A stretch of DNA of 64,000 nt from Mesostigma viride (lineage: Eukaryota > Streptophyta > Mesostigmatophyceae > Mesostigmatales > Mesostigmataceae), in assembly GCA_009746045.1 (NCBI GenBank), contig RPFO01000175.1, positions 1,127,001-1,191,000 of the forward strand. Reading direction: 5' to 3'. A program made the position numbers and the translations under genes. Below the pieces are notes generated by a model. It was not told the DNA's origin, made no database searches, and saw only the letters and a program-made list of their open reading frames with translations. Below, one piece after another: positions 1-64,000 of this stretch (position 1 is its first letter; every line of letters begins with the position of its first letter).

Positions 1-164
1 CTCGATCTACTACATCTGGACCCGGTTGAATTTGGATGGGTCTTAACCAAGGGGGACATCAGAACCAGCAAATGTATCTTTGAGTACACCGCAGATTGGG
101 GTTATGATATCTTGTTGCATACGTACCATCAGCCCCATCCGGGCCGAGCCCGCTGGGAAATACA

Positions 165-824
165 TTGGCCGGGCTACACTTGATGATTACCCTGGCGGTA
201 GACCACCCTCTCGTGGACCGCAGGGCCACTGATGTACAACATCTTTTGATGCATAGGGCGATAGGGGTCTGCGCTACGCTCCACGAGCGTTTTGGTCATG
301 ATGCATCATGCCTGTGCACGCACCCTAGTGAAACCATTGAGCACAGGTTCCTTTTCTGTAATCTCCCAGGGGTTTGGACGTGGCTCATTAACATCTGGGC
401 CACATGGACGGCATCGCCACCCAATCTCCCAATTAGCGTGCGTACCATCATTTTCGGTATTGCTGGCACACCAGGGACCGAGCTTTCAGTTTCCCAAGCA
501 GAATGGATATGGCTACGCACTACTATGCTATACGCGATCTGGACCATACGCAACGAGACAGTCTTTAATGTCCGCGAGGAGCCGTATACCCGCGGCGGCG
601 TAGTCCGGCGCTTTATATACCTATGGAATGCGGCTATGCGCCGCTACTGGCTGTTAGCTCAGGAACAACACAGGGTGTGGGACCCAGGGCCCAATAACGA
701 CAAGCCCAGCCCGCTCCAGCTTTTTCATGATCTACTGGGCCGTAATCAGGTATTCACCAGTATGCCTCATGGCGACATTACTCAGGTCCAATGGCTTCCC
801 TGGTCTAATAACGCGCCCTATTAG
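165..824 (+). pseudogene. 3' end of a LINE reverse-transcriptase polyprotein
   Basis: The open frame encodes 219 residues with a Cys/His cluster near residues 49-65 (C..C, then an ET..H....C pattern) followed by a Trp-rich stretch. This matches the zinc-binding tail found after the RT/RNase H of many non-LTR retrotransposons (zf-RVT type). Positions 1-164 continue similar protein in another frame, so the upstream part is shifted or cut by the window edge. The protein would bind template RNA or the RT complex. No ATG with good context is seen, so this is the C-terminal part of a larger broken ORF. The family call rests on the spacing of the Cys/His residues. Confidence 0.6.
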
Positions 825-942
825 CCTTTCACCTGTCACCGCCACACGTGTGTGTGCCCACCTTAATTAGGATTCGCTGATACTCATTTCCCCTCTCACC
901 GCTTTGGTCCATAATTGGCTAATAAAATATACCCATTTCCCC
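825..942 (+). other. LINE 3' untranslated remnant
   Basis: A-T-rich non-coding sequence after the LINE stop codon, with an AATAAA at about 921-926. It joins Copia-1 directly at 943. No poly-A tail or target duplication is visible at the join. Confidence 0.35.
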
Positions 943-990
943 GAAATAAAGTAAAACTTTGTGGCAAACATTGTTTTCTCACTCCTAACA
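943..990 (+). repeat. Copia-1 5' LTR remnant (last 48 bp)
   Basis: Matches 6879-6926 base for base. It begins at the AATAAA polyadenylation signal and ends in ...CTAACA just before the primer-binding site. Sequence upstream of 943 is unrelated to the 3' LTR, so about 384 bp of the LTR is missing. Confidence 0.88.
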
Positions 991-1003
991 TGGCATCGGA
1001 GTG
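991..1003 (+). other. Copia-1 primer-binding site
   Basis: TGGCATCGGAGTG follows the LTR end directly and resembles the TGGTATCAGAGC primer site, complementary to initiator-Met tRNA, of many copia elements. Confidence 0.7.
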
Positions 1004-1237
1004 CGGTTCGCACGCCTTTCGACCTGCTTACCGCTGGTAAAAGTCCTTTCCCGAGGCTCTGCTCGCGGTTGACTTTAGATTTGTGTATTTCGGCGAGATT
1101 TGCATGACGACAGCGTAGGCGGAGGTTTAATTCCCGTCCGGCGCGTAAAACAAAAGGTGCTTGATTCGATTCCTGGCCGGAATCTCTTGGTCAACGTTAC
1201 CTTTTTTTCGGAGTTTTTTGCTGTTTTTCTTGCTGGA

Positions 1238-2243
1238 ATGGCTTCCGGCACTCGCAGCCAGGTCGCTTCCGCGGGTCGCGCTGCTGGCAGTAACGATTTT
1301 GATGCCGACGACGCTGCCGGTCTGGCCGCTTTGACTGCATCGTCCGTAACTCTTACCGATTCGGGTCTCCCAGGCGAAGTATTTTTTGACGCAGCAGCTG
1401 GGCTGGCTGCCCTGGCTTTGCACCCGCCAGGTGGTGACGAGGACGCCGCCCTCGGTGCTCCCGACGGTGAGAATCCGGCGGTTGACGGTGGTGGTTTGAG
1501 CCGCGGTACGGCGGGGGGGGCCCCGCCCGAGCCTCCTTTGTGGCTTGCAAGGAGCTTTTGAAGGATGTTCGTGGGGTCAAGGTTTTTACCGGCTCAGATT
1601 GGACGCTGTGGATCCCTTTTAAGGACCATTTCTTGGGCCTTGTTTCCCTTTATGCTGGCCTCCTTGGAGTGCTGGCAGGTGTTGTCCAGAACGTGCAACT
1701 GGATCGGCTCCTTTACGTTGCCTTGTTGGCCGTCGTCGATGGGCCTGCGCGTGCCTTGATGCAGACGCTCCCCCTGGATCGTCGCCTGGGCAGTCTGGCC
1801 ATCACCAAGCTCATCCAGGTCTATGAGCATGGCAAGCTCACCAAGTCCATGCGTCTGGACTTGTGGAAACAAATGGCCCAACTTCGTCAAACTGCTCGCG
1901 AGACTGTGGAGCCGTATGTGAACCGCTCGGAACTGCTGTACGCCAAGCTACAGGCTGCAGGCATTACGTTCCCAGTCGCTGCCTTCATTGCCAGCGTCCT
2001 CAGCGGTCTGCGCGCCGAGTACCGGCCCGCGCTAATCTCCCTCCGTCTTGACGAGGTCGAGACTGTTCCGGTCCTGCGGCAGCGCCTGATGGAAGTTGAA
2101 GATCTGCTGACGGGTGGCCTCCCGTCCCCTGCAGATTCTGGCTCTGCCTCCAACCACGCGTACCATACCCCTGGCCGGGGGCGTGGCCCACGGAATGGCG
2201 GTGCCCGCGGCAACGGCAACGGCAACAGCAACGGCACCGGAAG

Positions 2244-2313
<70 letters not shown>

Positions 2314-5300
2314 CACGGCAACGGCCGCGCCCACGGCAATGGCCACGGCAACGGCCACGGCCATGGCGGCAGCAGCGGGGGGCGCGGCGGGCGCGGTGGT
2401 GGTCGCGGTGGTGGCGCAGGGGTCGGGCGTGGTCGCGGGCCGCCCTGCTCCGTCTGCGCCAAGCCTGGACATGACGCCGCCACCTGCTGGACTGCCCATC
2501 CCGCCCAGCGCCCTGCTCACCTCCGCGGTGACGGCGCCGGGCACGCCCATCACACCGACGCAGGCCTGCCTCCCTTGGAGACGACGTACGCGTTCCACGT
2601 GGGTCGAGGCCCTTTGTGTGCTTCCCTGCGCGCCAACCCTTTAGGTGCTTCCCTGCGCGACGGTGTGCAGCCTCACGGGCAGGCCTCGCTTCGTCCAGTG
2701 CACGGCCTTGCGCCTTCCCCGTCCCGCTCGGGCAGTCGTCTCTCGGCACCCCGCCCCAGCACCTCCTCGGACTCGACGGCTGGTTCCTCAACCACCGCTC
2801 CTTCTGTGCTTCACACGGCCGCAACGGCCTCGGCTAGGTGTGCCCCGGAGTGGGTGGTTGACACGGGTGCCACGTACCACATGACGCCTCACCGGGCGGA
2901 CTTTGGCGATGGATTTGATCCCGCCTTCCGGCTGCGCATCACCGGCTCGGGCGGCAATCTGCATGCGGGCGGCAGGGGCCCTCTGCTTCTCCGGCTCGGC
3001 ACCCCGGACGTGCACCTCGGCCCAGCTTTGTATGTCCCAGGCCTTCAGGCCCGCCTACTCTCGGTGAGCCAGCTCTTTAAAGCCGGCCATGATGTGGACT
3101 TTAAGCACCTGCGCCTCACTTTGGGGACCCGCACGTTCCCCCTCGTGGAGTGTGACGGCATTTACTTGCTCCGCGGGGTGGCGCCCCATGCCCTCGCCAC
3201 ATCAGCCGCCCCCGTGGACCTGATGCAGTGGCACCTGCGCCTCGGACACGCTGGCGCGGATCGTATTGCTCGGCTAGCCGCCGACCCCGCCTCAAACATG
3301 GTGACCCACGGTCCCAAGGCTCCCACGTGTCCTTCCTGCCCTGCCGGTCACTTGCGGCGGAGCAGCTTTCCCCCCAGCACGACGCCACGCTGCGCGACCC
3401 CTCGCCATCGCCTGCACTGCGACCTGCTAGGTCCCATGCGGACCCCTGCCGTGTTGGGGGACTGGCGGTATGTCCTGGGCATCACGGATGAAGCCACTCG
3501 TTTTCACTGGGTTTACTTCTTGAAGACGAAGGACGCTGCCGTTGGGAGCCTGCGTCACTTCCTGGCCACGGAGATCAAGCCGTTCCGGGCGTCCGCGGCC
3601 ACGGCGCCTGTGGAGCTTCGCTCCGACCAAGACGCGGTTTTCACTGGCCAGGACTGGCGCGCCGTCTGCGCCGAGTATGGCGTGCGGCAAGAGTTCTCGT
3701 CCCCCTATACGCCGGAGCAGAACGGCGTGGCGGAGCGATTCTGGGGCGTCGCAGTTAGCATGACCAGGAGCATGCTGGCGCATGCTGGCCTCGGCAAGGA
3801 GTTCTGGGCTCTAGCCTTTGCATGCGCCATCTACATCATCAACAGGCTGCCCTGCCGCAGCAACCCGGAGCACGCAACGCCCTACTTCCTCATGTATGGG
3901 CGCCCTGCGGATTTATCCGGCATGCGTGTGTTTGGCTGCCCCTCCCACGTCTTGGTTGAGGGGGCAGCCCGTGAGAAGTTTGATTCTCGCGCTGAGGATG
4001 GCCTCTTCGTGGGATACAAGCTTGACTCCCCGGCCTACCTCGTATGGGTGCCCGACAAGGCGACGGGCGGCGGGCGTGTCATCGAGCGCAAGCACGTGCA
4101 GTTCGACGAGACGTGGCGCAACCGGGCCCCGCAGGCTGCGCAGTGGCTCCCGGCGGCCCCCTTTGCGGAGGCCGACCTCTTTCCCGCCGACATGCTGACT
4201 CCTGCCCCTTTGCAGTTACCCTCTGCCTCTGCCGAGGACTCTGGGGGGCCGGCAACGCCCTCCACTGCCTTGCCCGCAGGCCGTGAGGACAGCTATGTCA
4301 GCATCGGGGGGACTCCTGAGCGTTTCGTTCTCCCCCCGGCCGCCGCTGCGGCCATCCAGGCACTTGTGCGGAACGGCCTGCTCCGACGGCTCCGGCTCCT
4401 GCCTCGGCGCCGACATCTTACCTCACCGTGTCAGATGCTCGACAGCATGCCCCTCTGTTGCGCGGACAGGCCTCTGGCCACTCGCGTTCTGCGGCGTCAT
4501 ATGAACACGCCGGGGCGGGGATGCCTCCGCCGCATTTGAGTACCTCGGTTGACCTGGAGAGCACGGCTGACAGCACCGGCTATTCTCCTCCGGCGTCCCC
4601 TGGTGCCTCTGCAGGTCTCCTCCCCGTGTGGGGTTCCCGTGGTGCTGCCTTGTGTGGCGACCTTTCTCATGGCAGTAACACCCCCGCTCCCCCTGGTTTC
4701 GGGGGCGATGATGTATTGGATGACGCACTTTCTTCCTGGCCGGATCAACCTGTCACCAAGGCTGCACGGATCCACGCGCATCACTCACTTGTCGCTGACC
4801 TGTGCTTCGCTGCTGCTTTTCATAGCCAGCCTGCGTCCGTGCCCTCCTCTCCCGCTGCCGCCCTTGCCTTGCCGGAATGGCGCACGGCCATGGAGAGTGA
4901 GCTGGCCAGCCTCCAGGAGCACCAGGTTTACGAGCTTCTGCATATGCGTGATCTTCCGCGCGGTGCCAAGCTCCTACCCACCAAGTGGGTCTTCGCCCAG
5001 AAAGCTGATGGGCGGTGCAAGGCCCGGTTTGTGTGCAAGGGGTTTGCACAGCGCGAGGGCATTGATTTCGGTGAGACTTTTGCTCCCACCGTCCGTGCTG
5101 CCACCGTGCGCCTGGGCTTGGCTCGTGCTGGCACTGCTGGCCACCCCATCCGGCAGCTGGATGTCCGCACCGCGTTCCTCTATGCTGAGTTGGAGGAGGA
5201 CGTGTATGTCCTTCCCCCCAAGGGCTTTGAGGAGCGCGACCCCACTGGCCAAACGTACCTCTGGCGCCTCCGGCGGAGCCTCTATGGGCTCAAACAGGCG

Positions 5301-6349
5301 CCCCGGAACTGGCACCACACGCTCCGGGACTACCTCATCCATGAGACTGGCGCTGTCCAGAGCACCACGGACACGTGTCTGTTCCTGTATGTTGGTGGTT
5401 TTGCCTTCGTCCATGTCGACGATCTCCTGGTCTCCCACTCCTCGGCGGAGTGGCTATCGCAGTGGACCCAACGGGTGTCCCAGCGCTTCCAGATCACCGA
5501 GACGGATGCCCCCTCCCTCTTTCTGGGGGTCTCCCTGGTCCTCGACCCGCCGGCGCGCACAGTTTTTCTGCACCAAGGCCCGTATCTGGAGGCCCTCGCT
5601 GAGCGCTTTGGGGTCTCCCCACGGGCGGTGAAGACGCCCGTCGTCCCCAACACCCCCCGTGGTGAGGGGGGGCTTCTCAACGCGGACGACACTCGCGTCT
5701 ACCAAGCGATCACCGGGGCACTCCTGTATGCGATGGGATGCACTCGGCCTGACCTGGCATTCGCAGTCAACCTGCTGACTCAGAATATGAAAAACCCTAC
5801 TGTAAGCGACCTTGGGCTGGCACGCCGGGTGCTTCAGTACGCGGTACACACCAAGGACCTGGGTCTGTCCTACTCGGGGCAGGGGGGGCTGGTGGCCTAC
5901 TCGGATGCCGACTGGGCAAACGATCCTGTGGACCGCAAGTCAATCACTGGCAACGTGGTCATGTACCGCGGTGCTGCGGTGGAGTGGACCAGTCGCAAGC
6001 AGCCCACTCCAGCCCTGTCCACCTGTGAGGCCGAGTACATGGCCCTGTGCGGTGTCACGCAGCAGGTGGTCCCCTTCTCACCATCACCAAGGAGTTGGGT
6101 GACCCGGCCTCAGGGCCAATTCAGGTGTTTTGCGACAACACTGGTGCTGTGGCTCTGTCACGAGACCCTGTTCACCCTCGGCGTACCAAGCACATCGACG
6201 TCAAGTACCACTACATTCGCGCGAAGGTCGCGGATGGCACCGTTCAGGTGTCTCACCTTCCTGGGGCAGCGATGATCGCCGACATGCTCACCAAGGCACT
6301 ACCCGAGCCACGTTTTGTGGAGCTCAGACACAAGTTGTTGGGTATTTGA
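1238..6349 (+). pseudogene. Copia-1 gag-pol polyprotein (three frameshifts)
   Basis: The likely start is the ATG at 1238. Frame 2 shifts to frame 1 in a G/C run near 1512-1525, frame 1 to frame 3 near 4340-4370, and frame 3 to frame 2 near 6065. Domains: gag (about 1580-2130), Gly/Asn repeat (2211-2368), CCHC zinc knuckle C-x2-C-x4-H-x4-C (about 2449-2490), retropepsin with VVDTGAT (about 2857), the GAG-pre-integrase H..LGH motif (about 3230), integrase D (about 3420), D (about 3622) and E (about 3730), RT with FVHVDD (about 5406) and RNase H with SDADWAN (about 5900). It ends TKALPEPRF...LLGI at a stop at 6347-6349. All catalytic motifs survive, so decay is recent in terms of substitutions. 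The N-terminal start is inferred. Confidence 0.9.
2211..2368 (+). repeat. (AACGGC)n hexanucleotide tract in gag
   Basis: About 25 AACGGC-like units encode a Gly-Asn repeat between the gag core and the zinc knuckle. Replication slippage inside a coding frame is the likely origin; the 6-bp unit keeps the frame. Confidence 0.9.
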
Positions 6350-6486
6350 GTTACTGGCAATTAGTGATGAGACAACATAAGGACACACTTGCTAGCCTGT
6401 GACAGTGGTCCCATACTACAGTTCTTTTATTTAGTGAACATTTGTTCTGGCTTGCTTGAGTTTGTTTTCCGGCCTGTGTGCCGAGT

Positions 6487-6926
6487 AAGGGGGGTGTCAG
6501 AAGTATCGACACACCTGCCTGAAACTAGTACTTATAGTTTAGTGCTAGCTCTGGACTACATGGACGGGCATGTGCCGCATGTTTAAGTTCTGTTCCATAA
6601 GTGACCCAGTCATTCTGTGACTGACCTTGAACTTTGGTTGTGAATGGTTGGCTTGAGATCACGTTATGATTGTAACTGCCACACAGTCAGAAAAGAACCG
6701 GTTTGGTGTGGCCACGTTGTAGGTAGATCATAACTGCTACCCAGTAGCTGAGCCTGGAATTGTTTAAAAGGCGAAGCTACGCACCTTGTTTGCTCTCTCA
6801 GTACCTCACACCTCACACACTCCTGTGGTGGAACTAGCAGCCGGCCAGCTGCCGACTGAGACTTATTTTTATCTGAGTGAAATAAAGTAAAACTTTGTGG
6901 CAAACATTGTTTTCTCACTCCTAACA
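6487..6926 (+). repeat. Copia-1 polypurine tract and 3' LTR
   Basis: The purine run AAGGGGGG (6487-6494) is followed by the 432-bp LTR (6495-6926), which starts TGTCAG and ends CTAACA. It holds a TTTAAAAG promoter-like box near 6764 and an AATAAA signal at 6880-6885. The complete 3' LTR defines how much the 5' copy has lost. Confidence 0.85.
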
Positions 6927-7449
6927 ACAAGCACAGCCAATTCCCTGCGATCACAGTGATCAGTTCCTTGTTGGCTGGTTCCACAAGGGGGGGAGTCCGA
7001 AAACAAGAAAATTTACACAACGCTGGATTTTCCGGGTAAATGGGTATTTTTATCATTGACCAATAGGATTATCGTTAGGTGAAGAGGCACCCCGTATCGA
7101 CCAGCTGGTTACCAACTGTGTGTAGTGTGATGGGGGATATTCTGTGATAAATCCAAATTTGGCACGCCGCAAATAGTGAAAACAATTTGCGCTCTGTGCA
7201 ATTGGCTTAGCAGGGATTAACTACTGGCTATAATTGGAATAAACGTACACCTATTTACCTGGAAATAGTGAAAACAATTTGCGCTCAGTGCCGGTCGCGG
7301 GGATATGTTTAGAAAGGAGCAGTATATGTGACCAGGGAAGCCAAGTGACACGCGTAAGGTCACAACGCTGGATTAGTTCGAGTAGCGGATCTCGCGAAAA
7401 CAAGCGGCATGTTTGCCACTGGTCCCAACTGGATTTTCTGCTAATTCAC
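6927..7449. other. Non-coding spacer with a 24-bp direct repeat
   Basis: I see no gene. A 24-bp sequence around GTGAAAACAATTTGCGC occurs at 7171-7194 and again at 7263-7286, 92 bp apart. Confidence 0.5.
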
Positions 7450-7963
<514 letters not shown>

Positions 7964-8010
7964 GTCCCACTGCTAATTCACTGTTGTTGTTGTTTTTGAA
8001 AACATGTTTT

Positions 8011-8095
8011 TGAAAAATATGTTTCTGTCTTTACAACAAAAATATGTTCTGTACAGAACATATTTTTGTTGTAAAGACAGAAACATATTTTTTCA
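8011..8095. repeat. Near-perfect 85-bp palindrome
   Basis: The left arm 8011-8052 and right arm 8053-8095 are reverse complements with one extra A and no loop, centred on CTGT|ACAG. It is A/T-rich and could extrude a cruciform. It may be the fused ends of a small inverted-repeat element; no transposase is near. Confidence 0.9.
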
Positions 8096-8833
8096 ATCCA
8101 TGCACGAGTACCGTCTGGACCAATGGGAAAAGGTGCATTTTATGGCGAAAATATGTCATTTGATATGCAAATATTAGGAGAAAAAGAATATCCAATTTAT
8201 TTAGAAATAATATTCTGTGCATTGTTGTGTCCCACGCCGCCCAAGGGCAGGAGCTAATTCACTGGAATGGTCGGAATCCGGAGATGGTTTGACGGACAAA
8301 CCAACTGAATAGAACTTGGCGAGCTGAACCCAAATCCGAGGTCAGAACTTTCACAGCTATCTTTTACTTACGGTGTAGGCCTTGTGTTCTTATTTTCTAC
8401 TGTTGGCTCGAGGTGTATTTTTCTCGTTTCTCGTTTTTACGTTTGGCGCCAAAAAAGTGGTTTTTCACAGCCATTTTAAGTCACCCAGGTAAAGTTTTTA
8501 TGCTGAAGCCGTACGTCTCATCAAAACACACCACATATCTAGACATGCATATCTGTTTTCACATGGACCTCAGAAATCACATCATCCCATGGCACGTATT
8601 CCTGCATTCACATGTGCTGGGTTTTCTACTCCAGTTCAGACTCATCTGAGACTCGCTATCGCTGTCCACCCTAATAGGGCGTTTCTGCCGCGCCTTGTTA
8701 TCGCGGTCTTGTAAGTTGTAACACTCTCTCAATGAGGGAGTCATCAAAAAAGTCATTGTTGTTACGCGGAGGGCGTCGCACCTCATCGAGGATGGCGTCC
8801 ATGCAATTGGCGATTCGTGCAACATACTTGATC
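8096..8833. other. Non-coding spacer with a dispersed repeat
   Basis: I see no gene. The stretch 8389-8470 is repeated at about 44701-44780 (shared TTATTTTCTACTGTTGGC and CTCGTTTCTCG blocks) and holds TTTGGCGCCAAA at 8442-8453. The second copy is the host sequence into which YR-2 and YR-3 are inserted. Confidence 0.55.
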
Positions 8834-8940
8834 TAATAATTAATTAATTAATTATCAACATCACTCCGTTGGGAGCCGTAAATGTAGCACATATCCCTGA
8901 GAAGGGGCATATGGCTTTTAATACATTCTAGGCTACTTCA
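8834..8940 (-). repeat. LINE/SINE 3' tail with terminal hairpin (copy a)
   Basis: Read on the minus strand this gives GTGCTACAT, a short hairpin (8859-8883) with loop CAAC, and then a TAATTAATTAA tail. It matches the 3' end of the LINE fragment at 18113-18996 in layout and in the GTGCTACAT box, so it is the 3' tip of a truncated copy. Confidence 0.6.
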
Positions 8941-9109
8941 TGCAAGGGTGGGAATGTAAGCTACCCTTGCTCTACTCGATCTATCTCCTACTTTTTCCTT
9001 TATCTTCTTCGTCAATACAATGTTCATACAGAATGTCGGAACCAGCTTAATTTTCCGCTTTCAGGGGTACCCAAACATGCCGGAAAACTTGGTCTTGTGG
9101 CGCTTTGTA

Positions 9110-9790
9110 CCCTCCGTAGTTTTAGGACATGACACCCCAAAAGGGCACTTTTCTGGAAAACATACCTAGGCATGTGATAAAAATCCAGTTATGATGGGGG
9201 ACCACAAATATGATTTTTTAAAAAAGTTCCAACCGCTTGGGGGGGTACTACCCCCACCATGTGACAGTTATGTGCTAAAAATAGAAAAAGACGCTATTTT
9301 TGGCCGATTTTCCCTAGGACAATGGGCAAACCCAATGTGGCCAAGTCATATATTCCCATCTAATTGCAACCCTTGCCATTAGTTCCAGCTAGTTTGCAGG
9401 TCAGAATAAGCATGTTTAGACACATTGAAATAATTTAGCCCAAAACACGTATTTTTTGGGTGCCTAAAAAAATATATCAAATCATAGACACATGCAATGG
9501 GGTCAAATCTTATATTCAAAATTGGCCCAGGGTTGCAATCACACAGCCCCAAAGTTTCAGCTCATTCTGACCACGTTTACCCACGTTGAAATATGGTCAT
9601 GTGCAAAAAAAAAAATGACACGTAAAAGCAGTTTTGAGCACAAACAACACTCCAAAGACACCCTTGCCCACCACAAACTGGGCCAAAACAATTGCAATTA
9701 ATTAAATTAATGTATCACTAAAGCTTGCCACCAAATTACAGGTCATTCTGACCTAGTTTGCCCATATTACATCTTGTTATAGCTGCCAGC
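9110..9790 (-). repeat. Diverged copy of the right half of the 39148-41429 element
   Basis: It is the reverse-complement relative of about 40900-41430: shared landmarks include GGGCACTTTTCTGG, a GGGGGGTACTACCCCC-type block and AAATAGAAAAAGACGCTATT. The end near 9115-9140 (GACATGACACCCC) corresponds to the TIR of the 39148-41429 element. No coding capacity is seen. Confidence 0.6.
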
Positions 9791-9973
9791 CTGCATGCTT
9801 GGTGCACCATGACATGAGGCGATACCATGAGCACATTCCTAAGCTTGCCCCCTGCAAATGGGGCAGAACCACGAAAAACAAATGCTAGATGCTTGAAGAA
9901 AACAACCACCAACTCTTTAACCATTATGAGCAGGTATGACCGCTTGCGAGAATCACTCATAGCCAACACCATT

Positions 9974-10109
9974 TCTATTAACCGTGGAACTCCAGGGTAA
10001 CCAGACTCTTTATTAAAACAATGAGTGGAGCACATACAAAAGGCAGGCCACATCCCGGCCGCCGATGCTCATGGGAACACTTATTGCTTGGCAAAGGCTA
10101 GCCTTACCC
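9974..10109 (-). repeat. YR-1 b2 repeat (outer 3' end)
   Basis: Identical in length (136 bp) and near-identical in sequence to b1 at 20787-20922. In sense orientation it carries CCACTCATTGTTTTAATAAA, which includes an AATAAA signal. Confidence 0.88.
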
Positions 10110-10134
10110 CCAAACACGCAGGGAGGGTGGGCGG

Positions 10135-10289
10135 GAAAAGAAAAGAGGCCAACCTTAGCTAGGTGGGTTTGTTTTTGTCCTTTTTTGCGTGTCATGCGGC
10201 CTTGGCCCGGACGGCATTTTTTCGCCACGCAAATGTTGCGTCTGAACAAATGACGCAATGTGGCGTTCTAATTGCCGGCAGCTTACGTA
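10135..10289 (-). repeat. YR-1 a2 repeat, first part
   Basis: Matches 38224-38382 (a1) except for a 4-bp indel. It is interrupted at a TA by TA-1 and resumes at 20509. Confidence 0.9.
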
Positions 10290-10329
10290 CAGGGTCAGCT
10301 CACTTCCTTAGTGATTTCACTAATTCGGT

Positions 10330-10612
10330 AGATTAGTAATTCGATTGTACTAACGATTCGAGATTGCGATCCCGGGTTCGATCGGATACTCGTACTAATC
10401 TGTCGAATTTGGGGGGTTTCGACTTCAGTGACTTCAGTCAGACCCGAGTCATTAGTGGAAGTAACGTACTAACCATTCGCATGATTAGCAAATTGAATGA
10501 TGTCAGACTAACGAGCCGAATTCATTGTACTAATGAAGCGAATTCACACTAAAGAAGCGATTCTGGCACTAACGAAGCGATTCTGGCACTAACGAAGCGA
10601 ACTCCAGCGTCA
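10330..10612. repeat. TA-1 left subterminal repeats
   Basis: Repeated CACTAA/TACTAA words followed by GAAGCGA-like boxes, ending with two tandem copies of TTCTGGCACTAACGAAGCGA-type sequence. The same words occur at 15153-15290 near the other end. Such arrays are often transposase-binding sites; that role is inferred. Confidence 0.65.
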
Positions 10613-10758
10613 CTGATGCCAGCCTGTTACATATTGTGCGTCCTTCTGTGCTGCGTGCAGCGATGGCCACCGCAAGCGAGTAGACGTTTTTTTGTGGCTG
10701 ATAAACAATAATCAAGAGTGTGGTTGCAATTAATTTGGGCACTGTCGGCAACATAATA

Positions 10759-11247
10759 ATGTCCGACGTCGGGTGGAGGGAAAAATATGCCAATATCGTA
10801 AAGGGGGTCAAGGGTTTCCTGGGACAGGTATCCCCTGGTAAGCATGCTGACATTCTGCAGGCGGCAATGGCAGCTGCCGGCAGTGCTGAGCCGGAGCCAG
10901 CCGTGCCTGCAGCTGCCATTGCCACTGCAGACGCGAACGCCGCTGCGCAGGCCGGAAAGGAGGCGTGCACGCCGCACGAGCCTCTCCCCTCCCCGATGAA
11001 GCGCAAGCGAACGAAGCACATCTTTCGCTCTAATGATGAGAAGGTGAAACTGGTGGATGACTTTGTAGCGGTCAAGGACAGCATGCAGGAGCGCGGGTTT
11101 TTTACGAAGTGGTGCGCAGAGAAGGACGTTCACCCCAACACCGTCAGGGGGTGGCTGAAGAATCCCGCCAGGGTGCAACAGATGAAGACGGGCAAGAAGA
11201 CGGCAAAGGCGGTGCCCAGGATGGTGGAGGGCAAGACAGCCCAGTAA
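10759..11247 (+). CDS. Helix-turn-helix protein of TA-1, possible transposase first exon
   Basis: The frame from the ATG at 10759 gives about 162 residues: an Ala-rich linker, a basic KRKR segment near residue 86 and then FFTKWCAEKDVHPNTVRGWL, which fits the helix-turn-helix of CENP-B/pogo-type transposase N-termini. A GTAAGT lies at about 11244, so the stop at 11247 may lie in an intron and this could be exon 1. Downstream lies a minisatellite with no DDE motifs, so the rest of the transposase is missing or was not recognised. An in-frame GTG at 10720 exists, but ATG 10759 is preferred. The protein presumably binds the TIR or subterminal repeats. Confidence 0.5.
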   Translation: MSDVGWREKYANIVKGVKGFLGQVSPGKHADILQAAMAAAGSAEPEPAVPAAAIATADANAAAQAGKEACTPHEPLPSPMKRKRTKHIFRSNDEKVKLVDDFVAVKDSMQERGFFTKWCAEKDVHPNTVRGWLKNPARVQQMKTGKKTAKAVPRMVEGKTAQ

Positions 11248-11489
11248 GTCTAGTGTATACATATGTGTGTTGCCATTTAGTTCTGCACCTGTGTCTGTCA
11301 AAATTAGGTGTTTCTGTCCAAACGAAGGATGTGAAGCATTCGAAGCATATCTGGCCAGTTGGTTAGCACTTGGTTAGCAGCGTTCTGATTTGTTTCTCAC
11401 TCGTTTGCCCGATGCATGCATACAGCAGTTAACGTATGGTCTACTAAACCAAAGCATTCATGCCTATCCATGCCAATGTGAATGTGTCT

Positions 11490-12510
11490 ATGCCTGCCCC
11501 CCCCGACACCCACGCACGCATGCCAGCCCCCCCCCACACCCACGCACGCATGGCAGCCCCCCCCCACACCCACGCATGCATGGCAGCCCCCCCACAAACC
11601 AACGCACGCATGCAAGCCCCCCCCCACATGCGTGCATGCCAGCCACCCCAAAAAACCACGCACGCATGCCAGCCACCCCACACACTCACGCACGCATGCC
11701 AGCCCCCCCCCACACGCACGCATGCATGCCAGCCATCCCCCACATGCACGCATGCATGCCAGCCACCCCACGAACCCACGCACGCGCATGCCAGCCCACC
11801 CTAAACGCACGCACGCATGCATGGCAGCTCCCCCCTCACCCCGCATGCATGCCAGCCCCTCCACACACCCACACGGAGGCATGCCAGCCCCTCCACAAAC
11901 CCACGCACGCATGCCAGCCACCCCCACACCCACGCATGCATGCCAGCCCCCCACAAACCCACGCATGCATGCCAGCCCCCCCCACACCCACGCATGCATG
12001 CCAGCCCCCCCCCCCACGTACCCACGCATGCATGCAGGCCACCCCCCACACACATCCACCGCGCATGCATGCCAGCCCCCCCACACACACACGCATGCAT
12101 GCCAGCCACCCCCCACACCCACGCATGCATGGCAGCCCGCCCCGCGGCCCCACATGCATGAATGGCAGCTCCCCCCCACGGCCACGCACGCATGCCAGCC
12201 CCCCCACACACACACGCACGCATGCCAGCCCCTCCCACACCACGCACGGATGCCAGCCCCCCCACACACCCACGCACGCATGCCAGCCCCCCCCACACCC
12301 ACGCACGCATGGCAGCCCCCCCCACACCCACTCACGCATGGCAGCCCCCCACAAACCAACGCATGCATGCAAGCCCCCCCCCCACATGCATGCATGCATG
12401 CCAGCCACCCCAAAAAACCACGCACGCATGCCAGCCACCCCACACACTCATGCACGCATGCCAGCCCCCCCCACACGCACGCATGCATGCCAGCCACCCC
12501 CCACATGAGA
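11490..12510. repeat. About 30-bp minisatellite, 1 kb
   Basis: Roughly 33 degenerate copies of a unit reading CACGCACGCATGCCAGCCCC plus a C-run. The unit is close to 30 bp, a multiple of three, which is why long frames stay open on both strands. They are not genes. GCATGCATGC palindromes recur within it. Confidence 0.93.
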
Positions 12511-13086
12511 TCAAGGTGTAACATTCTTATCGATTGCCACACAAGGCGTCCCTGCCCCTTATTCTCTTTGTGCAACGGCGTAAGATAGGGATACAAACCA
12601 CGATGCTTACTGTGCTCAATGTCTTCCCAACGGCAGCATGCTTATACATTTAATAATTAATTTACCATTGCCACAGTGCCATCATACCATGGCCACTATT
12701 TGTATCAAGGAGACAACCAGCGCAGGCTATTTGTATATCAAAGAGAAAACCATATTACTTGTATTAATTAATTTGTCAAGGAGAAAACCATCTACCTACC
12801 TAGTTAATCAATTAGTTAATGAAACATAGCTATTTATCAACCGGCGGTAGTCATGCATCCAACGGATTTCAGAATGGTGTTTGACATGAATCACGGCCCA
12901 CGGGCTTGAAGGTGTCTTCAATAGTACCTTCAAAGAACAGCTAGTAGAGGACATGGGGGGCCTAGGACTCTCCGTGATTTGGAACAAGATGATGGACAAG
13001 GCCAAGTGGGCCCAGGTCATAGAGGACAACGAACCCCCTCCCGTGGGGAAGCGCCCGCGTTTGCAAATATGCGGGAAGCGCGCTTG
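12511..13086. other. Non-coding spacer in TA-1
   Basis: I see no gene or named element between the minisatellite and the LINE-type tail. Confidence 0.5.
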
Positions 13087-13172
13087 ACAATTCGTCCATC
13101 CATCCATCCATCGGGGTTAATGCTCCGTGACTCCCCAACGGGAGCACGAGTCTAATTAATTAATTAATTAAT
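13087..13172 (+). repeat. LINE/SINE 3' tail with terminal hairpin (copy b)
   Basis: Contains (CATC)4, then GGGGTTAATGCTCC, the hairpin GTGA-CTCCC-CAAC-GGGAG-CAC at 13127-13147 and a (TTAA)n tail at 13151-13172. Same layout as copies c, d, e and f. Confidence 0.65.
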
Positions 13173-13264
13173 GGTACCAAAGTGGGGATCCATGCCTAGG
13201 TCCTCAAAATTGACTTAGTTTGGCATGGTGTTTGGCTTATGGTGTTTGGCTAATGGTGTTTGGC

Positions 13265-13357
13265 AGGAATGGTGTTTGGCTAATGATAATAAATAGCACA
13301 CCTTATTTTGTTAACAGGAATGGTGTTTGGCTAATGATAATAAATAGCACACCTTAT
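13265..13357. repeat. 51-bp tandem duplication
   Basis: A block starting AGGAATGGTGTTTGGCTAAT and ending GCACACCTTAT occurs at 13265-13306 and again at 13316-13357, next to the CCCA tract. Confidence 0.85.
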
Positions 13358-13999
<642 letters not shown>

Positions 14000-15150
14000 C
14001 ACCACACCATCCAAGGCTGCCTGCCTCCTGTGTGTCTTCCAGGTCCAGACCAGCCTGACCTGGTAGTGTCGTCAGCTTGCGAGCGTTCCCACGTGCCTAC
14101 CTATGTGGCTGGCAACATGCGTAAACCCATTCATGCATGCGTGCATGCACGCATGCGACCATATTTGAACATATCTGTCCAGGCCTGCCAAAACATGACC
14201 ATGCAAAGATACACGCAAACTAGCGTACCAGCGGCAAGCATGTGTGCAAATATAAACGGCTGTTCGCCTGCCCCTCTGCCTGCACTTCATCCTGCCTGTC
14301 AGTATGTCTGCCGACACAGGATGCAGGAGGGAGGCCGCCTTCCACAGGCTAATCCCACCAAGGAAATGAAATAAAGCGCATAAAAGCAAAGCAACCAACA
14401 GCAAGAGGCAAAAGGTTACATAGATGAATGCCATATGCAAGACGTATGGACAACATGACACTCAAGGCGCCATAATACCCTGAGCATCCATAACATTGAC
14501 GCAGTCAGGTGCGGCAATTTATAAATGCAGGTGTTTGCGGCCGTCGAATCCACGGCAGCGGTGCCAGACGGAAGGACAGCACACATCCTAGGTCCCGCAA
14601 AGAATTTCTTCAGCGGCCACCGACAGCACCGGAAAATAAAATTCCAGCAAGAAACGCAACAAACAATAACAAACCCTGACTAGACCTCCATTTTCAACCA
14701 CCCTATCACCCTAAACCAGAACTGCGGCTCACCAGATGCTCCGGAGGTCAAGCAGTATCCAGTTTTCACTTACGCACGTTTCCGCAGTATTCTCACGGCA
14801 TTCCCACCGGCAGCTACCTCGGTCCGCCCCAAAAATGCTGTACGATGGAGCCCATGGATGTATCCCGCATTCGACGCCTTTTTGAAGTGATCGCGTCACG
14901 TAGGCAGCTGTAGGCACACGATTCACACGATTCCGGATAGCCCAGTTTTTCATTCTTTGAAAATCGCAATCGGTCGCTATATGCATGACTCCAACCTCAG
15001 CGTGGAGCGATGCAGACTGAGAAATGTAGCAATTATACACATAAGCACGAGATTTTTCACAGATTTCTTTCTGAAACGATTGTTTTCGCAGCAAGAATGG
15101 GAAATGCCGTCTCCATAGCTCCACGAGCTGACGACCTCGCCATCATACTA
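14000..15150. other. Non-coding interior of TA-1
   Basis: I see no recognisable gene. Short open frames occur on both strands but have no family signature. Confidence 0.45.
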
Positions 15151-15670
15151 ATGAAGTGAGTTGCATGTACTAATTATTCGCGTCGTTAGTGCTTTCGGAT
15201 CGGATTTGGTCGGGTACGAATTGTCACTAATCAGTATCCGACCAGATTTCTCGGGTAAACCGTACTAATGAACCGAAAATTGTCACTAATTAGAGAGTTT
15301 TTGCAGAAGCTTTAGATTTAGCTTCGACATGAACTCCTCACTCGTAAAATCGGGCGTAACCAAGGCCGAGTTTACGTAACGACTACGGTACTCAACGACA
15401 ATGGACGACTGCTGAACGGCGTCTGAATTCCGTATTTTTGGGGCCGAAAGCCGATGTATAGCGTCTTTATAAGGCCCGGTCTATACGGACTTTTGATAAA
15501 ATAAGATATAAGATGGAACGCGATTTCGCCGAATTTCGTGCGAATCTACTTTAGCTCAGATCGGTCGTCCGAGGGTGCAAAAACAACTTAATTCTGGCGA
15601 CCAGCTGGTGCACCTTTAATGCGAGCGCTATGAAAGAAAACAAGGACCGCGACGACGGTGATATCGAGCT

Positions 15671-15994
15671 ATGGCGGACAAGGTGTGGGAGCCCGAATCG
15701 GCGTGCCCAGCGGCCATGTCGACCGACCAGTCAGTTCCGGGCGTCGGCAGCATGCCTGAAGACGCTGCCGCTATGGCTAGGGACGCCCCCATGGGCGACG
15801 TCAGCCATGAGGGAGCAGACCAGCTACTTCCGCGGACCGATTTTTTTCGTTACAGCTGCAAACAAATATGTACCACTGAAATCAGGCATTTTCGCGGGAC
15901 GAAGGTGAAGACGACGGTGATGGCGGCAGGTAGATCTCGCCAGTTTTCGCGCGAATTTCAGTGGCTGTTGGGTGGCACGACCATGATTAATTAA
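15671..15994 (+). CDS. Hypothetical 107-residue ORF in TA-2
   Basis: An ATG-initiated frame about 380 bp inside the left TIR of TA-2. The first 60 residues are acidic and Met-rich; no domain is recognised. A GGCAGGTAGA sequence near 15925 could be a splice donor, making this a first exon. It may equally be chance. Confidence 0.2.
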   Translation: MADKVWEPESACPAAMSTDQSVPGVGSMPEDAAAMARDAPMGDVSHEGADQLLPRTDFFRYSCKQICTTEIRHFRGTKVKTTVMAAGRSRQFSREFQWLLGGTTMIN

Positions 15995-16025
15995 ACTCAT
16001 GCTCCCGCTGGGGATTCACGGAGCA
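15985..16025 (-). repeat. LINE/SINE 3' tail with terminal hairpin (copy c)
   Basis: On the minus strand: GCTCCGTGAATCCCC, loop, GGGAGCATGAG, then TTTAATTAAT. A short truncated relative of copies b, d and e. Confidence 0.5.
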
Positions 16026-17584
16026 CCGGAGTGCTTTTAATCCCTGTACGACCATGATGATGCGTTTCTAGGTTGATAATTGGGTTTCTACGAGTTTATT
16101 GAGGTACTGGGGCAAAGGAAACGTAGATTTTTCCAGTTTCTCACCCAACTTTCATGCGGAAACCCTGGAAACCGGCATACATATTATTACGGCAAGACTC
16201 GGTTCTGCTGCAGCACCATGCTTGGTATTTCCATGATGTATCGACTACGTAACACATGTTTTTTCATTCCGAACGCACGGACTCTCGGCTAAACGGAGAT
16301 TTTTGCAGACTTTTATTGGGTAGCTCCGGGCATGAGGGTGCCTGCAAATAGCGTAAGGCGTGACCGTGGCTATTGCTACGGTATGCTGTATTTTCCTGGA
16401 AATGGCCTCTACCACCGGCTCAAGCGTGCGTGCAGGCGTAAGTATATCGTGTGTCTACCTAGTTTCTGCCAGTTTTCCGCTTATTTCTACCAACCTCTGC
16501 CCAGCCTCTCTAAGACCGCCATCCTGCTCGCGGTTGCTTGCATGTCAGCCATAGCAGGGTGCAGTTGTGCAGTATTCAGGTGCTGCATGCGTCGTCAAGC
16601 CGTGCATATGTCGTGAGGATTGGATATTGATGGTTTATACTGCGTTGATTGTGCAAGAAGATCAGCTAGGTGCCCATGATAATGGTGAACAATCATGTGT
16701 TGTTAGTATCTTGCCAGCATTTGCTAGCATGCATTCCAGCGTCATCTTTGCCTGCATGTAAGCTCATGGATCACTCAACCTACCCAAGCCTTGAATTACG
16801 CGTGCCTCTTTCTTTCAGTATTGCACGCGTTATGGAATGAAAACCCAGCACCTCCCTTGCCACAAGGCACGTGCTCAACACATTGTGAGAGTGGATGATG
16901 CTTTGGCTGTGCCTGCCTGATTCAGTCATATGATGTCATCCAGTCATATGCTGAATGTTTGATGCCGTATAGCTTATACAGCACCCATTTTCAACGTTTT
17001 GACCCTCCTAGCTCATTATGGCCCCGTTTATGGGGCTCGTGTCGTTGCGTCATGTTGTGAAGGGCTCTCATTTCCCCCACTGCTTTGTACTGCCTTGCGT
17101 TTGTGATGCTAATGAAAAATAGCTCCAGTGGGCCTGAGTTTTGTTCCACAGAGCCTGCATATCTTGCCCATAGCTCGTGCAAGTAGCCAGATTTTTTTCA
17201 TGAACCACTTGACAGTGAATAAGCACATGACTAGTGACCTAGGGTCAACAAATTGCTGTCATGGTCAGACCCCCCTGTATTCAAACCAGTGTATCTCTCC
17301 AATGAGTTAGCATTGGATAGGTCTGAGTAGCTAAAAAAATCTTTTGATTTACGGGCTTTCAGGGAAGTATTGACTATTGACTATGGGGGAAAAAATTCCT
17401 AGATGGTATGACGTGTTCTATAAATTGCTCACAACGCAATATATGGCGCTCTAACAAAAAACACACAGGCAAAGGAATGGGCAAGATTTTGACATGTCTC
17501 ACTTCATAGAATCTTGGCTCAAACAATGAATTAATTTTAATTGGAATTCATTCATTCGTTCATGCCCATAGTTGCCTCCATTAG
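16026..17584. other. Non-coding interior of TA-2
   Basis: I see no gene. Only short open frames without family signature. Confidence 0.45.
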
Positions 17585-18066
17585 TTAATTAATTAATTAA
17601 GCTCGTGCTCCCGCTCATGGGGAGTCACGAAGCATAACCCCCGATGGATGGATGGATGGATGGATGGATGGATGGATGGATGGGTGGGTGGGTGGGTGGG
17701 TGGGTGGGTGGGTGGGTGGGTGGGTGGGTGGGTGGGTGGGTGGGTGGGTGGGTGGGTGGGTGGGTGGGTGGGTGGGTGGGTGGGTGGGTGGGTGGGTGGG
17801 TGGGTGGGTGGGTGGGTGGGTGGGTGGGTGGGTGGGTGGGTGGGTGGGTGGGTGGGTGGGTGGGTGGGTGGGTGGGTGGATGGGTACACGCAATCCTAAC
17901 GGTCTAAGCTATCTACAAGCTGACTACAAAAAAGTTGCCTCCATAGTTATAGAGTAGGACTGTTCTTTTTTTTTTGTAGATAGCTTAGACCGGTAGGATT
18001 GCGTGTACCCATCAATCCATCCATCGGGGGTTCATGCTCTGTACGGACTCCCCGGGAGCACGAGTT
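17585..18066. repeat. Foldback: two head-to-head LINE/SINE tails with a (GGTG)n tract
   Basis: The left arm (copy d) and right arm (copy e, 18026-18066) are inverted copies: GGGGGTT-CATGCTC, hairpin, GAGCACGAG. Inner arms also pair: GGGTACACGCAATCCTAAC-type sequence at 17882-17900 with its complement at 17993-18011, then TAGATAGCTTAGACC. The left arm alone carries (GATG)n (17643-17682) expanding into (GGTG)n (17682-17879). The right arm has only two CATC units. The tract therefore grew inside one arm after the inverted pair formed or inserted. Confidence 0.75.
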
Positions 18067-18112
18067 TACTAATGTCGAGTGGGCACAAGTCTGAAGCAAG
18101 CGGATGAAGATG

Positions 18113-18996
18113 GAATTAAATTAAATTAAATTAAATTATAACATGCCTCCGTGGGGAGGTCATGTAGCACATATTTCATGATGGATGGGGTGGAGGAAGC
18201 CGCGTGATCGAACTATCCTAACTCTATCTAGAAAATCCTAACTGCACTACTCATCAAAACGCCTCCTCCGCTTGGGGGGAGGTGGCTTGACCACAGGGTC
18301 GGGCGTGTGCGCCTTGACAATCTTCTTCCACCGCGTCTTGTCCTGCATGGCAGTCCAAAGACGGGAGAGAGAGTGGATGCGGTGCTCAAACTGGGCTGGG
18401 ACCACGAGGTCGTCCAGCAGCATCTGAACGTAGTTGGTGACAGGTTTCCCTACCCTTTTGGGAATGTCCTTGGGGCCAGGCCAGGTCAGAATGTGCCGCC
18501 CTGGCTGTCCAAGCCGCTGGGGGCCGGCCAGACCAAGGGTGGTGTCGACCTGGCTGGTGCGGGCAAGGTGTCCTACAAATGCTATCCTACGCTGTCTAAT
18601 CTCGTCCGAAACACGAGGCATGCCATGATACAGAGACTCTGATGACGGACGCTCGGAAAAACCTACATTAAGGACCTGCCGGAGCATCCTGTAAACTGTG
18701 CCGTCGAGCCGAGCTGCCAGTTTGGGGGGGAGGGTCCACGCCTCGGCGCCATACGTGAGCACCGTGAGGACGAGGACCTTGAAGAGCATGCGCTTGCGGT
18801 GCCCGTTCAGGCCCTTCGAGCGCCAGTAGGGTGTGAGCGAACGGAGCTTGGCCCAGGCAAGGCCGATGCGGGTGTCCACATCGTCGGCGGTGTCAGGAAG
18901 CCAGCTCCCCAACAGCTTGAAGCGGTCGCGGAACGGGACCTCCGTCCCGTCGAGCAGGCGCGGCAGCGGTGGTTTACTGGATGCTCCTATCACCAT
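18113..18996 (-). pseudogene. 3' end of a LINE (RT C-terminal region and 3' UTR)
   Basis: The minus-strand frame 18996-18247 encodes 249 residues ending at a stop. It has FKLLGSWLPDTADDVDTRI, then LTYGAEAWTLPPK and later QRRIAFVGHLART, the pattern of the segment after the RT core in many non-LTR retrotransposons. The catalytic RT core (F/YxDD) lies upstream and is missing. The 3' UTR (18246-18113) ends with GTGCTACATGA, a hairpin (18141-18165) and a (TTTAA)n tail, so the 3' end is complete and the 5' end truncated, typical of target-primed reverse transcription. Confidence 0.85.
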
Positions 18997-20426
18997 CGCC
19001 TCAGTTTGGGATGTCCATATTGATCAAGCTGTCTAGTAAATTATTTAATTGCTCGGCAATTTACACTGTAGACTGCGTCACGTAACTGTCTAGTTGTCTC
19101 ACTTAATCTAGCTTCTAGCTATGACTTGCGATGATAGTTGTCTCACTCAATATTTTATTAGAAGGGCAGCTGGCATTCACAAACTTGGCACTTGTCCAGG
19201 ACTAGAGCAATTGTCTTAGTGACTTGATCCTAACGGCCGAGTATGATTTTCATGAGTTAGTCTGAGTTATGATTAAAAATTATTATGATCTCACTTAATA
19301 ACACCTCATACCCTGAATAGACGTATAGCACATCTATGCGCACGTGCTGGCCATTGATTAAGAATGTTTCTTGCCTGCGCTGGTTGTCTCCTTGATGTTG
19401 TAGCACCAGGGCGGCAGCACGCCCTGAACGTTCTATCTATGAACCCGAAACTGAAAAGTCGCACATCTGTACCTGTTTTGGCACAAATAATGTTTGAGAA
19501 GCCCGCTAGCTGAGGCACCCATATGGCAGGCGCGCGAAATAACTATGAAAAGGTCGACAAGGTGTGCGTTAATACATAGCGCATTAATGACTTCGTATGC
19601 CCATGAATGGACCTCACAAAACCTCTTAATTCTTTGTATTAAGGGGAGGGTCCCATAGAAATATATCAAAACTTACCCCCCCTAATAACTACAGAAATGC
19701 AACTGACAACCACTGAATGATGTTTGGGGACCATAAACATGATGTTTGGGCATGCGAATAGTACTGTGCCTGCCTGATGGAGACAGACTAACAAAAGGCA
19801 CAGCCCCGCGTCTCCGCCACAAACGTACCGACTGGCCTTTCTAGATACCTTCGGAATTCGCAATGCTTTGCGGACCTGGGAAATCAAATGTCGGCCCGTT
19901 GGAACCTTGATTGTTGCAATACGTCTAGGACAGGGAGCGACCGATTGATATTGAAATATGGCCATACTCCGCGTACAAGGGAAACCGAATGGACGTAACA
20001 GGGCTGGCACAAGCCGTCGCAAGTTCCACCACTGGGATGATCAACGGACTTGTCTTTATAAAAAATTGCCCCGCTCAGCCTCAATGCCCATGCGGCATAA
20101 ATAAACTAGAATGCAGCTGCATACGCCTGCAGTCTTAGCGACGTAGCCTTGGAAATGCTGTAGTACGTCATTTTCGAAACCCGCAATAAAATTGTAGCAA
20201 CCGGCTATGACTGCGGCGCAAGCTTCCGAATAAAATTAAAATCGCGCGCAGGTACCCGCCGCCATCTTCGTGTTCACTGCACTTCACACGCAACGACGTG
20301 CGGTTTGAACGCGCGCCGACAGGGTCGAAGCGCGCCGCCGGCGCCGGGGTGCACAGCCGTACCGGTGAATTAAGAGCTGACGGTCGTAACGGCATACCGT
20401 ACGACGGTTTTTACCTCCGTACAAGT
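18997..20426. other. Non-coding interior of TA-2
   Basis: I see no gene. A CpG-rich patch near 20240-20400 with CGCGCGCC-type sequence lies just inside the right TIR and could hold promoter sequence for a leftward transcript; this is speculative. Confidence 0.4.
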
Positions 20427-20508
20427 TCATGTCGAAGCTAAATCTAAAAGGTTGCAAAAACTCTCTATTGAAGTGCCGAAATCACTAAGGAAGTGAGCTG
20501 ACCCTGTA

Positions 20509-20786
20509 AGGCTGCCGGGGCTATTAGGTCACATATTGCGTGAGAGAAAGAATCTAGATCTAGTTAATCACTACGCCATGAGCCAAGCAAACTAGACAGT
20601 GGCAGGTTTATATCTCAACGTAGCTCCTGCCACCTGGCCAAGAAAAACTGGCCAAAGTGTTGGCCACGACTGATCCGGATCAGGCCGCACCGGCCTCAAA
20701 AGGTATGTCACGTGAACCCAATAACCTAGCTATAGCGGCTACCCTTCCATCTCACTATAAAGAAACTATGTTCAGAGAACCACGAT
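20509..20786 (-). repeat. YR-1 a2 repeat, second part
   Basis: Continues the a2 repeat after TA-1. It matches 38383-38667 except for an 8-bp indel and ends ...CACGAT, where b1 begins without a gap. Confidence 0.9.
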
Positions 20787-20922
20787 TCTATTAACCGTGG
20801 AACTCCAGGGTAACCAGACTCTTTATTAAAACAATGAGTGGAGCACATACAAAAGGCAGGCCACATCCCGGCCGCCGATGCTCATGGGAACACTTATTGC
20901 TTGGCAAAGGCTAGCCTTACCC
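20787..20922 (-). repeat. YR-1 b1 repeat
   Basis: A 136-bp copy of b2 (9974-10109). The b1|a2 junction (sense AATAGA|ATCG) is the same sequence that would form if the element ends were joined in a circle. Confidence 0.88.
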
Positions 20923-20994
20923 TTATATCCCTCCCTGGCGATCCATGCCAGGGGCAAAGAACCTAGCATAATGACATAGAAATGAACAACCAAA

Positions 20995-22126
20995 TTAGGT
21001 GGAGGGCAAGTTCAAAATAGCCCGGCAGGCCCGAGGGGGGCAGGCGGCCATGGCCCGAAGAAGAACCTCAGGCAGCTCCACCTCCAAACTGCGGTGCAAG
21101 CCCACATAATGGGCAACCGTGGAGCTGCTAAGCCAGCGCCCCCGGCCCTGGATGTCCCCCATGCTGCGACCCGCGAGGAAATCATGAGTGGCACCCCCAT
21201 GCCGCAGCCCGTGAATGGTGAAAATCTGGGCGACCCCCAAGGCCTGAGTCGCATCCTGCCAAATGCGCCTGAATTGCGGGTACTAGGTGAAAGGGAACAC
21301 GGCCTCCCAAGCGTGCTTACCCGCAATGCAGTGACGGAGGATGGTTTCAGACATCACATCTTCTACCACCACTGACTGAGTCTTGCCCTTAGAGGTCTTG
21401 GTAGACCTCAGCAGTAGGGCGCCCCGTTGAGCCGGCCCAAGCCGAACGTCAGGCTGGAGGCGCACATGGCCAACACGGAGGTTCAGCGCCTCCGAGATTC
21501 CCAGGTAATGGCGGAACACGATGACCACCAGCAGGCCCGCAAGGCGCTGACCGTGCATGACCATCGTGCTGGCAAGTGCAAACGCCGCCTCCCATGAAAT
21601 GGGAGGAGGGGCACGGGGGGGCACAAGTGTTTTCCACCCAGCGAGGACGCCACGGGCCAAGTCCCACCGCTTTACCATACCGGGATAATAAAGTTGCAAC
21701 CCCATCAAGGCATTGACACACGTTTGGCGGCTGTACCCCCGAAAATGAGCCCAGGCGACATACGCACAAAATGTCTCCTCAAGGGTGTCAGCTCGTGACG
21801 ATGACCTGTCCGCCCGCCCACCAGCCTCCCACCAAGTCAAGAGGGAATCAAGACCACGACGGTAGGCCAGCAAGGTAGCCGGCTTTACTTTCCCCTCTAG
21901 CAATGGAAGATAGCTAACAGGTGCAGGGGAACCCGGGTTAGGATGGATGCCTTCCGCGGTCAGGTCGCGCACCCAGCCTGCCAAGAAAGTCGCCATGGAT
22001 TGGCCGCGAGAAACGCCATCGGCTGGTTGAAGTGCACTCGGCGTCCACACCCACTGGGAACGACTCCCAGTGGCGAGGGTCAGCGCGCACAAGCGGCGGC
22101 ACTGCTTGTTGAGCTTGTGGGAGGAG
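20995..22126 (-). pseudogene. YR-1 RNase H tail and tyrosine recombinase
   Basis: The minus-strand frame 22126-21283 gives the end of RNase H (QPADGVSRG) then the recombinase N-terminal and catalytic region. A frameshift near 21280 leads to 21240-20995 with HGLRHGGATHDF, GRGRWLSSSTVAHYVGLHR and a stop. This supplies box II H-x-x-R, the W/H and the Tyr nucleophile. The box I Arg is replaced by Gly (YLGISEALNL) while YR-3 keeps YLRVSEALNL. The enzyme would integrate a circular cDNA. It is inactive here by frameshift and probably by the Arg loss. b1 starts 73 bp downstream. Confidence 0.88.
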
Positions 22127-22131
22127 GACCG
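22127..22131. other. Copia-3 target duplication (left), GACCG
   Basis: GACCG precedes the left LTR and recurs at 29885-29889 after the right LTR. Removing Copia-3 and one copy restores the YR-1 coding alignment with YR-3. Confidence 0.9.
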
Positions 22132-22653
22132 AGTTATTCTAGGGCTTCAGGCCTAGACTATCAGTACACGTGGCGTTGTCCCCGTCTCCCAAGTGGGATA
22201 CGGACATGGACGGTAGTGTAGTACACTGGACATATCTCTACTAGGATTTAGATCCGCACGTGCCATGATGGGCACGTGGGTGCTAGATATTAGCACTGAG
22301 ATATGCAGTGCACACGCACGTGGGTATTCACGTGGTAGGGTTTATGAGCTGTGATGCAGACCACAAGGTGGTTGCAGTGCTAGTCCTGTACGGAGGTCCT
22401 AGGGGAGGTCCAGGACTGTCCACGTAGTGCTGTTAGGCAGTCGTTGCCTGCGGGCATCGTATCAGTCCTAGCTGGAGTAGATCTAGCTGGACGGAGCCAG
22501 CACCTCATTGGTTAGCACTAGTGCAGGATAGCTAGGTTACCCTAACCTACGTGCCCATGCAATCCAGCTTGGCAAGCTTGCATGGGTTGATATTATGCCA
22601 GCCATTGCATAATCCAACACACGTTCGCATCCATTTGCACGAGTGCATTAACT
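22132..22653 (+). repeat. Copia-3 5' LTR
   Basis: 522 bp, matching 29363-29884 throughout as read. Ends in the inverted pair AGTTA/TAACT. Confidence 0.95.
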
Positions 22654-22697
22654 TGCATTTATAAAACTCTCACAGTTTTTCATCTCTATCATTCAAA

Positions 22698-25338
22698 ATG
22701 TCGAACGTTTCTGATCGTGAGGGCTCTTCGGAGTCAAGCCTGTCCCCATCGTCCGAGATTTGGACTACCGGGCGGCAGTGCGGGGCCGGCAGGGGAGGGA
22801 TGATCACGCTGGCAGCGATGCCGGCAGTGGTCGCTCGTCTTCGGACGAGGACCCGCGGTTCCTGGATCAGTTGGCGGCAAGGCCGCTGCTGTACAATGTA
22901 TGGCGTCCCAACGCACCACCGGCGGAGGGCAGCCCACGGCACCCGAGCTGGTTACGGGGCCGGGGAGGGTGGTGCCGATAGTGGGGGACATCCCGTCAGA
23001 CGGCTACGACGAGGACGAGGACCTCGTGGACCTCGAGCTGCCGGAGGACAAGGCGAAACGCGAGGAGCTGCTCCGCCGAGAGGCAGAGCGCATTCGGCAG
23101 GAGGCCCAGCTTCGCAAGGAGCTGGAGCAGCAGCGCGAGCTGGAGGCTCAGCGCGAGGCTCAGCTGCGGGCGGAGACTGAGATTGACAGAATAGCCCGGG
23201 AGCTCGCGGAGCGGCAGCTGGAGAGGGATCGAGTGGCGAGGGCGGGCTGCGCGCGGGGCCGACAGGCGCGCGAGAGGCGCCCCCATACGTTCTCCGCAAG
23301 AAGAACGAGCTGTACACCTTTGCGCACAGGCGCACAGCGCGCTCCTTCAGGCGCATGGCTGGAGATGTGCTGCAGGAGACCGACTCGTCGGTGGAAATGC
23401 AGCCAGGAGCGCGTGGAGAGGAGCTGGTTTTGATGGACCCGGCCATGGTGGAGGCAGAGCGTCTGGCCAAGATAGAGTACGCCAGGCATTGCCAGCGGAA
23501 GGCCAAGAGGGCAATGGTGCGGTCCATGGCGGAGAACAGTCTGGCCAGGGAGCGCGCAGCACGGGAGGCGCAGCATCGGGAGATGAAGCGACTCCGTGCG
23601 AAGGCGCACGACGCAGCAGAGAAGACCCGGCGTCACCAGGCGAGGCTGGACGCAGCCATGAAGAGGTCAGAGGCGACACTGGCAACGATGGTGGGCCCGG
23701 CGCGGAGGGAGCAGGAGGCTCGGTTGGCAAGGAAGAGCAGGAGGAATGCTCGTGCCTTAGACAGGCGCATGCGCAAGGAGGAGCGGGCTCTGCGCAGGTA
23801 TCAGGAGGCGGCCAGGACCTGGGCTCTGCAGGGAGAATTCGGAGATGCAATCCGGTTTGAGCGTGGTCTGGCGCCACATGAGCCGCTGCCGGAGGACGCG
23901 GTATGGACTTTATGCGTACCCCACAGCCAGCAAGGGCCCAGCGAGGAACGGCCTTGTTAAACGCGCGTGAGCGTGTTCGCTGGCGCAGACACACCCCACC
24001 CCCCACCCCCCACACCCAAACACACCATGCAGACCGACACGGACCTGGAGCTGGACCGCATCGCTGCACTACTCCACCAGGAGCTGGACGCAGCGGAGGC
24101 CAACCCGACCAAGCGGGCGCGGGCAGCAGAGGCAATCGAGCAACTGCTGAGGGCCGCCAAGCGGGTCCGCCAAGGAAAGTGGCAGGAGGGGTGTGGACCA
24201 TCGTCTACGCCCCAGCGGTCGCATCCAGAGGAGGATGGTGACGAGGGGAAGGACGGGGGAGCACCAGGGGGAGGGGCACCAGCAAGCACCGGGGGTATGG
24301 CGGGCGGCAGCAACGCTGGAGCGACAACCCAGCAGCAGCAGCAGCAGCCACAGCATCAGAAAGCAGCAGCAGCAGCAGCAGCAGCCGCGGCAGCAACAGC
24401 AACAGCAACCGCAGCAGCAGCAGCAGCAGCAGCAACCTCAACCACAAGCGACTGTCGCTGTACCACAGCGACCCAGGTTTGATGCATCCCGTAGGGAAGA
24501 TAGGATTACCTTCCCAGGTCTAGCTGAGGGATTTGTGCAGGAGGATGCACTTGAGTTTCTTTTCAAGATAGAACACTCATGGTCCCATGATAATATCCGT
24601 GATTGGTTTCCTGCTCTTAGGGTGTCTAACACGATCCACCAATCTGCACCTAGCATAAAACAAATGGTGCAGATGTATGAGAGGAGGGCCAGCACGCCTG
24701 GGGCAGAGGAGGTGCAAATCTTCACAGAATTCATAGCAGACCTAAAAGGGCTTTGACCAAGGGGGAACACCTGCAGGCTCTCAAGGGGTTCACATGGTTG
24801 GCTTCATACAAAGTCAACAAGTCTGACTACGTACGGGACAACAAACAGTATGTCCTGTACATAGACAGGGACGAGAGTTGAAGAAGCTCAACTCTAAGTA
24901 CCTGATCCATCAGTGGCTCACCAAAGCCGAGTTAGACAAGAACACCAACGCAGTTCTGCTGGCTGGCCTTAAAGACAAGTGGGATGATTTTAGGGGGGCC
25001 ATGTTGTTCATTCAGCAGAGCCTAGAACCCTTCTCCACTGTCAAGGAACCCAAGGTTAACAAAGTCCAAGGGGGGGTAGTCAGGACGGTGCAGGGCCTAG
25101 CAGGAAGAAGCTCATCAAGGAGGTGGTAGCTCAGGTCAAGGCGGTGTTCAAGGGTCCCCAGCAAGGTAAGAAGGCAGGGGGGTCATCCAAGCAGCAGGGG
25201 AAATCAGACAAGGGGGGAAAGGGGAACACAGGCAGTAAGGCAGGGCCCTCTCAGGGGCCTAGTCAAAAAGGTAAGCCTCACGACTCCACCCTGTACTGCA
25301 CCAGGTGCTCATGCAAGGGGCATGAGAGGGATGATTGC
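22698..25338 (+). pseudogene. Copia-3 gag-like region with zinc knuckle
   Basis: Starts at ATG 22698 and moves through at least five frames: an acidic Ser-rich N-terminus, a Glu/Arg/Ala-rich coiled coil (22990-23900; REAERIRQEAQLRKELEQQ is typical), a poly-Gln/Ala tract (24331-24435), a conserved stretch around 24480-24760 and 24880-25030, and the zinc knuckle CTRCSCKGHERDDC (25297-25338). The long charged coiled coil is unusual for a copia gag and could be an added domain. Frame breaks lie near 22755, 22900, 23290, 24450, 24750 and 24880. Function as capsid/nucleocapsid is inferred from the knuckle and position. Confidence 0.65.
24331..24435 (+). repeat. (CAG)n tract coding poly-Gln/poly-Ala
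   Basis: CAG and CAA runs with few interruptions. Depending on frame it reads Gln, Ala or Ser; a frame change inside or near it moves gag between frames. Confidence 0.85.
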
Positions 25339-25669
25339 TGGAAGGGCAAACCCGAACTTGGATCTGATGTGGATGTGTGCCCAGGTTGCTGGGAGCCCCG
25401 CCACCCGTTACCTGCAGGGGGACGCTGCAACAAGCCCAGGAAGGGAGCCTCGACGGGGCGCACCCCAAAACAAGCCAGCACTCAGGACGACTGTAAGTCT
25501 CCTGTACCCTGGTTTCTTAATGGCCGTGTACCCTCTATTTGCTCTGTATTGCCTGACAGTGAGGACGTGGATTGGGACCTGGCTTATGACATGACGTTAG
25601 CACAGGTGGCCCAAGATCCCACTATAGCCTCCTTAGATGCAGCAGCAGATAAGGTTATATCCTATGCCA

Positions 25670-26585
25670 GGTTAGCCCAGCAGCTACACAAGGCAATGGG
25701 GCATGAGGCAGTGGCAGAAAGGCTGGCCAATAAAATTGATGGCCGTGACCTGGAACAGATGTGCAGGCATGTCAGGAAGCACTGTGAAGCGTGCCAACTG
25801 CATGCACCTAAACCCAAGAGATGGCATGTGGCCACCCCACCACTGGCTAGAGGAAAGCTAGTAGGGGATGTGATACACCTGGTGAAGGACACGGTGTATT
25901 ACTTGGTCCTAAAAGATGCCTGGTCTAGGTTTGTGTGATAGAACCCTTGCCAGGCATGGCCAATGAACAACTGCACAGAGCCCTGCTGATTGCACTAGCA
26001 CGGTATCATCCTCAGGAAAAACTAATGCTGGATCAGCAGTTCACGTGGATACAAGATTATCCTGATCTGCCCAAGATAGACATTGCTGGGGCTCAAGATC
26101 ATGAACGCCAGGGGATGATTGAACGTACCATGCGTGCTATCAGGGACCTCATAAAGAAAAATGAGTCCAGGACAGCAGAGTCTGGGAGCTATGCTGATAG
26201 GACAGCGTGGGCAGCTGAGGTGTGCAGAACTCTGAACACCAAACCCTCATGTCTTCTCCTTTTGGTGAAATCACACCAATTGGCCTGCAATCAGGTAGCT
26301 ACTCTCAGGAGGTACTAGACCACTACAACACGCAAAGGCAACACTTGGCCAAGTTGCTGGCAAAAAAGGATAAAAGTAATGCCAGGCCTGTGTTTGAAGT
26401 GGGGGATCAGGTACTCTACTATAGGGAGGGGAAGGGAACAAAGCCCACTCTGGTAGATGGCATGGTCCAGCTGAAATCATCAGGTTGTCAGAAACAGGTG
26501 ACACGGTGACTATTCAGCATCACAGAGAGCGAATGGTTGGCAAGCATAGACTGAAGCTTTATTACCCTCCTTTGGCAGACGTGTC
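25670..26585 (+). pseudogene. Copia-3 integrase with GPY/F-like C-terminal module
   Basis: An HHCC zinc-binding region (LHKAMGH near 25684, CEAC near 25790) is followed by GDVIHLVKD...LKDAWSRFV, a frame break at 25936, MLDQQF near 26010 and GMIERTMRAIRDLI near 26118, giving candidate D, D and E. The tail has FEVGDQVLYY (26395), a second frame break near 26450 and then WHGPAEIIRL...HHRERMVGKHRLKLY up to about 26565. That GPA block resembles the GPY/F module of Gypsy and BEL integrases, which copia elements normally lack. The D-to-E spacing is shorter than the usual 35. Confidence 0.7.
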
Positions 26586-26589
26586 AGGG

Positions 26590-28986
26590 GTAGAATTCTT
26601 GGACATGGATTCAGAGCCTCAGTCTGGTGGGTTGGTCTCACCCAGTGAACTGGCCAGGGACATAGCTGATGCAAGCAACACAACCATAGACGCTCCTGTG
26701 TTCCTCAGTGGTGCAGCCCCACCACAGCCCAATGGTCCAACTGGGCAGGAGGAACGTGCACTGGATGAGCAGCAGGTCGCTCCTCCCTCATCTCAGGAAC
26801 AGCCACAAGTAGCAGCAGATCCTGTTGTCCCCAGGAATAAATTTGCTGAGGCTCTAAAAGCTCTACATAGAGCACACACTGCCAAGGCACAAATGGCAGC
26901 AGGTGCAGCACAAGTCAATGCTGTGGGTGAATCTAACCAGGATCCCAGTATTCTGGCAGTAGACACACAGGCACAGGTGAGCATCATCAGTGCACAAGCT
27001 GTATCTGGCCTAAGTCTGCAACGCTCGCCCTGGGCTAGAGTGTCAGATTTTTCAGGCAAAACAAAAATGGCAGTCAAAGGCCAAGTGCTAATTCCCATTC
27101 TGGGTGTGCCCACTCCCTTCCAGGTAGTAGAGGGCTACAAGGGGAATGCACTGCTGGGGGAACCATTTGTCTCATACCCTGGAGTAGTCATCTCAGCTGG
27201 GAGGTTGAGTGTGACTGGGGTGGGGCAGGTCACCCTGGACCATTTTAAAATTCCTTTAACACAGATCAGTGATGGCCTGGAAGCAGCCATCAATGCTGTC
27301 AACATAAAATACCTCCCAGGTCAGGAACCCTGTGTTGATTCCCTCATTCATTCTCAGAAGCTACACCCCTCTGCGTTTGGGCTTGGTAGATGGGACATAG
27401 CGTCCATGTCTCCCTTGTCCTATGATGATGTGGTCAAAGACTGTCAAACGCAGATTGGTTTTCTGAAATGGATGGAAGCCTTTAACAGGGCTAGAGAGGA
27501 ATGGGTTTGTCCTGATCCACGTAGCAAGTCCCAGGTACCACCTGTAACACCGATTGAGGCACTGCCACAAGGGGCCAGAAAGCTCAGACTGAAGTTTGTC
27601 TGCAAGCATAAACCCCAGGCAGATGGGACACCTCCCATTTTTCATGCCAGACCTTGTGTCACGGAGTTCAGGGGCTCCACTGAGCTAACAGAGGCTGAAC
27701 TGTATACCCCTGGTATTCAGCAGACGTCTCTTAAGGTCCTGTTGGCCACTTTCCTTCACCATCTGAATGCTGGTAAGGACTACGTGTGTAAAGCCACTGA
27801 CATTAAACGAGCCTTCCTTAAAGGCAACCCTGACATAGCCCAAAAGGTGTGGAGGGGTCAAGTCTATGTGGTAAACACTCCCAAAGTCTGGTCTGGGGAC
27901 ATCAAGGAACCTCATCTAAGGCCTAACTTGGGGGTAGAAGGGCTTCAGTCAGCACCTAAAATTTTTAGGCTGTCTGCCCAAGAGGTCTTCCTGAAGCTGG
28001 GGGCCCAGTATGATGATATTGACCCTTGTTTCTTCACCATCCCTCATCCTGCTGGTATGATGATGTTTGTGTGGCATGGGGATGATCAGCTCATTACTGG
28101 TCCCAGGGCAGCTGTGGAGGATTTCATTGCTCAAGTGTCTGCTAGCTTTGAATTAGGCAAGCAGCTGGAGCTGGGGAAAGATCCTGTCAAGTTCTGTGGC
28201 ATCATTCTGAACCTGTTTAAGGAGCAGAAGGAGTGGGTGTGTTCTCTCAAAGCATCCCCTGAGTATGTCATGTCTTGCAAGATGTTCTTCCCTCTGACAT
28301 CACTCCTGATCTCTGTCCCACTATTAGGGGTAAGCTAGGTTGGCTGTGTGCCACTTGTGCTCCTCACCTGGCGTGGTCAGCAGAGTGGATGATGATGTCC
28401 TCATGGAGGTAGGGTCTAGGGCTATTAAACAGGTGTTACATGATGGCCCTCCCCTTATTCTTCATGCTTGGATCTGTTCCAACCCATCCACATCACATGC
28501 ATGATGGACAGTTCCATGGAGTCACGGGTAGTCACTAAGGTACAAGCCAGAGAGGCAGGTCTCTTTATGTTGTCTAACCCCACTGGCAAGCAATCTTTGG
28601 TTTCCTGGTTCAGCAGACTCCACAAGCGCAAGGCAGTCAGCAGCAATGTAGCTGAATGCCGTGCTGTGGTATCTGCTGTGTTACATGCCAGGTACTTGAA
28701 CCATCTGCTGGTGTGGTTGCAGCATCAGGCTGGTAGTTATGCTGGTGTCAAATCCCATCTGCTGACTGACAGTCAATCCCTTCTCTCTTTCCTGGACAAC
28801 CCCTTGGCTGTGCACACCGATTTGGACTGGATTGTCCTCAAGCAGGAGTGTACCTATCTGGAGTCCAAGACTCACATCCGAGACCCTGACAATGCAGCAG
28901 ATGCACTCACAAAAGTGCCACAGGCTGCAGGGCCTCAGTACAGAGTCCTATACACGCTGATGAACCCATATAATGGCAGAGGGTGA
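26590..28986 (+). pseudogene. Copia-3 protease, reverse transcriptase and RNase H
   Basis: One frame runs to 28338. AVDTQAQVSIISAQAV (26956-27003) followed about 60 residues later by ALLGEPFV fits a retropepsin, with D-T-Q in place of D-T-G. The copia-type RT follows: LPQGARKLRLKFVCKHK, DIKRAFLKGNPD and WHGDDQLIT (about 28071), with H-G-D-D for the usual Y/H-V-D-D. After a frame break, 28468-28986 holds RNase H: AECRAVV, LLTDSQSLLSFLDN and a C-terminal DNAADALTK. The stop is at 28984-28986. Catalytic acids look retained apart from DTQ. Confidence 0.78.
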
Positions 28987-29362
28987 AGTGCCTCAGCCTA
29001 GGGCTATTAGCACCAGATAGGAGGGTGGTCATGGGGTGGCAGGGTCTGAAGTGTCCCACCCGTAAGACTCTCTTTGCGTCATTAAAGCTTGAGGTCAGAA
29101 GGGTCCTCCTTTATTGATGGCTTGTTCTTTGTCAATAAAACGTGTGGTCATATTTTTCTGGCAATGGTTTTTCCCAACACAGGCACCCAACCAGTGGGGA
29201 TGTTGTATCCAACACGGAGGAGCTATGGGCGCTTTTATAAATGCATCTCTTTCAGTGTCCTGGTTGTCCCTGTGGGGAACCTTGCTTATCAGTAGTGGTT
29301 GGCATATGAGTGGGTTGTGGGAAGAGTCTTCCCCTCACTCCCCAAAGAAAAGTAATAATGGG
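28987..29362 (+). other. Copia-3 3' untranslated region
   Basis: Non-coding stretch between the RNase H stop and the right LTR. No strong polypurine tract is seen; the last bases are AAGTAATAATGGG. Confidence 0.5.
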
Positions 29363-29884
29363 AGTTATTCTAGGGCTTCAGGCCTAGACTATCAGTACAC
29401 GTGGCGTTGTCCCCGTCTCCCAAGTGGGATACGGACATGGACGGTAGTGTAGTACACTGGACATATCTCTACTAGGATTTAGATCCGCACGTGCCATGAT
29501 GGGCACGTGGGTGCTAGATATTAGCACTGAGATATGCAGTGCACACGCACGTGGGTATTCACGTGGTAGGGTTTATGAGCTGTGATGCAGACCACAAGGT
29601 GGTTGCAGTGCTAGTCCTGTACGGAGGTCCTAGGGGAGGTCCAGGACTGTCCACGTAGTGCTGTTAGGCAGTCGTTGCCTGCGGGCATCGTATCAGTCCT
29701 AGCTGGAGTAGATCTAGCTGGACGGAGCCAGCACCTCATTGGTTAGCACTAGTGCAGGATAGCTAGGTTACCCTAACCTACGTGCCCATGCAATCCAGCT
29801 TGGCAAGCTTGCATGGGTTGATATTATGCCAGCCATTGCATAATCCAACACACGTTCGCATCCATTTGCACGAGTGCATTAACT
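29363..29884 (+). repeat. Copia-3 3' LTR
   Basis: 522 bp, matching 22132-22653; followed by the second GACCG (29885-29889). Confidence 0.95.
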
Positions 29885-29889
29885 GACCG

Positions 29890-30116
29890 CCCCTTAGCCA
29901 ACTAAGCCAAGCAGCCCAACGCCGCGGTGGAGTCCACCAACCTCACCACCCGCTTGCCTCGGTTGGCCAAGCTGCGCGCACTCCTCTCCACGCCCTTCAC
30001 TGCAGCCCGCACCTCCTTCTCGTTGATGTGCATCCCCGGATCCCGCCAACGACTCCTGACCCCAACCCGCCATTGCTGGCTAGTGATTGCTTGTTGCGCC
30101 CGCGCGCTCAGTGGCC
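29890..30116 (-). pseudogene. YR-1 RNase H fragment between Copia-3 and TA-3
   Basis: Minus-strand coding for WRVGVRSRWRDPGMHINEKE...VRLVDSTAALGCLA, aligned to residues coded at about 51530-51700 in YR-3. It keeps the Glu (NEKE) and Asp (DSTAAL) of RNase H. It links the recombinase part (20995-22126) to the RT part (35286-36996). Confidence 0.88.
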
Positions 30117-30825
30117 TACAGTACCAACCCGCGGTAACGCAACTAGTTACGCAACTAATCAAAAAAAATTAAATGACGTATTTATATGAAGGAAGTGTAG
30201 GGCTACCCAACGCCACCTTCCGTTGCGTAAAAGCTTATGTCTACAGAAAGATACGGGGTCAGGAAGAATCGCCATAGCCAGTTCCGCAAAAGGCACTCAC
30301 CGATTTTGCGGTTCCGCAACGAGGGAGAAACGCAACAAACATGGGGTACCCTCGATGTAGGGGCCAATAATGAACTGACGCGTTGCGGTTAAAAAGGATG
30401 CGGCGGAAGTCAGAAGTCTGAAATTGATCGATCCTCAGTTATTACGTCTGGCTTCCTCGTATTTACGAAAGGTGCGTAAGGGCTGCCACCGGTACGTACA
30501 GTACGTAGTACCAGGTCCGCCATGGCATATCGACGTGTTAAAATTTGGCATACACGCCAAAATTAATTTTGCCCGACAGGCTCATGAAATATAATGTGTT
30601 CGCTTGGACTGTTTATATGTACTGAAAGCATAGCATCATTGACGATGGCTTGTGCGAAATCCTCACATTAATATGTAAAGTACTAATCGTGGATCGGACG
30701 TGCATAACGTGCATGTACCAAAAAATTTGTGGGCGCGGTGTACGTATTTTTCACACTTGATCATCGTGAACCGGCGTGTACCCTCGTCCGGCGCACGCAT
30801 TACATACTACATACACGTGTACGTA

Positions 30826-30912
30826 CGACAGGACAACAGCTATCTATCAATGATGATAGATAGCTGTTTGTCCTGTCGGTCATTGATAGATAGCTGTTGT
30901 CCTGTCGGAGAT
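30826..30912. repeat. Three-armed palindromic repeat
   Basis: CGACAGGACAACAGCTATCT-type sequence occurs three times in alternating orientation within 87 bp, each containing GATAGATAGCTGT. It can fold into competing hairpins. Confidence 0.85.
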
Positions 30913-31019
30913 AGTACAACAATTACAATACATTATCACTTGATCTTAGCTTGCAATTTATAAACATTAAATCATCATTTTTAAAAGGAACAAATATAAT
31001 TGATCATCCACAAGTCCGC

Positions 31020-31085
31020 CTGTAAGTGGGTGCACACGGGTGTACACTACGGGTGTACACAGGTGTACACGCCGGGTGTATTATG
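31020..31085. repeat. GGGTGTACAC repeats
   Basis: Four or more GTGTACAC-like palindromes in 65 bp. Confidence 0.7.
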
Positions 31086-31099
31086 TAGTAGAAACAGCC

Positions 31100-31335
31100 C
31101 GGTACATGCTCTACTACCAGTCTGCCACACGCTAAGTGTCGTTGGTATGTAGCTAGTGGCGTGACCCACAACGTCGTTGTGGGTCACGCTCCACTTCGGT
31201 CTACTGCCACACGCCGTGTCGGCGCTTGGTATCTACATCTATGTGGTGGCGTGACCCACAACGTCGTTGTGGGTCACGCTCCACTTCGGTCTATGTACTG
31301 CCATGCCACACGCTAAGTGTCGGCGCTTGGTATGT
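31100..31335. repeat. Tandem units each with a perfect 31-bp palindrome
   Basis: Two full units of about 88 bp and a partial third. Each full unit carries GCGTGACCCACAACG-T-CGTTGTGGGTCACGC (about 31162-31192 and 31250-31280), followed by TCCACTTCGGTCTA and CCACACGC...GTGTCGG. Confidence 0.88.
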
Positions 31336-31444
31336 AAGCTTACTGTATTTAGTCATTTTAGTGGCGTGATCCACAACGAAGCCGATACATGTGTACCCTC
31401 ATCTGACACTTATGTACTAATACCGTCTCTGACACATATGTAAG

Positions 31445-31870
31445 TACTAATAATGCCGTCTCCCAAGGTACGCAATCTACCGACTTGCGTGCTCAAGGGG
31501 CCGGTTTTCCCCCGGGTGCGCACTTCTCAGAATCGCACGACCACACCGCGCGCAACCTGGAGTGTGCGTTTGAAAGAAAACAATGCCATTTCCAAAGGTG
31601 TAGGTACGCAATCTATCGACTTTACTAGGGAGTGCGTAACTAGGGAGTGCGCAAGGGGCCGGTTTCCCCCCGGGTGCGCACTTCTCAGAATCGCACAACC
31701 ACACCGCGCGCAACCTGGAGTGTGCGTTTGAAAGAAAACAATGCCATTTCCAAAGGTGTAGGTACGCAATCTATCGACTTTACTAGGGAGTGCGTAACTA
31801 GGGAGTGCGCAAGGGGCCGGTTTCCCCCCGGGTGCGCACTTCTCAGAATCGCACGACCACACCGTGCAAC
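31445..31870. repeat. 158-bp tandem repeat, about 2.5 copies
   Basis: GTAGGTACGCAATCTATCGAC recurs at 31599 and 31757 (period 158), with a diverged first copy from about 31460. Each unit includes CCCCCCGGGTGCGCACTTC. Confidence 0.9.
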
Positions 31871-32734
31871 CTGAAGTGCGTGAATTGGCACCGTGCGCGT
31901 TTCGGAAATGCACGACTTAGCCATGGCGGCTTTGCACCCGTGCTTGCAATTTACTGTACGTTTGCGGACGAATTTCCCGGCCAAACTCAGGAAATAGAGC
32001 TTATACGTCCCAAATATGATTCGGATCAATTTTTAGCTCGCGGGGATGCGATTTACCACGTGCCGTCAGTGTTCTTGCTGGGAAAAACTGCGATCAGGCA
32101 GGTTCGACGGAATTGATTACTACAAGTGCTTTACGGCGCAACCCGGCGGGTGTCTAGGTTTATTTAATTACTTGTTATCATGCATCGTCGTTGAATATAG
32201 GCAGCGGCAGTAAAGATTTGACGATTTTGACCACTCTGTCACATCACAGCTTGTGTGCCGCAAAGTGCCGCTTTTGCGGGCACTGCCTGGGCCAAGGTAA
32301 CGTTAGCCATGCAAGGTATGGCTGGTTTATCGTTCCCCCATGGTTTCCTGACGTTTGTAAATGAATTTAATCTTGTGAGGCGTTGTCACTTTTCAGCCTT
32401 GATGATCTTTCTCGACCGTTGCCTGGCCCTCTCTAAAGCCCTCTTTTTTTACCATGCAAATGCCACACCATGGTGTGGTAGTGCATGTTTCTAACGCTAA
32501 ATGCGTTGAATAACATTCATAGATGTTATTTATTCTTTTGCTACGTTCATATTGCGTGATTGTTTGGCCATGGGCTGCTTCAAGGGTGCTTTCAAGCTTA
32601 TACGGGTGATAGAAAATCTTGGTGACAAACCATGGGCATAATGTGCCAGTCAGTATGCTGGCCATGTCATGTCAAAATAAACAGTTTAGCCAGGAGGAGG
32701 AGGATTATAAGATGCTGAGCTGGGCTTACAACTG
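31871..32734. other. Non-coding interior of TA-3
   Basis: No gene recognised. A CCATGGCGG at about 31920 resembles the CCATGGC context seen about 120 bp inside the ends of related elements (39255, 41895, 35025), so it may mark a lost start codon. Confidence 0.35.
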
Positions 32735-32935
32735 TTTAGGGTTTAGGGTTGTGATGGTTGGATGGTTGGGGGCTGCAGCTAGCGTGCGTGGATAAATAGT
32801 GGTTGGATGGTGAGGATTTGCTGCCATGTGTGCATGGATGGTGGTGGGATGGTGGGGGGTTGCAGCCATGCATGCGTGGATGGTGGTGGGATGGTGGGGG
32901 GTGCAGCCATGCGTGCATGGATGGTGGTTGCAACT
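32735..32935. repeat. Minisatellite, TTTAGGG-flanked
   Basis: Two TTTAGGG units (32735-32748) are followed by about four units of GGATGGTGGTGGGATGGTGG plus GCAGCCATGC sequence. These are the reverse complement of the units at 33530-34080. Confidence 0.85.
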
Positions 32936-33028
32936 GCCCATTGTTCATGATCCAGGAAATTTACGGCTAGACTATGCGAAGTTGAATTGAATTATTTAAA
33001 TTGAATAGAATTGAATTGAACTGAACTG

Positions 33029-33425
33029 ACTTGAATTGAATTGAATTGAATTGAATTGAATTGAATTGAATTGAATTGAATTGAATTGAATTGAATTGAA
33101 TTGAATTGAATTGAATTGAATTGAATTGAATTGAATTGAATTGAATTGAATTGAATTGAATTGAATTGAATTGAATTGAATTGAATTGAATTGAATTGAA
33201 TTGAATTGAATTGAATTGAATTGAATTGAATTGAATTGAATTGAATTGAATTGAATTGAATTGAATTGAATTGAATTGAATTGATTGAATTGAATTGTCA
33301 ATTGAATTGTCAATTGAGTTGTCAATTGAATTGTCAATTGAGTTGTCAATTGAATTGTCAATTGAATTGTCAATTGAATTGTCAATTGAATTGTCAATTG
33401 AATTGTCAATTGTCAATTGTCAATT
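33029..33425. repeat. (TTGAA)n tract and 12-bp TTGTCAATTGAA repeats
   Basis: An almost perfect pentanucleotide run (33029-33285) passes into about eleven 10-15 bp units of TTGTCAATTGAA (33286-33425). Open frames here (Ser-Ile-Gln-Phe-Asn repeats) are not genes. Confidence 0.95.
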
Positions 33426-33529
33426 GAACTAAATTTCGTCTCATTTAATCAGTAAGCTTACTTTAATCCATTAATTATAATCCATGACTTAGAAGTATCA
33501 AGAAGTCCCTACATCCCCACCATCAAGGA

Positions 33530-34085
33530 CTCCCTACACCCCCATCATCCAACTACCATCCACGCACGCATGGCTGCAACCCCCCACTATCAAACCATCA
33601 TCCACGCACACATGGCTGCAGCCCACCACCATCAAACAACCATTAATGCATGCATGGCAGCATCCCCCCACCATCCAACCACCATCCACGCATGCATGGC
33701 TGCACCCCCCACCATCCAACCACCATCCACGCACACATGGCTGCAACCCCCCATCTTCCAACCACCATCCACGCACACATGGCTGCAACCCCCCACCATC
33801 AAACCACCATCGGCACGCATGCATGGCAGCAAAACCTCACCATCCAACCACCATCCACGCATGCATGGCTGAACCCCCCACAATCCAACCACCATCCACG
33901 CACAACACATGGCTGCAACCCCCCACCATCCAACCATCATCCACGCACACATGGCTGCAGCCCACCACCATCAAACAACCATTAGTGCATGCATGGCAGC
34001 AATCCCTCGCCATCCAACCACCATCCACACACGCATTGCTGCAGCCCCCCACCATTCAAGCACCATCCACGCACATACGCCATCA
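33530..34085. repeat. Minisatellite of CCACCATCCACGCA...ATGGCTGCA units
   Basis: About 11 units of roughly 48 bp, inverted relative to 32757-32935. With the AT-rich (TTGAA)n run in the middle the block forms a 1.3-kb imperfect inverted arrangement. Confidence 0.88.
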
Positions 34086-34324
34086 CCTCCTACAGTAATG
34101 TCCAACCACCATCCACAAAGCACGGGGCTTATGGATTACAAGGCATTCAGCACGCCTGAATGCATGTAAGGCATGGACCACAAAATTTGCAGATGGCATG
34201 CTGAGAAAAGTAAAATCTGATTAAAATGTAGCAATGCCGTTAATAACAGCAATAACGCCTAGAAACTGACCAGTCTTTTGCACGCTTCTTGGAACAAGGA
34301 CGCCGCCACCAGGCAGGTCAGGTC

Positions 34325-35060
34325 GGTTTCCTGACTACGCAATATAGACTCTCTAATACAAACTTTAAAAAATAAATGAAGCACGTGCAGCAAAATCAAT
34401 GTCTTCCTGGCCAGTTCTCGACAATCTTACAAGCACGCCACCGGAAACGTTAGTCAAAATAGCAAAAGCTGCGGGAAATTTGGCGAGGAAACAAAACGGC
34501 GAACAAAACGGTAAGAACATCCCGGAGATGACGCTAAAACCAAGCCATAACGGACTGTTCAAGCGCAAACAGATTGGTAGATGAGGTGCAGAAAAAGAGC
34601 CTTCCGCAGCAGGCCTGATTACCTGCCTGGCACGCGAGGAAAGCGAGTTAACCATGGCAGGCTGGAATGCGCTTCGCGCAGGCCTGCTTACTTTACCTCC
34701 GAAGGAAACCGGAAATGGCCACAAATCAAAGCTAATTCGCTTGATTCCTATTTCCTCACTTTAAACCCCTCCCTTTGCGTCGTTCAATACCAGGAATCTT
34801 GGCTATCACTCTGGCAAGAAGCCAATCTAATATATTCATCGCGGCCAGATTTGCGAATCAGACCCCCTCGCAACCGTGGGTTAAAGAAGGGCAGCGGTCT
34901 TTCATACCTAATGCATATTTCGTCAACAAAACATCTTTTGGAGTATCTTTCATACAGCATCGATCTCCATAACTTTTTTGCATTTCGGCCGACAAATTAG
35001 GCAAGTTTTCATGGAACGCGCACCGCCATGGCCACCTTCGCACGTATACACTACACAGCC
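34325..35060. repeat. Segment shared with 38910-39143 and 41434-41930
   Basis: Shared landmarks in order: GACTACGCAATATAGA, a C/A-rich coding-like stretch, GCGCAAACAGA-TGG, GGAAATGGCC, ATTCATCGCGGCCA and CGCCATGGCCACCT-CGCACG. Minus-strand frames on both copies show similar peptide (WPFPV...RPARSA), so a minus-strand exon is possible but unproven. Confidence 0.55.
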
Positions 35061-35285
35061 AGGCCCCTTTTACGTTCTGTACTTCTGTAGGTACATTACG
35101 TGTTGGGCCGGTGGTCAGCTCGTAACAAGTCAGTCAGTCTGTCTCGTGCGGAACTTCAAGTACGAAATTCGCCACCACTTTGGGCCGTATCGGTCCTTGG
35201 TAGTTACGCAACAAACATTCGATCGGTCGCCGTGGAAAGTACCATTGTTGCGTAACTAGTTGCGTTACCGCGGGTTGGTACTGTA

Positions 35286-36996
35286 GGGCCAGCGTAGGCC
35301 ACCTCGCTTGGTATGAGCAAAGTCGGGTACCCCCGCACCTCTCGTGCCCTCGCCAGCTCCGTCACATCGCCCGGCTCCATGGTTGCGTACACGACACCTT
35401 GCCCGTAGGTGGACGCGTCACTGAGATGCAACCACCTCACGTGCCAAAGGTGCGCTTCGGTCAACCCTTAGCATGGGAGCCAAGGCCAGGGCACACTCTA
35501 ACTCCTCCCGCACCCCGGCCCACAGCACCCAAGATCGCTGCCCCCACCCTTGCAGGCTGATGAATTTGAAACATTGCTGCCAAATGGACAAACAGCTGCG
35601 GCTTAACATCTGCAGCCACAACCACCGCCCCAAGATGGCAGCCAGCCCCTCGGCCGTAGCTCGGCCTCGAGTGAGTATACTGTAGCCTGCGTGTGGGCGA
35701 TCACGAGGTTGAGCTGCTTGACCGTTGGTTCCAGCACGCCGTTCCGTCGGTGCACCACCCCTAGGGCTTCTAGCTCGTCCCCTTCCAGGCTCGCCATCTT
35801 AGTCTTCTCCTTAGACGGCACAAGGTTGTTAGGGAGGTAGCCTTCCTCAATAGCGCGCGTGATGAGCTGGTTCACCGCCTCGCAGGTCCGCCCGTTGCTG
35901 GCCACCAAGTCATCAATGGTGATGGACAGCATGGGGGCAGGGGGGTTTTCTAGGTCAATCTGAAGCTCCCCGGCGCGCTCCTCCTTGTACTCGATGGCCA
36001 AGCGCAGTGGCTGGCCACACTCGTCGCGCACCAAGGTGAGCTCACCTGCGCTTGAGAGGTAGTTGACCTGGCGCCTCGGATCCAGGGCATGCCACCGGTC
36101 ATGTAGAGCACCATCTCATGGATGGCCTCCCCCAGCGCCACCGCATGGGAATGTCCCATGGCCAGCACCTTGAGCACGGGCCACACCCTCCGCCTCGGCC
36201 CTGCCAGACCTACGCTAGTCGACCACACACTAGGAAGCCCTTGGTAGTCCCACCACCACTCGGGCACCTCGATGGAGTAATAGTATGACACGAGGTCGCT
36301 CTTGGCGCAGTAGCACCAGCCCTTGATGTAGACCTCCACGAGGATGCCCAGGTGGGGTAACAGGATCTTGGGGGGGTCCACCGGCCCACAGCGGCAGGTT
36401 GCCCAGCTTCCTGTTGACGATGAACCGAAGCTCACCCACCCCCTTGGCCACTCCAAAGCAGCCATCCACCCACTTGGGCCGCCTCTCCCGGAACGCCACC
36501 ATGCCCACGCCCGCTGCCCGGCTCATGAGCTTGCCCCATTCAGCCATGGAGCATCCTTGGCTGGGCTTGGGCACATTCCAATACTTTGAGCTCGCCACGA
36601 CCGCTGGCTTGATGCAGTTCTCTTCGCTGGCATATATCTCCCGCCAGCTCGGCCGCATAGCCAACAGGTCGAGCAGCCGTGCCTTCCCCGCCACCTCCGC
36701 CTTTGGTATAAACTCACCGCGTCCGCGCGCAGTTGTTCATACTTATTCTGCTTCCCATATATTGCATCAGCACCTTCTTGCTCCTGGCCTGTCGCAACGC
36801 CCCCTACGCGGCGACTGTGCCAGGTGCAGTGCCTCTTGACCCTCGCAAGGGCCTCCTCCCTCCCCTTAGAGCACGCCCCTCTAGGGCTAGGAGGAGGGTC
36901 TTGCCCCCCCCCCCACAGCCAACGCACTACCTTGCATTGCAGTGTGTACTCGCGGTGGCGGCGCGTGGCACGCTGTCGCCGGCGTGCCGATCTCAC
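35286..36996 (-). pseudogene. YR-1 reverse transcriptase and RNase H N-terminus
   Basis: Minus-strand frames pieced by frameshifts near 36700, 36400, 36050, 35680 and 35450 align with YR-3 pol. Landmarks: SARRRQRATRRHREYTLQ (36990), KARLLDLLAMRPSWREIYAS (36690), RPKWVDGCFGVAKGVGELR (36480), motif A-like SDLVSYYYSIEVPEWWW (36300), motif C ITIDDL (35920), SKEKTKMASLEGDELEALG (35810) and the RNase H start DAST (about 35425). The coding strand continues across TA-3 at 30116. Order and motifs fit DIRS-type RT-RNase H. Confidence 0.85.
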
Positions 36997-38132
36997 CCTG
37001 CCCCACGCGGTGTACGCTGGCCTAAGTGGGTATGGCAGCGGGAAAGGGAGCGGTCCCGATGGGATTCTATTTCCCTACTTGTTGCATGAGCCTTGCTGAG
37101 CTTGTCCAAGAGGATCGCAGTTTGGAGAGCTGCCTTGACAGCCGGGGTGGCTGACAGTGCAGCCTCCTCCCCCAATGGCAGGAGGTGGCTGGCCACCTTC
37201 CACCCCCCCCCTCCTTACCCCTCCACCTGCAGCAAGGCCGCCACCACCCTCATTAGGTACTCCATGCCCACAAGCTCCCCGGCTGCTGAGCCCAGCTCCT
37301 TGAGAAGGGTGTCCATGGCCAATGCGATGTTCATGACAATTTTCCTGTTCTCCATGTTCCGCCAATTTCCAGGCTTGACCGTCATGACCCACAACCGGAT
37401 TCCCATCCCATTGTCGCTGGCGTCCTCCAACACCCCCGGCAGCACCCGCTCCGAAATCCGATATTTCACGCTCTTGGCTCGGCTTGGCAGCGCCACCCCT
37501 TTCGAGGCCTTGAAGTGGCTTCCCGCCCCCTCCATTCCTCCAAGCGCTGCCTTCAAACCTTGCATGAATTTCTCGGCTGCGACCTCCCCCTCCTCGTCCT
37601 CCTCGTCGTCCTGATTTTCGGTTTCCGGAGGTGCCCCAACGAATGTCGCCAACCTCGCCCTCATTTCCTTTCCGACAGCCCCCCCACCTGCCGAAACCTT
37701 GGCCGCGCCTTTCGGCCTGGCCATTTTTCGCTGCGCAGGTGTCGTTGGTGGCAGCGCCTGATCCTCCTCCTCGTCCGCCGCGAGATCTGCCACGGCCAGC
37801 AGTTTTTTTGCCACCAACGTTCCGTTTGGGTCACGTGCGTCCAACACATCGGCAACATCAACGTGATCGGCCAGCAACTGCACGACAGACTTCAGTTGGC
37901 TCGAGCTCCACGAGCTGGCGTCCGTCACCCAGTCCTCGGCACCGAAGACCTGCTCGACTGCCCCCACCGCCTCTGCGGGGCTGATGCACTTAATTGGCGA
38001 GTAGAGTGGCGAGCTGCTTCTTTTTGGCGCTGAAGGCGACTGGCGCGTGACTGGCGGCAGCAGCCCGCGGTGTGGGCGTCCCGTCCTCCCCGCACGCTGC
38101 CTGCCCTGCTGTAGCCTTGCGCCCCTTAGGCA
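36993..38132 (-). pseudogene. YR-1 gag-like protein
   Basis: Starts MPKGRK at 38132 like the YR-3 gag (MPKPGRK). An in-frame stop or shift lies near 37992. The main frame 37967-37215 has an N-terminal region (GAEDWVTDASSWSSSQLKSV), an acidic middle and then KSVKYRISERVLPGVLEDAS, shared with YR-3. After a frame break near 37210 the C-terminus continues to about 36993. No zinc knuckle is seen. The protein presumably packages the RNA; that role is inferred from position only. Confidence 0.75.
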
Positions 38133-38223
38133 TTGCTGCTCAGGGCCAAAAATGGCTCCGACAGTACAGGTTCGTCAAACCAGAGAGGTTCGTTTTCCCC
38201 TGGCTTGCTGTCGCCGCCCTCGT

Positions 38224-38667
38224 GAAAAGAAAAGAGGCCAACCTTAGCTAGGTGGGTTTGTTTTTGTCCTTTTTTGCGTGTCATGCGGCCTTGGCCCGGA
38301 CGGCATTTTTTCGCCACGCAAATGTTGCGTCTGAACAAATGACGCAATGTGGCGTTCTAATTGCCGGCAGCTAGCTTACGTAAGGCTGCCGGGGCTATTA
38401 GGTCACATATTGCGTGAGAGAAAGAATCTAGATCTAGTTACACTTGTAATCACTACGCCATGAGCCAAGCAAACTAGACAGTGGCAGGTTTATATCTCAA
38501 CGTAGCTCCTGCCACCTGGCCAAGAAAAACTGGCCAAAGTGTTGGCCACGACTGATCCGGATCAGGCCGCACCGGCCTCAAAAGGTATGTCACGTGAACC
38601 CAATAACCTAGCTATAGCGGCTACCCTTCCATCTCACTATAAAGAAACTATGTTCAGAGAACCACGA
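38224..38667 (-). repeat. YR-1 a1 repeat (outer 5' end)
   Basis: 444 bp, uninterrupted, giving the empty site for TA-1. In sense orientation it starts TCGTGGTTCTCTGAAC and ends in the pyrimidine run CCTCTTTTCTTTTC. The leader to the gag ATG then reads GAGGGCGGCGACAG, conserved in YR-3 (GAAGGCGGCGACAG at 45186). Confidence 0.9.
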
Positions 38668-39143
38668 GTCAGGACGCTTATGGATAAAAGGTGCATCCTT
38701 CATAGTCATAACGACCTGATCCCTGTCATCTAGGAAGTACAAGCCATGTTTAATGGAGGCCAAACAGGTGGGGATGTGATGAGTAACTCACATATTCTCA
38801 CCTTCCATACAACAACCTTGCATTTTCCAGCAGGCTGAAGAGCCATGACAGGCGTTTATGAGCTCGCCGGCTCCTTGCACGTTCGGTGATGCCGCTCCTA
38901 GGCAGCAAGGGTCCTTGACTACGCAATATAGAATGTCTACCGTGTGAAAACCTCCATACAGGAAGCGTAGCAAAGCCTGATAACTGCCCGATCAATTCTG
39001 GGTAGCTTTAGGAAGCATGGCATACGCAGCGTAAGGAAAACCATTGAAAGCTGCGGAAAATCTGATAGCACAACTGCAACAAGTGGAGCCCAAAATAGCA
39101 AGAAAAACCCAGAAACGGCGCCAAAAGTTTCATGCCAGGTTCA
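38668..39143. other. Remnant related to the right part of TA-3
   Basis: No gene recognised. 38910-39143 aligns with 34329-34556; the alignment breaks at 39144 and resumes at 41434, so this is host sequence split by the next element. Confidence 0.5.
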
Positions 39144-39147
39144 TTAA

Positions 39148-41429
39148 GGGGACGGGACACCCCCGAATTTTTTGGCGCCAAAAAATTCGCGCCGGAGCCG
39201 AAGGTCACAAATTTCACGTGCACGGTGCGCGCACCCCTTGCGGACGTGGCCATGGCGACTGCGTTCAGGCGAAACTACCACACTAGGGCAGGCGAAATGC
39301 AAAAATTTTACTCGAATCTAAAAGTAGATGAGTTTATGATGTTAGTTTGTGGCGGAAATCAGCTGGTTTACAATATCGCTGTTGTTTTTTTATGCCATCG
39401 GCATGGGGGGTAATCTGAATTTTTTGGTCGCGCGGAATGAAATAGAATTTATGATAGCGGCTGTAAAATAGCGGTTTTGGGGGCTGTTCTGACCTTGAAG
39501 CAGGCATTAATATCGGTTGCATCGAATTCTAAACCGAGCTGGTGCTTTTTGCCAGATTTTCGGCCATTATCGGTAAGTAATTGTTCAGACCTGCGCAGTG
39601 CGTGTCTGACCTGTCCATGGAAGAACGGCTGTTGTTGCGCGCCTGGGCGAGGGATTTACGAGGGCAAGGTACAGATTTGTCGCGAACGTTATCTGCTATC
39701 GGTGCTTTCTTCTATGAGCTCATCGTTCGAGGTTTTTTGCGTTCTTTTTGGGCAGTTTCCGCCAGCTAGCTCGCCGTCGCTTGCCGTTGTGTTGTCGAAT
39801 GCCTGGCAGCTTTAGATTGTTTTCGTTGATGTCGTGATCAGGGCCGCTTCAGTCGCAGCCTATAGCTCTTCGGGAAGGTATAAGGCATTTCATAAAACGT
39901 GTTCTGGCAAGGATGTTGTGCGTATGGACGCTTCTTGTTGTTTGAGAGTGACGCACCCTCACAGGCCGCAGCGGCATCACAGCGCTCATGCGGTGAAGGG
40001 CCGCCAATGGTTTCTTTGCATTTTATCGTGCAGGGATGGAAGTGTTATAGTGATGATGATGTTGGAGATATTGCATTTGTGTGACTGCATGTAGATAGCT
40101 GGCACCAATGGTTGTTTGAGCTTTCCTTTGTTATGATGATGTGACAAGACTACAATGTGCTGAGCCAACCATGGTTGACATGCATGACTGCATGCAAGCT
40201 ATATATACCATGTTCTTACTTGGTTCCTTGCCCTCCATAGTCCCAGTTTGTCATCCATGCCGGGGAGGACAGTTTAGGAGGTGTTGTTGTGTTGATTAGC
40301 TTGGTTGGCATCAACCTTACACTCTAACCTGGGAGAAACATAGGAAATGCCGCTTAGGCATGTTAGGGCTACCATCGTCAAGGCTATGCACATATTTACA
40401 AGGCTGGCCATGCTGGAGGGATGATGAAGACATATGAGGTGCGTGGCCACCCCTTTGTACTTTGTAAACATACTCTGCATGGTTTTGGTGCATGTTGGAT
40501 GGCATATTAAGTGGCACTGTGGGGTTACTAACTTACTGAGTGGTCCTTAGCGCCTTGTCATGTGGTCATATAGGAAACCCATCAACTTGAGCAGTTCTTG
40601 TCGCAATGACCCCCCACATTGAGCATGCGTTGCCGTCAGCGTGCAAGAGTTGATTATGTGTGCTTTGGTCAGTTTGCAGATGTCTTTGATGAAGAAGGAG
40701 GTGCTAGTGTGGCTAAATGGTTACTCTAATTTCCTTGTAGCGTCTACATGGGTGGCCGTCTTGGAATGGTTGCAACTTGGGCAGTTCTTGTCAGAATGGC
40801 GTCAAACCTTGAACATAGGAGGTACCATATGTGCAGAGAATGGTAGTATGTGGTTTGGCCAGTTTTCATGAGGCTTAGATGTATAAAGGGGTGTTAGTGT
40901 GGTTAAATACTAGCTAAAACCTCCCTTAGCTTCGTCACAGGTGGCAATCTAGGAATATCCATCAAATAGGGCTGCGCTTGTCAGAATGACCTGAAAATTT
41001 GGGGCTGCATGTCCCCCAACCTCTAGTATTTGGGAATATATGATTTGGCCCTATTCCATGTGTTTATGATTTGATAATTTTTTTTTTCATTAAAAAAGTA
41101 CCCTTTTTGCGGGAAAATCCATCAATGTGTGTAAACATGATTATTTTGTGCTCAAAATTAGGTAGCATTTCTCAAAAGTCAGGGAACTATATGGGAATAT
41201 ATGATTTGGTACCAATATGTTTGCCCACTGCCCTAGGAAAAATGTGACTAGAATAGCGTCTTTTTCTATTTTTAGCGCGTTACCGGTGCCCTGTGGGGGT
41301 TAGTACCCCCCCCAAGTGGCTGGAAATTTTTTTTTTAATCATATTAATGGTCCCCAATCATCATTGGATTTTTAGCACATGCATAGGTATGGTTTCCAGA
41401 AAAGTGCCCTTTAGGGGTGTCCCCTCCCC
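39148..41429. mobile_element. 2.3-kb inverted-repeat element with TTAA (or TA) flanks
   Basis: Ends GGGGACGGGACACCCC and, inverted, GGGGAGGGGACACCCC. TTAA lies on both sides (39144-39147; 41430-41433), and the relative at 34550-34565 is uninterrupted, so the boundaries are supported. A TA duplication with an extra AG is equally possible. The left end holds the palindrome TTTTTTGGCGCCAAAAAA (39168-39185) and CCATGGCGACTGC (39253). No transposase is recognised. Confidence 0.65.
40520..41020. repeat. Degenerate tandem repeats of about 215 bp
   Basis: Three diverged units share GGTGTTAGTGTGG-TAAAT, TTGTCAGAATG and GTTTGGCCAGTTT words. Non-coding. Confidence 0.5.
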
Positions 41430-41433
41430 TTAA

Positions 41434-42015
41434 GAGCGCAAACAGACTGGGCGGTGACATGCGGCAAATCAACGTACCACGGCTGGCACTATTTCCTACC
41501 CAGGCGCGCAAGAAAAGCCAGCCAGCCATGGATGGATTAACCGCGGACCGCGCAGGCCGGAACGAAATCATTTTAGAAATGACAGGAAATGGCCGCAGAT
41601 CGAAGACGCTTAGGTTATTTTCATGGTGTCTGTTACTAAACGGCTCTTGCTGCATCAAAATAACCCACGAATATCGAGTTCTACCGTCGCAGGCACGCAT
41701 GCTAGATTATTCATCGCGGCCAAATTGTTGGATGAGACCCCCGTGCAAATCTGTACCAACAACTTGGCAGCGAATTTGCAAATAGTGCAGATCTGGCTAT
41801 GAAACATCATAGTAGAACATCACTTTTAATCATCGGCTTAATTTTTTCGCCTGTCGCCCGCCGGATCATCCATATTTTAACGGAACGCACGTCGCCATGG
41901 CCACCTCCGCACGGTGCGCGCACTGTGCATGCACCACAATTTCACGGTCCCTCGGTACCGTCCCGACTTTTTTGGCGCCAAAAAAGTCCCGGGTGTCATG
42001 TCCCGGGTCTTGCTA
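41434..42015. repeat. Right part of a TIR element remnant
   Basis: Continues host sequence from 39143. The end at 41960-42010 (TTTTTTGGCGCCAAAAAA, then CCCGGGTGTCATGTCCC) is an inverted, diverged copy of the left end at 39148-39262, including the GTGCGCGCAC and CCATGGC blocks. Both belong to one superfamily. Confidence 0.5.
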
Positions 42016-42903
42016 AATGCCGACTAGAATGGTACAAAGTCTCCCCTACTTCATCGACCGCCTCGTCTTCATATTGCATGAGCCTCGTCCACGTCCAGCT
42101 CGCCTTGCATGGCCTTCTGCCTGCACACAAGATGCATCTATAGGCGACGATGAAACAAGGAAATCAAGACCATAGACGATCAAACTTCTAATTGGACGGT
42201 CGGCTGAAAAACATTTCTGGATGAAAATGACGGACAGTAAAACCGTGGCAGATTCCTAAAACATGGCAGATTATAAACCAATGTCGCGTTTGAGATTATA
42301 AACCAATATCGTGACCACCATGGGCGTTACTTGCACAGGCTTCCCTGCATAGTCCACCACTATCCTTATGAATTTAACGGTTGACCCTGCCCTCAGCTTT
42401 CTTTCATGTCATCGCGCTCTTTTTCATCACGTCGGACAGATTCACCCGCTCGACAGACGTTGTGCTTATATATTCAACCAGGACTGTGGGAAACTTTGCG
42501 AACTGAAGACGTGTTAGAATCCCTGAATGCCTCTGTGGCCCTGTCGCCATCGCCGCACTCGGACCGCACCAGCCAACCACCGCCAGTGGCTTTTTTTGTG
42601 GTGCCTGTGCTCGCGCCGTCTTGCCTTCGTCCAACACGAAAGACGCGACACGGATTCGCTGTCGCCTTTGGATCGACCAAAGGACACGCACTTAGAACTA
42701 TTAAACCCTAGTCTTACGAAGCAGACTTGAAATAGTTACTCGTACAGCTAAACGTCCTAGGACCGTAACTCGAGCTACGGTTGCTGAAATGCCAGAGTTA
42801 TCAGTCCAGCACCGTTTCATGCACACAACGTCGTAAATCGCTGAAGTCCCAGAAAACGTGAAATTTTAGAAAAATAGCAAATTTTCAACGACTGAATTTG
42901 TAT
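42016..42903. other. Non-coding spacer
   Basis: I see no gene or recognised element. 42904 is the left end of YR-2. Confidence 0.45.
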
Positions 42904-44698
42904 TCTATTCCCACTATTACCAATCCACCAACATTTGATTAAAACAATAAGTGGGCAATTACAGAACCCATGAGTGAGCCTGCCACGCTGCACCCATTTC
43001 ATGATTGATTGTAGTTCTCGTTACCCTAGAAACAAACACAAGAAGGGGGGGGGGGGGCGGGACAAGAAAAAAAGACCTAGAACATCGTGCAAATGGCACT
43101 TTAGGGCGGCGTAGCCCGGGCTCGCCTCATGAGCCGTCAGCAACAGTAACTTAATTGCTACTTAACTTAACGAACTAGAAATGGCCATACAAAACTGGCC
43201 AACTAATTCTAACTCATGGAACCGGTCCAGCCCAAGGCCCACCGTCCCGTAGTACCACTCACATAGCGGCGTTCATTCTCATCTGTTATAAAGAAACTAC
43301 GTTCAGAGAACACCGATTCTATTCCCACTATTACCAATCCACCAACATTTGATTAAAACAATAAGTGGGCAATTACAGAACCCATGAGTGAGCCTGCCAC
43401 GCTGCACCCATTTCATGATTGATTGTAGTTCTCGTTACCCAACCCCCCTTTCCTGGTGCTTTATCTCCAAAGCTCCGCCAACCACTTTCGCTCAGTGGCT
43501 CCCGAGGCTGCCCTGCCGCAACGGTCACGACCATTACAATCGCCGGCGGCTGTAGCGAGCCTCATGCACGATAACCCTTTGCAGGGCCCCCCCAGCCTTC
43601 CACCCTCGGCCAGTAAAAGAGGGTGTTGAATGTGCACGCAAAGACAAGGAAGAAGACGCCTCGTTTAACGATCACGGACCTCCCTCAAAGGCCAGTGCCG
43701 CCCTAACGTGACGACAACTTGTAGGACGTCACCCGATGCCACCATATCTCGATTACTGTCAACGTTGTCACCTGGGGGAGTAACTTTCCATATTTCAGGT
43801 TTTAGTTGATGAGCAGGCTCTCATCACACACCCCAGCGGCCGATAAAGCGCAAGCGCAACTGGGCCGGCCAAAATATTTGGTCCTGCCCGGCCCAGGTCC
43901 GTCTGTTAAACTGGCCCCTTAAGTCTCGGTCTGAATCGAAATATTGCATAATTCCGGAATTCGTCCCCACCACATTCCCGAGACCTCACGCACCCATAAG
44001 AGCGGATGCTGGTAAATATTTTTCTACTTACGCGAGGGCCGACAGACTTGTCGTCCATCACAATGCCCACTAAAAGTAACCCGACCACCCTTCCTTCGGC
44101 AGTCAGCAGTCAGGAACTGCAACCCTGCTGCGACACTCCGCAGCAAAGCGGTAGGCACTGCAGCGTGGCACGGAAATCTTACTCATGACTTCAGAGTTCC
44201 GTACAGGTGCCACGCGCAGGCAAACGCGAAGTATTTTATAGTCTCTCGTCGGCCAAGAACCCAGCTGCGGGGAGAAAACCGACGAGGGTAATTTCAATTT
44301 CTTTTTCACAGTCACGTGACTGTTCAAGCTATGTCAGTCACGCGCCATCTCTAATCGGCCACCGCCAGCCAAAAGGCTGACGCGATTAGGGCAGCATTAA
44401 ATTTCTTGTAATCCGCCATACCCATACCCCATACATCCGATTACAAGAAAAAAAGACCTAGAACATCGTGCAAATGGCACTTTAGGGCGGCGTAGCCCGG
44501 GCTCGCCTCATGAGCCGTCAGCAACAGTAACTTAATTGCTACTTAACTTAACGAACTAGAAATGGCCATACAAAACTGGCCAACTAATTCTAACTCATGG
44601 AACCGGTCCAGCCCAAGGCCCACCGTCCCGTAGTACCACTCACATAGCGGCGTTCATTCTCATCTGTTATAAAGAAACTACGTTCAGAGAACACCGAT
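42904..44698 (-). mobile_element. YR-2, non-autonomous split-direct-repeat element
   Basis: In sense orientation (minus): a1 44443-44698 (256 bp), body 43441-44442, b1 43318-43440 (123 bp), a2 43062-43317 (256 bp), b2 42904-43026 (123 bp). Repeat pairs have equal lengths and read as nearly identical. Ends match the YR-1 motifs (a starts ATCGGTGTTCTCTGAAC; b carries CCACTTATTGTTTTAAT). The 1002-bp body has no RT, RNase H or recombinase coding, so movement would need enzymes from elements like YR-1 or YR-3. No target duplication; the flanks join to give sequence like the copy at 8380-8400. Confidence 0.85.
43441..44442. other. Non-coding body of YR-2
   Basis: No coding signature. Unlike YR-4 or YR-1 in sequence. 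Confidence 0.5.
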
Positions 44699-44753
44699 TG
44701 CTTATTTTCTACTGTTGGCTCAAGGTGCATTTTTCTCGTTTCTCGTTTCAGGA

Positions 44754-44768
44754 TTTCCCGCCAAAAAA
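44754..44768. promoter_or_regulatory. E2F-like site TTTCCCGCCAAAAAA
   Basis: Matches the E2F consensus TTTSSCGC. Related palindromic versions TTTGGCGCCAAA lie at 8442-8453, 39171-39182 and 41971-41982, all in repeats. Binding is inferred. Confidence 0.35.
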
Positions 44769-45252
44769 CTTGTTTTTTTATTAAAAAATATTTACACAAG
44801 AATCGGGGTTCTCTGAACATAGTTTCTTTATAGTGATACGGAAGGGGAGCCGCTGATGCTAGGTGAAATAGAGCTGGGTGATGTGATCGTAATAAGGTTG
44901 ATTAGGCTTCTAGTGTACGAGTATTACGGATGATATGGCCTAATTGTTGCGGCCCATACCTTGACGGTGTGCTGAGTACCTTGACGACGGATTTTTGCGT
45001 CTAGGTTCTCCTAGCAGATCTGTGATTGCGGACGGGTTTGCAACAAGCAATATCTGAAGTAAAACTTGACGGCTAAAACTGTTTAGAGGCCGTTGCCGGA
45101 TCTGGCCGTTGGTAGAGAGCCGTTGGCCTTGAAACACGATAAAAGCTTGCTCACCTAGCTCATGGCGGTCTCTTTTGTTTTAACGAAGGCGGCGACAGGG
45201 GTCAGGGGCAGCGTAGCTGACGCCCGGAATTCCTTTCTGCAAAGCGGCTGGG

Positions 45253-46028
45253 ATGCCGAAGCCCGGGCGGAAGCCAGGTTCGACAGGTGCTGGGAAGCAA
45301 TTACCGAAAGCTAATCCCGAGGTGCCGACAGCTACTAAACAGACGGGAAAGGGCCGACTAGGCTGGCCGACGCAGAAGAAAAGGCTCCATCAGGAGCTCT
45401 CCACTTGCTCGGGCCTGCCTGAAGTGTGCGCTGCCTTTGAGGCGGTCCTCGGGACCAACTGGGTAACTACTGTCAGCCGGTGGTCTGCGACCCAGCTGGA
45501 GTCCGTCGTTGGACTGCTGGTCGACCACGTGGACGGGCCTGAAATTCTGGCAGCAGCGGACCCAAACGAAGCGCTAGTGGCAGCCCTCCAAAGCGCCCGG
45601 GACTTGGCGGACTCGGACGAAGAGGAGATGCAGCCACCACGCCGGCCCACGAAAGGGGCGAAAAAGGGGACGAAAAAAGTCGGAAGCCCAGCCCCGAGCA
45701 AGGGAAAGGCCGCGGGGGATGTGAGGGAGCAGCTCTTGGAGCTGGCGGCTATTATTGGCAAGCAGGGGCAGGCGGGCAAAGTAGAGGAGGAGGAGGAGGA
45801 GTCCGAGGAAGAGGATTTCCTGACGAAATTGAAGGATGCGCTGGCCGGGGCAGATGGGGCTTCCAGGAAGCCGAAAAAGACCAAAGGGGTGACGCTGCCC
45901 ACTCGAGCACAAGTGGTGAATTGGAGGGTGCAAGAGAGAGTGCTCCCCGAGGTGCTCGAGGATGCCAACGACAATGGAGGGGGGATAAAGAGTTGGATCA
46001 TGGCTACTCGCCAAGGGGGGTGGAGGAA
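45253..46028 (+). pseudogene. YR-3 gag-like protein, N-terminal part
   Basis: ATG 45253, MPKPGRKPGSTGAGK. A Lys/Pro-rich N-terminus, a helical middle (SRWSATQLESVVGLLVDHVD) and an acidic stretch (EEEEEESEEED) precede VNWRVQERVLPEVLEDANDN, shared with YR-1. The frame is cut after WRN by the 46029-49432 insertion; the C-terminal 95 residues follow at 49433-49717 and end GKAQQTK. No zinc knuckle. Related to the YR-1 gag by alignment; role inferred. Confidence 0.8.
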
Positions 46029-49000
46029 CACATCACCTAAAAATGGCCTTTTTTGTTACATGGGGTCATATCTCCCACACATATAGTCAGATCGGGGTGC
46101 CTTTCTGGACTTAAGGTCCCCCTAGGACCCTGTTCACATCACATAAATTGGGGGGCCAACTGAACTATTTTTAGCATCAAACCGTGACGTGGAAAAGTGC
46201 AAAAAACGATGTTTTCCAGGCATAAGGAGGCATAGCAGCCACACACAAGTAGTAAATGTAGTCCAATTCAGTTGGAAATGGTCATGCTTATTAATTTACA
46301 TCCAAAGACAAAAACCGCCCTTAAGTATGCAATGTAGGACCAAACTATGTGCTATAATTCTGGCATACATGAGCCAAAACACCGTTTTAGTGCATTATTT
46401 TCAAACTTATGAAGCCCCTGCCAGCACATATGTGGCCCAATCATGCCAGAATTCGTCACATTAATAGCACAATACTTGAATTTACACTAGAACACAAGTT
46501 GGACATACTAGGACCACTGCCGGCCCACTGAAAGTGACGGATGCAAGCAAAAATAGAGCGATTTTTGCCAAAATACTCCATATTCTGCGCCATTGTCTTG
46601 GAAAGCTTTGCATTCTTCACTCAATTATCGTCATGGCTGTCATGGGATTCATATACATGCCACTGGGGCTGGATACATTAACCAACACAGACTAAAAAAG
46701 CGATCATCAAGGGACAAAATCTCCATCAATCACAGTAGATGCTGGCATTCGGAACAAGCACCGTAGTGCCTACAAGCCTCAAGAAGGGGAGCTTGGCTGA
46801 CCAGTCGTGCCTGTCGGCTGACCAGTCTCTTTTCTAAACGGGCCCCGCTCGGCAGCACACACAATCTCCTTTGCAGTACTTGGCCCACTCTGCTGGGCAC
46901 CCCTGCTGTGCGTGTGTTATAGCAGCTAATCCACATATATATCTGCCAGGTGCCTCTCTGCTACATGGAAATACAAAGCGCAATCAAGGACAGCAGTGGC
47001 TTGGGCTGCTATTCGATTGAGCTCAGCACCTAGCTGCTGTGCAACATGATTCTGCATCAGTGCCTGTCCTAATTGCGCCCCCCCGCCCCCTTGCCATCAT
47101 CGTCATGCTCATCATAGTCTTTGGAACGTGCACTGAACTCCAACCCTTGGACAGTCCATAGGTCATTAAGAATCTGTGCATGTAATGCTAGCTCTTCTCA
47201 GTTGAACTCATCTACCACCCTCTCATGGTCGTGTCATCTCTCATGTAATCCACCTAGGTTTATCGTGGCAACTGATCTTTCAGCCCCTCCTGACATCAAA
47301 ATCTGGGCAAACACACTGTTGACATCGCCCTTCCTTTTTAGCCTGCATGGCTCCTCATGTTTATCCTTATCTCATCCCTCAATACACCTAGAACTGTCTA
47401 TTCATCCCCCTTGCATAGGCGGTGCATAATTGCGGCGTGATGGGGGATTGCCAAAAATAGGTGTAAAATGCATGGGATGGCACGGGGAGGCTCACACTCA
47501 TCGCTTTACAATCACATGCACTCATGTGCTAACAATGTCCCTCCCTGCTTTTGACACTGCATGCACATGCATTTCCTACCGGCTATATCAAGCCTTTAGT
47601 GTGGTTTGGTGCATATCAAGAGACATGGCAGGTCAGCTGAGTGCATCAGACCACATTTGTGTTAAGTGTACGCTTGCAACGCTGTTTGCCCACCGCATGG
47701 AGCTCCCCTTTCGGACAGTGGCACAATTAGCACTTACACCTTACTCCCAGCCGCTCACCCCGCCCATGCTAGCAACAAGAACAAATGCATGGTCCCCATC
47801 CCAACGTAAGGTGCATCACATTGATGGCCCTGCCATCACCTAGCAGTGTGCCACCCCTCTCCACCTCAACCTACTCTGAAAGGCCTGGGCCCCAACAAAC
47901 CTTTCAAGACATGGCACTCCTCAAAGAAGGCAACCCCTCAAAGAAGGCGAGGCAGTCTAGGTCTAGGGGGGCTTTGGGTAAGTTAAAAGATGATAGAGTT
48001 CACTAACACAGGCCATGGCAACGACAACCTGCTTCACCCGCTGCATCCATACACCACAAGCCATAAACTGCACAGCCTGGCATGATTGCCTAAGGGTCAC
48101 GTGATCCAAGATGCCCTTCAGGCGCACCCCAGCACACCGGCCCATCCTCACCACCCCACTGGTCATAGTCATCTACAGTGGCATCAAACTCCTCTAGGAC
48201 AGAGTGCAGTAAAGGCAACATAGACGTCCTGACACAATTGAATAAGAACGTGGCTGCTACCTACTGCCCTTAAAAAAAAATGTCGATTGCTTGCACACAT
48301 ACGCATTCAATTCTTCAAGCAAGCATGCTAACACCTTCACAGCACATCCCAAGGTTGACATCCATCGAGCTTTGTCAACAAGCATGACTTCTTGATGCAA
48401 ACTTAGCTGTCAAGCTAGGAGAAGGAAAGCTAGGTAAAGAGGTGAGATAGACCCCCCCACAGCACCTTCCTGCACCAAAACCATGACAATATCATCCAGA
48501 GCTTGCTAAATACGTACAGCTAACCGGTAGCGGGCGACCTTGCAGTCCAGGTTCAGCGCAAACATCTCGTGTCAGCACCCGCCGGAGATGGCGGACGCGA
48601 ACCCACAATGCTTTTAAAGCGAGTCATAAGACTATTTCGGGGAGCGGTGAACGGCTTGGAACACCGAAGGTATGCCGCGACAAAAGCCTGAAGTTTTTCT
48701 CGGAAATACACGCCTGGATGTGGATAAGGGCACCGTTGTCGTGCTTGTGCTTGCGTTGCGAGCAGGCAACCAGTGTTTCTTGCAGTGTCGAGCAGTAACA
48801 GATGGTGGCGCGAGAGCAATATGTGACTTTTAAATCATGGCTACACAGCTTACACCTCCGCAGGCATGTTGGAACAAGCCCCGCCATGCCGTGAGCCGAA
48901 AAAAAGGAAGAAACGCATCAAGCAAGGACGGTCGTAAACGTCACTGAAAACAGCAAAATCTGACCTGCCGGCAGGTAATGCGACAGCCTGGAAAATGTGA

Positions 49001-49432
49001 TTCGTTTCTCGAAAAACTGATCAGCGCTCGTGAAAGTAGACTTGAAGCCCATTCGGATTCGACCTTTTGGGAATTGTGAGCTTCCAACAAAAAAGTTTCC
49101 CCCACAATTAATAAACATGCATTTTCGCTGCCAATTCCAGATCTGGCTGACACAAAAAAATAGCGTCTCAGTTTGCGAATTATTTTGACGCATGAACATA
49201 CGCGAATAATATCTACCATGCATCATCGCAAAGCAGGAGAGTTTACGCGTCGTTTGCATCCATCGCAGCGACTTAACATGCATAATTGACTTATGACTGA
49301 TATTCCGGCGGACATAGGGTCGACAGCCATGCGAGGTGGAATTTTTCTGGTCCCGTCGTCCTCAACGCGACGCGTTCGCGCCAAAATTCCCAGGATCTCA
49401 TGTAACCGGACGGACCGATTTTAGGTGATGTG
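46029..49432. mobile_element. 3.4-kb insertion in YR-3 gag, short inverted ends
   Basis: Ends CACATCACCTAAAA (46029-46042) and its reverse complement TTTTAGGTGATGTG (49419-49432). Sequence on either side rejoins the gag reading frame seen in YR-1. The palindromic ends leave the exact boundary and target duplication ambiguous by a few bases. No transposase or other gene is recognised in the interior. Confidence 0.6.
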
Positions 49433-49717
49433 AACCAGGAAAGCAGGAAGGTGGTCATGAACATCGCCCTGGCCATGGACACACTCTTCAAGGAGTTGGG
49501 GCCGGCAGCCGGGGAGTTGGCTGGGGTAGAGTATCTCATGAGGGTGGTGGCAGCAATGCTCCTAGTGGAGAGCCAGGGGTCAGGAGGGTGGAAGGTGGCT
49601 GGCCACCTCCTTGCTCTCAAGGAGGATGCCTCCTTGGTGAGCAACCCGGCCATGAAGATGGCCCTGCAAAGCGCCACGATGATGGAGAAGCTGGGCAAGG
49701 CCCAGCAAACCAAGTAA
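49433..49717 (+). pseudogene. YR-3 gag-like protein, C-terminal part
   Basis: Continues the gag frame after the insertion: SRKVVMNIALAMDTLFKELG aligns with the YR-1 NRKIVMNIALAMDTLLKELG. Ends at the stop 49715-49717, 47 bp before the pol ATG. Confidence 0.8.
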
Positions 49718-49764
49718 ACACCGAAAGGGTAAACCGCTCCCCCTTCCCACTGCCTCTTCCTACA

Positions 49765-52701
49765 ATGCCTCTAAGCACTACGTGGGGGAGAGTGAGGTCA
49801 GCACGCAGACGCCAGCGTGCAACTCGCCGCCGCCGGACCTTCACTCTACAACACAAGGTGATTACGTGGTTGAATTGGCTATGGCACGGGGGGGCAGACC
49901 CTCCGCCTAAATCTGGAGGCGCGTGCTCCAGAGGAACGGCGGAGGCCCTGAAAAGGGTCAAGAAGCACTGTGAGTGGTACAGTCGCCGCGTAGCCGGCGT
50001 TGCGACAGGCCCCGCAAAAGGAAGTGATCTAATCTATGGGAAATGTAACAAGTATGAACAACTTGTGGCGGAGCGGGTGAGTCTGCCGAAGCGCGAGGTG
50101 GCAGGAAAGGCGAAGCTGCTGGATTTGCTGGTGCTACGACCTAGTTGGCGAGAGGTGTACGCCAGCGAGGCCAACTGCATCAAGCCGGAGGTGGCTGCCA
50201 GTGCGAGGTATTGGAATGTACCTGCCCCCAGCCGAGGGTGCACCATGGCGGAGTGGGGCAAGTTGATGGGGAGGGCAGCGGACGTGGGGATGGTGGAGTT
50301 CCGAGAGACGCGGCCAAAGTGGGTAGACGGATGTTTTGGGGTGGCCAAAGGAGTGGGGGAGTTAAGGCTCATTGTGAATAAGAAGTTGGGGAACGCACTG
50401 TGGGTGGACCCCCCTAAGACGGTGTTACCCCACCTGGGCATATACTCGGAGGTCTATATATCAAGGGTCGGTGCTACACGGCCAAGAGCGATCTGGTCTC
50501 GTATTACTATACCATCCAAGTGCCGGAGTGGTGGTGGGATTATCAAGGGCTACCTGATGTGTGGTCCACCGATGTCGGGCTGCCGGGGCGGCGGAGGAGG
50601 GTGTGGCCAGTGCTGAAAGTGCTGGCCATGGGGCACTCCCACGCTGTAGCGCTAGGGGAAGCCATCCATGAGATGGTCCTCTATGCCACCGGCGCTTTGG
50701 ATCCTAGACGGCAGGTGAACCGCCTCACAAGTGTAGGGGAGCTGACCGTGCTTCGGAATGCATGGGGTAACCCAACCGCCCTAGCCATCGAGTACAAGGA
50801 GGAGAGCACGAGGGAGATGCAAATCGACCTTGAGGACCCCCCTGCCCCTATGGTATCCATCACTATTGATGACCTGGTGGTCAGCAATGGGCGCACGTGC
50901 GAGGCGGTGAATCGCTTAATCACGAGTGCTATTGAAGACGGGTACGCGCCTAACAACCTTGTGCCCTCCAAGGACAAGACGATCATGGCTAGCCCGGAGG
51001 GGGAGGACGAGCTAGAAGCTCTGGGTGTTGTTCACCGGCGGGATGGGGTGTTGGAGCCGACAGCTAAGCAGCTCACCCTTGTGGTTGCGCACACTCGTGT
51101 ACTCCTCGAGAGGGGACGCGCTACCGCTGAGGCGCTGGCGGCCGTCGTGGGCCGGTGGGTGTGGCTGCAGATGCTCAGCCGCACTTGCTTGTCCATATGG
51201 CAGCAGAGTTTTAAGTTCATCAACCTCAAGGGGTGGGGCCAGCGAACGCGACCTTTGTGGCAAGGTGTGCGCGATGAGCTCGAGTGTGCCATGGCGTTGG
51301 CCCCCATGCTCCGTGTGGACCGGGGGGCTGCCCTGGCTCCGGTGGTGGTGGCCTCGGATGCGTCTAGTTTTGGGCAGGGGGTTGTCTACGCTGAGATGGC
51401 CCCAGCTGAGGTGACGGAATTAGCTCGGGCCCGGGAGGTGCGGGGTTACCCAACCCTCCTCACCCCAGGTGAGGCCATGTATGCCGGGCCTAGACCCTTG
51501 ACCAAGGCCGCGGAAAGAGCCATCATCCACGGGCGATGGCGCGTAGGGATCAAGAGTCGCTGGCGCGATTCGACCATGCACATCAACGAGAAGGAAGTGC
51601 GGGCCGCTGTGAAGGGGGTGGAGCGCTCGGCCCGGAACCTCGGAACATGGGGTAAGCGGGTGGTGAGGTTAGTGGACTCCACTGCCGCTTTGGGCTGCTT
51701 GGCTAAAGGGCGTTCCTCTTCTTACCGGTTAAACAAGCAGTGCCGCCGGTTGTGCGCTCTTACGTTGGTCACCGGCAGCCGCTCACAATGGGTCTGGACG
51801 CCAAGTGAGCTTCAGCCTGCGGATGGGCCTTCGCGGGGGCTTTCCATGGCTGCCTCGGTGGCCGGGTGGGTCCGCGATTTGACTCGCGAGGGTGTTCATC
51901 CCAAGCCCGGGCCTCGGCTTGGCGCTAGCTACGTGACCCTTCTTGAGGGCAAGGTGAAGCCGGCTACTTTGATGGTTTACCATCGGGGCCTTAGGTCCTT
52001 TTTCGCATGGTGGGCGAGCCGGCGGGGTCGGGCTGGCAGCTTGTTGCGCGGCTTGACGATAGAGGAATACTATTGCGAGTATGTCGCTTGGGCGCACTCA
52101 CGGTGTTACAGCCGCCAGTTGTGTGTCAATGCGCTTATGGGCCTGAATTTGTACTTTCCCCGGGAGGTGCGGGATTGGGCCTTGGCACGAAGTGTTTTGG
52201 CTGGCTGGCGCACGTTGGCCCCCCCTCGTGCCCCCCCCCCCCATTCCATGGGAGGCTGCGTTTGCGCTTGCTTGTACTATGGTGCTCCAGCGGCAGCCTC
52301 GTGCGGCTATGATGGTCATCGTTATTTTCCAACAATACCTGCGGGTATCGGAGGCGCTCAACCTGTTGGTCGGCCATGTGCGCTTGCAGCCTGATGTTCG
52401 GTTGCGGGGTTCGCAGCGGGGCGCCTTGTTGTTGATGTCAGCTAAGACGGCTAAGGGGGAGGTGCAGTCTGTGGTGATCGAGGATGTCATGACTGAGACC
52501 CTCTTGCGGGCTTGTATGCGTGGCAAGGCGGCCTGGGAGCGGGTGTTCCCTTACGATTATGCCCAGTTCAGCCGGGTTTGGCATCAGGCCACGCAAGCTT
52601 TGGGGGTCGACACGGTGTTTACCATTCACGGGCTGCGGCATGGGGGGGCTACCTATGATTTTTTGCGGCAGCGCAGCATGGCTGATATTCAGCATCGGGG
52701 T
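49765..52701 (+). pseudogene. YR-3 pol: reverse transcriptase, RNase H, tyrosine recombinase
   Basis: ATG 49765 (MPLSTTWGRVRSARR). A frame break near 50465 and a second in a C-run near 52240 interrupt it. RT: KWVDGCFGVAKGVGELR (50310), motif A DLVSYYYTI (50490), motif C SITIDDLVVS (50858). RNase H: ASDASSFGQG (51352), HINEKEVRAAV (51580), DSTAALG (51675), ADGPSRG (51820). Recombinase: YLRVSEALNL (box I Arg, about 52337), HGLRHGGATYDF (box II, 52628). The sequence stops at QHRG just before the expected RW...Y. Order RT-RNase H-YR is that of DIRS-like elements; no methyltransferase follows. It would copy the RNA and integrate the circular cDNA. Confidence 0.9.
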
Positions 52702-53375
52702 TGTCAGAAATTTTCATATAATTCCTTGGTCGTCAAGACTGATTGAGACAATTGATAATCAGTTTATTCATTGCATATTTAGGTTACGGACTGCCACCGT
52801 TTCACCGCCAAAGCCATGGTGCGGTTCCCGGGTGGGGACCATAGCATCCATAGCCACACTGCCAGGGCTTGGACTGCAAGGTAAGTGCAACGTAGGTGCG
52901 TCACTTCCTTATCAAGGCACATTGGGGCAGCGGTGCACGTTCTAGAATATTCTGCACAAGTTGCCAGCTGTCGATTATACAATTGATGATTAGGAGAACG
53001 CCAGATGTCAAGCAACTAACACTGCATACAATGCATCTAGAACTGGATTCAGTCATTCGAAATATCCAACACGGAATATTCGGCCGAGGATAGTACCGTC
53101 GGCACCTAAGGTACGCAAAGTATTGTGCCGGAATTACAACTTCGGCACTGCATAACTTTTGCTATACTGCACTATATTCAGTGCTATAAGTTGTGCCGGA
53201 AAGCTCACGGCGGGCCCTACCAAGCCTATTTAATTATCGGCCAGAAAGACGGCAGGCGGGTGCGATTGTTAGGGACGCAACCCTAATACCTCCGTTTACA
53301 ACATGATGGCCAGACACTACAAATGTAAACAGGCAGTTGGGCACACAGGGTGAAATTCACCTCTGACACCCCCCT
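52702..53375 (-). repeat. LTR and polypurine tract of a minus-strand LTR element
   Basis: 667 bp from TGTCAGAAATTT to ...CACCTCTGACA (52702-53368), with matching inverted ends TGTCAGA/TCTGACA, followed by CCCCCCTT, a polypurine tract on the minus strand. The same CTCTGACACCCCCCTTA string recurs at 53484-53500. No partner LTR is in the window, so the element is partial. Confidence 0.6.
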
Positions 53376-54039
53376 TGCACAATGCCTAAAGTGAAGACAC
53401 TACGCAGGTAGGGCAAACAGTCTCTCCCCCCTCAATTCAGGCAAGGGCCTAAAAGCTAGGTAGGGCAGCCAGGTATAAACATACTCTGACACCCCCCTTA
53501 CATGGCTAGCCCGTCAAAACAGTGCTACCATTGCTATCAGCACGGGGAAGAAAACACATTGCTCGTGGCAAGGGTCACGGCCAAACCATTCCTGGAAAAA
53601 CGCAGCATAAAAGTTGATGTCGTCTTGGATGCATTGCCGAACTTGGCTCGATGAAGCAGCAAAGAATTCTTGGTCTTGGTGGAGTAGCACTTTGATCGTG
53701 CATGTGGTAATGGCGGCGATACTCGGTGCAAAAAGTTGCTCCCGGCCTGAACGCCTGCTCTCGGTCTGATCCCCTCGTTTTCGCATTGGGCATCTGCGTG
53801 GACTATGCACGTCTTATTAATCCGGCGATGAACGTCCGGTCAGCCGACCACATATTACTCCCCATACTGGCATAGGCCAGTGACAGGTTCCGGCACAAAA
53901 TTCGCAGCTCCACGCTGCGTTGCCCGAAAAAATACCAAAAAATTAGCTTGCGACATCGCCGGCAGCAGGAATTGAATCTGAGCTCATTAGATGGCTCCGG
54001 CTTCAACCAACGACGCCTGACGACGTGTGAAATATTCCG
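53376..54039. other. Unassigned sequence left of Copia-2
   Basis: No gene recognised. Short minus-strand frames (53514-53810, 53803-54006) lack family signatures. Confidence 0.4.
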
Positions 54040-54277
54040 GAAATTGTTTTATATAAACTTCCGCGACTCCAGCCGCGACTGGTTCCAGGAAACGCGCTGG
54101 CCAGCAGGACTTCAACAAGACGCCTGACCAGCAAATATTACGCGACTCACGGCCGCGAACTTCCGAACCATAATAATGCATGAAATACATTACGTCTCCC
54201 GCCATTTTCAGGCGGGTCTCGCTAATTGACGTCCATAGGGTGAATTCTGTAATGGCTTTGTGTCATGGTATCGGAGG
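54040..54277 (+). repeat. Copia-2 5' LTR end and primer-binding site
   Basis: A TATATAAAC box (about 54048), the LTR end ...TTTGTGTCA at 54265 and the primer site TGGTATCGGAGG (54266-54277), 34 bp before the gag ATG at 54300. The LTR start (TGTCTGG, known from the 3' LTR at 63752) is not found upstream, so the 5' LTR is truncated or its start is unrecognised. Confidence 0.55.
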
Positions 54278-54302
54278 AGTGAGGCTTCTCTTTGACAACA
54301 TG

Positions 54303-55098
54303 TGTTGAACAATTAAGGTATTGGAGGAACGATCTTTCCAATTATAAAAGAATGTCGTATTAAAACACATTACTTTCAATTGTTCCGAGCCTCACAAACC
54401 CCGGACTCCATGGCTGGGGTCCAGTGGTATAAGTTACGTGAGAACTAGAGCATCGTGCACAAGTGCATCACTTTTGTCCTAGGGGTATGTGTGGCGGCTG
54501 AGCACTTTTGACCGTCGATATAAAATTCTACGGCTCATACAACACAAGTGCGGTGTACCACAAGTGCCGACGCTCACACTGGTAGGTGGCGCGGCGTACC
54601 AAAGTCAGGACTAGTAGAATGCAATGTATGACATGCTGGAGCAAAGTCACAGCGCCTCCAAGGCAGCATCAAACATAGGTGTGGCGCAACGCGCCTACAC
54701 AGAGGTACACTTTTCTCTGAACGGTACAGTCCAAAGTACTGCGCGAAGCGCGGATCCTGCTGCATAACGTACGATGGCAGCATAAGCAATCCAACATGTA
54801 CCGTCGGTGCCACACCAGCACCGGTACAAGGAAAAAACGCACAAGTCCAAAAGTCGCATAGACAGATGAAACAGATTCCGTCGAACATATCGGAATAAAA
54901 ATATTCCGTCGGGCTCTCAGATACTAAGCCCTCACAGTATCATGGGCACTCTTAGAGTATCTCGAACATTAAAAATCTCGTCAAACATGAAATATATCTG
55001 TCGCACAGCACCAACGGTCATCATACAAATTGACACTAGGCCTGGATAATTTTCATAGTAGAAAAGTACTCGTCAGATTTCTTGCTATACTTCTGACA
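54303..55098 (-). repeat. Copia-4 3' LTR (uninterrupted)
   Basis: 796 bp; it gives the empty site for YR-4 in the other LTR (AAAAATATTCCG at 54898-54909). Confidence 0.92.
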
Positions 55099-55194
55099 CC
55101 CTCCTTAGCAGGAAAGATGACAGCAGACACCTGAAAAACAAGAATGGTGGCTCAGGAAGCCCTGAGAGCAACGCACCAAACACGGACAGTACAG

Positions 55195-56088
55195 CTAGTC
55201 AGCAGGGGCCTCCACCCCCGTGTGGAAAACGAAACCAGGGGGCAGTTCCTCTGCCATATGATCAGGAGTAGCAGTCAAGTTCGCCTGCGCTGCCTCGTCA
55301 CCCTCCTTACCACCCTTGCGGAGGTGGGGGTGCTTCTTGAAACAATTGGCCACCTTGTGGCCTGGCTTGCCACAGTGAAAACAGCCCTTCCTGTCATTGA
55401 CCGCCAGGGTGGCAAAAACACCAGTCAGCTTGCTGGGGTCCTTGTTGTCTGCCTGCGGTCCCTTCTTGACAGAACGCATGATGGCCAGCTGAGCGTCAAT
55501 GCTGTCCTCGACGCGAAGAACACGCGCCTTGTATTCCTCCCAGGACAGTGTAGTGATCCGCACGTCCTGTGTAGCCATGATGACACGAATCTCAGAGGGC
55601 ATGAGGTCATGGGTGGACAACACCATGTCTAGGTCGTCATACCGCCCCCCCAGCTCCAGGTACTCCTCACGCACCAGGTCGCGAGCTGCAAAGAACTCGC
55701 ACAAAGGTTTACCTGCAGGTGCAGGCTCCTTGCTAGACAGCTTCCTACGAAGCTCATCCTGATAGGTATCCGTGGTGCGGTAGTGGCCGTAACGCTTGGT
55801 CAGAATTTCCCATGCCGCCTTGGCAGTAGGGGCGTTCTTAACCAGCATCAGAGCGAGGCCGTCCAGAAAAATACCAAATGCAGCCTGAACTGCAGCATCC
55901 TTGTCCTCATCCACCACTTCCCCCGTGATCACCCCCAGGAGCTTAAAAGCTTTCAACAGTCGTGTCACCCTGATATTGGTCGTTTCCCACTTGCGAGGGT
56001 CCGACCCGTCAAACTTGGGCAACTTATCAGCAGCACTAACAAAAGCGCCCAAACTGGTAGCAGCGGCAGTAGCAACGTTTGCCGCCAT
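55195..56088 (-). CDS. Copia-4 gag polyprotein
   Basis: 297 residues from the ATG at 56088 to a stop at 55195, uninterrupted. The N-terminal copia gag fold (KLPKFDGSDPRKWETTNIRV), a UBN2-like middle (AKAAWEILTKRYGHYRTTDT) and one CCHC zinc knuckle CFHCGKPGHKVANC near residue 240 are visible. It would assemble particles and bind RNA. The frame ends soon after the knuckle, with no protease motif. Codon use and intactness suggest recent activity. It is distinct from the Copia-2 gag but similar in layout. Confidence 0.88.
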   Translation of the reverse strand: MAANVATAAATSLGAFVSAADKLPKFDGSDPRKWETTNIRVTRLLKAFKLLGVITGEVVDEDKDAAVQAAFGIFLDGLALMLVKNAPTAKAAWEILTKRYGHYRTTDTYQDELRRKLSSKEPAPAGKPLCEFFAARDLVREEYLELGGRYDDLDMVLSTHDLMPSEIRVIMATQDVRITTLSWEEYKARVLRVEDSIDAQLAIMRSVKKGPQADNKDPSKLTGVFATLAVNDRKGCFHCGKPGHKVANCFKKHPHLRKGGKEGDEAAQANLTATPDHMAEELPPGFVFHTGVEAPAD

Positions 56089-56090
56089 GA

Positions 56091-56369
56091 TTACTCCTCG
56101 CCGGTAGGGCGAACTGTAGGATTCTCAGTGATAACCGTGGGATGCTCAGGTGTGAGCTGATCTAAAAACTCTGCCAAACGGCGCAGGGTTCTAGGGGTGC
56201 ACACAATCTCCCAGTTGAAACGGGTCCCCCTGTACTCAACTTCTACAAATGCTGTGTTCGGATTAGGGGGCACTCCTTGGTGGCCAGTGCTATATTCAGC
56301 CTCAGGAATCAGTAGGGTGTCACCAGGAGCCCTTGGAAGATATATTGCCCTTGACAGATCATTAGCCAT
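56091..56369 (-). CDS. Copia-4 small upstream ORF, 92 residues
   Basis: ATG at 56369, stop at 56091-56093, two bases before the gag ATG (TAA-TC-ATG), suggesting coupled translation or re-initiation. The product (MANDLSRAIYLPRAPGDTLL, acidic C-terminus) matches no family I know. Being open and tightly spaced to gag favours a real gene, but short length leaves doubt. Confidence 0.5.
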   Translation of the reverse strand: MANDLSRAIYLPRAPGDTLLIPEAEYSTGHQGVPPNPNTAFVEVEYRGTRFNWEIVCTPRTLRRLAEFLDQLTPEHPTVITENPTVRPTGEE

Positions 56370-56691
56370 GCACCCAGAAGCTTCCAGTAAATCAAATCAA
56401 CAACGTTTCAATTAGAAACCAAACCAGGAAACACCTCCTTGGATGCCTCTGGCCTTGAGGTCTTACTCCTTCCAATAAACAGCAACAAGAGGGGAGGTGT
56501 CCTTCTCAAACCAGAAATCACACCACTCTCCCAGAGAAAGTGGCACTCTTCAGAAAGGCGAAGAAACGGCGCAGTCCAAGCTTGCAAAAAATATTTGGGC
56601 GTCCCCACACAAGCTTCCTTGACCAAAGAGTGAAGAACCTAGGAAAAAACCCAGATTTCTTACTCAAAAGTAAGCCATTATCTCGATACCA

Positions 56692-57293
56692 TGTTGAACA
56701 ATTAAGGTATTGGAGGAACGATCTTTCCAATTATAAAAGAATGTCGTATTAAAACACATTACTTTCAATTGTTCCGAGCCTCACAAACCCCGGACTCCAT
56801 GGCTGGGGTCCAGTGGTATAAGTTACGTGAGAACTAGAGCATCGTGCACAAGTGCATCACTTTTGTCCTAGGGGTATGTGTGGCGGCTGAGCACTTTTGA
56901 CCGTCGATATAAAATTCTACGGCTCATACAACACAAGTGCGGTGTACCACAAGTGCCGACGCTCACACTGGTAGGTGGCGCGGCGTACCAAAGTCAGGAC
57001 TAGTAGAATGCAATGTATGACATGCTGGAGCAAAGTCACAGCGCCTCCAAGGCAGCATCAAACATAGGTGTGGCGCAACGCGCCTACACAGAGGTACACT
57101 TTTCTCTGAACGGTACAGTCCAAAGTACTGCGCGAAGCGCGGATCCTGCTGCATAACGTACGATGGCAGCATAAGCAATCCAACATGTACCGTCGGTGCC
57201 ACACCAGCACCGGTACAAGGAAAAAACGCACAAGTCCAAAAGTCGCATAGACAGATGAAACAGATTCCGTCGAACATATCGGAATAAAAATAT
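56692..57293 (-). repeat. Copia-4 5' LTR, first part
   Basis: Matches 54303-54904 (602 bp). Interrupted by YR-4 after AAAAATAT and continued at about 59224-59419. Confidence 0.92.
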
Positions 57294-59223
57294 CATATCG
57301 TCCGTCGAACATATCGGAAGCATACATGTGACACTAATTGACATGCCCGGAGGCACGCCGTTCAAGGCCCTTCATGAAGTACGTTGCCCTAGAGGCAACC
57401 AAGACAAGGGTGGGTGGGTGGGGAGCAAAGAAAGAGGCCGACAAAACCAGCCAGAGCGGCTTTTAGTCGCAAAACCTCCCTTATCCCTAGCTAACTGACG
57501 TCATTAAACCCTTATGTTTAGTGGATGCTAGTAAGACGCTAACCGTACAGACCGGGGGTAGAATATCCCGAATCTGCACGGCTAGTATTAAATAATGCGT
57601 AGGTTGTTCTTTTCAGGGGCACTGCACCTCACGCCCCGTTCCGCCCGGGTATAATCAACCCAAGCGCGGAACGCACATTTTATTTAATTCATTTTTCAAC
57701 CATGCACTATATTGCATCTACTAATCACAAAAGCTCTAGCCAAACAGCTACGAGTAAACACTGCGACCTATAAGCCGCTCATCCAGCGGCCTCTTGTTCC
57801 CGCATTCACGTATAGAAGAAACTCCGTTCAAAGAACCCCGATTCATGTCCCACGTAGCTCCCACAAAAACCAGCATCTTCATTAAAACAATAAGTGGAAG
57901 CATACATGTGACACTAATTGACATGCCCGGAGGCACGCCGTTCAAGGCCCTTCATGAAGTACGTTGCCCAATCACCCCCGCCCTGGCTTTCCCTTGAAGC
58001 CGCACTCCACCTTGCTCGTTGTCACAAGTGACCGCCCTGCCGCAAAACGGGAGCCCCCCACATCGGGAGGCGTGTGCCCGGCGGCTGTGGATGCATGGCC
58101 AGGCCCAAAAAGGCCCAGCGCATTTGCACTGCGATTGCGCACGGCCAGCCTATCATGACCCCTCTCGGGGCCCCGAGTCGGTACCGCTATGGCCGTCTCC
58201 CCATAGACCCGGGGTGCTTCGAGAAAAAACGTGGACCTAGCCCAGGCCCCGCCAGCCCGGATGCCCGAGGCCACAGCCCCAGGCACCTGGCTGAACGAGA
58301 GTCCGTTCAGCCAAGACCGCATTTCCCCCGAGGTTTCTATGCGTGGGGAAAAAATTTCTAGCTTAGACGCTTTTCCCATCGCCGTCCCCAGCCCCAACCA
58401 CCCCCCCTCGGCGGAAGGCAATTGCAAAGTTTGCTGGCCAGCAGCAATTTCCGAAGAAAAAGCCGCAGGCCGCGGACCGAGACACGGGTCGCCAGTGCCA
58501 GCCATCCGGCTCCAACCCGGGGTGCAAGCATCCCCAGGTACGGAGCACCAGCTCGCGCACTGGGCCGACCAAGCGACAGTTGAGCACCTGTCACGGCATC
58601 CGGCCCACCAAAGACCCCAAGCTGGGGAAAAGGTGCGGACCGGAGGTAATCTTTTTCTTTTCTTTTAGTTAACCGGGCGAGGAACTACGCCTGGCCGGTT
58701 AACAACTGGAAGTCTCACCACTGGCCAAGTGGCCAGTGCAACCAGTGCTTTTGGGATTTTGCTCCGCAGCACCCATAGCTGCGGCTGCCGCCGCAACGAC
58801 AACGAGCAAAGAAAGAGGCCGACAAAACCAGCCAGAGCGGCTTTTAGTCGCAAAACCTCCCTTATCCCTAGCTAACTGACGTCATTAAACCCTTATGTTT
58901 AGTGGATGCTAGTAAGACGCTAACCGTACAGACCGGGGGTAGAATATCCCGAATCTGCACGGCTAGTATTAAATAATGCGTAGGTTGTTCTTTTCAGGGG
59001 CACTGCACCTCACGCCCCGTTCCGCCCGGGTATAATCAACCCAAGCGCGGAACGCACATTTTATTTAATTCATTTTTCAACCATGCACTATATTGCATCT
59101 ACTAATCACAAAAGCTCTAGCCAAACAGCTACGAGTAAACACTGCGACCTATAAGCCGCTCATCCAGCGGCCTCTTGTTCCCGCATTCACGTATAGAAGA
59201 AACTCCGTTCAAAGAACCCCGAT
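57294..59223 (-). mobile_element. YR-4, non-autonomous split-direct-repeat element in a Copia-4 LTR
   Basis: In sense orientation (minus): a1 58804-59223 (420 bp), body 57970-58803, b1 57843-57969 (127 bp), a2 57423-57842 (420 bp), b2 57316-57389 (only the inner 74 bp). a starts ATCGGGGTTCTTTGAAC and b carries CCACTTATTGTTTTAAT, as in YR-1 to YR-3. The outer end of b2 is replaced by a local repeat of CCGTCGAACATATCGG from the LTR. The junction shows only AT shared with the target. The 834-bp body has no RT or recombinase coding. Confidence 0.83.
57970..58803. other. Body of YR-4
   Basis: GC-rich. A minus-strand frame (58505-57972, 177 residues) and a plus frame (58231-58668) stay open but have no domain signature and are probably chance in GC-rich sequence. 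Confidence 0.4.
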
Positions 59224-59419
59224 ATTCCGTCGGGCTCTCAGATACTAAGCCCTCACAGTATCATGGGCACTCTTAGAGTATCTCGAACATTAAAAATCTC
59301 GTCAAACATGAAATATTTCTGTCGCACAGCACCAACGGTCATCATACAAATTGACACTAGGCCTGGATAATTTTCATAGTAGAAAAGTACTCGTCAGATT
59401 TCTTGCTATACTTCTGACA
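59224..59419 (-). repeat. Copia-4 5' LTR, second part
   Basis: Matches 54903-55098 with one difference seen (ATATATC against ATATTTC). Ends CTTCTGACA before the ACATG duplication. Confidence 0.92.
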
Positions 59420-59421
59420 AC

Positions 59422-62400
59422 ATGGCTGCTGCTGCTGCTGCTGCTTTGGAAAACAAGTACCTCTCTTTTATTCCAGCATGTTCCAAGGCAATTCCCAAGT
59501 TTGATGGTTCTTCCCTGCCAAAATGGGGAGAGACCAAGGAGCTTTTCCAAGCCCACCTGGAGGCCTATGATCTGGAGGGGGTCATTACCAAGCCTGAGGA
59601 GGCTACACCCAAGCAAGAGAAGGTTGTTTACACAGCCTTGCTGGCGTGCCTCACTGGCAGAGCAGCCCAGATTGCAAAGACCATTGGTGAGAGAAAGGGC
59701 AGTTTGCTTTTTGCTAAGTTGGTGGAGGTGTTTGAGCAGCCTAAACTGACCAAGAGCAACAAGCACGACCTGAGGACATCCCTAATGAGGCTGACCAAGC
59801 AGCCCAACCAGTCCATGATGGACTATCTTACCGCTTCAGAACTGCTTCTGAGTGAGTACAGGGATGTGGGGGGGGTGTTGGCAGACAATGATTTTGCCGC
59901 TGCGCTGAAAGGTGGTTTACCTGATGCGTACAGGCCTGCCCTCGTTTCAACCAGGTTCGATGAGGACATGTCGCTGCTGGAGGTGAAGAAGGCCATGCTT
60001 GAAGCAGATGACCTGCTTGTGGGGACGCGCTCCACCACCACGGTCAAGCCTGAGCCAGCAGCTGCCCAAGGCCAAGCATACAGCACAGGCCAACCAACCA
60101 AGCCGGGGAGGCCGACTTGCACATTCTGCGGAAAGGAAGGACATGTGGAGGAGACGTGCTATACCAAGTACCCACATCTCAGCAGGAAGAAGGGCCAGCA
60201 GAGGCCAAAGCGCAAGAACCAGAAGAAAAAGCAGGCTGCGACAGCGAACAACACGGTGGAGGCTCCTGAGCTTCCCGTGGACTACGCGTTTGCAACTACG
60301 CGCCTAGTGCCGGGCGTACCTTTCTGGATTCTGGACTCTGCTGCATCCAGCCACATGAGCCCTGAGGAGGCTGACTTTATCAAGGTTCAGCCAACCAACC
60401 TGGCCATCCAGGGCTCCGGAGGCCGGCTGAAGGCTGTGGGGACGGGGACGCTCAAGCTACGAGTCGCCAACAAGGTGGTGCATCTGCCTCATGCTCTGCA
60501 CGTGCCCTCTCTGGGTGCAAGGCTTCTTTCCGTGGCCCAGCTGCATCAGCAGGGACACGAGGTGAACCTACTGCAGGGCGTGGCATGCTTTGCAGGCAGC
60601 AAGGTACCTATCAAGGTGCAGAACAACGTCTACGGTTTGCAAGAATCACAGACTGTGACAACCCCTGCTGCCCACCACACCACAGACAACCCTGCTGCAC
60701 TATTGTGGCACTGGCGACTTGGACATGCAGGTGCTGAGCGCATTCGCAAGCTGGCGGCCATACCTGCATCGAACATTACCATGCGGGCTCCAGGTGCGCC
60801 AGGCTGCCCGTCGTGCCCTGCTGGCATGATTAGGCGACGCTCCTTCGCTGCTGGGCAACCACGCTCGACCGTGCCTCGTGCCAAGCTGCATGGGGACATC
60901 ATGGGGCCGATGCAGCCATCACTGGGCGGTTCCCAGTACATTCTGGGCATCACTGACGACGCTACAAGGTGGCGTTGGTCTTTTCCTATGCGCCAGAAGA
61001 GTGAGGTGCCACTGCACTTCGACCGACTGCTGTCAAGGGATATCAGGCCCTACTACGACGGTTCTGTGCTTCTAAGGACCGACAATGACGCAGTATTTCT
61101 TTCCGAGGACTTCCGCTCCCTCTGTGCTCGCCATCGAGTTCACCAAGAATTTTCCAGCCCCTACTGTCCGCAGCAAAACGGAGTTGCGGAACGCATGTGG
61201 GGTTTGGCGATGGGAATGACACTGTGCATGCTGCATTATGCTACCCTGCCCAAGACTTTCTGGGCCCTAGCTTTTGCGTGTGCTGTCTACCTGCTCAATC
61301 GGCTGCCATGCGAGGCCAATGCAGACTCTGCTAGCCCTCATCGCCTTTTTCAAGGCGTTGATGCCGACCTGTCGCACTTGCGCATTTTCGGCTGCCCTGC
61401 CTACTTTCGTGTAGAAGGGCCACGTGGCAAGCTGGAGGACAAAGCCCAGGCTGGAATCTTTGTGGGCTATGACTTGGAGTCGCCTGCTTACCTGATTCTC
61501 CGCCCAGGCTCACGTGACGTTATTCGCAGGCTCCATGTGTCATTCGATGAGACTTGGCGAGCAAATTCTGCTCCCCTGCACGTCGCGAGTCCAGATGTCA
61601 ACTTCCAGCTGCCGGCACCTGAGTCTGCCTCGGAATCTGGCGTGGCGCTGGTACCTTTGCCTGCACCCACTGAGCCTGCAGTGCTGCCGCCTGTCACTGC
61701 TGTGCCTGACTCGGTACCTGATGGTCCGGTCACCAGGGCCAAGGCTCGCCAACAGCTGGGCACTGTCACCGGTGCAGACGGCAGTGGCAACGCTGAGCAT
61801 CCTGGTCCGGGTGCTGCTCCTGACTCTGAAATTTCTGATGCGGTGCCGGACGCCGGCAACCAAGTTGCGCAAGGAATTCCTGCGCCCTCGCCTGCGCCTG
61901 CGCCTCAAATTTCGAGTGCAACGGCTTTGCAGCAAGCCATCCACGCACTGCAGCGACCTTCATCTTCAGCGCCCAGCAACCAGGCAGGGGCGGATTCGGT
62001 GATAGCTGCTGCAACGATTGAGGAAAATGTTGGCGATGGCTACTGTCCCTCTAGTGACACATATGGCGCCTATGGTTGGACCTCCTCTTCTCAACGTCTT
62101 GCTTCTCCTAAGTGGGCCCGTTTTTGCCCAAATTACGCTGCTATTCGTGATGTGGTCGAGGATGTATATGCCACTAGTGTCGACCTGGACGTCCCTAAGT
62201 CTTGGCAACAAGCTCGTTCTCTTCCTGCGTGGCAGTCCGCCATGGATAGCGAGATGGCTTCTATTCGTTCTCACAAGGTTTTTTCTTTGGTGAGTAGGTC
62301 ATCTCTTCCTCGTGGCACTTCGGCCCTTCCTTCCCGTTGGGTGTATGCACGTAAGTCGGATGGACGTGAGAAAGCACGTTTTGTATGCAAGGGCTATGCC

Positions 62401-63717
62401 CAGCGTGAGGGTGTTGATTTTCAGGACATCTTTAGCCCCACTGTTCGTTCCTCCACAGTGCGTTTGGCTCTTGCTTTTGCAGTCACGCATGGCTATACTC
62501 TGCATCAATTAGACGTCCGCACTGCGTTCTTGTATGCTCCTTTAGAGGAGGATGTCTATGTACGTCCACCCCTGGGCTATGAGGAGTATGACGCCTCTGG
62601 CGAGCTTCTTGTATGGAAGCTTCATCGCAGCCTGTATGGCACACGTCAGGCTCCGCGCAATTGGCATCGCACCTTCCGTTCTCATCTCGTGTCGGATGGT
62701 GCAGTGCCTAGCGCTACAGACACATGTCTTTACCTTTATCCCAGTGCCAGGGGCTTTGTGTTTGTACATGTTGATGACATGATCGTTGCCAGCCCCTCTG
62801 CCCCTTGGGTAGCCGCCTGGGTTTCTCGCCTTGGTACACGTTTTCAGCTGTCCGATTCGGACCACCCTTCCTTGTTTCTAGGTGTGTGTCTTTCTATTGA
62901 CAGCGTCACCCGTTCCCTTGCCCTGCACCAGTCTCCCTACATCATAGAAATTGCTGCCCGCTTTGGGCTAGGTGAGAGTCGTGGTGTTCCCACCCCGGTT
63001 GTCCCGGGTGCCGTGTTGAGCGAGGGGGGACAGTGTGACCAATCGCAACGGGAGGTGTTCCAGCAAATAGTGGGGGCGCTCATCTACGTCACCCAATGGA
63101 CGCGGCCAGACGTGGCATTCGCTGTCAACCGCCTAGCGCAACAGATGCAATCACCCACGCTAGGTGATATGCAGGCTGCCAAGCGGGTCATCCGCTACCT
63201 GCTGGCAACCCACGGCCTCGGTCTCCGCTTCACTGGCGGGAGCCTTGAAGGCTGGTCAGATGCGGACTGGGCAAATGACGTCAAGACCAGGCGGTCTGTC
63301 AGCGGCAACCTGGTCATGTACGCTGGTGCCCCTATTGATTGGGCAAGCCGCCGCCAAACGGTGACCGCTCTTTCTTCATGCGAGGCCGAGTACATCGCTG
63401 CGGGCACCTTGCTGCAGTCGGTGCTCCCCCTGCGGAGGATCTTGATGGAGCTGACGGGCTCCACTACGGCTGCACCTACTCCGGTCTACTGCGACAACAC
63501 CGGTGCTGTGGCACTCTCCAAGGACCCGGTTCACCCCAAGCGCACAAAACACATTGACGTGCGTTTCCACTTCATTCGTGAGAAGGTGGAGGATGGTGAC
63601 ATCAATGTCCAACATTGCCCCGGTGAGGAGATGGTGGCGGATATCCTGACCAAGGCACTTCCGCGACCACGCTTCGAGCTGCTTCGAGGACGGCTCCTGC
63701 ATTCCTGTGTGACTTGA
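59422..63717 (+). CDS. Copia-2 gag-pol polyprotein, intact
   Basis: 1431 codons, one frame. Domains by residue: gag 1-215, CCHC knuckle CTFCGKEGHVEETC (about 233), retropepsin ILDSAASSHM (about 303; D-S-A where D-S/T-G is usual), GAG-pre-integrase HWRLGHAGAERI (about 433), integrase HGDIMGPM (about 489), RTDNDAVF (about 551) and QNGVAERMW (about 585), RT with VRTAFLYAPLEEDVYVRPP (about 1033) and FVHVDDMIVAS (about 1112), RNase H SDADWAND (about 1279), CEAEYIAAG (about 1320) and DILTKALP near the end. This is a full Ty1/copia polyprotein. The ATG sits in the right-hand ACATG duplication of Copia-4, so the ORF is whole, but its promoter, LTR and primer site are now 5.1 kb upstream. Confidence 0.95.
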   Translation: MAAAAAAALENKYLSFIPACSKAIPKFDGSSLPKWGETKELFQAHLEAYDLEGVITKPEEATPKQEKVVYTALLACLTGRAAQIAKTIGERKGSLLFAKLVEVFEQPKLTKSNKHDLRTSLMRLTKQPNQSMMDYLTASELLLSEYRDVGGVLADNDFAAALKGGLPDAYRPALVSTRFDEDMSLLEVKKAMLEADDLLVGTRSTTTVKPEPAAAQGQAYSTGQPTKPGRPTCTFCGKEGHVEETCYTKYPHLSRKKGQQRPKRKNQKKKQAATANNTVEAPELPVDYAFATTRLVPGVPFWILDSAASSHMSPEEADFIKVQPTNLAIQGSGGRLKAVGTGTLKLRVANKVVHLPHALHVPSLGARLLSVAQLHQQGHEVNLLQGVACFAGSKVPIKVQNNVYGLQESQTVTTPAAHHTTDNPAALLWHWRLGHAGAERIRKLAAIPASNITMRAPGAPGCPSCPAGMIRRRSFAAGQPRSTVPRAKLHGDIMGPMQPSLGGSQYILGITDDATRWRWSFPMRQKSEVPLHFDRLLSRDIRPYYDGSVLLRTDNDAVFLSEDFRSLCARHRVHQEFSSPYCPQQNGVAERMWGLAMGMTLCMLHYATLPKTFWALAFACAVYLLNRLPCEANADSASPHRLFQGVDADLSHLRIFGCPAYFRVEGPRGKLEDKAQAGIFVGYDLESPAYLILRPGSRDVIRRLHVSFDETWRANSAPLHVASPDVNFQLPAPESASESGVALVPLPAPTEPAVLPPVTAVPDSVPDGPVTRAKARQQLGTVTGADGSGNAEHPGPGAAPDSEISDAVPDAGNQVAQGIPAPSPAPAPQISSATALQQAIHALQRPSSSAPSNQAGADSVIAAATIEENVGDGYCPSSDTYGAYGWTSSSQRLASPKWARFCPNYAAIRDVVEDVYATSVDLDVPKSWQQARSLPAWQSAMDSEMASIRSHKVFSLVSRSSLPRGTSALPSRWVYARKSDGREKARFVCKGYAQREGVDFQDIFSPTVRSSTVRLALAFAVTHGYTLHQLDVRTAFLYAPLEEDVYVRPPLGYEEYDASGELLVWKLHRSLYGTRQAPRNWHRTFRSHLVSDGAVPSATDTCLYLYPSARGFVFVHVDDMIVASPSAPWVAAWVSRLGTRFQLSDSDHPSLFLGVCLSIDSVTRSLALHQSPYIIEIAARFGLGESRGVPTPVVPGAVLSEGGQCDQSQREVFQQIVGALIYVTQWTRPDVAFAVNRLAQQMQSPTLGDMQAAKRVIRYLLATHGLGLRFTGGSLEGWSDADWANDVKTRRSVSGNLVMYAGAPIDWASRRQTVTALSSCEAEYIAAGTLLQSVLPLRRILMELTGSTTAAPTPVYCDNTGAVALSKDPVHPKRTKHIDVRFHFIREKVEDGDINVQHCPGEEMVADILTKALPRPRFELLRGRLLHSCVT

Positions 63718-63743
63718 GCTGTTAGTGGGCACGTCATTGGACT

Positions 63744-64000
63744 AAGGGGGGTGTCTGGATATTATTGTATCCACCTGCCCTGCCCACATTGTGCTTGTAT
63801 ATAGTCAGCTTGATAGAGATTTAATAGCTGGACTTGTAGCACTTTTTCCTACTCGATTTGGACTACGAATGGCTGAGATACGGCCTTCCAAAGTTATATG
63901 CACTATGGTCTTGCCAAGTAGACTAGTGTGTCAGCATATCACGTGACAATTGTGCTGACAACTGGCATGCCAACTGGCCTGAACATGTTGCTAGTTCATG
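63744..64000 (+). repeat. Copia-2 polypurine tract and start of 3' LTR
   Basis: AAGGGGGG (63744-63751) is followed by an LTR start TGTCTGGATATTATTG (63752). The LTR runs off the window edge. A TATATAG box lies at about 63800. Confidence 0.8.

What the first reader, a model, noticed from the sequence alone, without database searches (positions are those of the whole stretch)
9974..38667. A DIRS-order retrotransposon with split direct repeats, dissected by nested insertions
Seen: a1 (38224-38667) equals a2 (10135-10289 plus 20509-20786) and b1 (20787-20922) equals b2 (9974-10109), in the order a1 - gag/RT/RNase H/recombinase - b1a2 - b2 on the minus strand. Known: PAT/Ngaro-type YR retrotransposons use this layout, and b1a2 mimics the circle junction. 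Inference: about 23 kb of the 28.7-kb span is later insertion, so ordinary annotation would see scattered fragments, not one element.
Basis: partly seen in the sequence, partly recalled or inferred. Interest (0 to 1): 0.8.

Follow-up and report, generated by a model that had tools for sequence, protein, structure and literature searches.

The report
Algal retrotransposons with viral ribosome-skipping signal
The fragments are one copy of a recombinase-type retrotransposon of a green alga, split by three later insertions, and its intact relatives carry a virus-like ribosome-skipping (2A) signal that probably releases the recombinase as a separate protein.

Summary
On the minus strand, 9974-38667 is one tyrosine-recombinase (YR) retrotransposon, A1 - gag/RT/RNase H/YR - B1A2 - B2, cut by three later insertions (23.1 kb). 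The host is almost certainly Mesostigma viride, a streptophyte alga. At least 21 genomic copies keep one open 1,393-codon frame. Empty copies of the window's insertion site exist; the four read show no target duplication.

Exactly between RNase H and YR, six YR families of this genome (41-69% alike over the compared stretch) encode a StopGo/2A peptide: e.g. WVRDLTAEGIHPNPG|P (family 1), WVPDLTRCGDVHPNPG|P (3, 6), WVRNLTADGDVESNPG|P (4), WRRDLTSDGDVEANPG|P (5). It is intact in 28 of 28 places outside the window whose fetched stretch spans it, and decayed in both window copies. Codons differ synonymously while the peptide is kept.

Most likely ribosomes skip one peptide bond there, giving Gag-RT-RNase H and a separate recombinase. 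[quoted passage not shown] I found no report for YR retrotransposons in the searches run, but two key papers were not readable. StopGo activity is untested, and placement in the Ngaro or PAT group could not be settled by a tree.

The parts
38224..38667 (-). A1, left split direct repeat (444 bp; about 432 bp in other copies); outer end is the left end of the element
37044..38139 (-). gag-region pieces, polyprotein aa 1-361, in two frames with a stop
   Evidence: tblastn of the L010 polyprotein
35285..37191 (-). gag end, RT and start of RNase H, aa 314-943, with frame changes and stops
30119..35285 (.). insert III: terminal-inverted-repeat element 30119-35283 (37-bp TIR) with TA duplication (30117-30118 / 35284-35285)
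   Evidence: its first 101 bp recur: 40 of 40 scored places at 100% (179 candidates)
29884..30117 (-). RNase H piece, aa 944-1018
22132..29889 (.). insert II: Copia LTR retrotransposon 22132-29884, LTRs 22132-22653 and 29363-29884 (no difference), GACCG duplication 22127-22131 / 29885-29889
   Evidence: RVT_2 in 26425-28335
20998..22131 (-). end of RNase H, 2A site and YR, aa 1017-1393; one stop in the YR and the first catalytic Arg region reads LGISEAL where the intact copies read LRISEAL
21928..21975 (-). StopGo/2A site of the window copy, WVRDLTAEGIHPNPGS (decayed; 9 of 9 spanning family-1 copies elsewhere read ...NPGP)
20787..20922 (-). B1, internal repeat
20509..20786 (-). A2, first part (B1A2 mimics the circle junction AATAGA-A-TCGTGG)
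10290..20508 (.). insert I: terminal-inverted-repeat element 10290-20506 with TA duplication (10288-10289 / 20507-20508)
   Evidence: its first 101 bp recur at 40 scored places, 85-100% (48 candidates)
10135..10289 (-). A2, second part
9974..10109 (-). B2, right end of the element, identical to B1
44799..52701 (+). second YR retrotransposon (family 2), 99% to L023, interrupted between about 46030 and 49431; its match to L023 stops at 52701, before the end of the YR
51867..51914 (+). 2A site of the family-2 copy, WVRDLTREGVHPKPGP (decayed; 6 of 6 other copies read HPNPGP)

Best explanation
The locus is a dead, insertion-riddled copy of a young YR retrotransposon family of Mesostigma viride. Inferred life cycle: the element makes one long message; the polyprotein is read through gag, RT and RNase H to a StopGo/2A peptide, where the ribosome fails to join Gly and Pro, releases the Gag-RT-RNase H protein and goes on to make the recombinase as a separate protein that begins with Pro. 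The RNA is copied with B1A2 as the internal template of the joined ends, giving a circular DNA, and the recombinase inserts the circle at a short A-containing core without a target duplication. Shown: domain order, split repeats, absence of a target duplication at the window site, conservation of the 2A peptide at one exact place in six families. Inferred: peptide-bond skipping, circular intermediate, strand exchange at the core.
For: Element: 8 copies with A1...B1A2; 21 of 35 listed rows hold an uninterrupted 1,393-aa frame, 18 of them scoring as identical to the query; A1 and A2 without a substitution over 430 bp in 8 of 8 copies. YR: Phage_integrase 29.1 bits against a cut-off of 27.1, R, K, R and Y invariant in 9 sequences. 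RT and RNase H: relatives over 96% of the query include an RVT_1 protein; 7 of 13 aligned members match RVT_1 and 3 of 13 match DNA_pol_viral_C weakly; D340, E419, D446 invariant and D495 nearly so. No target duplication: 40 of 40 scored genome places run through the joined flanks (255 candidates), and the 4 read are exact empty sites. 2A: alignments of four and six families; 28 of 28 spanning places outside the window intact; families 4 and 5 have the canonical core DVExNPGP; families 1, 2, 3, 6 have H at p14, which PMC12846837 (sections 9 and 10 read, further passages seen) found rare but over 95% active; the upstream (R/K)DLTxE with p12=G, p15=P and the DLTxDG class are its motifs 1 and 4, including their 1-aa offset. 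Codons of N, P, G, P differ synonymously. Motif pN is below that of the next 12 aa in 15 of 15 family pairs. Chance of the core is 5.6e-9 per position. The top Protein Data Bank hit of the family-1 polyprotein is GWVRDLTEEGIEPNPGP of Omono River virus (E 0.0011; 1.8e-5 with the four-family profile).
Against: No translation data. Four of six families lack the canonical E at p14. PDB support is weak for the single sequence (no single stretch passed the threshold on its own) and absent for family 5 (no match at E 1). Motif pN is below that of the 12 aa before it in only 9 of 15 pairs (few aligned positions there), and below that of the YR in 13 of 15 (one tie, one higher). The families form one clade, so six families are not six independent gains. 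Four of five more distant proteins that reach the YR lack NPGP. L006 keeps only PNPGP because its 5' part is cut off there, and L002 and L004 do not hold the stretch. Left flanks are not uniform: 9 of 13 end in AA. L009 has a cut B2 and a 14-16-bp repeat of its target, which the recombinase route does not explain.
Confidence: 0.85

Rival explanations
1. The NPGP peptide is only a structural linker or a protease site between RNase H and YR, and the element makes a fused RT-RNase H-YR protein.
For: It lies in an inter-domain linker; no activity was measured; four families have H instead of E at p14.
Against: The rest of the linker is not conserved, whereas the W..(D/N)LT..G......NPGP pattern is, with synonymous codon change. 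The pattern equals two published StopGo classes including their 1-aa offset, and p14=H is active there. The same peptide stands in an unrelated RNA virus protein.
Confidence: 0.1
2. The repeats and fragments are unrelated elements that happen to lie together (no single element).
For: The span is 81% foreign sequence.
Against: Other copies join the same pieces in the same order without the inserts; the inserts have their own target duplications; the flanks join exactly in empty sites.
Confidence: 0.01
3. The element is a PAT or Toc3 element rather than Ngaro-like, having lost its methyltransferase.
For: Toc3 is an algal PAT type without a zinc finger (PMC4157794, passages seen); loss of the methyltransferase is said there to have happened more than once.
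Against: No methyltransferase and no room for one between RNase H and YR; the internal repeats lie downstream of the YR as in Ngaro.
Confidence: 0.35

Closest known systems
Ngaro-like and PAT/Toc3 YR retrotransposons (order DIRS)
   Same: RT, RNase H and a tyrosine recombinase on one strand; A1 - B1A2 - B2 split direct repeats; no target duplication (definitions from passages of PMC4157794 and PMC6681497)
   Different: RT-RNase H and YR in one frame joined by a StopGo/2A peptide; family 1 also has gag in that frame; no methyltransferase found
Kangaroo of Volvox carteri
   Same: green-lineage YR retrotransposon with split direct repeats (PMC4157794 passage)
   Different: its YR is inverted; here the YR is on the same strand
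2A-bearing non-LTR retrotransposons (L1Tc of Trypanosoma cruzi, APE-type elements of animals)
   Same: a retroelement that uses a 2A-like peptide (PMC4981915 passages)
   Different: other order of retrotransposon; there no recombinase is involved; Odon 2013 itself was not readable
StopGo motif 1 and motif 4 of RNA viruses, e.g. Omono River virus
   Same: WVRDLTxEG(I/V)xPNPGP and DLTxDG-DVExNPGP almost letter for letter
   Different: here in a DNA-integrated element of a streptophyte alga; p14=H in four families

Membership tests
YR retrotransposons (order DIRS) | tyrosine recombinase domain | tested here: met
   PF00589 at 29.1 bits, cut-off 27.1; R209, K243, R307, Y339 invariant in 9 sequences
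YR retrotransposons (order DIRS) | reverse transcriptase and RNase H upstream of the YR | tested here: met
   by homology, not by a Pfam hit of its own: relatives with RVT_1; invariant D, E, D and nearly invariant D of RNase H (identity of these residues recalled)
YR retrotransposons (order DIRS) | no target-site duplication | tested here: met
   window copy: 40 of 40 scored places span the joined flanks, 4 of 4 read are exact. L009 is an exception with a cut end and a 14-16-bp repeat
Ngaro-like | split direct repeats A1 - B1A2 - B2 with the internal pair downstream of the YR | tested here: met
   also family 2, families 3 and 4
Ngaro-like | no methyltransferase domain | tested here: met
   no Pfam hit at E 1 and no room between RNase H and YR
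Ngaro-like | groups with Ngaro in an RT tree | not testable with these tools
   no reference DIRS, PAT or Ngaro sequences in the collections; the tree holds only found relatives
PAT-like (Pat1, Toc3, Kangaroo) | methyltransferase domain | tested here: not met
PAT-like (Pat1) | zinc finger in Gag | tested here: not met
   no zf-CCHC hit in the 1,393-aa ORF at E 1; the separate family-2 gag ORF has no Pfam hit either
Kangaroo | inverted YR | tested here: not met
   YR in the same frame as RT in intact copies
StopGo/2A | core (D/G/C/N)(V/I)ExNPGP | tested here: met
   exact in families 4 and 5; families 1, 2, 3, 6 carry p14=H, a rare variant reported active
StopGo/2A | characteristic upstream hexapeptide (motif 1 or 4) | tested here: met
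   RDLTAE, RDLTRE (motif 1) and DLTRCG, NLTADG, DLTSDG (motif-4-like)
StopGo/2A | peptide-bond skipping activity | not testable with these tools
   needs a translation assay

The most novel reading that the evidence does not exclude
A whole clade of YR retrotransposons of a streptophyte alga uses viral-type StopGo translation to release its recombinase; StopGo was present in their common ancestor, and its motif-4 form turned into motif 1 (or the reverse) by the loss or gain of one codon. This would be a natural StopGo user in the green lineage and a way for YR elements to set the ratio and location of RT and recombinase. A different NPGP peptide stands just before the YR in a methyltransferase-bearing element from another source (P0017), so the strategy may have arisen more than once.
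Probability: 0.75. Interest if true: 0.8.

Novelty: new variant of a known kind. Interest (0 to 1): 0.7.

Why it matters
How YR retrotransposons make their recombinase relative to RT is poorly known, and StopGo is described as largely viral, rare in cellular genes, and without evidence of natural use by plant viruses (PMC12846837 abstract and passages). Six algal element families with the peptide at one fixed inter-domain place would extend StopGo to a second order of retrotransposons and to the green lineage. They also give a natural series (motif 1, motif 4, p14=H, p14=E) for testing which residues matter. The gene models built on these elements are affected too: one Mesostigma model (P0002) leaves out the 2A stretch.

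Tried and rejected
Chance repeats and unrelated fragments were rejected by undamaged copies and empty sites. A methyltransferase or zinc finger was looked for with Pfam and not found. Insert I and III reading frames gave no Pfam hit in the ORFs tried, so the two terminal-inverted-repeat elements stay unclassified. Rfam found nothing in the window. Scans of viral contigs with two alignments found no relative. A PDB search with family 5 found nothing. No tree with reference Ngaro, PAT and DIRS sequences could be made. Literature searches for 2A in YR retrotransposons; none of the listings pointed to such a report, but Rao 2025 (PMC12338488) and Odon 2013 (PMC3708506), both cited in PMC12846837, were not held, so prior mention there cannot be excluded.
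Full report
Setting. The window is contig C224:1127001-1191000 of a 440-Mb genome in 2,243 contigs. A predicted protein of Mesostigma viride (P0005, Mesvir1) is 100% identical to the element's polyprotein over the stretch it covers, another (P0002) is a near relative of the second element in the window, and the published NIES-296 assembly is 442 Mb (2,363 scaffolds) with 66% repeats (PMC6947507, passages). I take the host to be this streptophyte alga.

The element. B1 and B2 are identical; A1 and A2 differ only by two small extra stretches in A1. Related copies in the genome join the same pieces without the inserts. An undamaged copy (L010) is 5,497 bp long and has one open frame of 1,393 codons. 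A whole-genome protein search listed 35 rows (33 candidates scored of 3,555); 21 of them have this frame without a stop. A1 and A2 show no substitution over 430 bp in 8 of 8 fetched copies; B1 and B2 are identical in 4, differ at 3 sites in 2, and could not be compared in 2 with a cut right end. The family is therefore young.

The three inserts. 10290-20506 and 30119-35283 are elements with terminal inverted repeats and a TA duplication; 22132-29884 is a Copia element with identical LTRs and a GACCG duplication. The end of insert I recurs at 40 scored places (85-100%) and that of insert III at 40 of 40 scored places at 100%. The pieces left over are collinear with the polyprotein. I compared them one at a time and did not splice them. 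The window copy is dead: it has stops and frame changes, the first catalytic Arg region reads LGISEAL instead of LRISEAL, and its 2A site ends in NPGS.

Integration. B1A2 reads AATAGA-A-TCGTGG, the fusion of the right and left ends. Of 13 left flanks seen, 9 end in AA; the right flank begins with A in 9 of 9 places seen (places counted by locus). The flanks of the window copy, joined, match 40 of 40 scored genome places end to end (255 candidates). Four of them, read letter by letter, show TGAC|ATGG with no duplication. This is what strand exchange of a circle by a recombinase would leave; the circle itself is inferred. One copy, L009, does not fit: its B2 is cut and its target is repeated over 14-16 bp.

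The new feature. In intact copies RNase H and YR are joined by AGWVRDLTAEGIHPNPGPPAPVSY. The best Protein Data Bank match of the whole polyprotein is not a recombinase but GWVRDLTEEGIEPNPGP of Omono River virus (E 0.0011, weak). With a profile of four families it is again first, E 1.8e-5, ahead of XerD. PMC12846837 (sections 9 and 10 read; passages of others) describes StopGo motif 1, (R/K)DLTxE with p12=G and p15=P, and motif 4, DLTxDG with p12=D and p15=S, sharing a WV(R/K)DLTx[acidic]G signature offset by one residue. It tested p14=H and found over 95% activity.

Conservation. I then looked at other YR families of the same genome. Family 2 reads WVRDLTREGVHPNPGP in 6 of 6 places; family 3 W(V/I)PDLTRCGDVHPNPGP in 4 of 4 and family 4 WVRNLTADGDVESNPGP in 2 of 2; family 5 WRRDLTSDGDVEANPGP in 3 of 3, with a variant WRRNLTADGDVEANPGP in 1; and family 6 WVPDLTRCGDVHPNPGP in 3 of 3. 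Family 1 has it in 9 of 9 places. Total 28 of 28 distinct places whose fetched stretch spans the site; they were taken from lists of best matches, not at random, and copies within a family are nearly identical. L006 keeps only PNPGP because its 5' part is cut off there, and L002 and L004 do not hold the stretch. Both window copies are decayed. Families 4 and 5 have the textbook core. Families 1 and 2 lack one residue where the others have D, so the motif-1 and motif-4 forms here differ by one codon.

Selection. The codons for N, P, G and P differ between families without changing the peptide. Over the 16-17 codons of the motif pS is 0.46-1.04 and pN 0.03-0.30. pN is below that of the next 12 codons in 15 of 15 pairs, below that of the YR in 13 of 15 (one tie, one higher), and below that of the 12 codons before it in 9 of 15, where gaps leave few positions and RNase H ends. 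Pairs are not independent. The core has a chance of 5.6e-9 per position at this composition.

Relationships. The four families with RT sequence form one clade in an RT-RNase H tree (99/98), and the six in a YR tree (97/97). Of five more distant proteins that reach the YR, P0003, P0004, P0012 and P0016 have no NPGP there; P0017 has GLRIGEAENPGP just before its YR, which does not fit the known upstream motifs. Families 2, 3 and 4 also have the A1 - B1A2 - B2 layout (the A1 of the family-4 copy is cut by the fetched end). By the features listed in PMC4157794 (passages) the structure is Ngaro-like: split repeats downstream of the YR, no methyltransferase, no zinc finger found. Whether they group with Ngaro could not be tested.

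Mechanism. I think it most likely (0.85) that ribosomes skip the Gly-Pro bond, ending Gag-RT-RNase H with NPG and starting the recombinase with Pro. This would let RT stay with the particle and the recombinase go its own way. That the peptide is conserved at one place in six families is shown; skipping, the circle and the benefit are inferred. In family 2 gag is in another, overlapping frame, so gag-pol coupling differs between families while the 2A site does not.

Verdict. The 2A site makes it a new variant: a StopGo peptide in YR retrotransposons, in the green lineage. Six literature searches listed no such report; the two papers most likely to mention one were not held.

Noticed in passing
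G000 contigs, e.g. C1579:2619577-2734282, C1480:2261816-2314837, C1391:761019-807647: Family 4 (YR ORF 756/734) lies in one tight cluster per contig: in all 13 contigs with two or more listed rows they fall within about 120 kb (7 rows on the 10.1-Mb C1579), unlike the scattered families 1 and 3. It may mark centromeres.
   Followed up: partly
L010:3250-3300 and the same place in other copies: A G run at the gag-pol join has 8 G in some copies (gag and pol in one frame) and 9, or one extra G upstream, in others (gag ends, pol in another frame); seen in 6 of 8 copies that matched the probe. Could be slippage or an assembly error in a homopolymer.
   Followed up: partly
L009; window 39590-39650: The copy L009 has a cut B2 and a 14-16-bp repeat of its target, and window 39144-40000 is a related site without the element: possibly an insertion by another route.
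   Followed up: partly
P0017, residues about 1185-1200: An NPGP peptide (GLRIGEAENPGP) stands directly before the YR of a 1,519-aa protein that also has a methyltransferase-like stretch; source unnamed (ena). A possible second, unrelated StopGo in YR elements.
   Followed up: no
window 38380-38450: A1 of the window copy holds two small extra stretches (8 and 4 bp) absent from A2; one is flanked by TA on both sides, like the footprint of an excised TA-duplicating transposon.
   Followed up: no
window 1486-6275 and 59383-63717: Two further Copia retrotransposons; the second has an open 1,444-codon frame with integrase and RVT_2 (the first was scanned only over 1486-4536).
   Followed up: no
P0002, P0005, P0010, P0018: Mesostigma gene models in EukProt are ORFs of these retrotransposons; P0002 leaves out the stretch from RNase H to mid-YR, including the 2A site, as if it were an intron.
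   Followed up: partly
G000:C2011: Strong bacterial-type tyrosine recombinases (three of the four best PF00589 rows) suggest that this contig is bacterial.
   Followed up: no
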